This document shows, piece after piece, positions 1 through 64,000 of a stretch of 64,000 nucleotides of DNA. The stretch is from Diprion similis (lineage: Eukaryota; Arthropoda; Insecta; Hymenoptera; Diprionidae): positions 26,254,001 to 26,318,000 of the forward strand of contig NC_060112.1 of the NCBI RefSeq assembly GCF_021155765.1. The letters run 5' to 3'. Each line of letters starts with the position of its first letter. The first letter of the stretch is position 1. Made by a program: the position numbers and the translations under genes. Under the pieces are notes generated by a model that saw nothing but the letters and a program-made list of their open reading frames with translations, did no database searches and was not told the DNA's origin.

Positions 1-468
1 AAAAGCTCGCTCAAAACTTTCCTCATCCTGTGCAACAGATGCATGCTTCCACAGTGACTACGGATTTGTGGGGATGAAATTTATCCCCAAGAGCTGAAGC
101 TTTTGCCTTCAAGATTACGTCAGGAACTGACAAAGTATCCTCGTTCATTATGCATGTTCAGATTATATCCGACCAGCTGCAAACTGTGATGTAAATCAAG
201 TAGTCGGAGAAGCACAGAAGCGATGAAAGTTCCTTTGAAAAGTTCAATAACTCTTCGTTCGTGTCTACATTCCGGTCTTCCACTATTAACTTTGTCAGTA
301 TGATCAGCATGCGTTCGAAAATTTCTATACGAGTGAGTTCAAATTATGCGATTATAGAGTACAAACATACACCATCAGAAGTTGCTGATTTCAGGTACTG
401 CAGCCGATTATTAAAATATTTTACGAGATCAGCGAACGGTGCAGGAAAAAGTTCCGATAACAGCCTTA

Positions 469-490
469 CCCCCCCCCCCCCCCCCCCCCC
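469..490. repeat. Homopolymer C tract (22 C)
   Basis: An uninterrupted run of 22 C followed by GCCGC. On the minus strand this is a long G run able to form G-quadruplex structure. It is likely length-variable and prone to assembly error. Confidence 0.95.
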
Positions 491-1578
491 GCCGCAAAGT
501 TTATGGTTCGATTAACGACACCGTAGTTGATGGATGATTCTATATTTTGTGAGCCTGATTCAGCAGCATCAATTCACATAAAGCAACAGGTTTGCAGCAA
601 CATCGATTGCTTTGGAATAGTAACGTAGTTTGCATGCCGTATATAGTACAGTATATCCAGTAAAATTGCGTTACTATATTGCGTCACGTTACTTGATCAT
701 TACGGTGATCCAGTGGTAAGTGAACGACTTTGAGGGTGATCCAGGAATATTTGAGATAATTATATAACGCACCTCGTTGAATATAATTGAAAGGATTAAA
801 GGTTTACAGTTAAAAATCCGACGTGCCTTACATTTCAACGAATAACATTTTTTTAATATAAATTTATCCCGGTTACAGACTTTCCTGTGAATCCTTTATC
901 CCATGGCTGGGATTACGGGGCACTGAATGGTGGATTATTACAAATTGTAATACTCTCTTTCTGTGCTCGTTGAACGTCGAACGAATAACGGACAACTGTT
1001 GAGCTGAAAAAAGTGCGTGACCGTAGAACTTGATAAAATCGTCTCTCTCAATACATTTTCTTTGTTATTTTTTCCAGTTGAATTGCTTTTTATATCGCAC
1101 CAGCGGGTTTGAATTTTTTCTATATGTACTCTTTCATCGCCTCATTCTAGTCCCGAAAATGCCCGCAATAGAAAGATTAGGGTGATCCTTATTTAGGCTG
1201 TTGACGAATTTTTTCCGCCTTAGCACTAAAATCGACATCGAATTAAATTCACAAACAATTCTCTAGTTTTTCTAATTTTTACCTCAACTCTAACGATATT
1301 CCGCTGTGTGATCGAAGTTTCTTACGGAAATAACATTGTAAAACCTTTTTTGCTACGTATATATTTTATTGTATGAGTAATAATTTTCAAAAAAATTTAT
1401 AATTGCGAGGTTTTAGTGAACATTAGTGCTTATGTCTGAAAAAAAATTCACATTATCATACCAGGCAATCTAGACGAATTGCAATTCCGCTAAATAAAAA
1501 AAGTTTGATTTCGAGGGTGTTGATGTAAAAATTTGAAAAAAACTAAGCCAGTGTTTTGGAATTATTTGCAGTTGATTT

Positions 1579-1602
1579 GGGAGGGGGGAGGGGGGGGGGG
1601 GG
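1579..1602. repeat. G-rich tract
   Basis: GG-GA-GGGGGG-A followed by twelve G, about 125 bases before the minisatellite. It has quadruplex-forming potential on the plus strand. No gene is attached to it. Confidence 0.9.
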
Positions 1603-1728
1603 TTAATTCGTTAACACTCTAAATAAGGACCACCGAAAGAAAGACATTCCTTTCACTGTCCGCGATTTCGATATTAGGATACACCGACCATTTTCGATGC
1701 ACCTGCGGGGTACCGGTGTGAGGCATAA

Positions 1729-2132
1729 CACCTCCATCCTTAGTGTAAGATATAACACCTCCATCCTTAGTATAAGATATAACACCTCCATCCTTAGCGG
1801 TAAGGCATAACACCTCCATCCTTAGCGGTAAGGCATAACACCTCCATCCTTAGTGTAAGATATAACACCTCCATCCTTAGTATAAGATATAACACCTCCG
1901 TCCTTAGCGGTAAGGCATAACACCTCCATCCTTAGTGTAAGATATAACACCTCCATCCTTAGTATAAGATATAACACCTCCATCCTTAGCGGTAAGGCAT
2001 AACACCTCCATCCTTAGTGTAAGATATAACACCTCCATCCTTAGTATAAGATATAACACCTCCATCCTTAGCGGTAAGGCATAACACATCTGTCCTTGAT
2101 GGTAAGGCCTAACACCTCAATCGTTAGCGGTC
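1729..2132. repeat. Minisatellite with 82-bp higher-order unit
   Basis: Fourteen consecutive units of 27 or 28 bases begin CACCTCCATCCTTAG (the last ones degenerate), followed by a partial fifteenth. Three variants differ after that core: A ends TGTAAGATATAA (27 bp), B ends TATAAGATATAA (27 bp), C ends CGGTAAGGCATAA (28 bp). The order read from the sequence is A-B-C-C-A-B-C-A-B-C-A-B-C, then a diverged unit at 2085-2112 and a partial one. A+B+C is an 82-bp higher-order repeat with one extra C (1811-1838). Open frames through the array are period artefacts, not a gene. Confidence 0.97.
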
Positions 2133-3114
2133 TCTTGGTCCCGCGCGTGTTTCTATTAACTTTAACAAAGTCCCATTTCCGTCCTCTCGAAGTTGGCAAG
2201 ATCTCTATCTTAGTTGTTCCTCACATTTAGCGTTTCTGAGCAAAGCGGAGGCTGGCGGTTGAGGAGTCAGGGGTGTGATTCAGCCGTGTAATATAACGCG
2301 GCGGTTGCCTTGTATTCCTAACTGAACAGTGCCTCTAATACTCTGAACACAAACAGCCGGCAGGCAGACAGGTAGAGCACCTAGATGCTAAAATTTTATC
2401 GGTAAACGATGCTGCAGCATCCGTTACCCTTCCGGCTTTGCATTAACCAACAGCAATATCCCACAAAGGGTTTATAGTAGACCGCAAGCTTCATGCGCTC
2501 CTAAGCACCAAAATTATCTTCAAGTGAAATATCTCCGCATTGTGTAGCGACGGATTCCTGTTCGATTTGCTGATGGATTTCGTCGATCGGTTGCAAATAG
2601 TACAAAAATATCTACGTTTAAAGTGCCTTTTTTTAATTTAAAATAAAACTTTTTTGCCTTCTTTTTTATAATCAAATGGAAGTTAAGTCTGAGTAGGAAA
2701 TCGCATAGATAAATTGAAATTCTAAACAGATTCCACGTCGCTTGATTCGGCAAGTCTGGCACGCAACTTCCAGTATTAAATTCGAGCACTGAGACTTAGT
2801 ATTGAAATTGGATTGCGCGTTCAGAAGTTCCGTCGACTTTGGTGGTAACTGATTAAAAGTTTCAATGCCATTGTCGGGATTCTCACGATTCTTCACACCG
2901 CGGCTCGACCGATGGAGAAGGAATGTCCGCACAGGATCAAGGGCGTTCTATCCTTTGTCTACGAACGATTCCTCGATCATCAAAGACCTGGATAATTGCT
3001 CCTTCAAATTGATTTATCCGTGGGTGAAATTGAACTACCTTGAATCGGTAGTCCGCGGTAACGAATTCACATCGCTCCGATCTTAGCGACCTTTAGATAT
3101 AGAGATATATGTAT

Positions 3115-3171
3115 TGATAAGGTGTTTTAAAAAGCTATTTCTTCTACGAGATGATAAGTTACCCCGATAAG
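3115..3171 (+). promoter_or_regulatory. Cluster of three GATAAG sites
   Basis: TGATAAG at 3115-3121, TGATAAG at 3152-3158 and CGATAAG at 3165-3171 lie within 57 bases, roughly 380-440 bases before the first transporter exon. GATA factors of the serpent/GATAe type bind this word in insect gut and fat body. The spacing and position are suggestive only; chance occurrence in AT-rich DNA is possible. Confidence 0.25.
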
Positions 3172-3551
3172 CATTAAAGCTAGCTTAATTATCGTGAACG
3201 CCTCGTCGATATCGGAAGCTATAATTTCTTCATCGAATTATCGTTATTCACTTTCCATCATCTGATCTGGCTCGACTTGTTTAGGGGAGAACCAGCTCAA
3301 GTTCTCAACGATCAACCCTACTCTTAGCTTAACTATCGTCAGAGGGATTTCGGCAGTGATATGCATTAATGATGTTGCGACTCAGATACTGTTACGCAAT
3401 TGGTTATTACGTGGTTCCGCGTTAATTGCAACGCACATCCATCACGCAACACGTCACAAGATTTAGATAGCCTTAGATACTCGGTTAGAAACTCTATTGT
3501 CACAAGGAGGGTATCAACTTCGGTCGCAGAACAAGCTGGACGTTAAACAAA

Positions 3552-6500
3552 AGTGAGTATACTAATTTTCCATGTATCGCATGATTACAATCCGAACAAG
3601 AATGCGGTACAACTTTTATTCAAACAACTCATACTCGTTTAAAATAGAACCAGTGATTTTTGCTCACCCATCCATGCAAACTGCAGTAGAACTTTCTTTC
3701 CATGCTGTCATTCGTTGATCGATTACACTGATTATTAGTAATCAACCAATTTCTTTAACCGGATCGAGTTACTCTGAACATCATAAAATTTTTACTTTTC
3801 TTTGTATTTTACCTCAAATTTTTCCTTTCAAAAGATCAGCTGTTTACTCAAAGTTAAGTTTTGTACTGTAGTCAAACGATAATACGAGGAGTGTTAGTTT
3901 ATTTGAAGAGAATCACGTAGATAGAAACTATCATTTTATAAATGGCTTCGACGAGACTGAAATGTAGCGGCTGGATAAATTTTTTTGTCCGTCTGTCCCG
4001 GGAGGTTTACACATCCTTCGTTCGAACGTGTCACCTTTGAAATATTAAATTATAAAAGAAGTCTGGGAAACATAGATAACAATAACAGTTTTAAAAAAGC
4101 CGGGTCACTCCGTGATGGTTCTTCTTTCTTATACCTTCGGGTAGCAATATTGTCCAAACTTTTAACCCCGCGACAGTATCTTTCGCCCTCGTGCGTGCCT
4201 AACACAGAGACTTTATTGCCACTCCAAACTGAAACTGAAGAATTCAGAGATGGAGCGATTCGGTCCAAAGTTAGAAAGTCCAGAAGAGGATCTAAAGAAT
4301 CTTCGCCTCATAGTGTTGGTGGATATCACATGTAAACACTTGTTCATCCTCAACTGTTGACAAGGATGTAGGGATGCAAAGTTCGAGAAATCAGATGACG
4401 GTTTACCAAACTTGTGGTTTTATTTCGTAAACACATATGTCAGTCGGTGAATAGAGACAGACGAGGATTCGATTCAGGAGCAAAGGTTCCAAGACACTTG
4501 AGTAAAACAGATTCCTCAGTGTTTCGCTCAAGTTCAAAGCACTTTGTGGGAGTTCGTTGATTTTTCTCACCCCTCGAGCCAAACCGAGAGGGGATTCGTT
4601 GAGTGTTTGGGAAGGGTAAAATCCTTCGATAAAGCAACAGAGACACTTTGTTTACTTGCTTTCCAAGAGAACAGCGTCCCTGCGCTTGAAGCCAACTCAC
4701 AAACATCTTCGACGCTTTCAGTGAAGCTCGGGTGGGCGCAATTAGCGAAATACGGTAAGCGGAGGCTGCCCATCCTTGCCTGGGCACCGGGTTACAGGCC
4801 AAGCTGGATCCTGCAGGACATGCTGGCCGGGATCACAGTCGGACTGACCGCAATCCCTCAGGGCATAGCGTACGGAATTGTGGCTGGTCTTAATCCCGAG
4901 GTATTCGCATTCGGAGCTGATTTTTTCCGCCATGGTTCTCACTGGATCTCTAATAACTTTTGCTTCCCTTCCAGTATGGCCTCTACTCGGCGTTCATGGC
5001 CTCCTTCGTCTACATATTTTTTGGCTCCTGCACCAACATCACCATCGGACCCACCGCCATCATGGCCGTTATGGTCCAGTCGATGGTCGCGAACTACGGA
5101 GCTGACATGGCGGTTCTGATCTGTTTTCTAAAGGGATGCATCATCACCGTCCTCGGGATCTTTCACTTGGGTAAGCAAACGGTTTCTTGATTATCAGTGA
5201 AACGGAACTTCGCACGATATTCGGATATTCGAACATTCGACATTTCACTTAAACATTTCACGTGACACGAAATCGTTGACAATTGGTATTTTCCGTTGTG
5301 GCAAGAGGCGAGGCTCGAAAATCAAATGTCGTCCAAATTTAATATCTACAGGCTTACCGAATTACTCAATTATATTATACCGCACAATCAAATTACACCG
5401 CGCCAACACAGTTATTTCTGAATTACGGCCCCTATTACGAGATGCCATAAGCCAATTACGAACAATTCCGAGGATTCGTCGAGCCCCGTGCAATTCCTAT
5501 TCGATTATTGAATATTTGCAGCCTACGTATACCCGAATCTAGACACGGGAGGTTTTCTTATCCGGGACTACATAAGGACATATCTTTAACGAGATTGCGG
5601 TCCACCACCCAAGGACAGAACTTAGGTTCTGTCTTGGACCATTATCAGGGAAATATTTATCAATAAATCGAAAGTTCGTTCGCAGTTAGTTGGCTTGCCC
5701 GAATTCTCTTTGCCGTGCTGCAGAGCGAGAAACAGGATTGAAAACTTGCCACCGCGGACAATAATTGCAGATTGAAAGGTAAATGGTAGAGGAAATTGAA
5801 AGCAAACATCTAGTAATTGACACAATTCGTGGTAATGATTCTCTTTGTCCTAAAACGCATGACGATTTTCTTTCTTTTCACCTCACCGTTATTTGGACAA
5901 AAAGAACAAACGTATAAATAAATAAAAATCTACTAACATGACTGTCGGAAAATGAAACGGCAACCGAAGCGAAACTTCGAAAAACGAACGAAACGTAAGA
6001 GAAGCGGGTTTTTTTTTCCATCGAGTGACTTTGGAGAGGTTAAGTACCCACATTTTTAATGGATGGCAGTTGACTGTGGGTAAAAAATCTACGAACCTCG
6101 ATTAATGCTTTTAGCTCGTTCACTTGGTAAATTTCAAGGCTTATCCAGAACCGGGAAGTTAGTCAGTTTGTTTTCGAACTGCCGTTTTAAGCCACTAAGC
6201 TTTCCCCATTTTCTCGATTAAGACCATAGAAGCGTCAGAGAATAATATGTGGTCGACGATTCATTACAAGTACGACATTTACAAATGAGGTACAGAAATG
6301 CCCGAGGGATCGACAAACCGTCCATAAAGTCGTGATGCCTGTACACCAATATATCTATTGGCGATTGTAGTGTTCAGTCGAATCAATAATTGCCTCAAGG
6401 CACGTAAAAATGTACCCGGAGTCTTCCGAAGTGACGAACCACCTCAAGTTCCTCGAATAATGAAGTCAAGTTCGAAAGTGCGTCTAAAACAACCACATCG

Positions 6501-9500
6501 ACGATGAGTAATTAACGTCTCGGGAATTCCGGGAAAATTCCTTAGTCAAGAGTTATCGGTTAGTATAGAGAAAACCTGGAACACTTCCAGTGAAATAGTT
6601 GACTTGAGTTTCGTGCAAATATCCTCAAGAGAATTACCTTCGGCTTCTTAACGAGAAGCAAAGTGGAAAATATTTATAGTGAATTAGTTTTTGCTGTTCC
6701 TACAAATCACTTCCCCCTTCGTCCTTCCCATTTGTTCGTTCGATGTGTCTTGTACCACACTTTTTCGATGCCGTAAATGGCGTCGATACTCTCGCCGCAA
6801 CTTTTCACCTTCCTTCCTAACCTTAAAAACTCATCGGCTATTTTTATCAGTGAAAAAAAATTCATCATATCGGGCTGTTCCTGCGATTAGGCAAGGATCA
6901 AACGTCGTTTGTAGGGTTCCGTACCTCGGAAGGTAAAACCGGAATCCTTATAGAGATCACTTCGTTGTCCGTCTGTCAAGACCCTTTTTTTCAGGACCGG
7001 GTAGATGTGTTAACCTAAAATTAACATCAAATACCAATGTCGACGGTCACTTGAATGTTTAAAAAATTCAACCTTCCAAGTCAATGCATTCAAAAGATAC
7101 AGCCATTCATATCGCATACTTTGATATTCGCAAACTCACAAATCAAAACCTATATTGTACTTTCCGTTAACCTAGAATCGTGAAATTTGGAGAGAAAGAA
7201 GCTCTCACAGCATAAGTAAAGAAAAAATTCTGAAAATATTTCATTTGTAGTTATATCACATAAAAAAAATAATTAAGTTTGTGCGGAAACTCCAGGGTGC
7301 GAGTCGTACACGCACTTGTCCGTATTTTTTTTTTTGTTTTCCTTTTTTTTTTATCACCAATTCAATTCTGAAGAAATGACAAATGATGTACAGATGTGAC
7401 TATTTCTTTCCCAAGGATTTCTCCTGGACTTTATTTCACTCCCAGTAATTACTGGCTTCACATCCGGAGCTGCGGTGACAATTGCCTCGTCTCAGTTCAA
7501 GCCGATTTTGGGGATTCCAGGGCCGAGTTCTTCGTTCATTGACTCCGTGGTCTCGGTATTCACAAATCTGGACCAGATAGGCTGGTGGGACGCACTCCTG
7601 GGGTTCGGAACCATCGCGATTCTGGTCGCCCTTAAGGTACCTACATATTGGCCCGCGATTTTTATGATTGTTCTCACTATAAAAGGTATTCGGTTTTCTT
7701 GTTTTTCGATTTTTTTGACTAGATTTCAATTTTATACAATTTATTAAAACAATTTTATTAATTGATCGTCACGATTTAAAAATCTGGAAAAATTCTGCAA
7801 AATCGTTGGTCAGATATCAAAATTTTTAAGCTTAGAGCCGGAGGGGGGAGATTATTCTTCCGAAACGTATGAAAATGTTTCAACAACCATTCATAGTAAA
7901 ATAACTCCTACTTCTAATTTTTGTAATGCATTTTTATTTTCATAAAAAACTTGAAAACAGTAAGAAAGCAAAAATTTTTTATATCTGACAGGATTTTTCT
8001 GATTTTGCTGATGAGATCGGTTTGAAAAATTGTAGAAAATTGAAATCCAGTAAAAAAGAAATATATATATATATATATATATAAAAACCGAATTCCTTTG
8101 AAAGTCAGGAAAATTATATAAAAAATCACACGCCCAGTGCGAGAGGTCAAGGGTCAGACCCAGGTCGAAGAGGTATGGAATGCCCGCTATAATTCCGCAC
8201 AATTAACCTCTAGGTCGCCGGAAAATCTAAGTTAGGCGCTGTGGAGCAATCTATCAAGACTCTGTACTCAGGGGATTTTGAGGTCACTGATTACGAATCT
8301 GAACTCAAAATTTCGAAATTCAATATGGCGTACTAAAATTCGAAAAGACACTCAATTTGGATGATACTCGGGATTCGAGGGTTTTTGAAGTCATTAATCA
8401 CGAATTTGAACTCAAAATTTCATCATGGTGGATCCAATATGGTTGCGCAGAGTGACTTTTTGGATTATTATTCGCCATATTGAATTTCGAATATCTGATT
8501 CCAGGTTCGTTATCAGCGACCCCAAGCATCCTACATCCAGGTCTCATGCAAAACTACAACTCTTGAATTTGGAAAGCCTAAATAATAGGTTATACCTGTG
8601 ATCGGAACTTTGTATAGGTTATGTTTAAGATATAGGCACACTATTCGAGAACTTTCTATTGGGATTAAAGCTCATCAAATCCCGGTAGTCTAAAGGTTAT
8701 TACGATAGTACCCGAGAGCACGCGTGTAGCGTCTGCTTATATCATTTTGGCCAATTCCTGGCCGGGCCTGAAACACACCGCGAAACCGAGGGTAAAGCAG
8801 GAATGATATTTCGTAAATCGCAATCAGAACCTTCCGGGACGCAGGAACGGGACTGCCTGGCAAAAAGTCATGTGGATGATTGGTCTGGGACGAAACGCGA
8901 TCGTCGTTGTGTTCGGCACGGGGCTGGCCTACGCTTTTTACGTCTACGATATGGAACCCTTTCGGCTGACAGGTGAGTGATAACGCGTTCTCCTCAAATC
9001 CCAAAGATCAATTTCACCCTGTCCGCGTCTTCCACAGGGAGTATGGGCCAGGGATTGCCGCCCCTTTCCTGGCCGCCTTTCTCGACGCAGTTTGGAAACG
9101 AGACGCTGACCTTCGTCGACATGGTTACAGGGATGGGCACGACGCTGGTAACCATGCCGATCATCTCGACCATCGAGCACATCGCCATTGCCAAGGCCTT
9201 CTGTGAGCTCGAAATATTGACTTTTTGATTCATAAATGGTTTAAGTAATTTTTATCGACGTTCGGTTCTCTTATCTCACTTCAGCCATGGGAAAGGCCCT
9301 TGATGCAACCCAGGAAATGCTGGCCTTGGGGTTGTGTAACATATTTGGATCCTTTGTCCGGTCGATGCCAGTCACCGGGTCCTTTACCAGAACTGCCGTG
9401 AATTACGCCTCAGGAGTGAAGACACCGCTGGGAGGACTTTTCACCGGTGAATTTTTAACTCTAACCAACTTCCTTGCCATCTTTACTCGAGTGCTGAAAG

Positions 9501-11042
9501 CAATTTCCTGCAGAAGTCAATTTTAGCATAAATTCGAAAGGAAGTCTGGTTTTAAACTCTTTTCCACTTCCAGAATCGTTCAGCTCTTCGTAATATATAC
9601 CAAAATTATTCTCACTAAGGCATCCTGGTGCTCCTGGCAGTCGGTCTTCTTACTGGAACCTTTAGATTCATACCTCGAGCAACCTTGTCCGGTGTTATTC
9701 TGTGCGCCATGTACTACCTGGTGGACTTTCCCACTTACGCTTTACTCTGGAGAGCCAAGAGTGAGTATCGGTGTTAATACTTGCGGCGGAAATTCCTTCT
9801 CTCAAACCTCATTTGAGTTCGGATTTTTCACTATACTTCATCAAAATATGATTTTATTAGTAACGTAACATTCGTTTGCTTCAGAGGTGGATTTCATAGT
9901 CCTGATCGCAACCCTCATCGCGTGTGTCTTCCTGGGTCTCGAACTCGGCATCGTCATAGGCATCGGTCTCAATCTCATACCTTTGTTCTACTACTCGGCT
10001 AGACCGGCGGTTCAAATGCGAATCGAACAGGTATGAGAAAATCCCACGAGTGAAATTCTGAGTCGAAAGAATCACCTGCGTAAATAATTTTTCAACTCAA
10101 AAACGTGTCAACTAATTTTGGGACTTAAAAATCTGACACGATTCCTCGACCAGAGTCTAATCATTTTTAACGTTTCGATTAGGTATTTGAATAAAAAATA
10201 ATAATAAAAATTTGAATAAAATATTCCATTAGGTCCGTCGTCGGATAGAATGTCGAAAAACAATTGACACGTGTTTTTTGTTTTTCCAATTCAATATTTA
10301 TTAACAAAGATATATCAAATTGAATTCCGTGTGACTTCATAATATTCACATTATAGTATATCTATATTTATGCCCATTGTGACGTCACGCGTCAATTTCA
10401 AGCTGCTATATCTCTGTTAACGAACATTGAATTAAAAAAGAAAAAACACTTGTCAATTATTTTTCGACATAGTATCTGACCAACCTAATGGAATTTTTCG
10501 TTAAATTTCAGCAAAAATTACTTCTATTCCTGATTTTTTATTCAAACAATGGGGGTCACACTCTATTCTATAATGTTAATAATTTAACAAATTATTAACA
10601 TTAACAAATCTCTTGTCTTACGTGAACCCTCAGATCGAGGGAAAGACGTTCATCCAGGTGATGCCCGAGGAGACGGTTTCCTTCCCCGCGGCTGAGCATC
10701 TGCGGAACGGCATAATGAAGCTGTCGGAGAAAAATTCCTCGGACGTAATATTCAATTGTAAAAACGTTAAGAGGATCGACTCAACGGTTGCTAAGGTCGG
10801 TGTGATTTATTTCGTATCTAATTTTCAACCGGCAACACACGAGTGGCCGGTGGACTTTACCCAACTCAATTATCACGAGCATGCTTTCCTTGCAGAACAT
10901 CAAACTCCTCGCTAAGGATCTCTCGGTCAGAGGACAAGAAGTCACGTTTACTGGCTGCTCCGAAAACGTGGAGAGAATCCTTGGCACTGTGGCTCCGGAA
11001 CTCACGAATCGATTCACAAAGGCCGAAGGACTCTCCGTTTGA
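3552..11042 (+). CDS. SLC26A11: Sodium-independent sulfate anion transporter, SLC26A11-type
   Basis: Exports or exchanges sulfate and other anions across membranes; SLC26 proteins have a multi-pass transport domain followed by a cytoplasmic STAS domain. Exons: A of the start codon at 3552, then 4722-4900, 4975-5170, 7416-7636, 8828-8972, 9038-9202, 9285-9446, 9620-9760, 9885-10030, 10634-10795, 10896-11042 (TGA). Every junction is GT-AG and the total is 1665 bases, giving 554 aa, a little shorter than human SLC26A11 (about 600). Residues about 59-82 carry the SLC26 signature (PEYGLYSAF...VYIFFGSC), created exactly across the 74-base intron at 4901-4974. Later landmarks are ITGFTSGAAVTI, LPGRRNGT, SMPVTGSFTRTAVN and, from residue 453, a STAS domain with RIDSTVAKNIKLLAKDL. 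The start is inferred: AAACAAAA before a GTGAGT donor joined to TGAAG makes CAAAATGAAG, a good insect start context, and the acceptor exon has no usable upstream ATG. Tail-to-tail with the zinc-finger gene. Confidence 0.93.
6912..7331 (+). mobile_element. Dispersed insect repeat of the GGGTTCCGTACC type
   Basis: Lies in SLC26A11 intron 5171-7415. It opens with TAGGGTTCCGTACCTCGGAA, continues with ATCACTTCGTTGTCCGTCTG and CAAGACCC, and closes with GTGCGAGTCGTACACGCACTTGTCCG followed by poly-T. I recognise this head and tail from a repeat family scattered through many insect genomes, especially Lepidoptera; its class is unclear to me. The copy has no intact reading frame and appears old. Confidence 0.6.
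8061..8082. repeat. (AT)n microsatellite in SLC26A11 intron
   Basis: Uninterrupted AT dinucleotide run of about 22 bases in the intron between 7636 and 8828. Confidence 0.95.
8265..8530. repeat. Direct and inverted copies of a roughly 107-bp motif
   Basis: Two direct copies begin near 8271 (GGGGATTTTGAGGTCACTGA) and 8378 (GGGTTTTTGAAGTCATTAAT), each continuing CACGAAT/TACGAATCTGAACTCAAAATTTC. An inverted copy follows near 8470-8525: its reverse complement reads GGGGTCGCTGATAACGAACC and ends in AATTCAATATGGCGAA, matching unit 1. The element sits in the intron before the exon at 8828. Similar 'GGTCGCTGATTACGAATCTG' repeats are common in insect genomes, in my recollection. Confidence 0.75.
10223..10494. 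mobile_element. MITE-like element with about 110-bp inverted arms
   Basis: About 272 bases in SLC26A11 intron 10031-10633. The left end reads ATTCCATTAGGT and the right end ends ACCTAATGGAAT after allowing one mismatch region. Inward, TGTCGAAAAACAATTGACAC, GTGTTTTTTG and AATTCAATATTTATTAACAA on the left match the reverse complement of the right arm with a few changes. No coding capacity, so non-autonomous. I could not fix a clear target-site duplication. Confidence 0.85.
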
Positions 11043-11093
11043 ATTTCAGGCTCAGTTTTGTGGTGTTTGTATGAAAAAAAATTTCATAGCCGG

Positions 11094-11099
11094 AATAAA
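11094..11099 (+). terminator. Poly(A) signal of the SLC26A11 gene
   Basis: AATAAA lies 52 bases after the TGA stop, followed by a T-rich stretch with CTTCTTCTTCTTC. This implies a very short 3'UTR. Inferred from motif and position only. Confidence 0.6.
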
Positions 11100-12078
11100 T
11101 TTTCTATGACTTCATTTCTTCTTCTTCTTCTACTTGCAGTTTTCCACATTTTTGTAAAAAAACACTTTTCACAAAGCTCGCTAATTTTCCGTTTTTCATT
11201 TATACCCTGAATTTTCGATGGTATACAAAACTAGGTAAACCCGTGTCAGGCGAGACGTTTCAACTCTCTGTATAATGTCCAATGAATTATTACTCCGTCT
11301 CTAATTTTGGCCTGGTAAATTACACATTAGGGTAATTGTTTGTACACGTTGTGATACAAAGTGCATCGGTGTGCTAGAATTTACTGCCGCAAGGAGATTC
11401 GCGACGAGGAATTAATTCTTAATTCTAATCATCTTAAGTACTTCTCGAAGGACTCGTGTGCACAGGCATCGTTAATCGAATGATAAACTCTTGCAAAAAA
11501 ATCATACACAAGTATACGTTCGTTTAAACAATATTTAAAAATTCTGCAAGGACTTTACATAATAATATTACATACTTAATAACTAACATTAAAACGCTGG
11601 GTAATTCACGTCCTGAATTCACGATGCGGACAGTCATAAGTTGTTATCAAATTATTATCACAAGCTGTTTACCGCACTCTGAACAATTATTCATCCATGC
11701 ATATATTCCACTTGTTTTGCCATAAAGGATTCAAAAGGACGAGGAAGGCTGGAACGGTGATTTCGAACTCATTACCGAAAGTTAATTTTAGCTATACATA
11801 AAGTGCCCGTAACTTCAAAGGTGTATTCAATGGCATTTTACAGGATACGCTGACGAGTAGAATCCGCAGGCATTGTGAACAAGACCATAATTCCTGCGTA
11901 CGTATGAGGCATTACGTTGGCAACGTTACACCCAGAGTTCGTATACCAGATAATTATTCTGAGAGTAAACCCGGAATATCGTACAAAATAATTAACACTT
12001 ATAACACTGTGAACAAAGTATCCTTAAAGTGAGGATATTCCACTTGTGATGAAAACCGCGCTGAAGGTGGGCGAAAAT
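11100..12078. other. Spacer between convergent genes
   Basis: AT-rich sequence between the end of the transporter and the stop of the minus-strand zinc-finger gene. It should contain the zinc-finger gene's 3'UTR, but I see no AATAAA on the minus strand. No other feature is supported. Confidence 0.5.
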
Positions 12079-15000
12079 TCACCTTCGAGGAACAGACGTC
12101 GACGGATTTGGGGCGGGAATTGGAACCGGATGTGCTCTCTGGATGTGCTGCGTCATCGTTTCATCCGGTTTCAGGATCCAGAAACAGGTGGTGCAGTAGG
12201 TGCCGCAGTGATACTTGACGTGGGTCGACAAAGACAGTCGCGTCGCCAATCGCTCCTGGCAATAATTACACTGGAACCGCAGGATCTTGCGCTCTGGGAC
12301 CTGCCGGACGACGGAAGTATAATCGTTAGCCAAAGGTTTCGGTAATGGAATCCTAATCGCCCGCAAACGAGGTTCCGGGAATACCCAAGAATAAACGAAA
12401 TTCAATTGGTACTTAATTTGACTTTAAATCTCCTCGACTACTACTACTACTACTACTTAATCGGTGATTAAAATCCGATTTTGATCGAGTTTTGGAGAGA
12501 ATTTTTTACAACTTGGTAAACTTTTTTGATTGAAAATCAGTCCTCACGTTGATCAAACCATCTTTGTACCAATTGTGTTTCCAACATGGCCACAACGAAT
12601 GATAATATTGAAGGTGATTTATTTTTCATCTATTCCAATTTTGTTAAAATAATTCGGAGTGAAAACATTTCACCAGAGAAGCATTATTCATTGAAATTAT
12701 TTAGGGAGAGAAAAACAGGCATGTTCCAGAACTAATGAAAACAATCCGCTGAACTTTTCACCTCAAACACGGGGTTAAACGCGATAAATAAACGAACGTT
12801 AAAAGTTTGAAATCCACCGCGGCTTCGCGTGCGGGTAAATTTCCCGTAAATTTGTCCTGTAGATTTTACTGCTGTGACTAAACTTCTGTTACACAGCTTC
12901 TCGCAAGCGTGTTTAGACAAACACATCCTCCCGTCTACGCGAAAACTTTTTCGATAAAGTCCAAGAGGCTCTACGTTCAACCCAAGCAGCTATAAATGTT
13001 CGTTAATCACTTTGAAACGATATTAAGTTTGCTGGTTGCAATGAATTGGTTTGAAATTCATTTAAACGTGTCACCAAATGTTCGAAATCCCAATAAACTG
13101 GTGGTTATTCTTCAACGAACCCATTTAAAAAAAAATCAAACCCAAAATTTGAATGAAAAAAAAAGGTCGGGCAATTTTGTAAGACCACAATTAATGAAAA
13201 TCACAACATTTTTCCAGGAAATAAATCGAATTCTTATGAGAGATCGACGATGCTTAACGGTTTTGCAGAGAAAATCCGAATTCGGATAATCCCGAATAAA
13301 CGCGGTAATGAAAATTCGTAATTTCGAAGGGTTCGTTCATTAGACTCCCCAATTCGAACCTGGTCAGCGTGAGGCTCGGCGGATTCATTGATTAATTCGA
13401 GTCCCTCATTGGTCGGGATTACCGCGTAACGAGGTGGTTTTGAGTCTGATCCAAGTTTCCTGCGAAGCTGAATTGGCAGAACGATTTGCCGGCGTATTTC
13501 GGTTTCTTCATCGGCCCCTGGAATTTCCTGTTTATGAACAATTCTTGCGACTCCGGGTGGTTGGCTCGAACTTTTTCCGCTCGCAATTTGTAAGTTCTGC
13601 GGTTGAATCAGCCTCAGAAGGCCGACAGGATTCTTGTTTATCTTTGCCTCACTGCTCTTTTCAGCAGCTCTTACTTGATTTTCGGTAATCGCACTCGGCG
13701 TTATAAAACACCCGAAACTACTACGCGGTTTTTTCAATCCTGAGAGTAAACACTTTTCCTGAAAAAGATAAAATTGGTGATGAAATTACACTTCGAATTT
13801 TGCAAATATTTTATAAATTCACTGCTTGGTTACAAATAGCACTTTTTCACCAATGCAGGGTGCGAGATTTTATTTTGGTCCTCCTTATCTATAGAGTATT
13901 ATTTTTTATCAGCGGTAATATCGATTGGTTTTACTACGGCATACTAAATTGCCTTCCCTGTTGGCCCTAATTTACTAACACATATTTTTTCAGTAAACCC
14001 TCCGAGCCTCCGAACAATGTTCGGCTTTTAGCCTGGCGCGCGTTTACATGCTTGTACTTAAGGAAATGTTTATGCATAAACATTTGCCTCGAGTAACACG
14101 ATATCATCCCGGTTATTTTGGACTCGAGTTTTTGACACTTCAGCAGCATTATTTATTATAACGATGTGGTGCGTTGATGTAAAAGCTATTAATCGAATTT
14201 TTGATATCGATCTGGCTTTATCCCTCGTCATAAGAAATTTAACGTAAAGATGTACAAAATGAATTCTGAACGACCACAATATGGAGGGTAGAGGTAAGAA
14301 GGACTATCTCCGTGCATAAAAAATGTCCATAAAATATAGTACAATTTAAATCGCGTTACTGTAGCAAAAATTTGACATTTAAAATAAGCGTCAATCAGAT
14401 TGAACTCTGATTTAAGGTCACGTAGCAGTCCTACCCTTACCGACCGAGCAAACTCACCCGTTTTCTTCATATATTTAACTAACAAATGAAAATACAGGGT
14501 TAAAATTTTGACGGCGCATAGCTCTTTCGTAGCGGAATTCAGGAAAGTTACTCATATCCCGAAATTGTAAAAAGAAATGTGTGATTTTCTGATACGTAAT
14601 ACTATCTCCACATTTCCCGCATTTCAGACATCAAAAAGTGCATAATTCAAAGACTTTGTGCGATTCCGGAAAGAATGAGAAGTAAAATGTACCATCGTGA
14701 CGAGAACTAGAAATGACTATAATTTGCGTAAATGAAAGATACTCCCTTTTTGACGATTTTCGGGATATAAATAACTTTTCTAAACTCTTTTACGACAGAG
14801 AGATGCACCGTCAAAATTTGAATCCTTTTCGTTCATTTGTCAATTTAATATAGAAAGAAAGCGGGTAAGTTTGCTCGGTCGGTAAGGATAGAACTGCTAT
14901 ATGACCTTGAAAGGAAGCGCCAATCAGATTGAACTCTGATTGCTTATTAGCGCCATTCCGGTGATTTGTTAAACCACTATTTATAGCTTTTTGGCGGACA

Positions 15001-15518
15001 TTTTTTCAGTTGCAAACGAGTATATCCTCTTTGCCTCTATCCTCCATAGACTACGGAAAATTTATGAGGTTACATTTATGACGGTTGGTCGCCCTGGCAA
15101 ACAGCCGCTCTTGATCTCTGCATTAATTTTAGGATACGACTGACGATGCAGTCGTTAGGAATTCACTCTATGTATTTATGGACGAGGAAAGAAAAGAGTA
15201 AGAAAAAAAAGACCGCACGGGCAAGAAACAAAGAAATAATTAAACGAAGGAAATAATTTTCACCTACAAAAATAAAATTTTAAGCCGATACATAGGACTG
15301 AACCTTAACGATAATTGTACAAAAAATCTCCTCCTCTTATCACTGCAAATAAGTTGGATTGAAATTCGGTGAAAGCTTTTTACCTTCCTCATGAGTTGAA
15401 ACGGCGCCGGTATGTCATAGACGAAATCTTTCTTTGTCATTTTTTCGCTGATGTTTCGGTTGCACCGCAAATTGTACTTCGACGTGTCAGTCGATTTTAG
15501 ATTTTGCAAATTCTCCAT
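12079..15518 (-). CDS. Zinc-finger protein with lola-type C2HC/C2H2 pair
   Basis: Likely nuclear DNA-binding protein. Model: exon 1 15518-15384 (ATG in GGGAAATGG, donor AAG/GTAAAA), exon 2 13758-13360 (acceptor after a T-rich tract, TTTTTCAG), exon 3 12411-12079 (TGA). All junctions are phase 0 and the product is 288 aa. Finger 1 has C226, C229, H242, C247 (C-x2-C-x12-H-x4-C). After a three-residue spacer, finger 2 has C251, C254, H267, H272 (C-x2-C-x12-H-x4-H). This paired C2HC plus C2H2 layout is the one known from alternative terminal exons of longitudinals lacking (lola). No BTB domain is encoded nearby, so it is more likely a stand-alone lola-like gene than a lola exon. Exon 2 is a basic and polar linker with no domain I recognise. 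The exon 2 donor (CAG/GTTCGA) and exon 3 acceptor (weak pyrimidine tract) are the least certain points; GATTAG/GATTCC at about 12346 is an alternative acceptor. Confidence 0.6.
14385..14945. mobile_element. Foldback element ending in palindromes
   Basis: About 560 bases in intron 1 of the zinc-finger gene. Both ends carry the same 20-base near-palindrome AATCAGATTGAACTCTGATT (14393-14412 and 14922-14941), preceded by AAGCG(T/C)C. Inside these, 14414-14460 is an inverted match of about 14861-14908 (TACCGACCGAGCAAACT and AGTTTGCTCGGTCGGTA). The inverted match continues inward through AAATTTTGACGG and ATATCCCGAAA to a centre near 14655. No reading frame. Looks like a non-autonomous foldback or MITE element; family unknown. 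Confidence 0.85.
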
Positions 15519-15559
15519 TTCCCTTTCTCTCAGGTAGGCCAAAGCTCTAGTCACTCTTC

Positions 15560-18075
15560 AATATTGCGAAGGGAGGCTCGCGTCCGCGTTATACCGACTT
15601 CAGTTGTTGTTATTAATAAATTATTAATAAATCTCTCGACTGCAAGATGATAATATGATAATTTTGTTTCATTTGCATTGCAGCCCGTCAACACTCATCT
15701 TCTGTTCACCGCGCACTCGGTTTGTGCCAAATTAATAGGCGATGCTTTTCTGTTATTGCGGATTATAAATAAGCACAATATTAGCATTCCACGGTGAATA
15801 AATCTCTTGACACCCTGAAGAATTAGTTAACGCAAGAAATAATCAGTAAAGATATTCCTATGCCATTCTTGGCTTCGTCTCACCTCGGAAAATGCGAAAA
15901 ACAGAATAAAAAATGCATGATAACTTAATAGCTTTTCATAGTATTTTTCGTATTGGGTACTTACATTTTAAGGATCGAAGAAAAACATAATCTGATGAAG
16001 ATATAAAGCCGTATTATTACGAAACGTATTATTTATCTATGTATACATAATATAATCTTATACAATATATGTGTATAACCCTTATTGCATCATTTTGTCT
16101 ACTTTATTAATCAGTTAAGTCGTTTTCAAAAAATTGTTATACTATACGTATAGATATACAGAGAATTCGTTCGGTTAGAAATCAACTTCGTATTTTTAAC
16201 CGTGAAAGTGATTTTTACTTTCATTTCGATTAAGAGACTGTAAATATCCCTACTACGATACGATGATCGACGATAGAGTTATACCGTTTCCGATAAACAG
16301 TTTTAATTTACATGGTATGATCACATTTTTCATCAAGTCGATAAGGTAATAGCGTATTGTTCTTTTTTTTCTTTTTTTTTGATCTGATTAAAATAACGGC
16401 ACACTATTCATGCCGTCGTATAAATATTGAACTAATTACAAGTAAGTTTCACCATCTTCAAGTCTCGTTGTAGCGGAAGGAAAGGAAAAAGTATGATTAG
16501 TGTAATAAAATCGTCTGTACAAATTGATGGAGTTTTTCTTCTTTTGATAAAACACACAGGTTCAGGTAGAATACATCGAACCTTGAAAAATAAATAAAAG
16601 TATGAATAGATTAGTATTTCCAGACCAGTGGAGAAAGCGAAGGTGTACATAAACAAACGCACACGTGTTTCATGAATTCATTTACTTTTACTATCCGCAT
16701 TCATATCTATCGCTGATCGTAGAACTGTGAGAAATCGTACGGCTACTTACGAATTCCTGGGTCTAAATTGATTCAAGAGAGAATTGAAAATAAAATAAAT
16801 ATCGGACTAGGTATATTTTTCAAAAAAGCAAGCGCTTCTGTGAAAATAGTCCAACATACACTTTTTTTTTTTTTTTTGCGTCTTATTTCAATAAAATATA
16901 ACGATTCGTATTCAGGTTGCCTTTCCAGCTTCCTATAAAAAATTACCAATGCTGATTTTTACATGCATGCTATACGCAGTATAAACTGATATTTGAACAA
17001 GCTTTATATACACAGCATATCTATAATAAGCCGCGATACCCTCCCGCTCGATTCCCCATCTCGGCTCCTTTACCAACGGGCCTGGACCGTATTTTCGTAT
17101 CGTCATTCATGAAATTGCACGGCATTTACATTACGTGACGTATAACGTTAACTATTATCATGACTAGAGAATCGTGGCGTTCGAAAATTAAAAAAAATTA
17201 ATACATCATCTAACGTGTTCTTTTTCAACACGCATGTACGAATATGCGAAAGATTCGATCATAACAGCGATACGGTAATAGTAGTAATAGTAGTAGTAGC
17301 AGCAGCAGTGGTAGTTGGTAGTAGTAGTAACAGTAAAGTAATAGTAGTAATAGTAGTAGTATTATTAGACATTGCAAAAACGTAGTCTGTAGATACAATT
17401 AGCGAAAAATGCTTTCAATCGGATCATTATCATAAGTTTTACGTAGGTAAATATCTTACAACCAATCACAGCTGTGATTCGTAGGGATAATATTTGCAAC
17501 AATGATCGGATAAATCCTTTGTGCAAATAATATCAATATCGATAATAATAAGAGCAATAATAACACACGCGTGTATAAAAGAATATAATCTTTTGTTTTG
17601 TTTTTTTCTTCTGTTCCTTCTTTGCCTTAAAGTTCGACTGCCGATTTCTTTAAAATATTCTAAAAAAATAAGAGAAAAATGAACGATATATACCGAAAAT
17701 AATCTAGAGGTGATCTTAAGTCTGAAATTTTTCAAAATTCGGTTCACATACATACGCGGCGTGAGTTGTGTCTAAGTGATATGGTGAAATCAATCTTACC
17801 AGCTCAATGCAAATATACCTCACATACTGTACGTAGTATATCGTTAAGTGAGTAAAAATGTTATCGTTTTCTTCGTTTAAAAATGATACTAAAGATTTTC
17901 TTTTACTTATTTGCTTGTTTTTCATTGCATAACGCATACACACTATTTATACATATATTCATATATACACTACGTCTAGTATATAGGTATGTAGGCTATA
18001 TCTGCCGTGAGACGGTGGTAAAATTGACACACGTGTATGTGTGTATGTGTATTATAAGAGTAATTAAATATTGTG
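15560..18075. other. AT-rich spacer, probably including the Atg9 3'UTR
   Basis: No coding sequence supported. It contains poly-T runs, a trinucleotide array and many TA-rich stretches. The Atg9 stop is at its right edge. A minus-strand AATAAA (plus TTTATT) at 16103-16108 could end a long Atg9 3'UTR, but this is weak because the motif is frequent by chance in such AT-rich DNA. Confidence 0.4.
17276..17369. repeat. Imperfect (TAG/CAG)n trinucleotide array
   Basis: About 94 bases of GTA, ATA and GCA triplets (AATAGTAGTAATAGTAGTAG, then AGCAGCAGCAG). Lies in the presumed 3' flank or 3'UTR of Atg9. Confidence 0.9.
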
Positions 18076-21000
18076 CTAAGAATCCCGGCCTGAACTTCTC
18101 ACAGAAGAATCCACGTGACGTAGCAGCGGCACTCTTTCCTGTCTCACTTCCGAAAGAGTGGCCAATTCTTGAACTGGGCTTCGTTGCCATATACTTCTAG
18201 TTGCCATTTCTTGATAGCCTCGTCTTCTAATCTGAATCGAGTAAAATGTTTTTTCATTTATTGTGTTTGAAAAATAACAAAAAAAAAAAAAAAATAACGA
18301 ATTATTAAACACATTTACGCGCACAAAAACTAGCAGAACTTAGTCCAACCGTTATTTAAACACTTTACAAATTTTGTTAGTATTTATGGTTTTGAAAAGA
18401 TTTGAAGAACTCTAGGATAGTTCAAAACAATATACAAATCTCTCAATCAATGGTTCCCCATTTTTTAGCGACTTGACGACCATTGAGATTAGAATACTTA
18501 GTATATTAGACACTAAATATTTTGATTTTTGGTAATATTAACTTTGTTTGTCGCGGAATCAGTAGTAGGGAAGTCAAAAACCGCGCAATAGTAAAAAAAT
18601 TAGCATAGCTCATCTTTAGAGGCTCATAACTTTGTAAATAAATGCCACATACTTGTCTATAATGAAGTTCGTGCAGGTACAGTGTAGATAGGGACATATC
18701 AGCAGCGGTTAATTCCACTGGAACCGTAACTTCCGGCGACAGATCGTGCCCGGAACCAAATATCGAAGCCCCGAGCGACTGGTTGGACAGTCCTTGATGC
18801 AGACTGTGAAGGAGACCTCGATCGTTGTGGAGAGGTCCTTCGGCCCTGTTCAGCCCACCGCGAACGGCAGGCGACGCTGCGCCGGATCTAGCGTCGTTCG
18901 GCGAATCCTCGGGAGCTCCGAAGGCACTCGACATTCCCGGCTGGTTCATGAAACCTCCGTGTACTCCAGACGCCGTGGTTTGGGACTGGTTCAATAAGGT
19001 GCCGTGTATTATGCTGGATACTAAATTGTTGTACTGAAAACAGAAGACATTCGTGTATTCGTTACCAAGTCGAGAAATTAAAAACTATCCGTGTTTCTTT
19101 CGTCCCAGGTGATACGAATTTACGACAATATTTACCAAAGTCTTCCCTTCGGGTCGTTTTCAAAATTGAAAACTTGGAAAATAGTATCAACCCAAGATCT
19201 AGCATAACGATTAACATCCTTTCAACTCACCCCAGCCCCCAAACTGGACAAGCTGTTCAAGCTGCTATAGAGCGGATTGATGTCGTTTGGAATGTCGGTG
19301 ACATCTTTCTTGGCCCTTTCCCTGAGCCCAGTGACGAAAGTTTCCGCGTGACTAGGAGGTCTCCACTCTGGATTAGTGAGAGTGAAATGTATGAGGGAGA
19401 GTTCCGTCTTCCCATCCTCAGCCTGAGTGTACTGATTGGACATGGGGACGTGAATCTTGTCGAGGTGGTCGCCGTACTTGTTGTCGAATCCGATATTACG
19501 CTCCTCGACACCAGGGGTCTGAGGCGCGGTCTGCCACATGGGATTGCCGTGCTTCCTGACATCCATTTGAGCAAAGCTGCAGACGTCACCGACGCCGGTA
19601 ACTTCGATGGTGAAGTTTCTGTAAAAGTCGACGATGTCCAGAGCTCGTGGTCTCATTTGAAAACAGAGAATGAACGGTGTGAAGAGCGGCGACAACAGTT
19701 CTTCCAGCAGGTGCACGGCTCTGTACTGAAAGAGCTGAGCTACTTGAGCTCTGGTCGACATAGTGTGAGCGTGTCCCCGCCAACTGTCGGGCCTGTAATG
19801 AGTGTGAGCCAAGACTGCGGTGAGAAGTTGCTCGGGGCACCAGACAAGGTTTTCGTCAGGTATGAAAGCCCTTGCGCCGGCGACAACCGCACCCAGCATC
19901 GTCATTGTCGTTAAAACGTGTTCGACGGTTAATACATCTTCGTCGTAGATCGTCAGTATCAATAATACAGCAAATATGCTGCCGGCAACGAAAGCAACGT
20001 TCTTCGCGATCACCGTCATTACTGGTGACGTGAATATGCTCATATACTTTGACGCCGGACGGTAGGCACGGTTCAACCGCGCGTTCAGCTCGTGGTCAAG
20101 TTCGTTGAAATGGCGAAGATACAAGCGACCGTAAAGAGACCACGTTCGAGATCCGAGAGTGCCTGGTTCCCTCTTTATTATCTGTCGAAAAGAACAAGCT
20201 GGTTAGTCATGCGTCAGTCTTTGTTAACTAGGTAGTACCAGTAAAAAGTATCGTATCACTTCATGAGCCACAGTTGATCATTTGGGATCATTGTATTAAA
20301 ATATGAAAGTATTTTATAATGAATCGTCAAGCTTTTAATAAAGAAACTTCTTCTTACCTCTCCATAGTTGAAGAAAGAATACAATATTTGCCAGAGAAAA
20401 ACTAATGGACACAAGATGAAATTAATAACGCTGACCCACAATATGTGTTTGGATAATGCCCGTGCCAGTTCCTGTCTTTTGTTAAATTTTTTGTAGTCTT
20501 CTTTGAGGTGCCAGTTGTTTACAAAAGGCGACCAAGGCCCCCCTGTAATCAAAGGAAAAGGAACAAAACGATCAGCTTTCTATGTTTTTCCTTCTACTTT
20601 TCTAGAAGAGAAATTTTGCTGGTGAGTTATTCGAATACTTACAAAACAATAATAACTCCATGTTGTATTTTAGGCCCTGTGTCATGAATATGACTTCTCC
20701 GATTATCGGAAAATTCAGTCTGACAGGTAATAGTGACTTATTGATCATGGCTACCATGTAATTTTTAAATCTCAATATTCTATGGTATATATCTAGCTCA
20801 GACAGCTCCCGCTTGTGTATACACATTTGCAAGTCGATTTGAACATCCCTAACACGCCTCTGGACTTCGTGCCAAGTCAGATTGTCCAATTCGCGATCTT
20901 CGATCTTCAGTGCTGTGTTGAAAAACTGCTTTATGTCCCAGAATTGTGACAGGTGGCATAATACTTTGACAGCACGAAACATCCAGAAAATTGCTGCGAC

Positions 21001-21632
21001 TAGAATGCAGATCCACGTTATCAGGCCCATGGATGCTGCACATTCGCTTGGAGAGTATAATGCATCGTTTATCGATGTTTTGTGCGATGTATTGTTCATA
21101 ACGTTGTTCCTGAAAATATATAATTGAATTGAAAAAATGGCTCGCTCAAATTTTTCAGATTATTGACGGCTTAACATTTTTTGCAAGGAATACCGAATTT
21201 CCCATGGTCTGATGATGGAAACAATTGAGTATTTCAAATGAAGCACTGTGGCTGAACGTACTCATAACGAATACAAAATATTGAACAGTGTTTCATGCCG
21301 TTTAATCATACTCACCTAAATAAGATTGAATAGTCGACGCAGTGGAAAAGGAAAGTTGAAAACGTAACTACAAAGATAAATTGTCCAAGTTCTAGAGTCT
21401 GCTGAAGCATCATACACGCGAATCCGTGCTTTTGGTGGTAATGGTACGTTCTAGTGAAGAACGAGTCCAGATCTTCTATGTGATTCCATCTCGATTTGCC
21501 ATCGTCAGGGACGACTTGCATCATCATCCCCGATTCTTGCGGCGTTTCTTCCCCATTCCCATCCCGTGCTTCATCTTCACCCTCCGAATATGTCTCGAGC
21601 TGCTGGTACCTACCCTCCAGCACTGTTGTCAT
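18076..21632 (-). CDS. Atg9: Autophagy-related protein 9 (phospholipid scramblase)
   Basis: Multi-pass membrane protein that cycles between Golgi, endosomes and the forming autophagosome and scrambles phospholipids in the growing isolation membrane. Coding exons: 21632-21316, 21109-20643, 20542-20358, 20181-19231, 19033-18653, 18231-18076 (TAG). Junctions are GT-AG and in phase; 2457 bases give 818 aa (human ATG9A 839). N-terminus MTTVLEGRYQQLE keeps the Tyr-based sorting motif Y-x-x-L seen at the human N-terminus. Then RWNHIEDLDSFF and hydrophobic segments near residues 79-105, 130-152, 296-321 and two more from about 360 to 410. The hallmark DVCSFAQMDVRKHGNP...W and LTNPEWRPP lie in the long fourth exon. 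The last two exons encode the polar tail (LSTLYLHELHYRQ, then an Arg-rich end). The ATG is the first codon of its exon, directly after TTTCAG, so a non-coding 5' exon must lie upstream. Confidence 0.97.
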
Positions 21633-23618
21633 CTGAAATTTATCTTCAGAATTAAATGACTTTTCTGGAATAGAATTTATTCCTCTTAGATCAAAACAAG
21701 GAAAGAATTGAAAGATACGTCAAATTATCAATGAGCACGAATACAAGTAGGCAGATAGACGTAAATTAAAATTACACCATGAGACACCAGAATATTCATA
21801 GAAGACAGTTTTCGGTACACTGCTAAGATGCAAATGATACGGCGAATGAGAGAGGTAACAAGTAATATTGGAAACAACTATAATGATAACTATTGAATGC
21901 ATATTGATACATAATCTGGACGATTAGGTAAACTTTCTTCATTTATATTCCCTTTGAGAGATTGAAGTTCAATGCAATTGTCAATGTCAGGAGTGAAGTG
22001 CATATATGAGTTGGATGATTAAAGAACATCTTTTCGAAAATTATAGTAAGATGGAACTGAAGTCGATAGTAAGATGGAACTCACTGAAAGCTATTGTGAC
22101 ATAAAAAATGAGCAGTTGTCAACAACTTTGACCGACTCGTGAACTATTATGACTTTCCGTCGAATTGCCTCCATAAAGGCTGTTTCTAATCTCACCGTTC
22201 CTTGCCTGTCTTGTGTTTAGAGCACAACTTTTGACGAATAGGGTTTTCTATCATTTGTCGACTCATGGACATCTCTCAAATGTAAAATCAATCCGTTTTC
22301 AAGGCTTTGTTCAAGGGAGGAGAGTGTAGAACTGTGTTAGATTACTACCAGTAAACAAGATTGCAACAAATGCGAGACAAAAAAATAGCTGTAAGCCATC
22401 GTCAATATATTTGCTCAGAAGTTGGAACGGTAATTTGTTTTTTTATCAGCAGAAATGTTTTTATTGACGACGATGTCTGCTGGCTTCAAAATACCGAGAA
22501 GCTGACGCAATATTTATCAGAAGAACAATCTACTTGTTTAAAGACGTAATCTTAACTCACTCTACTCAGTCCTACTCAGAAGGATCTACCTTGGTATCAA
22601 ATAAGCGAGCTGTTCAGGTGAAGAATCAAAGTGTAAGGTCGAAGAAAGAGTTAGAAACTAGGAAGATCACTTTTCAATATAGTGAATGTAGTGTTTTATT
22701 AAAATTCTCCATCTTATAATGTTTGCTACCAATAGTACTTTAGACTTGACATGTAAGAGTTTGTATAAAAATTTTGCCTTAAAAAATGTGGAAAATCGAC
22801 GATCGACTAAATTGATTCAGCATCTAGACAACTCAGGTGCGCAGATTCTAGCACATGCATCAAAGCTACAAAAAGAAATACAGAATAATGTTATGCAGCG
22901 AGCGATGAATACTGGTAACGATTACCGTTTGGGCTCTGCGAGTTGGCTCCAGGCAGGTAATAACAGTATCTCGTTTCATTCTTTCATGTTATTAAGCTCA
23001 TTTAACTACTAGCCAACAGGTGCGCTCCAAGCATCTAGAATACATTTTGTTAAATGTATCGATCCCTCTTCTTTCATCCTTGTTTGTGCATCTCTTTCGT
23101 CTCGTAACGTTCACATCGTACTCTTACGCTCTCCGTGACTCGGTTTATTTTCAAAAGAGCATATTCGTACGAGCTACATCGAGGAGTTTGGAAGAAATGA
23201 AAACAAAGAGAAAACTGAACAAGGCGCATCATCATCATCGCGAATGTGGTATATTAGTAAATATATTCTTAGGTATATGTGTCACAACAAAGAGACTGAC
23301 CGAGTAAGTATTGCGGCAGGTGAGGCCAAAGACCTTGGCAATAAAACTGAGGATGAGGGATTCGCTGAGAATTCAATCTAATATCCGTCAACGCGCAATT
23401 ATTGTCGGTTGATAACTTTTGGCATGATTTATCGCATATTTTTTCATTATTAGGTCAACTGATAACGCGTAATTTAGAAGTGACCTTTGTCCGACGGAAA
23501 TAGGACGCGCGTTAGATCTTATACGGAGGGGAGGGAGGGACGCAACCCGTAAATAACACGCGAATGTACGCCAGGCTGTGACACAGCTGATCTTCATAAA
23601 CAAAGCGAATCGTCTTAC

Positions 23619-23923
23619 CTTTATCATCGAGTTTCGCTCGAGCACCGATTCTGATTTAGGTTCTATCTCACGAAATCAATCACTTCGATGGTCAAACTCA
23701 CATGTTGAACAGCCAAATGGACGATCGTGCACTGCTAATTTAGACTTTTGACTGTTAAAACCGTGCGGACTTCGTCCGCCTCGCCATTTTCGCGTACTTT
23801 TTCATCACCGCTGTTCTCATTTTTCTATTTATTTCTTCACTCTGCCGCCGTTTACTTCACTCTTTTGTCGCGGCGATTGCCACTGTAGCGATACTGCCGG
23901 TCAATTTTGGAACACTATCGATA
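23619..23923 (-). promoter_or_regulatory. Atg9 5'UTR exon and DRE promoter
   Basis: On the minus strand a good donor, AAAG/GTAAGACG, ends a candidate leader exon at 23619. Upstream, at 23916-23923, is a perfect palindromic TATCGATA, the DNA-replication-related element bound by DREF in insect housekeeping promoters. The start site would lie between these. The Atg9 coding sequence needs such an exon because its ATG follows an acceptor. Placement is inferred; the intron would be 23618-21633. Confidence 0.5.
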
Positions 23924-23949
23924 ACACAGTTCCGCTGACTTACCGACTG

Positions 23950-25824
23950 TCGATGATTTCTTTTCGATCGATACTAGTCGGAATCTGTACTTTCTGTTAT
24001 TTGTTGAGTCGAGAGTGGAAGCTGATTGCAGACATTGTAGACAAACGCCGGCTTGAGAAAAAGGGTCACGTTTTCAACTTATCAAATTTCACTGGTGCTG
24101 GGCTGGCATTTAATCTCAACCAGCGAGGGAGAAATCTTCGTCAAGTCTCGAGGGGTCTTTGGAATTCCGTATATCCCGCCACTCACAGCCCGAAGTAATT
24201 GTAGCGAGTTATTGAAGTTAGCACGGCTTGCAAGTATCGAAGGTGAGTTATATGTGTAAGTATTGCGTCGAAAAATTCATGTCTGTGCACGGGATGTTGA
24301 TTTTTACTTCTGCCTCTGCCGTAAAAAAAAAAAAAAAATTAAATTGTAATAAGAAATTGGATTGTATAAGAAAAAAAATAAACAAATATTCGCATTAATA
24401 GGAAATACAAAAGAATGAATTGATATTTTTTCAAACTCACTTGAATTAGAGTGAATTATCAATAAAAAATTGAAATTCATGAATTGAAATGAATTAATTT
24501 GAATCGAAGAAATCTATCTGATTTAAAAATATCAATATAAAATAAAAAAAATTAAATTGAATTTTATGAATGATACTTCTCGGTTCTGAAAAAAAAAAAC
24601 GTGACACTCTCAAGCTATGCTAAGTGCATCGGGGTGAAAATCGCGGAGTGTCGAGTTTTCGAATATATATTATCAATGAGAGTGTGAAAGGTATAAACTT
24701 GGTTTCCACGTTATGACAGAAGTTCATGATCTACTGTTTTACGTATATTTTTTATCGAAATATTTACAGCATTTTGGGGGCATTACAACCAATAATAGTG
24801 TACAACGGTAAAACTTACGGTGTTCATTACAGTGTCGCGCGATTTCTAAAAAGAAAGAATGCAACAATAAAATGAACGTTATGTGTAATTGAAATATGAT
24901 TAAAAATTAGTTTAAGTACAGCAGTGCATATGCAATATAGTAATTGTAAAAATTAATAATTAAATAGGAGTACACACACATTTCAAGTCGAATTAAATAT
25001 ACACATTAGGCATTGTAATGATCACACTATTAAAAATTGGCCCAACTATTTTTCGTAGTAAAGATTTAGTTTTTTTTTTTTTTTTACTCTTTGCATTTTA
25101 CACTTATTACATGTATTTTGTTCTTTTTTCTCTCAATCTGCGTATAAAATAAGGGCCAATGAAGTTGCTAAGTTTATTACAAATATCGTGATTACACTCA
25201 TATGTGACTAAAATTAGCATCGTTACTCATTCTTCTTTCTTTTCTTTTCTTTTTTTCTTGCTGTTTTCATCATTTACGAATTATTATACACCAGTAAAAA
25301 CATCTTAGTACTAGGTATAGCACTATAAAAAAATAATAGATAAAATTACTCATCGATGGCGATATACGGACAGAAAAGAAAAAAAAAAAATGTTATTTTA
25401 CTAAAACGTAAGCGATGATATAAGTATAAATACTGGTGGACGTAACAAAAAAAAAAGAAAAGAAAAAAGATGATCAACATTAAAATCCATTTCATGAGTA
25501 TTTCAATGGTACCTACCTACCACCCTCATTAAAATTTGATAAATTCGAGAGCTTACACTGTAAAAACGACAGCTACAGACGAACCGGACCTCTAAGTATA
25601 CTATAGATGAAAAGTAATTAGAAAAAGTTGATAGTAAAAAACTAAAAATATTCGTCAGATTATCTATCTACTTTGAGATACCGATCAGGCATGGGTAGAT
25701 GCGCATTCGATGTCGTAAGCTCTCTGGTGCCGGTACCATACTAAAACGGATCCACGCCACAAGGGGTCATAAATTATGAAATGGTACTTCGCGGTGCGTT
25801 GAAGTATCTTCTTCTCTCGCTTGC
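23950..25824. other. Gap between Atg9 promoter and the mucin-like gene
   Basis: AT-rich with poly-A and poly-T runs. The right part should be the 3'UTR of the mucin-like gene; a minus-strand AATAAA (plus TTTATT) near 25171 is a candidate end. A plus-strand ATG frame at 23953-24198 has no recognisable similarity or splice support, so I do not call it a gene. Confidence 0.4.
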
Positions 25825-28800
25825 TTATTCTCTAGCGATAAGCTGTCCAGGGCGTCGTGACGCTATCCTACGTCTCGGAGCCAAGAGTCCACTGAGACCT
25901 CTGACTTCCTCTTGTTTTTGACTCGCGGCTGTGCTGGATTCAGTTTCCGCTTCCTCGGTGACCAAAGGCTCTGCACCTTCGGATTCTTCTGCAGAGGCTG
26001 GCTCACTGATAGCCTCCGTTGTCGGTGCCTCCGTTGTCCTTCTTCGGGGCAAAAGAGGCGACCGCCTTGGTGGAGGTTGCGTGGCCACTCGGGGAGCCTT
26101 CGGGTGAACCTGTAGTCTGTTTCTGTTTCTCAACCTCGTCAGCGGACTTTCGGGTGTCGTAGGCTGCGGTGGGCTCGTTTCCGCGGGGGCCTGAAGGTCA
26201 GAAAATTTTACCGGATGTTAAATTTAGTTGGATTTTAAGTCATAACGAGACTTGACACTATGAGCACAGAGACGCAACAAATTGATCATCACTTTCAAAT
26301 CGAACTTGAGTTCTTATGTACCTATTCGTCTTGAATCATGGTTTATTTCGGTTATCCAATGCAGTTAGTACAAGACTATCTAGATCTTCTATTGCTCTGA
26401 TTGCGTTCAAACTGACGTATTTCATTGGTGAGAAACTATACTTCAAAGGCGACCTACTTTCGTAAGAAGTTCGAAAAACATGACAATAGCCAAGCAATGG
26501 TAACTGCAATGCTTTGCAACATACTAATTTCTTTGAAATATTGATATTACGCACCGGAAAGTAGGTATACGACATGCACGTGGAGTATATATAAAAGTTC
26601 ATGCACAGCTGGCGAGGCGGAATGGCATTTGAAAAGGTCAATTAGTGAAAGTAACTGCGCGATGATCGTCTTCGGTTCATGCCAGATTGCGTGATTCGAA
26701 ATGCGATTTACCGGTACCAGCTTCGCTTCGCGTAATGACAAGCAAACCCATCGAGAGATGACATTTCGTTGTAGTTATAGTCAATTTTTGGCAAAAAAAA
26801 CTTTCATGAAAAAACTCGTCAAACCACTGCACTACTGGCATAAAAGTGAAACCGCTCAAAGTGGATTCCCTTACAAACCCAAAGAAAGGATTAATCTGCG
26901 AATAGAAACTGAGACCAACTCACCTCGTGAGATTCTTCCTCGGTGCCAGCGCCATCTGGTTCTTCAGCAGAGACTTCCGGCGTGCTGGGTGCCGCCGTGG
27001 TGCTTGTCGTCTGCAGCCCGGGTCTTGCTCGGAGGTTGATTCTTGGTCCCGGTCTGAGGGGTCTTGGTCCAGTACCAGGAAGTCTCGGTCTTACGACGGA
27101 CCGCGCAGTGGTACTGGTGACCTCCACGCTGCTGGTCTGTGCAGTTTCACCTGATTCCTGGGCCTCCTCGCTGGTTGTGGGTGCCGCAGTCGTCGGTTTT
27201 CCGCGTCTGCGGTTCAGGTTCAATCTGTTCAAGGATGGACGAACGACTCCGCGAGTCACTTCCGCGGAGGAGGAGGTCGACGATTCTTGTGAATTAGAAA
27301 TGGCTGGGGCGGCCGTCGTCGCTGATGACCTGGACGAAGATCCGCGGAATCTACCGCGACTTGGAAGGCTGGGTCTCTCGGCGTTCACCGAACCACTGCT
27401 TTGCTTCTGGACTTCTTCCTCTTCGGCTGGCTGCCGTTGTCCAGGTCGTGGCCTCTTGAAACCTCCGCTCGTTGATCCGAAGCGACTGCGAGGACGTGCC
27501 GGTGATTGCTCAGCCGAAGACGATGACTCCGTTGTCGTCGAGCTAGACCCACTGGTCTTGAACCTGACACGTGTTCAAATGAATAATCAAGAGTCAGTTG
27601 GGTCTCGAGTAAACTTTAATTATTCTTAACTTCAAGGCGAAACGTGGAGTTGATTTCACGCCAGAATCGAGGACCTACCTGTTCCTAGAGCCAATGCCTC
27701 CAGGTACTCCTGGTCTTCTGAATTTCCCCTTTCCAATCGTCTGTTGAGTTGTGGTGGTCGGTGGTTCAGTTGTGGTTGTGGTTGTGGTGGTTGCTTCCGT
27801 CGTAGTTGTAGTAGTTGTGGGCTCCGTCGTGGTTGTGATGGCCTCCGTGGTCGTCGGGACATCAGTGGTACTGTCGTCTTCCGACCAGGTGGTCGAATCT
27901 TCGGCGCTATCTTCGGGGGTGGAGACGTCGACAACGTTGCTCTGACCCTGAAGAAGGAAGGCGTAAAGGTCCAAAGCGACTTTGTCCATGGCTGAGGGGT
28001 TTTCTGTGGTCGGAACTTCGGTTGTCGTCACATCCATGAGGTCCTGCTCCTTCGAGGCGCTCTCCATGCTGACAGAGTCCTCGTGAACTTCTTCCTCAAC
28101 TGGTGCGGGGGCAGAGTTCGTAGCTGGATCGATCGGCTCAGCTCCTCCTTCTTTGCTTTCTTCGTCCGCAGTCGTTGGTTCATCTTTGTTCATTTCAACT
28201 TCAACCTGAAAAATTAGATGCATATTGCAACGACTTCTCCCCAAAGTTTTTATGGCATTCGATTATCTTACCTCGGGATTGGCAGCTGCGACAGGTCGTC
28301 TTCTGTGCGGCACGACAGCCTCTTCAGAGGTTTCCTCAACGGGTGCTGCTTCCGTGACCTTGGAGGGTCTTTGACGGGTACGGACGGCAGGCTTTTCTTC
28401 CGGTTCTTCGTTTGGGGTGACTCCCAGGAACCTTAGAGGTCCCTTGGGAAGGTTCTGTGGGAACTCAGGTCCCTCCTGATGAGTTCGAAAACTGCTGGAA
28501 TCAACAAGGTCCAGACTAGGTCGTGGACGGTTGCCTCGCGCTCGGCTAGGCTCCGTTGTTCCTGTGTTGTGATTCGACCTTGACCTAGGAATAATAACTC
28601 TTGACATTCACCTCGAAATCACAATAATTTAGCATTCCTAAAGTGCTAAATGTGTCGACTGTTTCCTCATCAACTTACCTGGGTGGAAATCTCGTGTTCG
28701 CGGGCAGTCTCTCATCAGACACTGGTTCTTCGGACTCAGCGATCTGTCTGTTTCGCCCATTGGCACGGCTTGGAATCACCTCGTTGCTGGCTGGTTCGAT

Positions 28801-31800
28801 GGTTGTCGAGCGATCAATGGACGAGTACTTATTCCTTCCGGTAATCGCATCACGTCTTGAGAGTGGCGATGGCGTCGTCTTGACCACATCGCCTTGAGTA
28901 TTTGTCTGGGAACCTGCTTTACCTTCGTCTTCTTCGTCGTAATAATAGTACACATATTCGTACTCGTAGTCCTTGCCGTTGGGTCCTTTTTTGACCTGAT
29001 GTTGGGGGAAAGAGGTCAGCGTTAAAGGGTCGAGAAAAAAAAATGGAGCTGGTTTTTGACTGTTTTCACTGTTTACGTTTTCCTTTCAAATTGGCTCACC
29101 TGGATGCGGGAATTTGATCCGGCGGGTACAAGACTGACGTCACTAAGGTCGCCAAAGTGCCGGTCGGCGAAGGGCGTGTAAGCGTCTTTGCTGTCCTCAC
29201 GGATGATGTTTACGGGCACGAAGTCGAAGGCACGGACCTCACGTGGGGTGGTTAGAACCGGCATCATGGTGGTCGGGTTCTCCGGGCTGATAAGTTCAGA
29301 ACATTAATGGAATAATGGTAGAGTTTACAGCCATGCCGCTTCCGCGATTCTTACCTCACTTCAACTCCAGGGATTATAGAGTCGGTTTGAGCCCCGGAAT
29401 TCTCTTTCGCAATTTCAATCTTCATCACTCCGTCCTCTGGCAGGACACCAGAGTTACTGAAATTCTCGATTTGCACGCGAGCCTGCCTTTTGGGGCTGTT
29501 CTTTTTGGACTTTGCCTCGTCTTCGTAGGGCTCCGACGTTTGTTGCGTTACCTTCTTCTTATCCGTTCGTTTATCGCGGCTCTGAACCGCTCGCTGAATC
29601 ACTTCCTTAGCGAGTTCCACCTCCATTGCTAGTTCCGCATCTTCTTCGTCGTCCTCGTCTGAGGGCTGCTCTATTTCTGCGGGAATCTTGTGCGCGGTTA
29701 CGAACTCTGGAAAAAAATCAATTTGTACCACAGGTCGACGGTTTTCTGATGGGTTTTCAGACCAGAGCTTCTAGACTCACCTTCTACGGGAATCGCTCGA
29801 GCTTTTAGCTGCGACGATTCACCGAGGGAGGAATCGTATTGCACAAATTCCTGACCAATTCGCGCTTGAGTCACGATGTCATCATCGCCCAGAACTGCGG
29901 CCATCACGCTACACAGCCTGGAAAACAAAATCGAGAACTTAAAGAGTGCTAAAATGTTCTCCGGAATTGCAAATTCGTAATGGTTAATTGATAATTTGCA
30001 GAATCGGTTGTACTGGAGGAAGTTACCCTAATAAACAGAAAATAAATTGTAATTGAAGGTTCTATTGATTGAGTAGCATTTCCCTAAATATTATTTGTAA
30101 AAATTCTTACGGATATTTATCTAGTGAACAAAAAACGCAAAGTGTCAATAATTTTTGTAATGCAAGGCATACCTTGAAACGTGATTCGATACTAAGCGTA
30201 AAGAAAATTGAATATTTTTATCGTTGTGAATTTATTACAGACGTTACTTTCACCGTCAAAATCTGTTAAAAAAAAGAAAAGAGAACTAGATCGAAACCGT
30301 AGAAAGTTAAGCCTCTGTTATAATTAAGTGCGAGATGCGTCGTGATAAATCAGGGTGATTTTTCTTGTTTCCTGATCCGCGATACCGCTAGTGCCAATTA
30401 TCTCAGGCCCACCTTGTGTGCTGGGCAAAAATACATTATTCAAAATGCTAGAGTATAACCGCGTGGACGTAGGCGATAATTTAACAACAATTACAGTTTA
30501 TTATATGTAGGAATGAAGTAGTTAGACGTGAAAATTAATTCGAGCGTAGACCCCGCGGGCTTGTTCGACCTTGATCCGTCCTCTTGAAATGGGTGTATGC
30601 GATTGGGATCAAGGTGGAAAAGGCGGGGATCAACGTTACCGAAGGCTCCTGCTTCTCGCCAAGGGAAGTGACGTTCTTGTCACGTGACAGTATGGCGGAC
30701 TCGCTTCTTCGAAATATTCATTCCGTGAACGAGTCCTTGCTACAAATCCGCACTGAATGCGGATAACGAATAAGTCACCGGTAGCCGACCTTACTCTCGT
30801 TTCACTTGCAGCCTATTACCGATCAATCCATTGTCACCGAGTCGTTCGAAATTCAAATGTGTATCCGCCTTGGCACCAGACAATTATACGCATTACACAA
30901 TGACACTAGAATTAAAGAACCTCATCCAGTCAGCTTAGCGACGCGATCTCAAGAAATAGAGTTAAGAATTCTTCAACCATTTTGTCCGAACTATATGAAA
31001 TGGCTGATTCTGAAGATAATTCATTTACACTAAATCAGTTACTAGCATCAATCTGTTCATCAAAAATAAAGAGAATCTGGAACTTAACAGCGTTTGAGAT
31101 GACGCGTTGGGGATGGTTTCGAATAAATCCGAACCAGGCGGCTGTTCGAACGTCCAAGTCGAATATGGCCGATGGAGTGGATGCGCAGGTGGTGAATTTG
31201 GCCGATAATCAAAGAGCGAAATCCTCTCATATTCTTGCGCGCGTAAAATATCCACAGGTGCTGTCGGATCGTTCGTATATTAATATACACGCGTGGAATT
31301 CATCGAGAAGAAATCATACGGAGAAAGTAGTTTTCTACACTACAGAGGCTTGGTTGGTGCAGCCAGCAGCCACGGCCCGGGCATACAGCAGACGTCTATC
31401 GGCGGACCGGGTTACGCAAGTCGCACGACGCAGCGTCACCGCAGAAACCGCCTCTAACCAGCCCACAGATGTTTCAACGGCTATAGATAATCCAAAGACA
31501 AACACACCAACATATGCTTAGAAATGTGATTTTTCATCCGCTTTTACCACTTGGTACCAGGCTTGTACCCACCACCTTCCTAGTGGTGAGCCGATCACGA
31601 ATGGCTGCCGGTCCTCATCGGGACGTTGGCTGGCCTCGGAGGGATGGCCAGGCCCTCGGGCCATACTTTCAACCGTTCGGCAGTCGAATGTCAAAATCGA
31701 CGCACGTTACTATTGCGAAAGCTGTGCCCACGGAATGTCGGAGTGCCTCGTTACCGCGGCTCATTTCCTCGGCTACCGACAGCTACCCCTGCTGGCGCAA

Positions 31801-33949
31801 TTTGCCCCAGGGGAACATCGGATACGAGTATCGTGTAGCGAATGAGTAGAATAAAGTAGCAGCAGAAGGGCTGAAGTACCGAGAAACTGAGAATTAATAA
31901 TAAGCTTTGCTAGTATGAAGAAAGAGGGATAAAGTTGGGATCATGAGATGATCTGGAACAGTGACGTTGTGACAGGAAGGTCTGAGGTCCTGTTATCCGA
32001 TTCTTGTGCTTTACATGCTTGTGCTAAGGTGTTCTGAAGTTATGTTCAGGAAGAAACAGGATAGCCTGAATGAAGGATGGTAGAAAAGTCTATTTGCGAT
32101 TAATCGTAAGTAAAATCCTGAGTGAAACCGGAATGCAAACGTCCAACTTGTGGAAGTGGTATTGAAAGTTCAAACGACGAGTACGCCAGTCGTGGTCCTT
32201 GAAGAAAACTTGAAACCAGCATTCAGTGTATAAATTTAATTAACGATTGAATGCAGATATAACGGTTTATTTTATTTTATGCGATTGATCGTTTTTCTAC
32301 TGCCCACACGCGTTTTAACGTTACGTGGGTGAAGGGTGGAGAAGAAAATGTTGCTGATGACATTACGGTGTGCCTGTAAGATGGAGGAGGAGGAGGATAA
32401 GTAAACCTCGAGACGCGTGACTTACACGAAGACAAGCGAGATTAACGCAACATGCCAACGAGTACTGGAGGAATCGAGTCGCACACATATATTCAGTTCC
32501 TCTATTTTCTCTAAAGCTATGAAAGTAGTCAGGCTCGTCTTCCAGCGAGAGGCTGCGACTGATCTGCAGCAAGCCGCTCGTTTTAGAAATCATCATACCG
32601 CGCCCCGTGATATTAAGCGACTCTCCAATTAACCGGGATTAGTTAAGAGGATTGTTCAAACATTGATTGAATTTTAAAAGGAGTTCAAGCAAAGTACGAT
32701 GATCGTTGAAAACACACGATGCAGCTACGTCGAGAAAAGCTCACTAAAATATGCTGGACAAAATGTTGTTTTTGGGGAAAAAATTTGTTAATAGTTTGGA
32801 AGTAGTAATATGTTGATATTAAATTGTCGTCTATGTTGCATATAAGTTTCAGTTGAGCTCATGAGACTACATAATCTCCGCGTTTGTAAATTTATGCAAA
32901 TAGCTTGAAAACATGATCGTCCGCTCTGTTGCAACATTCCAAATTTATATATACATATATATTCACATACATATTTATATATATTTTCTAGAAAGTAAAA
33001 TTTGACAAGCATATAAACACGCACGGTTTAACGACTTCGAGTTATGCATTTAACTATATATGTAATGGCTATAGCTTGTGTATACAATTAGTTATAACAG
33101 TCGATGGTGTGCAAACATCCACAAATCGCAGGTAGTCTTGCGTGTTCACGATTATGTATATTACAAGCGGCTAGTGCATTAACGAAACTTCAGAATGCCG
33201 ATGGGCCAATAAATCGAGGTAAGCAATTGCTAAAAGAGAAAAGAAAACAAAAGGCGAAGTTAAACGAAACGCCGCGACATCTCGGGATACTTCGACGACA
33301 ACGCGGTAAAAGTTACAACTCAGCTTGCAAACTGTACTCACGATAACTGATTTAGGACAAGCCAAGAGTGAAAGATTTCTATGCACATACGTAGGCCGTG
33401 TCGATCAGCAATCGCCTAGTTATTTGCCGGTTGCATCATTCACGAGGGGTTTGTGTATGCGAATAAAAACAATCAGGGTCTCTCTACAAGCCACAGGCAC
33501 TTTCCCGTCTCGCAGCCGGACGTCGCGTCGTCAGAGAACTGAACGCTCGCGCGGGACATGAAATTCCGCCATTTTTTCAGTACACTTGCAGAAGAAAAAA
33601 ACAGAATCGCAACGAGATTTGTACGCTCGATTTGGTTTTATGTGTCCCATTTTATTCTCGAGGTGTTTTTTTTTTTTTTTTTTCTTATTGTCGAGCTCGT
33701 TGCATCAATACCGCGAGTATATATATATACCGGTTAAAAAAATTGCGTAACGAGGTCGGAGATGACAGCCGTAAACTTTAAACTCTGGATCGTACAGTCC
33801 TGGCATATGGCGTAATGTGAAGGGTAAAAACGAGTCTGGAGTTGCGAGAATTGAACCGAGTCAAATAATAATAATATTAATAATAATAATGATTTCGATG
33901 GTACTTACAGGACGGCGCTCTTCAGCCACATGATATTTTCGAGCCTCAT
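25825..33949 (-). CDS. Secreted cysteine-free Thr/Pro/Arg-rich mucin-like protein, 959 aa
   Basis: Nine exons: 33949-33909, 29917-29781, 29706-29355, 29286-29100, 28995-28679, 28584-28272, 28205-27679, 27563-26924, 26190-25825 (stop). All junctions are GT-AG and in phase; 2880 bases give 959 aa. The start MRLENIMWLKSAV joins LCSVMAAVLG across a phase-2 intron to form a signal peptide. Regions in order: acidic segment (EQPSDEDDEEDAE), a Tyr/acidic cluster DYEYEYVYYYYDEED near residue 250, Arg/Pro stretches (RARGNRPRP, PHRRRPVAA), a Thr-rich block around 560-615 (mucin-type O-glycosylation likely), then repeated RSRF, RGRFRG, LNRRRGKPTTAAPTT and RPRLPGTGPRPLRPG, ending PRRRIASRRPGQLIARE. I find no cysteine after the signal peptide. 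Family not recognised; extracellular matrix, cuticle, eggshell or secretion roles are inference. Closely resembles the 215-aa gene at 52.3-57.6 kb in plan. Confidence 0.88.
29918..33908 (-). other. First intron of the mucin-like gene
   Basis: About 4 kb, starting at donor CT/GTAAGTACC and ending at TTTTGTTTTCCAG. It includes a poly-T run near 33668 and TA-rich segments. On the opposite strand an open frame from 30982 to 31521 (ATG at about 31000) and another to 31849 were read; neither resembles a family I know. No nested gene is supported. Confidence 0.6.
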
Positions 33950-34249
33950 TCTGCCCCGGATCCTCGTCAGCGAACTTTGAGCGAAGTTTAATAACGTTGA
34001 ATGATCGGCGGCACCGAGAAAATCACTTCAATCAATCTAACGTCACTGGTCACTGGCCCGCATTGCTGTTTCGAAAGCACTCGCCGAATCCGGGCGGCCC
34101 CTCTAGCACTCGGTGTTACTTCGGTGAATTCGGCTTGTCTCGGTGATCGGTGGTGACCCCCGAGATTTGGGAGGTGGAGAAGGAGCTCGTGAACACAAAG
34201 TGGCCAAGTTTATCGCGACAGCCGGACGCAGAAGGACACGGTGAGGGTA

Positions 34250-34283
34250 TGAGGACGGCCGCGAAGCCAGACCCCTACTTATA
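34250..34283 (-). promoter_or_regulatory. TATA promoter of the mucin-like gene
   Basis: On the minus strand TATAAGTA (34283-34276) is followed 33 bases later by an initiator-like CTCATACC, with A at 34250. The coding start is about 300 bases downstream at 33949. Spacing fits an insect TATA/Inr promoter. Confidence 0.6.
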
Positions 34284-37200
34284 CGCCACCCACCACGTCT
34301 ACCGTCGACACCCCACCAGCATCGAAGAACGGAGTCCCGACCGTCGGACACCTCTGGAGACCGTTTGCAGCAACTTCGATGCCCCGAGTCGGGCTGCACG
34401 CCGTCTTATGAGGAATCCGTCCACTCGACTAGATGCAGCCCATTATAGAGAATTCAAACTATTCACGGATTTACGATTTACGCAAGTTATATACCAGCTA
34501 GACGAACAGTCGAATGGCCGAGGTTCACGAGAGATTCATCGACGCTATAATGTTTGATGGACGAATGAGGAAATCATCTTGGGGATAAATCGTGTCGACA
34601 AACTTTCTGCAGTTGACATTCCATCTGTGGTTTCGTTGTGAACTTTGATGAACCGAAATTTGATATGCTGTAAAGATGATCAGAGAAACGATATTTACAT
34701 AATTAAGATATGAATATTTTTGTTCACTGCCTTTAAAGATGAGCAATCATTCTTTGACCACGATTATTTCATCTGGCTCGAAAAACACCTTGATCCTTGA
34801 CTCCGGGGCTTTATTCTTACTCATCGGTCTGCTGAGAGTCCATTTTGGATTCGAGTTACAGTTTCCATATATTTTAGTTATTCGAAAGATTAATTACTCT
34901 TTTTGAGTCAACGATTTTTATCCATTGCGAAAAACTGGATCTTACACCGTTCATCGAGGTGAAAATAACGAAAGAAGCATTGTTCATTAAAAAATTTTAA
35001 AAAGGCATTTTCGAGTTTATCCTGAGGCGTAAAACCAGAGCAGAAAAGCGATTTGGGGAAGTACGTTGCCGGGAGGTTTCATGCGAGTCGTATTTGCTGA
35101 AAATGACTAGATGTGAGTCAGACACGGATTATTTGGCCTGTGGTAGACCTCGTGGTGTCAAGGTCTGTGAGAGCTAGTGCGGTAAGAGTTCGATCGGGGT
35201 AACCAGAACGCCGTTAGACTGGCTTGCAAGATTCGCTGTGACGTGACTAATTTACGTAATACTGAGGCTGCGACTCCTGGAATCAGAGATTCTCACTGTG
35301 AGTTTAAACGCCCTAGCGAAATGGAGGTGGAGAGAAAAACAAAGACACGTTCTGAGACCGAGTGGAACTAACGACTCAAACATCTTATAATGCAGTGGCA
35401 ACATCCAACGGAGCTTGTTACTTGTAAGAACTATCACTTTCGGTTTTGCATCATCTTGGCAATATTGTTTTTTTCACTTTACGTTGCTCCCTGAATTCTA
35501 TCCCACCTCGACCGTTGTTTCGTTTTGACGAGTCTTTGAACCTTTCATTAATAATCCCTTCAACTGCTTTTGCCATGAAAATGGAACTTCTTGCAGGTCG
35601 GCATTGGCTATCAAGAGACTATAGATAGAGGATTGTTGTTAGTTTTGAAGGAAAAGGGTTGATTTTTTATATTTTGGTCACTTCAAAATAAGATTGAATA
35701 AAAATGAGCGAATGTTTCAACACTTTTAATGCTTAAAATCTTCTACAATGTCATAACTCCTCTTCACGAGTTGGTAAATTCCACAATTTCGTTCAAGGAT
35801 CCCTTTCATTTATGCTCGTAAATTGTGCTTTTTATGGGTGCGAAGAAAATATATGAACTCGAAATATCGTTAGCGGTCACCTTCGATAACCATTACCTGA
35901 GAACCCGTCATTTTCGTTTTTCTGGCAAACCCCAACTATCATTCTAAGAAATTTCTCTTACACATCTGAAACAGAAGAATTGACTGTACATGAATACCGG
36001 TTTTAAATGCTAGTCGCAGAGAAGCGAGCCAGCACAAAGGTTGAAATATTTAGAATAATTACTCCCAAAATCTCGCAGTATAAGTCAAATTGTGATTAAA
36101 TCGAATTGTTCGATGTGTCGTAAAAGAATGTCGTCAAGAAATCATCGTTTATAACGGATTTTTCGCTTCGACACACTCCTTACATAATCATCAACACATA
36201 ACGGTTGCCAACTTCGAGTGAAACTGCACAAGCTCAATGGTTTTTCATTTTTCTCTTACAACGTAATTGCTAAGAGAATTGAGCCTAATCGAAATCCCCA
36301 GCCGTGTACTGCAACTACATAAAGATTCATTAAAAATCGATTTTCATTAATTGGGAATCGTCACTTCTAATTTCACACGCATTTCCTCATCACGACTGGC
36401 TGCAGCAACAGCCACGAGCACTCGCAATCCTTATAAGCCCCACTGTGACTTACGGTAGATAAAGATACAAATAATCATCGTTAGTTGTACTCGCCTCGTA
36501 ATTGTAATTCATTAACACGTCTATCGTATCCGCTGCAGGCCAGTGTCCGTGCAGACAGGCCGAAAGACTGTCCGAATAAGGATGATCAGTGTAGGGAAAT
36601 AAGACCCGATAAGGTCGCTGGGCAGCGATGCATGAGGTCGGTCGTTGATCTGTCCGAAAGAACGTGGCCGAGCACAAGACGGAGGCCCCGAGTCACCTTG
36701 AGTGCAAAAAGAAAGAAAGAAACTAAGAAAAGAAAGGATAAGTCACGACTGGCAATGAGGAACCAAGTGGATCCGGATTCACTCTTGTTTTTGCCCTCCC
36801 TCGAGGTTTCTGCAGCCGAGGACGGCCACCACTCCAACCAGCAAATCCCTTTATTCGGACTTCGGACTTGGTGTCGGTGATTAGCAGCCACAGCATGGTG
36901 CGTACTCACCTTCTTGCAATTTAATCCAACAGCGGATTTTCTATTGCCCCATGACGCAACCAGCCATGATGGTCTCGTTGTTGTGAATTACGGTGCTGCC
37001 CTGCTCTGTACCAGTTCGGTAACTGATCTCATTTGAGTCACCAAGTCCAACCGGATCCGAGTCGAGTGAACGAATGCCAATCGTGAATACCGTGACGCAC
37101 GTCAGAGGATTGTGCAATTTGATGTGGTAGGATTGTTAACGTTAGGCGATTGCAGGTTGCCTCAAAAATCTTGTATCGGGACGAAGAGGAGCCGCCGCGA

Positions 37201-40079
37201 AAACTGGTGACACCAGTGGGACGATCAAGGAACTCCTTGCCTCTTTTCTCGAGTTCTTCTTCGCTATGTTCAACGAGCAAATAAAAAATCAGCCACAGTT
37301 TTTTAAAGCGAGATAGTAAGAATTTTTCCGAACAAAGAAGCGATTTCTTTTCGTTTTATAGTCGCTAATTCTGCGAAGATCAGAAAAGGATAAAAACATC
37401 CAGGGTCGCGTTTAACCGGCTCTCATCCATTCTTTTTCCCCCTTCTTTTTTGGAGGTGAAAGAAATTCGATCAGAGAAAACCGCAGTAGTGGAATGGTAA
37501 TCGAGTTTTCACTTATCAGTAACGACTTGGAGTGACTCGCCTCGACGATACTTGTCAAGTTGACTAATTCGATTGTTTTGATGATTTGAATTTGTCTCTT
37601 CACCCGATATTCACGGCGCTTTTTGAACCGGACAATCTTGCTGTGGTGGTAAAAAAACTACCCAGTTTTGAATGCGCCGTGCTCGTCCAGCTCGGTTATT
37701 CTCGTAATCGCTTGCATATATTTTGGTGATTGAGAATTTATTAGGCTGGCCGGTTGCGGTTTGTAAGGAAAAAAGGTGAAAATAAATCGTTGCCACTCAT
37801 TGGGCAAGGAATTCAACGAATTGTTTGTTATTTTTATTACACATACGAATGTGATGAGACGCCCTTGAGGCTCCTGCAAGAAATCCCTTCATTCTTTCAA
37901 GGTTCAAGCGATTTATTCGATGAAAGTCTATCTATAGGGACACTCCATGTTTTATTTTATAACGCATTCGGTTGCAGCCTCAAGGACTCGGATAGAAAAA
38001 TTCTCCAGTGTCAAATATCTCGGAGGAATGCTGCTGTATATTTTTTCCAACCATAGCAATCGACGCCTGTTGTAGTAGTATTCTGACAAAATTGAGTTGT
38101 CCTAGTAATTCGTCACTCGTTCTCGTCTGATTTGTTGCAACCGGCTATAATGTAAGCACTGTAAAGCAAAAGCAAAAGAAGAGAGAAAAAAAAAATCAAT
38201 CATACTGCGCAGAACGGAACTGAGCACTAATTGCGGTTTAATGATGAGACTTTTTTTGTTAGCCTGCGTAATCCACTCCGGTTAGTGATTATCAATTCTA
38301 GGATTATAAGCCAGGCTTGAATCCTGGCCAGGCCCAGGAAACAATAAACAAAGAATGACGTGGCTGCTACAGTCATCGACTTTCGCTGGTTTGTTCCTTT
38401 TTCTCTTCTCTCGATCGCCGCCGCCATAGCGAAGGCAGAGGCTGTTAAATGATGGAAAACGTCAAGCCTTAGTCGTGAGTCACTCTGAGCGTGGGGCACG
38501 CTAACAATATTCGAGACAAACCTCTCACCGTAGAATTGACAATGAACAGTGGCGCCATTCGACCAACGAAAGCTTCGAAGCGGGATCAGGAACCGCCACG
38601 AGCAGCTCTGCAGTCGATCACGTTTTGTAGCTATCATCACAAAGAGGAACGACTCTCGTACCAACAATCCTCTTCTCCAATGAACCGCGGTGACAAAAGT
38701 CGAATGCGTGGTGTCGAGGCATTCAAGGTGCGGTCAAAGGTGCCAAGGAATCTCACTTCAGGGGCGTGTCTTGGTTCTCGTTCAAGGTGCATTTCGGCGA
38801 CGCCTTAAATTGATTGGTCTCACTCGATGACGTTTTTCGAACGATTCCCTTTCAACCTTCCAACCGCACGAAGAGACATTCGATCAGAATTTACTCCAGC
38901 TACGGGCGATGTTCCACCGCCAATCGTGACGACGCATCGATCCGGGAAATTTTGTCGAACTTTGTTCATGCATGCACTTTCGAGAATACGACGCAGTGCA
39001 CTCGCCGTGCATTCAAATCGCCGCCTATCAGCCAAACTGCATACTTTCAAAATCTTACGTTTCCACCACGTTTCTGGCGCTCCGCGACTGCTGCCAGCCT
39101 TCATCGACATCGGGAATGTCGACCTTGGGCCTTACTGACTATGCCTCGAGGCTTGCAACCAGTGGCAACTTTTCTCTCAGAGTGGCAATGTGTCTTTCAA
39201 ATTTTGTATTATAACTCTCGATTGAAAACTGAGCTGGTTACTGGATTCAAATGACCTGAGTATGTATTGTTCGATTTTAACAAAGCTCAGTTTTGAGATC
39301 AATTCCATGTTTCCAACGTGCAATAAGCAATTGCGAAAAATACATCCATGTTCTTTGTCTTTATGTATTTTCGTTTCTTGAAATGTGAAAAATAACACTG
39401 CATTGTGTGGCGTCTGAAGGTGACCACTTTTGACCGTCGATTGCCTCGAGACCGCTGGAAATACAAATATTTTTAAGCGAAGGAAGAAAGGGAAATTGGC
39501 CAAAAGACATGAAGGAAGAATGGCACTGTATCGACTTCGCGTTACGCAGCACGTACGCGTTGGAACTATGCGATGAGTATTTTCTCCCAGGAACGGTGTT
39601 GACTTTGAGTGTCATAAGGCGAGTCGGGCCGGAGGGCGGGTTGCCACCATGGTACATGGGTTGTATCATGAAAATTCCGATCATGCGTGATCCGACCGTC
39701 AGATAGCTGCTACCGTATAATGGATATTTACACACGCCCGCGGTCGAACGTGTGAAGTCCATAGAGAGTGAATTTGAATCTCACTTTCTCCATGGCTTCC
39801 TTCGAATCACTATTACAATTCCTGCCTCTGCCAAACGCCCGCTCTCGTTCTCAATCTCGTACCTTCTTCCCAAGAACAAGCAGGAAGAAGAGACTAGATT
39901 AAAGAAACAGGAAATCAGAAACCAGTTGCTTTAAAATCGCTTGAAATTAGTTTGAGTGAAAACACTCTTGCATAAAATTGTCCGTTATTACCATTGTTGA
40001 CGAAATTTTAAATGATGTTCCAAATAGAAGAGTTTTATGATCGTGAAAAACTCGCTCGATTCTTTTCAAGATCCGATCA

Positions 40080-40200
40080 GTTCTCAGTTAAACCGATCTT
40101 AAATATAATCGATCAAGTTACATCCAAATCGGTCCATCCGTTTACGATATACTGTCAGACAAAGAAATGAAGATTTTTTACAATAACTCAAGAAGAGTCG
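40080..40200. mobile_element. Degraded transposon-tail remnant
   Basis: The words AAATCGGTCCATCCGTTTAC and ATACTGTCAGACAAAGAAA resemble the 'AATCGGTCCAGCCGTTT...CAGACAGACA' segment common in insect transposable elements, as I recall it. No termini or frame remain. Confidence 0.35.
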
Positions 40201-41381
40201 AGCTGGCTCCGCTCAAAATCTAATCAGCTTGGAGTTAGAAAAATCCGCATCGATGTAGACCAAAAAATGGATCAAAAATCCAGGCGTCGGCCTGAAAATG
40301 TCCAAAGATGAATCTCGAAACTCCGAAAACATTTTTTCATTTTTAGAACGATTACAACAACTTCTCCTGGACTCTGCGTAGAGAAAAAGAAGAAGTTGAG
40401 AATTTCTGGCGCCTGTCTGATGACGACAGGTCTCTTGTCTTCGGGACTTTTACTTTCATTCGTGGATGTCGAAATATGAAAGATGGATAAGATTGAGACG
40501 AGCTGGAACTTCCTCATCAATACCTTATTCAACGATTGGAAAACTCACTTCAGCAAGCTTCTCGGAAGTGAGTGATAATCGTTGCACCCAACTTTTACGC
40601 GGTCTCGAACTATTACTTTCTCTCTGCGCGGGTGGATTTCAGGTGACAAACGATCGTGAAGGCAGGCATATCAGGCGAGCTGTGATCGTCGCGTCGCTCA
40701 CTCGAATACTCAAACAAGGAAAGTTAGTCGAACGGGTTTCAATGACCTTGACTAATCCACTGTGGCTGGTTGTGTGTTGCATTTAACGGAAATAGGCACG
40801 CCGTGTTGTTTTCGTTTTTGACAAGTTTCATATTCCGCACGTTTAAAGAGTCGCAAGAATGTTCTCGCCTTTAATCCATAATTCACTCGGCTAGGAGGAT
40901 ACAGCATGAAAGAACGATTCATGCAAATAAAGCGTCTCATAAATACCGAGATCTCAAACCGCGAGAGAGGAAAAAATTGTTGGCTTTTTTTCTTTGTCTT
41001 GTTATTGTTGTCACGTGCCGACAAAAAAGAGAGAACAAAATGTACAAAAGATGGGAGAGACTTGTGGAAAGAACAATTAAAGAGCTGACAAAAAGAAAAA
41101 AAAAAAACTCATCGTCGTCGTCGATTCCTGTAGCTGCATAAATACAATTGATTATAAACAACATAGCCTTTTTCATTTACTCTTAAATTATCCACGGATT
41201 AACGAATTCGTTCCACTGATTTTCAACTCTTTCTAATCACCAATTCCTTCGTTGAAGCAAAAAAGACCGATTAACGATGGCGCAACTTTGCTATTCGAGA
41301 ACCGTGAATTCCTGAAGGGGGTCAACCACCCTTGAATCAACCGAACTCTTCGTCTCGGGAGGAAAGTCAGTTCCAATTTAA

Positions 41382-42102
41382 GGCCTTAGGCCACTCTAGA
41401 GGCCGAAAAAAATAGGCTTTTTGGGGATTTTTTTTCAGAAATACTACAAAATAAATCGAGATAACAGAAACTTGATTTTGTTATTCATATCAGTGACTGC
41501 TTACAGTAATTTTTTTGAAGCGATTTATTTCAAAATAGCGGCTGTGCAGCGTTTTTGCGACTACGTCTCCGTTTTTTCGGGGTCCACGGCCGGACTAACA
41601 GCCCCTGTAATTTTTTTAATCATAATGAGCTAATGAATTTTTTTGATTATATGTAATAACTGCTATAGAAGTACGTAGGATTTTTGCGACATATTGATTT
41701 TTGGCCAAATAGCGCACTTCTAAAGTGGAAAGTGAAGAACCTGCCTAAAAAATTGTCAGATAATTGTTAATAACAAATGAACTACGCAATATAAAAAAAA
41801 ATCTTACATACTTCTATAGCAGTTATTATATATAATCAAAAAAATTCATTGGCTCATTATGATTAAAAAAATTACAGGAGCTGTTAGTCCGGGCCGTGGA
41901 CCCCGAAAAAAAGGAGACGTCGTCGCAAAAACGCTGCACAGCCGCTATTTTGAAATAAATCGCTTCAAAAAAATTATTCTAAGCAGTCACTGATATGAAT
42001 AATAAAATCACGTTTCTGTTATCTCGATTTATTTTGTAGTATTTCTGAAAAAAAAATCCCCAAAAAGCCTATTTTTTTCGGCCTCTAGAGTGGCCTAAGG
42101 CC
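41382..42102. mobile_element. Foldback MITE flanked by TTAA
   Basis: 721 bases bounded by TTAA on both sides (41378-41381 and 42103-42106). The left end GGCCTTAGGCCACTCTAGAG is the inverse of the right end CTCTAGAGTGGCCTAAGGCC. Each arm is about 300 bases with few mismatches (for example GCGATTTATTTCAAAATAGC inverted in the other arm), leaving a loop of roughly 100 bases near 41690-41785. TTAA duplication is the mark of piggyBac-type transposition, so a piggyBac-mobilised non-autonomous element is the inference. No coding capacity. Near-identical arms suggest recent activity or gene conversion. Confidence 0.92.
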
Positions 42103-43522
42103 TTAAATTTTGTGCTGTTTTCAAATGCGAGAATGCGAAGAACAGCTACATACGATTTGTGTCGAGCTCAACCGGGAGTAAATCTATGTGTCTTATGCCT
42201 CTCGACACTGATTTCTAACAACGTTCACAATCCACGAACGTGCAAGCAACGTCATGTTTATCCAGCGTCGCGCTTCCGTGTCTCAAGTTACGAACTGTAA
42301 TCGTGTTTAGAATCTTATCCGACCAAATTCAACTCTGGCATTGAAACTGATGCACCCAATTGCGCGATTTGGATTCCGGTCCGTGAATTGTCGTGCAGAG
42401 AATGAACACCGTTCACGTATGTCAGGCTTATCCATTAAACGAGAGTGCCTGCATGGAAACAGCCAACCACGTGATACATACGTCATTTTGTATACAATTA
42501 AAGAAGATCTGGATTTTTACCGGAACTATTAAAATTGCAAAGGCCGCAGCAGCTACAGTAACGGACCTTGAAAGGCACTCGTGAATTCTTCATAGTGCGC
42601 GAGCCTCTCGAAGAGTGAAAGGATCCATTGGAAATGTCATTTCTGCCCACATCGTGAGGATTTATGAAGTGTACAGTCCGGAGAGAAAAGTTACACAAAA
42701 TGGAAAAATTGTAAAACAGAGTTTAAGAATCGATAACTTAATTGTGAATTGAGTTTTGGTATAAATATTATCGGAAATGTTGATCATTTAAGACGCTTCA
42801 CATCATCGATCAACTTTCGTTAGTGCTAAGATCGTATGGTTTTGTCCAAACTCGATAAATAATATCTCATTTTGATTGTAATTAAAGTCCATGCAAATCA
42901 CCTCTCATGGATTTTTTACTAAAATAAACATGTTTTGGAATATCAAAAACCCAAATAAAAGGTTGGTTTATTATCTGCAACCTGTATTGATTTTACATGA
43001 ATAGTGCAAACACTAAAGTTCAGGAATATTGCAGATAATCGATTCACAAATCGAATGAAGCAGCACCCAATAAAATTTGACGTAATATTAGATAATTATT
43101 TTCATTTCCATGAGTGGTAAAAACAGCGCAACGTCTATATTTCCCAATAACTGAGCTCTGTCCATGAAAATCCATTGATTCTTTCTCGTTTCTCCATGTG
43201 CCCGGATCACTATTTTGACCTGAGTCGACTTGATCAATCTCATCCATACTCACAATCATCAGTCTTGATTTCGTAATTCTTTCATTAAGACACTGTCTCA
43301 TCTAGACTGCTCGCCTGAGGCATCTTCGATTCAGAATCCGTCAGAGCCCAACAGCCACAATGATTTAGAGATTGGCACGAGATCAAGAAACTGCATCATA
43401 AGCGAACTTTTCAATCAAGCCCAGAAGCGACGGGAGTGGATCGCGATCGAATCTCTTCAGAACCGGATGTCGAGTTGACCCAGATCCGAAGGATAGTAAA
43501 GAGGCTTCGTTGTCTCGTCCCG

Positions 43523-43560
43523 ATCGCTCGCTCGCTCGCTCGCTTATTCGCTCACTCACT
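43523..43560. repeat. (GCTC)n microsatellite
   Basis: CGCTCGCTCGCTCGCTCGCTT followed by degenerate CGCTCACTCACT. It creates Ser/Glu/Arg-repeat open frames on both strands that are not genes. Confidence 0.9.
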
Positions 43561-45418
43561 TTGCTCGCCACGGCGCAGGAGAGAACCGCGGATGTAGTAA
43601 CCTTAACATTGAAAGAATGGCCGGCCACTCGCTCCTCCGACTCCTCAACCCGACCACTGCAGCGTTGCCTCGGCGATTTTTGTCCCTCGAGCATAACCAT
43701 AACGATCATGAGTGATCGTCGCGAGACACAAGCGCCAATATCTGTGCCAGAGTCGTTTCTACTTCGCTTGCAAAAGTTTCCTTCCATCGGCGTTCTTCGT
43801 GCTTCTGAACCACTTCCACACTCCTCGCTTTATGCGACGATCTCTAATTTTTTTTAAACCAGATCGTCGCTCCATTTTTTTTTTTTTTTTTTATTTCTAT
43901 TTTTGCTTGTTTTCTTTTTCTTATTTTCTCTTGTCTACATCATTGAGTCTTTGGCCTTCTTTAATTTAGCCAGATATAGCGGACTTTTCGTAACTTCCTG
44001 CTCTTGTGAATTCGCAGGATACGTTAAACTTACTGTGCTTTTAATGTACACCTAATAATACAATATTTATTTGCCAAAAGTCCTTTAACGCCACTGATTA
44101 ATTTCATTCAATTCGATGTGAAGAAATCGTTAATCTCTACTTCTCATCGTTTTCTTCAATTGATCAGAGTCAAATTAATCTTTTAAAATTACTTTACGTA
44201 ACGGTATCTGAAATGTCATTTCTTTAACAACAGAAAATCCATAAATCGCTCTTCAACTTGATGAAATGATTTATCACGTCGTAAATTTATTCGAATCGAA
44301 TGAAATTCAATTATATCGTAAAATCCAATGATCAGGATTATAAACGGTTTTACGCGATACTTTTCACTGTACAGATCGCTTCTGTGCATAAACTCGTATA
44401 ACGAGATCGTTATCAAACTTTCGCAGGGAATCAGGATGCCTTCGATCTCGATTGCCGAGCTGGGGATCGAAACGATTTTTAATCACTATTGGGATCGTGC
44501 CGTTGAAATATTCTCCTACGGTGATTGCAGAGACCTTTTTAAAGCTGGCAATTCAACGGTAACAATAATTTTTACCATTTTTATTTCCTATGAAGAAAGA
44601 TTCAGCGATGGTACACGTATATTTATGGCATTTGTTACGCCAATTTTACTGTTAACTTCCAGGCACCGATCAGTGTATCGATACTTATGACACAATACCT
44701 ATCTAACTCGGTTGACGATAACTTTTCGAGTAGAAAGTAACGATTTCGTTGGTTCATATCCACCTACTATACCTACTCAAATTCCAATTGCGTAAAATTG
44801 GCCGAAGCTTCTTTCGCATCTTAAAAGTATGTTTGTATGTTAATTATTCGCAAGTTATGTTTAAGTGTCGTTTGGAAAGCACCTCAACGTGCAGGAATGA
44901 AAAAGCGTAGAAGTTCGATAGTCATTTGGTTGCATGAGAAGAAGATTCAAAAACTCTGGGGTACCGGATCAGTCCGAATTTTGTTATCTAAAACTTTCTT
45001 GTTGTTTTATTATATATTTTATAACCAAGTCAGATTTAATTCGACGCCATTTTCTGCCGCAGAATATATAAGCTGCCGGCACGCGATGTTCGTCCAAAAG
45101 TTTTTTGCAGCCTCTCGATAATTATGATAATCCTCGGCCGACGCGGGCGAGAAACGTACGTATAACCAACTTCTAGTCTTTGTATGCAACACACTCTATA
45201 CATGCTTACATACATCCAGCTATCAGGGAAAGCGTGTGTAAGGATTTCTGACCGAGTGAAAGTCCTCGGATCTCTCCCTCCCCTTATACTTCTCACCCCC
45301 GCACCGAATCGCCGTCGTGCGCTTTGCGATTCTCTGTGTAGAGTATCTCATTTACTCGTCTTGCATTATACGGGTATAAATACAGGTCAATTTTATATAT
45401 ATATATACATATACATTA

Positions 45419-46031
45419 GGGTGGCGCAAAAAAACCGACTATTTTTTTTTTTTTTTCGAGTCGTGTGACAAAATGTTAGTTTTTGTTGTTTTAAGAACCG
45501 ACTCCAAAGGACAGTTCAAAAAAAAAAATTTTAAGAGGTCGCTCCACATTTTTTAAAACGTCAGAAATCGTTAAAAATCTTCTTTTTTTTTTTAATTTTT
45601 TTTCACGTTACGGTATAATTTTATAGACAAAAAAAAAAAAAAATAAGTTTCCGAAAGTTTCAGTTCAAAATTTGAATTTTGAAAGATCGGTCATAATTTT
45701 TTTTCAATTTTTTGGTGCATTTCTTTAGATCTTTTCGAGCGACCTTTTAATATTCATATTAAAATTTCACACATTTTTTTTCTTTTATTTAGTAAAAAAG
45801 AATCGATAACAATACACCATGGCATGAATTAAAAATCAAACAAAATACTGAAAATATAATTTTTTTAATTTAATTTTTTGACGATTTTTGACATTTTTTA
45901 AAATTTGGTCCGACCTCTTAGAATTTTTTTTTTTTGGTCTGTCCTTTGGAGTGGGCTTTTAAAACATCAAAAACTAAAATTTTGTCACACGAGACTCAGG
46001 AAAAAAAATTGTCGGTTTTTTTGCGCCACCC
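45419..46031. mobile_element. MITE with TA target duplication inside a (TA)n tract
   Basis: 613 bases flanked by TA (45417-45418, 46032-46033). The left end GGGTGGCGCAAAAAAACCGA is inverted at the right end TCGGTTTTTTTGCGCCACCC. Internal inverted matches include GTGACAAAATGTTAGTTTTT, GACTCCAAAGGACAG and the AGAGGTC word, so arms extend about 150 bases or more. A TA duplication points to Tc1/mariner-type mobilisation (inference). It landed in a TATATACATATACAT microsatellite, half of which lies on each side. Confidence 0.92.
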
Positions 46032-47188
46032 TAATATATATACATATACATGTCGAGTAATACATTACATCCAATAATAGTGCACGCAACTAACGACATT
46101 AATTTTATACCAAACAAATCATTGAGCTGGCCAATTTTCATAAATAATATCACTCGATTAGAACGAAGCTTGCGCACGCATTCATGCCTCTGAGCTTTTT
46201 ATCTAAATATCTATGCATTTTTATGCGCGTGATTAATGAGTAATGAAGGAAATATTGCAGATTTTGGTTCTCAAAAAGTTTTATAAGCTACTAATTACAG
46301 TTGATAAGTCGATTGTTGTATTTCTGAAATTTTTATTGAAAATCTGTATTTTAACATCAACATAATATATTCTTCTTCTTCCTGATCTCAATAGTAAGAT
46401 TTTTACTATTTCAATGGTTGCTAACAAATTTTCACGTATCTAGATGCATCAAAGAGAAACTCCAAACTCTTGAATTTTTGATAATCCGAAAAAGTTTCAC
46501 AAAACAAGTATTTTTCCACCTAGTTTACTCGATTTGTATTCATTACGTAAAATTGTTACTTTAAAAAAAAAAGCTCCTTGCGTCATAATTTTTCTATTAA
46601 AAAATTGTCATAATTCCACGGCTATTCTCTTAGCGTAAAGATTAAAATTTGATATCCGATTTGCAATCTGCTAATGAAATTGTACCCCGTTTTGCTTCAG
46701 TTTTTGGAAGTCATCTTGGGTCGACAACTTTTCTGTAGGTGTGAGACGGATTCCTTCACGGCTTGAGCATCTCAAGAACAATTATCTTGAGTTAACTTGC
46801 ATAATTTAACTCAGAGGGAAATAATAAGTACATACGATGAGAAGATGCGGATGCATCTGAGAAGAGGTGAGACGACAACAGTCAGCACACATGCCGCTCG
46901 ACCCATAAAACCAACAAACTTTTCATAATTATTTCCTAGTTTCGTAATACAAGTGGTTTGCGTCACATTATTTTCCTCCGATTTCGCCTGTTTTACATCG
47001 AAATTACGCTTCGCGCCTCGTTGTTAGCACACGTTATAATCGCAATTCCTGTTTCCCAAGTGCTCGAGTCCGAGGAATTGTGTTATTTTTTGCACAACAA
47101 CAACGCAATTAGAGACCGGAAGAGCAGAGAACGAATATTCTTTTCGCAAGTGTGTCAATTTTTAATTCTAACGCGCATTGTTCCTGCA

Positions 47189-47282
47189 ATGTCCGCGGCG
47201 GTTTTCGGCGAATTTCCGGTTCTCAGTCAGCTTCTTTCCGCCGTTTGTTGCATCCTCGCTATACTTCCGGCTGCTGCAGCAG
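47189..47282 (+). CDS. Possible first coding exon with a secretory leader
   Basis: ATG at 47189 opens a frame reading MSAAVFGEFPVLSQLLSAVC then ILAILPAAAA, a good signal-peptide-like hydrophobic run. It ends in a plausible donor, GCAGCAG/GTACGA, after 31 codons plus one base (phase 1). If real, the rest of the gene lies in exons further right on the plus strand, with the 215-aa minus-strand gene nested in an intron. I found no matching downstream exon, so this may be chance. Confidence 0.3.
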
Positions 47283-48578
47283 GTACGACTCGCAATAATA
47301 GGTACGGATATCAGTCGCGGTTCGCTGCTCGATTATGATAGGTCGCGGTTATCCTCAGGATCATTTGGCGCAATTTATAACAAGACACAAGGCGACCGGC
47401 TTTCGGTTTTTAATATTACAAGACGCATTACGGAAACCGTGAATGAAATCGAGGCGAATCGATTACCGAGCGAATTATAATTTCGCAACTTTTATTTGTG
47501 CAGAACGAGATGCGACACTTTAATCTTACCGATTTCCGGCCACGCCAAGCTTGTCACTAATGCTACTAATTTGCTACTATTTTCGACACATGCCGCTACA
47601 TGATGTCTTCGCTGGATAGAAAACTACTTTTCTACTCATGTGACATTAATTCGTCTTTAAAAGTGCAGAGAGAAGAAAACTATTCTTGAATTAGGAATTA
47701 TTTTTTCGATGTGTACGGAAATAATTTTCCGCAATGGAGTCATTCAAAATTTAAGAACAACTTTTTGTTTTTTAAAGAAGTTTTTTTCAAAAATATTTCT
47801 AATAACAATTGATGAATAATTTTCTTTTCTTTAGCATCGAAGCTTGAAGTTGAAGTTCAGGTTCAACATTAACGGGGATCGGATTATTGACCTTCCATCA
47901 ATCTTTGAGATTTTGTAGGTATTTTGAAAAATGTGCAAATGTCAAAGTAGCTTTGTTGAAAATGTCTGGGTTCAAGTATAAATATAACCTCCATAATGAG
48001 AATAACATTAATTTATGGGTATCAGAAATAATAATTCAAGCTATTCTCATTCGAATCCTAGATTTTTTCATAATAAAAACTGACTATAAACTAATTATAA
48101 ATCCACCATTATTGTAGGACCAATGTATATATCAATATTCAAAAATTATAGCACAATTTCACCTTAAGCGCGACTATTTTTCATAACTTCTACTACTAAC
48201 GCAACTATTTTTTATAACTTCAAGCACTGGAAACCCTGAACAATCTTCGAGACCTTCGAACGAAGATCACAAAAAGAAATTCCGCACACCGCAAGGACGA
48301 GTCGACGGGAAACCTGGAAGCTTTGCAGAATCATATACCTAATTCGCGGAATAATGCACATCGCGAAGCATCATGCAGATCAGGTTGACTCGGGTTGACA
48401 TTAGCCCAAAGGTCAGAGAAACCGCGAGTCTTGCGCGACGCGTTGTTTGATTTTTATACGTCTGGTCGTTCTTTCTTTTAAATTTCGTTCTTAAATTGCG
48501 ATTGAGTAACTGAGCTGCAGCAATTTGTCTTCGAATTAAAGTCGGCTTATAGCTCGCCGCTGCAATTAGGTCAAGTGG

Positions 48579-48614
48579 CTTCTTCTTCTTCTTCTTCTTC
48601 TCCTTCTTCTTCGT
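48579..48614. repeat. (CTT)n microsatellite
   Basis: TTCTTCTTCTTCTTCTTC with one C interruption, about 36 bases. Confidence 0.95.
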
Positions 48615-48902
48615 TTTCTGTGTACATATTATATGACTATAAGATCGGTCGTTGCCACGCGATATTTTGAGCCCCGAGTCATTTCGCAAGCCCCAATCGT
48701 TCCTACTCTCTTCATAAGTCCTCTGTCCTTCTCTACTTCTGCGGCGAAGACGTCGGAAAGGTCAGGTTGGAGGTTGCAGGCGTTCAGCTCCGACTCGCCG
48801 TCATGCTTCGCTGCTCCGCTGCTTTTTCGCATTACAAATTTACACTTCCTTCTGCGGTTGAAACTGATATGCGGAATCGCAAAAGCAAACGACTTGTTTC
48901 TG

Positions 48903-48951
48903 CCTCTCTCTCTCTCTCTCTCTCTTATCTATCTCTATATATATATATCTC
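48903..48951. repeat. (CT)n-(TA)n compound microsatellite
   Basis: A CTCTCTCT run passing through TATCTATCTC into TATATATATATAT, about 49 bases. Confidence 0.95.
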
Positions 48952-49016
48952 TTTGACGTCAATCGTTTGATACGCAAAAATTTTCGGAAGAAACCAAAAA
49001 CAACGGAAATCGGTTA

Positions 49017-49037
49017 TGTATATATATATATATATAT
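49017..49037. repeat. (TA)n microsatellite
   Basis: GTATATATATATATATATATG, about 21 bases. Confidence 0.95.
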
Positions 49038-52000
49038 GAAAATCCACGGCGACACTTAAGAACTTTGAACAACGTGCGTGGCAGGAAACTTATGGAATCA
49101 AAGGAAATCTTAATCTATAAAAATTGTTGGAAACGCTGTATGTTTAACGACTCGCTTTTATGACTTTGGAATGATTAAGCAGCTCGATTGAAACTCTATG
49201 CTTACGCTTTTCTGAGCTCAGGTTTTCATTCGAACGATTATATTCATCTATACGTCATCGGTTTTATTTTTGTACCACGATTTTTGGTTTATTAGAAATA
49301 TTCACTGCCTTACATGCTTCTGCAATATGTATTTACTGAATTCTGAAATAAAATGTAACTTCATCTTAATGCAATCACTTTAAAACAGATCCTACGATAA
49401 TATTTTCTTTCTAGTTTATTTTTTAGTTCCTTTTTGTCTTTAGTCAGTTCATATTACAACAGTCGATTTAAAGAATTTTTAAAATCTGTGTATCGTTTTC
49501 AACTCCATAACAAAAAAGTCCAAATCATAAGGAAGGTGAAACGGATTTTGCGAAAAAAACTATCAAAAGTACCTTTCATCTTATCATCGAACATATTCGG
49601 GAACGTTTTAAAGAGTTTCTAAAATCCAAAACTGTCAAAGTGTCGAAAATTGGCAAATTGAACAAACTATGATTCTATCGTGGCTCGGACTTTCAAGTAA
49701 TAAAAGTTACTAATGAATTCATAAAATTTTCAAAAAGATGAACACACAAAAATGCTCCAATAAATAAGAAATGGAAGAATCGGGAGTTTCAGCCGATAAA
49801 ATTTCACCGAAATTGAAAACGGCGAGGTCAAAGCTCCGTCGAGTTGACGCGGAATGCTCCCTACATAAACATTCTCGGCGCCATAGGTGTAACATAGAAA
49901 AACTTGATTCGCCCCGATCTAATTCCAGCTGGTTACTCGCTGCACCGCAGCAGCGCCACTGTGCCACCATTACAGTCGTATTACCGGTAATATAATAGTC
50001 CCATGGGCTCATCGCATTCTGCAGCTCTCCTCGATGTTCATCGCGATAGCGTGTATCCCTTATGTATAAGTGAAATGTTCTTCTCCGCGTTTACCAAGGC
50101 CGACCACGTTCCGTTCCTCTTACTTTCATTCTCTGTCGGCGTGATTCGAGTCTCCACTGCGTTCCAACGGCAGCGATTCGCAGATGACAAATATCAAGGA
50201 ACGAAAAATCAGAATTAACAAATGCAATCGCAAAGGGATCCCAATTTTTGCGAGGAGTGAATTTTCTCGAGAAATTGATAATTAGTCCTACGTTGCAAAC
50301 TGCTTCCAGGAACTCGTAACCAAAGGTTGAAATTCAAGTGTTACTTAAACTCCGATCGAGAACGACTGGATGCCTATGGCGGTAGTGAATCTTCGGATTA
50401 GTTTAGACGATCGAGGATCCAGCGAATTCTGAATTCCATTATCGAAATGCTTGTCAAGGGTGGAATGATCGGTTTTATAAGAATTCTGTCGAAGGTGGGA
50501 AAATGACGTGGTGGGAGACGGAGAAATGAGGATATATTATAAGAATATATTAATCACTTGACGTTGACGATTAAAATTGATGTTCCATACGTATATCACG
50601 ATTTTATAATCTGTAGAGCAAGTTTCCGTTCAATAAAAACGTTCGTACCGAGCTAGAGACAAGCGTTGCACAAAACTTTATACTTTCCCCGATACGCAGG
50701 ATCTTAATTGATTTGAACGTCAATTTTGACAGAAATAAAATAAGGAAAAACGATGATAGGGATGAACGAAAAAACGATCCAATCAAATCTGATTCTGAGG
50801 GTATTGAGTATGCGATGGTTAAAAACCGTTCATGTTGAAAATAAAAATGGTCAACGTGGACATCGGGAATGGCTTTAATAAGTTTTGCATATTTATCTTT
50901 GGAGAGACGCGCGTTATCTAAGATATTACGTGGCTCTGCTCTTCTCTCTTTTAGCGTCACCGTGGTAATTGGTCCTAGAGATATAACGCACGCCATCTGC
51001 CATTTCGGACATTCACACGTTTTTAACGATTTCAAAGAGCAATTTTAAGTTCAAAGGTGCTTTCGAATACTCTGAAGCTGTGCGGCCTCTGGCAACCTGC
51101 ATGGCCTTCAAGGCTTGCGGCTTGCCTGGACTCTGGCGCTGGTTGTTTCTATTTTTTTCAAATTACGTTGCCCGATTCACATCGCCCGCGGAACACGATA
51201 AACTTAATCGTTATATCCATCTGCTTCTAGCGATTATCGATTTCACAGAATTAATAAAGTGTCGTCGAAGAGCTTAGAGATAAATGTGTGAAATGCTTAG
51301 AAACCTTTTAAACGCGTGGATAGTAGTCTGAAATATGTTATATGCTTTTGAGTATTTCGAAAACACTGACATTTAAATTTGACCATTTATTATTCATTAT
51401 TTCATAAAATAATAAATGCAAACTGACTGCGAAACTCGAATTGTACCAAGAGTTTCAATTTGTTGTATTAATTTTTGCCTTATGAGAAAAATTTAACCTG
51501 TACCAATGCTCTAGCATTCCTTGAACTTTTACATACATATATTTATAGGTATACATATATTGAGTACACATGCGCACATCAATCTTAGGTAGAGTAAAAA
51601 AAATTCCTGGGTTGAGATGCAGATGTTAGTGATAATTTTTTATACTTTTTTTTATTTTCACTCATTTACATTTACACAATATTTTATTTTAATCAGAGAA
51701 GGAAAACTACTGTAGTCTCCTATTTATACAATATTACCGAGTTACCGTCGTACAAATCACATCATTAAAAAGTAGGAAAAAATGATTGTTTTTGCTTCAA
51801 ATCCTGTTTGTTCATTTCAAAATAACTTGCAATCTGTACTTCGTGTACTCCCTAAATTATTATGATCATCGTTGTATTCCTTATATTTCCATTTAGAGGT
51901 TCAGTCGAAGGGGGATAAGTAACTTCGCGAAAATTATATATGTTGTACATTATTTAGTATACATGATGTATTCGATGATTGCCACTTTAGGACTGCTATC

Positions 52001-52277
52001 ACAATTCATACGACACGTCAAATCTATTATAAAAAATAAATCATTTACGAAGAGTTTATGCAATAGTTGGAGATTTTCATTTACCAAAAAAATATCTAAA
52101 AAAAAAAAACAAAAAAAAAAACAATAGTGATAATAATTGTAAAAAAAGAGAAATGTAGAGGCTTCAGTCAAGCCATCACCCCACCAGCACTTTGGGGCTG
52201 ACTTCTTCGCTTCAAACTTCTGTCTTCGTTATTGGCGAATTGATTTTAGCAGCGGAATACGCTGCTTGCACGCGTTT

Positions 52278-55200
52278 TTAACCTCTGCGGAACGGCTTAG
52301 GCTTCACTTGAACTTCTTCCCGCTGGGTTTCTTCCTCAACCTCTTCCTGCACGGGCTTGGCAGTGCCTCGTGTGGCTCCAAATCTGCCTCGATTTGATCT
52401 TGATGCACTGTCCGCCGCTTGGCCACCTCGGCTTCGACTGTTGTTCGACGAAATTGACCTGAAGGAAGTAGAAGATTAGAATCGTCAGACGATCTTCACC
52501 CTAATTGTTTGTCATCCATAACGACCTCTTGACGTCGTATTTATTCTCAAAAAAAAAAAAAAAACACTTTCGAACGAAGACACCGATGAAAAACTATACT
52601 TTCACTTTAGTCAGGGAAATTAATTTCGATGAACCTCAGACTAGACCTTCCGCTGTAATAGCTTATGAACTCATCGATTCAAATCAGTAAAAAACACTCG
52701 AACTCACTTTGGTCGTGGAGTTGTTGGTTCAGCGGCCTCTGTCGTGGGAGAGTCACGAATGCTGTTGGTGTTAACAACCTGGGCTCTTCTCCTCTTCAGA
52801 GCGGCGAGAAGGTCCTCATTGGATCTGAAATTCGAATGTAGGACGTAAGAAATGTTCCGTTGTAAAAGGTGTTGTTTTAATAGCATGTCGAGAGCATAAC
52901 TGATCAGGCGAAAGACTCTGAAGGACTCTTAATGGCTCACCTGAAGGGCCTGACTCCTCCTCGAATCTTCTTCGGGGCTTCGGTCGTCGTGGTCTGGACT
53001 TCCTCTTCCGCCTCTTCACTCTCCGCATCGTACTCTTCACCACCTCCCAGTTCTTCGACGGGTTCTTCAACGGGCTTGGCGGTAGTTGTGGTGGTCTGAA
53101 AACACCGTACATGAACGATGTGACAGTGGATGACGGATAATCAAATCCTGGAATAATTACCGATGCAGGTTTCCTTCCGACTGGACCTCGTCCTCTGGTC
53201 AAGAGAGCCAGACGTCCTGCGTTCCTCGAAGGCGCCTGAGTTACTGGAGCCACTGGGGCTGGTGCTGGCTCGTCATCGTACTCGTATTCCTCTTCGGCAC
53301 AGTTGCATGCGGCGATCAAGCAAAGAGCGACCAATCTGAAGCAATCAAGGCGATATCATGAGACTTTTTAACGATGTTGATGACACTTGCGTTCCTGGGA
53401 ATTTTCAAACCTGTATACCGTCAACGGAGGATGATTGGCAGCATTTACTGCTACATTATGAAGGACTATACCTATATATACTTCTAAAATTTTTATCCAT
53501 TATTCTGTAGACGAGGTGAATAGAGACGTTGGGTAAGATCCTTAGACAGGCTAGACTAGACGCCTGCGAGATGACGAAGACTGGAAAACTCGTCTCTCAG
53601 TGCCATAATATCGCTGGTGTCGTTGTAATTATGAAGATTGAACCGCAGCCTATAATCTCGGCGCATGTCTAGCACCGCAAATGGATCTACACATACAATT
53701 TAACGTGCAAATGTGCGGATGCCTTGATCTGTGTATTACGACTTACGACTTGTGCTGGTCCATGGTGCAATGAAATACGTTTGTTCATCATTCTTCACGT
53801 GGCATTTAGATGTCAAGCAAGATGATCATATTCGACGTTGGGTATACTAGGAGCTAATCGTAGAAACCTGCTCATATAGCAGCTGAACTTTTGGCTGAGT
53901 GTATTTGAATTTATTGACAAAATAACATGACATTTGCAAATGATTCAATCTGAGAAAAAAAAACTAGAAACTAAAAAGACTAGGCTTCTACACTCCGTTC
54001 CGGGTTGGGTCGAAGCAATGGTCCCATGACGCGCGGATAAAAGAAGGAAAACAATTGAAATATACTCTTTACGTCGTTCCTGACATGGAAGAGTTACAAG
54101 ATGTTTGGGTATCGATATTCATCAACTGCTTGTGCGTAATTGTTTGCATTATTCATGGCCCAGTCTCGACCAACGTGACTTCTTCAAAGCTATTCACGGA
54201 CTACAAAGAACCCGTAGATTTGTAACCACATGGAAACCAGATTCCTCATGCCCTATGACATTCACGTACCAAACTGACTTTCTCTGCCAGCTAACTCGGC
54301 ACCATGCAGCCCCAAGCGATTCTCCGGTTCGTGGGATACGAAGAAACCACGAATGTCACCGAACTCCTTCGGCTTCATCTTTGTCTAATATTCTTATCCT
54401 AAACATCGGGAGCCAAGATTCATTTTAGTTCATCGTTTCAAAAACCTCCTCGGTATATTAAAAAATCTATGCAGCTGGTTTTGTAATCGGTACAAAACAA
54501 GTATTCCTGACATTCTCTATCTTTATACCGTACATTCCAACCAGGATTTGTTGTAATCTATTTATACATCGGTGCTCACTATTCCTGACGATGTCCTTGA
54601 TCCATCTTTCATTGTGACTCGTGGAATGTCGGAAAATTTATAGTGTTGAAACCGAAAACGAAAAGTCAATAACAGCAATACGTTTTCCGAAATAACGAAG
54701 CGAATGCAGTCTGGCTTCAAGGTCTCTGATTTAGAATGTGATTAGGAAAAACCAAACATGGTCAAAACAAATTATATTTGAATAACCAAACCTGTCGGTG
54801 CCGACTTCAGGTATAATAACTGTTCATCTATTTTCTGTGAAGCAGCACGTTTAAAAGTACTTTACGACGGCTATAAATATTCACCTTCGATTTAGATAAC
54901 CATTTTCGAGATTTCTACACCATGGTATTCGTCTTGTCTTTTTAATTTTGAAATTTGTGTGTTGAAATACGTGGTTAACATCGTCATTTCCAATCCACTT
55001 ATGCATAGTGTGGATAAAATGCCTTCCACTTTGAAAACGAACATTTAATTAACCGGTCAGTATTCATGTCGAAAAGCATCGTAAAGCGCGTCGATTAGAT
55101 TTCAAATACTGTAGTCCAAAAAAAGATTGCATTCTCCAAATATGTCGACACCAGAGCTAGGAAAGTGATGTTCCATACCAGTCTACACCGAAAAACGTGG

Positions 55201-57628
55201 AGTTCAGCTGGACTGATTGACACAAAACCTTGTAACAACTCGATACTTCTTGTTCATTATTTAATCAAACTAAACCAATAAATTTTTTCATCTCCATTAT
55301 GCCCCGCGTTTTTCAATTACCCAGAACGTGGCGCGGTTGGAAAGACCAAGCGAAGCTTGAACGTGGCCCGAGTGGGACTCAGTGAAAGTGAGGATCTCTG
55401 GAGGCGGCTTAGCGCTGCCGGGTTCGAGGTGGCCTTTGAGAGATTCATCGAATGAAATCGAAAGTGGATATTTTCGAAAGAACTTTAAGCTGAGCATCAT
55501 GCGATAATGAGAAATGTAAGTAGGCACCATGCACGAAGCGATATAGCAAATAGGTTCAATAAGCGAGGGATTTGGAGGCACGTTGCGCCCCTTGGCGATT
55601 AGCCAATTCGTTGTATGAAAGTTTATGTAACCGAAAGAGCATACTTATATCCCTCTGTGAACCCTCCCCCTTCTGCCAAGTCTCTACGATTTGCCAATCG
55701 GGATTTTCGACCGTCATCGGCTCAATAATATCGAGGAAAGGATCTGCCGTAAGAATCCTTGAGCCAATAAGTCTTGATATTGCTTAACGCATTGTCCACA
55801 ACTTCAGTACGCAATTGAAAGCGTCATAATTATATTCAATCACGAACTAAGAGGATTGTCCATTTCCAACGATTTTTCCTCCAGAACTTCTGCAATCAGG
55901 ATCAACAATCAACGGTTCTCCATTAGACCATCTCTGATAGACGATCCAAGTTACTGCTTTGCGGAGACTTCTTGGTCTCGAAAGACATTTTCCCTGATTG
56001 TACACATCATGATTCAGACAAACCAGTAAAACCGTTGCGAGTTTTCGTGCGTGACGCTGATCTCAGAGACTTTCGGTTGACCCCGATCAAGTGAGTATGT
56101 GGTACTTGCTACAGCCACTGGTGACCCTTCACCAATGCGAGAAAACCGAATTTAATCAAGCACCGGATTTAATTGTAAGCTTGTTTCTCGCCTCGTAAGT
56201 AGATAAATAATACCACGTGGTCGAATAATTGGACAAGGCCTTGCCCATTTTTCCGACATAGATCCAAGCTACCTGTCCGTGAAGGAAGATCGTAATCACG
56301 GATTCTATCGCTCGAGGGATCGAATCGAGTCTTGGTTCTTTCGAACCCAGGACGAGGTCGTTGAGAGATTCGTCGAAATTTTATCGTACGTGCATTCAAC
56401 TCATTACAGAGCGTACAGATGATTATAGATTGTGGTATAAATTAGCCGTCTTGTTTCCTCGTTATAAGAAGTTTTCAGATCTTACGCAACGTGTGATATA
56501 ACCTGCAAGCTATGCAAGACCGCGTCATTATTTGTTCAGATAAAGATTTATGGACGAATCCTGATTATCTTCATGTGACTGACCGCAATATTTTAATAGC
56601 CTTCGCTGCAAATGTAGCTGAGACTCTTACTTGAACATTGTCGAAGCTAGTGATCGATAGTAATTGTAAAACCGTTAATTTGTGGTCGTTTGAAGCGAAG
56701 CATCGATTTTGAAGCAACGTAGCAAATTATACTAGCTCGTATAAACATCTTGGAACCGTAATTTCCTGAGGAAATTCACAGGTGAAATTGAACGCTCCGA
56801 ATACTGCGAATTATTTCAGGTCATCATTATCGTGTCATTTTATTGGTTTTGGGACTATTCGCAATAAGTAGAAAGCAACGCTTGAAAAATATCAGTTTCA
56901 ATTATCGCGTTGTTTAGTATTTTAATAGCGGTCCCATCATCAAAATTTCTATACTTCTTCCGGCAATCAAATCAGCCTGCCGTTATAACAGGCAATTTCA
57001 AACTAAATGATTAAATTTTCTGCCAATACGCACTTTCCATTTTGCACGAGCCACCAAGCAGCCACCATATGTTTTCTCTCGATCGCCGTTCACTTTTGTA
57101 GTTTTGATCAGGTTCCCTTCCAATTACTTATTGCTATCATGCATTTACATTCCGAACTATAGCGCCGTATCATTCGAATCCACGTATCCGTTCATTACAA
57201 CTTATTATCGGAGCGATATTAAAATGAGACGGCAAATCGTGGATATAGAAAAAAGAAAAAGAACCATTGTATACAGTAGAAACAGTTCCTTACGTAAGAA
57301 GCCGCTTTTCAAACCCTGCGGTGCAATGCGCATGGATCGAGTCTGGTAAAATATCTGACTGACCGACTGGCCTCCAGATACCGGACGAAAAAAGCATCCA
57401 TGTTTATTCAACCAAAGACACCTTGTCGGTTCGTAAAAAAAACTCGCTAGACAACAATCGAAGACTACTATGATAGTGGAATCTCAATCTAATGGAGTCT
57501 ATGCAGAAGTCAGCACTGATAAATCACTGCGACTTGGAACGTTTACTTTCAGATGATGATTATTGGGACCCATGGTACCATCATGGATGGTTATTTTAAT
57601 GTACTCACGTAACAATACGGAGCCTCAT
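52278..57628 (-). CDS. Secreted cysteine-free acidic/Arg-rich protein, 215 aa
   Basis: Five exons: 57628-57609, 53335-53161, 53095-52941, 52824-52708, 52458-52278 (TAA). All junctions are GT-AG and in phase; 648 bases give 215 aa. The start MRLRIV joins TLVALCLIAACNC across a phase-2 intron to make a clear signal peptide, probably cleaved just before AEEEYEYDDEPAPAP. The mature chain has an acidic Tyr segment, a basic RGRGPVGRKPAS region, TTTTTAKPVEEPVEEL, an EYDAESEEAEEE block, TTTTEAPKKIRGG, SNEDLLAALKRRRAQ, SNRGRFGATRG and a C-terminus KPKPFRRG. No cysteine occurs after the signal peptide. Family not recognised. It matches the 959-aa gene in signal-peptide intron, about 4.3-kb first intron, TATA promoter and composition; a tandem relative is likely. 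Extracellular matrix or cuticle role is inference. Confidence 0.88.
53336..57608 (-). other. First intron of the 215-aa gene
   Basis: About 4.3 kb between AC/GTGAGTAC and TTGCTTCAG. I see no nested gene; open frames at 54105-54428 and 55297-55581 have no recognisable domain or splice support. A large first intron often carries enhancers, but none can be read here. Confidence 0.6.
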
Positions 57629-57818
57629 CTTGGACTTCGATATGTTTCACGGTGAAGTAAGGAACTGTAGGTTCTCCGGAGGTGTTCTGGAGCCGCCGAT
57701 TTCGCTGGCGACGAGAGGGTGACGTCGAATTGATACAACAAAGAACGTACGATCGTCGGACACACTACAGACGCGGAGACAGTGTACCTCGAAGTGCACC
57801 GCTGGTTCCCCCTTCCCT

Positions 57819-57827
57819 CTATATATA
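57819..57827 (-). promoter_or_regulatory. TATA box of the 215-aa gene
   Basis: TATATATAG on the minus strand, about 190 bases upstream of the ATG at 57628. A start site would be expected near 57790, giving a 5'UTR of about 160 bases. Confidence 0.6.
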
Positions 57828-60800
57828 TGCCACTCTCACTCTGGTACCAACCACCCATACGCTTTCGTTCACAGCTTGTTCGTTACACGATCGTTCCAAT
57901 CCTGAGGGACTAGCTGCGCACAGCTCAACGCCCACCACCTGGCCTACTGCATCGTTTTACGTCGTCTCTGGTGTACTCCACGAGCACGTGGACCTGTCAG
58001 AACGCAAGTACAAGGGTTCGAAACTACGCTCTTCGACGATGGGTTGGAAAAAAAAATAGAATTCAAGCTTCTGACTCCACCTTCACTTACAATCCCAATC
58101 GTTTCGTTCAAGGGATCAACTGATTGGATCGATTGATCAGTGGTCTTCTGTGACATTATTTTTCAGGCATTTACTATATCGAGATACTGTAATTATGCTA
58201 TATAAAAATATAGTCAAGGTATTTTCTAGCTGTGAGAAATTCGTAAGAAGGAATAAAGATAATTAATTAGACAGTGTTGGTTTCCAGTAAATTTATAGTT
58301 ATATGATTCACTGATCAAAGCAACATATTTTATTTCATAGAAATTCATCAAAGACTTATCATAATGAAGTGAAAAAATGTTGGATTTGTTCTTACCTCTT
58401 CACATAAGTTTCCATCGTAGTCTATTATTAATTTGACCTATGGAACACCGCATGCGCATTGTAAAGTACACTTGAATGTGGCAGATTACGAAAGTAACGC
58501 TTCGTGGAATTTGTCAACACGCCTTGAGGTCCTCCTAGACAGTTGAGAGTTTATTAAAACTTTATCGATTGTTTAGAAATTATTTATAATCATTATTTTA
58601 TTACCTGCAGGTCGAGTGCGGCGCGTAGCATGTGCTCTGGAAATGTTTCGAAATAATTTAACGCCAAAGCGGAAGCGAATGCGAAATTAGGAGGTGTGAT
58701 CAAGCGCTAGCCTTCCATTCAGATCATGTCCTTAAGTTACATGTGATGAATAATTGAACTGGGTCAAAGTTTTCTATTCGATTTTTTTCAATCTATATTT
58801 TATTCTAAATTCAATCTCAATGACAATCCCACTCATGAATTGTTCGTGGTTTGAGTGGAAAAATTTTATCCTGTGGATTCTGAAAACTTCACTAATCTAT
58901 AATCGTACGTAGTCGATCTATGCCTGGGTGAAAAACAAAACTGAAATTTCACCGAATATAAATAGCTTGGCTATGCATAACCTGCAAGCGGTAAATACAA
59001 GCTAAACACCCGAACTACGCATTTGGCAATTTTTGTTTTATGTTCAGTTTGCACTTTGTCATATGCGTCGAAGCAACGTAATCGTTTGTGCCAATAGATT
59101 GTGAGGGGCTTCCGTGTCTCCGACATTTGGCAGTTACCAATCGGGCACATCGTCTATTAGGTGAGATAAGCTGTTTCGTAAAATAAACAAAAACCCATTT
59201 ATTTCTACTGCACCAACAATCAGCTTTTAATTACGCAAGCTTTCCCCTAATCCAACAATAATTAACGCGACAGTGTCTTTTTACGATTCTTTACGACCCT
59301 GGCCACAATCTAAAAGCCGTTTTATTAGCGATGCTGAGCATATATTGCTTTTCCAAATACTTTCTCCCTCTCTCTTCTTCACGATATTAATAAAAACTAT
59401 TCCGAATCACTTCTCACGTCATGAGTATATACCGTTAAGCAACAGACAAAAATTGTTCAATTTTGCAGCACTTTCAGTAAAAAACGTTCCCTGACTTGGT
59501 AAATTTATTTACGCTGGAATTTATGCCTTTAAAACTCAGTTTTTGATCTTGATCGTTCTACCCTTGTTTGTACCCATCGCTAAAAATTCCTTTAGCAATT
59601 AAGCGGAGCTACTTCGACCTGCCTCAACCCAGAGGCAAGCTGTCCAAAGACAAAAGGAAGGTAGGTAGTGAGTTAATTAGTTTTGATGAGAATGTGACAA
59701 CGACGACTTGGTCATGTTACAAGAGCCAGAAAAAATTACAGCGTCTCTAATTGTCTGATACGATTTATTTAAATACCGGAAAAATTATCGTAATACCTGC
59801 AATATCAGGAGAGAATAATAATGAAAAAGTACGAATGCGAAACGAAAGTAAGTGTGACTGCTTCAGGATGATAGGTGAAAAGCGAAAACAAAGGGGGCCG
59901 CAGCATTCGTGCTGCTGTTACGTCGTTCCCCAATCGGATCAAGGCGTGAGTAATACTCTCGAAAGTACAGCACTCATCATTGTCAGAGTCAGGATTCAAA
60001 TTCCAGCCATATTTGTTGTGGAAAAAAGCGAAAGTATTCATGGCCCAAGTGCGCATAGCGGCGGATTATTGTCGTTTTTACAGCGTGGTGGTCGATGTAA
60101 CGACAACATGGAGGTTGTAGGTACAACAACGGAGTCGAGCGATGGAAAACCTTGACATTTCAACAGACATACTGTAGGATAATCATCGTTCGTGGTTTGT
60201 TTCTATTCTTTTCTCTATTTTTGTTCCTTCTTTTTTCTTTTTTTTTTTTTTTTCATCGTGCTTCTTTGTAACTGAAATAAATTATCCAACTGGACAACGA
60301 GGGTCTTGGATCGACGACGGGCAGTGAAAGTAATGCTGCGACCTCGCACCTAGCTGAAGGCAAGAATGCCGGTGGTGTGAATGCTGATCGTGTCTCTCGT
60401 TTCGTTACACCTTAGATATTATACACATATTCACATTATTTAAATTTCAACATTTTTCCCCCCGCGCACGTCTCGACTTACGTTATCCGTTCGAGCATGA
60501 TTCGATCATATCAGTTAATCGTTTTACTGACAATTACTCTCCGGAAATTATTACTTTGGAGTTCTTCGTTTCCAAGCTTATAATTTATACCATTCATATA
60601 TTGGTGATACTTAATTAAACAGCTTAAAAAGTGCCGAAATGTATTTTTGGAATTATAAATTTGAGGTGGATCGGCGTACATTATCTGTTCTTGGATTTTT
60701 TCAACGCAGGTTGTCAGACAAGATGCATTATCCTTCTCGATGACGTATCTGTGCTGCTACTCTGTGAGTAAGAAATCAACTAACGATCAACGTTAGTTAA

Positions 60801-60939
60801 ATGGATGGCATAACTTTAAAAACGAAAAATTCCACTCTCGAGTCTGAACCTCAAGTTAGTTACTCGACACTGGCGTATTAGAAGTTGTCAAAGAAGGGAT
60901 TAATCACTCATCGTGTTGATGTACACCTGATATCGAGAT

Positions 60940-61070
60940 TACAACGATTTCAAAAGACTTTAAAAGATTAGAGATGGTTTCAGAAGATTTCAAAAGATTA
61001 CAAAACACTTCAGAGATTTCAAAAGATTTCGGATGATTTCAAATATTACAGAAAATTTCCTGATGAGTTT
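60940..61070. repeat. Degenerate GATTTCAAAAGA tandem repeat
   Basis: About ten imperfect copies of a 10-13 base unit, GATTTCAAAAGATT, including AGAAGATTTCAAAAGATTAC and AGAGATTTCAAAAGATTTCG. Simple purine-rich array with no coding signal. Confidence 0.85.
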
Positions 61071-63002
61071 ACATCAGATTTCACGAGTGATTAAGCCCTT
61101 GATGTAAGATGTCCCGAAGAAGCACAGCGAAGGAATATAATGCATCGCTTTCTTCACTAGATATTAATGTCCAAGTGATAATTAGCGATATTACATTCTG
61201 GCTGCGTGTTCATGCACCTCGTCGAACGTTTACTTTTGCCAATAATGAAGCTCGATAGCGCGGACCGCAAAATCTTTCAGCTAAACAGAGACAAAGTAAC
61301 TTGTATGAACGCAAGAAGCGTTGTGTGAAAGTGCGTGCATATGTTACGAGTCAAGCGACGTTCCGTGCATCGGACGGTTCAATCCTGCCTCCCGATTATG
61401 ACCTTTTCCCCAAACCTGGCATTCTACAGAGCGCGTGGTTTCGCAAATTACGATAACGCGCTGCACGCGACTTTCTTTTGTTAATTTATCTCCTCGAGTC
61501 GTCAGCCGTTTAATGTCAAAGCGCAGGTAATCCAGTTGTAACTATCCGATTCTCCACACTTTCGGAAGATCGAAAGTGACTCGAGTTCTTGAATTTATTT
61601 GAATTCATCAAACCGGAGTAGTTCTGAAAACCTTTTCAAAGATCTTGGCGTCTTCTTCTTGCAAAGCTTTTCTCCAGCCGTGGACGATCCGGGCTAAAAC
61701 TCATCGGAGCACCTCCAACAACCAAGTGGAATCATTCGTTGTAGAAAAAGGTCCAAAGGCGAGGGATGACGGGGTCATCAGCTCTGGGCGTAGCCAATAA
61801 ACCCATTTTATACCTATTTAATTGCTCTACATGATGCAAGGCGTCTTTTGGTCGGGAATGCTGGCTGGCCTGTGTCACACGTGCATGGCTCTTAGATACG
61901 CCACGACACCGTTGCGTAATCCTTAGTAGAACAGCCTCTGGGTTGCTTTGCCTTAAATTCAACCGGACCGCATTCCTGTCGAGGTGGACCTCTCAGGTCC
62001 CAGGCGCCATTGCTTCCTACGGGGCCCGATTGGCCACGACCAATTGAACCACAACTTGGAAAGATGGAAAGATTTAAGTTATCATCCGTGTAACACGAAT
62101 CGTTATTACCGCAAGTCTGACATGCGTACAGTAATGATCGCCGGAATTCTTCTCCTCACATCAGATTTATCTGCGGGCCCCGAAAAGAAAGCGCGAGCAA
62201 TTCCGGCTCTCCTTGTTTAATTCGTCCTGTCCAGCTGTCCGTAAGTCTCTCCGTGTGCCAGGGAGTGGCTGGTCCACACACACGGTACTTCAATAAGGTC
62301 AGGTTCAATTTCTCTGGCCAAGTAGCGAGGGCTACAAACAAACGCCAAATTTATCGAGATTCTAAATGATTATCGACAATCTTCTTTGTCAGATATCTTT
62401 TTTTTTGGGGGGATTTCAATATTTACAGATAATCAGACATGGACACGTTTGATCCAGCAGTGACCAAGCGATGTCGTTGGTCAAAGTTGGTCGTATATGG
62501 TTCGGACATCTTCTCAAGATTCTTAAGAATTTAGAATTCAGTTTTCAATTTAAAAAAAATTCCACGGTAAATAACTTACAACTTTTTTATAAAAGAAGTT
62601 GTTGCTATATTCATTCCTGTTGATTGTTTCCGAGGATTGAATTATGCACTTACACTGACATTTTCTAAACCCTGATCAATTTCATATCACGAGTATTTAT
62701 TCCGTAACAATGAAGATGGTTCGATTCTCTAGTAAAATGTTCTTGAATAGTTTATTCCTTTTAACAAAGTATGAATCCTGATTACATGCAGTGAAGTGCA
62801 AGTTCTTGAGAGCCGATGAAGGGTTGATTATGAGTATTAGGGTCGAGTGAAATTGACGGGAATCGTTCGGTAAATACAGTCAGTCGAGCCTAACAGTATT
62901 GATATGTTACGCCTATACGCACAGCTTGCAGCGAAAGTTACTGTATACGTATAATACAATATGGCTATAAAACTGAAGTGTATATAACGATAGTATCTTG
63001 AG

Positions 63003-63058
63003 GGTATGTATGCATGTATGTATTTATTTATTTACTTATTTATTTATATACATATATA
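63003..63058. repeat. (TATG)n/(TATT)n microsatellite
   Basis: GTATGTATGCATGTATGTAT followed by TTATTTATTTACTTATTTAT and TATACATATATATG, about 56 bases. Confidence 0.9.
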
Positions 63059-64000
63059 TGTACAAGCCACACAGAGCAGTGTTGTATAATACATGTGCAG
63101 TCTGTATTGATATTCGATTAACGCGTAAGAACTTGCATAACAACTCATATCACAGGCGATGGAATTGATTTCAAGTTTGTTTATTTGAAAGAAAGGTGAT
63201 CGATATCGATATCCGAGCATGATGAAGGTAATATCTCTCATTCAAATCATTGCGTATTACTATATACACGCTTGGGTCACATTTCGTTGAGAATCGAAAG
63301 CAGATGAACGGAGAGAAGTCGAGAATAATTTTAATTAATGTATAAATAATTGATTTAAAATGATATTCCACTAATGTAGATTATGATATAATATTTGGAA
63401 ACATTTTCAAAAAGGCACAATTTCAAATTAGATCCCAACCCGACTCTTCTCTCAGCCAATTTATAAGATCGTCAAATTGTTTTTAACACACGGTTATTCA
63501 TTGGTCGAACGGTGCCGGAAAATAAGGAATTGAATCCTGTTTTGAAACAAGCCAGTTTAGGGGTTCGAAAAGTACTAAATAAATGGAACTCGAAGAAAAA
63601 TAGAACGAATACTGTTTTCGGATTCTGACTATAAAATATGCATTTATTCTCGTTTCGTTATATCGTGAAGTTGAAGAAGAATGATGTAAGACAGCAGACT
63701 TGACATAATTGGTTTGAAAAAAACTTTCTAGTTGCTACAATAAAATGGCACAGAATTATCAACAACTCAATTTGAATCGACAGAATGATGAAAATCTGAA
63801 CAACAACTTTGGATTGCTCATAAAAGTCAAATAAATGAAATCGAATCTAATAACACAGACCTGCGATGGTTTTCCCCCCACAAAACTGAGTAGTAATTTC
63901 GTTAGGTATTAGGTACAAATCTATGAAAAAATGTATCTAAAAAATTCTTTTGAGAAATAATATGGGAAATTATTCCAAAATTTTCTGAGAAATTTTATTT

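Follow-up and report, generated by a model that had tools for sequence, protein, structure and literature searches.

Two neighboring genes, A and B, predicted on the minus strand of the window (the whole analyzed stretch of 64,000 nt of Diprion similis DNA) encode low-complexity chains with signal-like starts, and the question is whether they form one gene family and to what kind of secreted material they belong. The first-pass annotation had taken them for a two-gene family with a distinctive common plan. Its two exon models, both on the minus strand and with in-frame splicing predicted, were retained and are composed as follows.

25825..33949, minus strand: gene A coding span with introns; predicted model of 9 exons and 959 aa, low-complexity, signal-like start
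33909..33949, minus strand: A exon 1, ATG and first part of the signal-like region; end phase 2
29781..29917, minus strand: A exon 2, remaining signal-like region, then start of the mature chain; end phase 1
29355..29706, minus strand: A exon 3, acidic, then lysine-rich stretch; end phase 2
29100..29286, minus strand: A exon 4; end phase 0
28679..28995, minus strand: A exon 5, with the acidic Tyr cluster (residues 249-258); end phase 2
28272..28584, minus strand: A exon 6; end phase 0
27679..28205, minus strand: A exon 7, acidic stretch, then Thr-rich run; end phase 2; donor GTAGGT
26924..27563, minus strand: A exon 8, Ser/Thr blocks with the Arg-rich words RSRF, RGRF and VRPRL; end phase 0
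25825..26190, minus strand: A exon 9, last exon, including the stop codon
52278..57628, minus strand: gene B coding span with introns; predicted model of 5 exons and 215 aa, low-complexity, signal-like start
57609..57628, minus strand: B exon 1, ATG and first residues of the signal-like region; end phase 2
53161..53335, minus strand: B exon 2, remaining signal-like region and an acidic Tyr pair; end phase 0
52941..53095, minus strand: B exon 3, Thr run, acidic block and TTTTEAP; end phase 2
52708..52824, minus strand: B exon 4, Arg/Lys-rich block; end phase 2
52278..52458, minus strand: B exon 5, single RGRF and the stop codon

The spliced coding sequence of A in the predicted model comprises 2,880 nt including the stop and is in frame, with the terminal stop only in frame 0 and 18 to 46 stops in each of the other five frames. 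Two adjacent donors are present at exon 3 of A; the frame is kept only by the second (exon end 29355) and is broken by the alternative donor 5 nt upstream. All introns of both genes (12/12) are GT-AG, and GC content is 0.56 in the coding sequences versus 0.40 to 0.41 in the introns.

Both proteins start with MRL and have a hydrophobic, signal-like N-terminus interrupted by a phase-2 first intron of 3,991 nt in A and 4,273 nt in B, in agreement with the earlier description. Cleavage was assumed after residue 24 in A and after residue 19-20 in B to define the mature chains. TATA-like sites, likewise described before, are present upstream of both genes as sequence matches:

34278..34283, minus strand: candidate TATA box of A, TATAAG, 334 nt upstream of the ATG
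57820..57827, minus strand: candidate TATA box of B, TATATATA, 199 nt upstream of the ATG

Further TATA-like sites were found upstream of A (TATATAA at 34493) and of B (TATATAG at 58204), and the first of these makes the TATA assignment for A uncertain. No match to one initiator pattern was found in the two upstream stretches examined. The plan common to A and B is not distinctive, since a signal-splitting intron and a TATA box are frequent in insect cuticular-protein genes; according to the available text of PMC2259329, the signal-peptide region is interrupted by an intron in 86% of the intron-bearing R&R cuticular genes of Anopheles, where a conventional TATA box is present in 126 of 153. 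The split signal peptide and TATA box, even together with a similar composition, are insufficient to define a family.

E, T, S, P, A and R are abundant in both chains. Cysteine is absent after the signal, as had been claimed, being confined to position 16 in A and to positions 12, 17 and 19 in B. The label Tyr-rich does not apply, with 12 Tyr among 935 mature residues (1.3%) in A and 3 among 196 (1.5%) in B. The acidic Tyr clusters are as previously stated, and at least three acidic residues lie within five positions of 9 of the 12 mature Tyr in A and of all three (3/3) in B. Words of the TTEA type, five in A and three in B, were matched in number by 0/1000 shuffles in each chain. The R-x-R-F word, reported as repeated, is so in A (3 sites, a count reached by 0/1000 shuffles) and not in B (1 site, reached by 38/1000); RNRF and "NRF" are the same single site. 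Ser/Thr blocks occupy residues 538-612, 616-658, 688-738, 749-787 and 804-829 of A and 141-163 of B. Charge segregation in both chains exceeded that of 500/500 shuffles with window sizes 5 and 6, and the charge-hydropathy values of both place them with disordered chains relative to the Uversky line.

The proposal of a two-gene family was unsupported by direct comparison of A with B. The local alignment score of 81 compares with shuffle means of 72.5 (B shuffled globally) and 76.8 (B shuffled in 20-residue windows) and was reached by 85 of 500 global and 152 of 500 windowed shuffles. The best BLASTP match covered 9 residues at E 0.64, with no blastn match below E 0.61 and no tblastn match below E 0.70. 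Past the first intron, the phases differ (1,2,0,2,0,2,0 in A and 0,2,2 in B), and intron positions are not matchable without an alignment. A and B are similar in style, and the evidence here does not demonstrate one family; their resemblance would reflect either compositional convergence or a relationship too old for detection.

Were A and B old tandem duplicates within a single matrix family restricted to insects, their sequences would have diverged beyond recognition with retention of the MRL start, the split signal peptide, the Tyr-acid cluster and the R-x-R-F words. We regard such an origin as unlikely. It would suit two genes that lie on the same strand about 18 kb apart, with first introns of equal phase and similar length and with R-x-R-F above chance in A and marginally so in B, but the alignment is not above shuffles, the best E values are 0.64 (BLASTP) and 0.61 (blastn), and the intron phases diverge after the first. 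Also in its favor, A and B were the only two genes of such composition when 264 kb surrounding the window were scanned for motifs derived from A and B themselves, with ORFs of at least 45 aa and at least three motif hits retained. The scan yielded seven ORFs, of which one was a Ser/Thr homopolymer and the other six belonged to A and B.

The absence of a recognized family in the earlier reading was borne out, as neither A nor B matched Pfam at E values up to 10. NCBIfam, mainly a prokaryote library, gave nothing named for B at E up to 1, the PDB sequences gave one chance-level match for A (E 0.76), and Rfam at gathering thresholds gave nothing in the window. In the insect's own genome, whole B hit only itself among 10 scored candidates (E up to 1), and a segment of A exon 9 likewise hit only itself among 3 (E up to 0.001). 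With both genes masked and the low-complexity filter on, tblastn of A and B against the same 264 kb was empty up to E 1. For a 206-aa segment of A, no relative turned up in prokaryote genomes or viral contigs, a result that is expected because A is an animal gene and that is uninformative on arthropods. No such family appeared in the titles and abstract starts of literature on Thr-rich mucin-like hymenopteran secretions and novel hymenopteran cuticular proteins, and a literature text search for the cluster words of A and B as printed gave no match.

A and B are probably, though far from certainly, two independently built, secreted, intrinsically disordered insect matrix proteins of a cuticular or apical extracellular-matrix kind. 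A low-complexity chain behind a signal-like start, a feature of unclassified low-complexity cuticular proteins, is predicted for both. The earlier suggestion of a secreted matrix component, possibly O-glycosylated or Tyr-sulfated, is compatible with the Ser/Thr blocks, the acidic context of Tyr and the disorder-type composition. Both proteins would be secreted to an epithelial surface, the Ser/Thr blocks may be O-glycosylated, and some Tyr may be sulfated or oxidatively cross-linked. The chains could behave as charge-driven "sticker and spacer" chains, assembling as their acidic blocks, which may be sulfated, bind multivalently to Arg/Pro blocks. Charge blockiness is no proof of assembly because shuffles also destroy ordinary local composition. 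A bolder version places A and B, as its two members, in a matrix family of insects that is still undescribed, with neighboring co-regulated genes that supply two halves of a charge-driven surface coat and with sulfated acidic-Tyr blocks on one chain binding Arg/Pro and R-x-R-F blocks on its partner; this we consider highly improbable. The charge-block idea, if true, would describe a small two-gene system for the assembly of disordered proteins into a coat. Among the constituents of insect surface coats, secreted proteins of low complexity are poorly named, and the clean predicted gene models make A and B testable.

The Ser/Thr-rich blocks and the absence of a chitin-binding domain would also suit mucin-like silk, mucus or accessory-gland secretions instead of cuticle, and many glandular proteins share such a composition. 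Strong Arg content is less usual in mucins, and a glandular role is a minor possibility for A and B. The RF-type words beside basic sites could in principle mark precursors of small secreted peptides, with 15 KR/RR pairs in A, 4 in B and one furin-like site, in A. After the RF words, however, come K, G or R, followed by ordinary residues, and we give a peptide-precursor role hardly any credence. An amidated RF-type neuropeptide precursor was rejected because no glycine-dibasic signal follows any RF word; such signals number 0 in A and 1 in B (VGRKP, not adjoining an RF word).

Among known matrix systems, vertebrate small leucine-rich proteoglycans (fibromodulin and PRELP) have Tyr-sulfated and Arg/Pro-rich tails, which resemble the acidic Tyr cluster and Arg/Pro blocks of A and B as possible charge partners by analogy only; unlike these proteoglycans, A and B have no leucine-rich repeat match in Pfam. 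They also differ from resilin, with its Gly/Pro-rich Tyr repeats and RR-2, in having 5.3% and 7.7% Gly, 1.3% and 1.5% Tyr and no PF00379; PGG occurs once in A and not in B. The low-complexity, highly charged cuticular protein TcCP30 of Tribolium, which lacks the R&R motif and becomes cross-linked, is, as far as the available text of PMC4440208 describes it, similarly secreted, very polar and supplied with many acidic and Arg residues. The likeness is by description only. TcCP30 consists of 36% Glu, 21% His, 19% Arg and 16% Gly, whereas His makes up 0.9% of A and is missing from B, and Thr, Ser, Pro and Ala are abundant in both. Disorder is predicted for 48% of the moult-secreted gene products of the nematode pharyngeal cuticle, and one such protein phase-separates in vitro, according to the available text of PMC9629831; the IDPA, IDPB and IDPC proteins of C. 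elegans described there are, like A and B, secreted, of low complexity and predicted disordered, a likeness of description, not sequence, across phyla.

R&R (CPR) genes resemble A and B in their short first exon, their TATA box and an intron within the signal-peptide codons, but two exons occur in 55% of Anopheles CPR genes, against 9 in A and 5 in B (available text of PMC2259329). Phase 0 is found in only 3 of 8 introns of A and 1 of 4 of B, and the chitin-binding R&R domain on which CPR membership depends (Chitin_bind_4, PF00379) is absent from both in Pfam at E up to 10. The same search found no Tweedle or CPF/CPFL domain, as these are defined in the available text of PMC12426002. The GYR and YLP cuticular motifs have zero literal occurrences in A and B, and Pfam was null for them too.

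Regarding the genomic surroundings, the genome has an arthropod look, with TTAGG arrays at the beginning of contig C1 and 87 R&R-domain stretches. None of these stretches (0) lies in the window, and genomic position lends the cuticle no support because the nearest listed stretch on the contig is about 5 Mb off. An SLC26 sulfate transporter gene lies within the window; it was set aside as a sulfation partner of A and B, adjacency alone being no evidence.

The two minus-strand loci listed below are probably real and probably ordinary genes, each encoding a secreted, disordered protein of matrix type. The first-pass annotation had treated them as one Tyr-rich family, and to judge from their sequences, it appears to have over-read them. 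Their exon models and cleavage sites are predictions.

25825-33949, minus strand: coding sequence of gene A, nine predicted exons, 959 residues
52278-57628, minus strand: coding sequence of gene B, five predicted exons, 215 residues

The spliced frame of A contains the terminal stop alone, with 18 to 46 stops in each of the remaining five frames, and the shorter B has 0 stops in its own frame versus 2 to 10 in the remaining frames. The GC content of both coding sequences is approximately 0.56 compared to 0.40-0.41 in the introns. At the end of A exon 3 there are two neighboring donors, of which only the second preserves the frame. For A the intron phases run 2,1,2,0,2,0,2,0, and for B 2,0,2,2.

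Both genes were confirmed to share the MRL start, the phase-2 first intron splitting the signal-like region (3,991 nt in A and 4,273 nt in B), and the lack of cysteine past that region; the reported acidic Tyr clusters and Thr-Glu-Ala words were also present. The unusual composition had been correctly seen, the mature chains being rich in E, T, S, P, A, and R. Tyrosine accounts for only 12 of 935 mature residues in A (1.3%) and 3 of 196 in B (1.5%); therefore, the proteins are not Tyr-rich. Repetition of R-x-R-F words held for A (three occurrences, reached by 0 of 1000 mature-chain shuffles) but not for B (one occurrence, reached by 38 of 1000). TATA-like sites were found at 34283 (A) and 57827 (B), but which site serves is uncertain because additional ones lie at 34493 and 58204. 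The single initiator pattern tried had 0 matches in the two stretches checked.

The proposed kinship of A and B failed the direct similarity test. Their best local alignment score of 81 was matched by shuffled versions of B in 85 of 500 cases when the whole chain was shuffled and in 152 of 500 when shuffling was confined to windows, and the best BLASTP match covered nine residues with E 0.64 (2.6 with filtering). No match below E 0.61 was obtained between the DNA of the two loci, nor below E 0.70 by tblastn in both directions. The gene plan, described earlier as distinctive, is widespread in Anopheles CPR genes, which encode cuticular proteins with the R&R chitin-binding domain PF00379: an intron in the signal-peptide region is reported in 86% of intron-bearing CPR genes and a conventional TATA box in 126 of 153 (PMC2259329). 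Such a plan is thus frequent among secreted cuticle proteins and no sign of kinship. The common ground that remains is style only, namely, a signal region split by an intron, a TATA box, mixed charge, and the lack of cysteine.

Pfam searches with E up to 10 assigned no family to either protein, NCBIfam assigned none to B, and the PDB sequence search with A gave a chance-level match only. In the Diprion similis assembly (269 Mb, 60 contigs; window at 26,254,001-26,318,000 of contig C8), B (E up to 1, 10 candidates scored) and a piece of A from exon 9 (E up to 0.001) each recovered only themselves. Across 264 kb, no third gene was detected by a motif scan for A/B-type composition or by tblastn with A and B masked (E up to 1). 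R&R, Tweedle, and CPF domains were not found in A or B (Pfam, E up to 10), and the GYR and YLP motifs are absent from both. Judged by these features, A and B cannot be filed in any named cuticular family and would at most count among the unclassified low-complexity cuticular proteins, a loose class listed in a review (PMC12426002). The genome has an arthropod look, with (TTAGG)n arrays at the beginning of contig C1 and 87 stretches matching PF00379; among the matches listed, none lies in the window, and 21.13 Mb is the position of the closest one on contig C8.

At window sizes 5 and 6, charge is segregated into blocks more strongly in A and in B than in any of 500 shuffles, and the 30-residue net-charge variance was reached by 0 of 500 shuffles in A and 1 of 500 in B, which is a description and not an assembly test because shuffling also destroys ordinary local composition. 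In a charge-hydropathy comparison, A and B both lie on the disordered side of the Uversky line. Ser/Thr-rich blocks are located in the C-terminal half of A, and one is present in B. Acidic surroundings favor tyrosine sulfation, and at least three acidic residues lie within five positions of 9 of the 12 mature Tyr in A and all 3 in B. In the Drosophila salivary-gland apical matrix, order requires sulfation (PMC12456955).

From these properties we infer secretion, modification, binding, and site as follows. Each chain would be secreted and remain unfolded, with Ser/Thr blocks serving as probably O-glycosylated spacers. The acidic blocks, including the Tyr cluster, would bind Arg/Pro blocks within their own chain or in another, and oxidation might later fix the resulting charge-held network. 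Two precedents are TcCP30 of Tribolium (PMC4440208) and, in the pharyngeal cuticle of C. elegans, a group of secreted proteins that are disordered (PMC9629831). Nematode epicuticlins are likewise predicted to be disordered and are discussed as weak polyampholytes; however, their Tyr motifs, e.g., GYR, are missing from A and B (PMC9612446).

The surrounding sequence contains other genes and elements.

4502-9526, plus strand: SLC26-type sulfate transporter, three ORFs (PF00916, E 7.9e-07, 1.4e-15, and 5.9e-18)
19222-21159, minus strand: autophagy protein ATG9, two ORFs (PF04109, E 2.6e-85 and 5e-43)
41375-42109, between A and B: 735-nt MITE-like element
45418-46033: second element with inverted ends (GGGTGGCGCAAAAAAACCGAC)
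47189-47282, plus strand, between A and B: signal-peptide-like exon start (MSAAVFGEFPVLSQLLSAVCCILAILPAAAA) followed by a GT donor-like site
C8 from 26,339,753 (85,753 in window numbering, outside the window), plus strand: stop-to-stop open reading frame, 1,956 codons long

For the ORF at 47189-47282, a Pfam search with E up to 0.01 gave no match, and a follow-on exon was not found. The whole 735-nt element forms one large inverted repeat, with arm complementarity of 100% over 61 nt, 92% over 186 nt, and 89% over 114 nt. Of its 63 first-look candidates, 40 were scored, giving at least 25 more copies that are nearly full length and 93-95% identical. The second element represents an abundant MITE-like family: the 40 candidates scored of 1,596 at first look were itself and at least 39 near-full-length copies at 90-92% identity.
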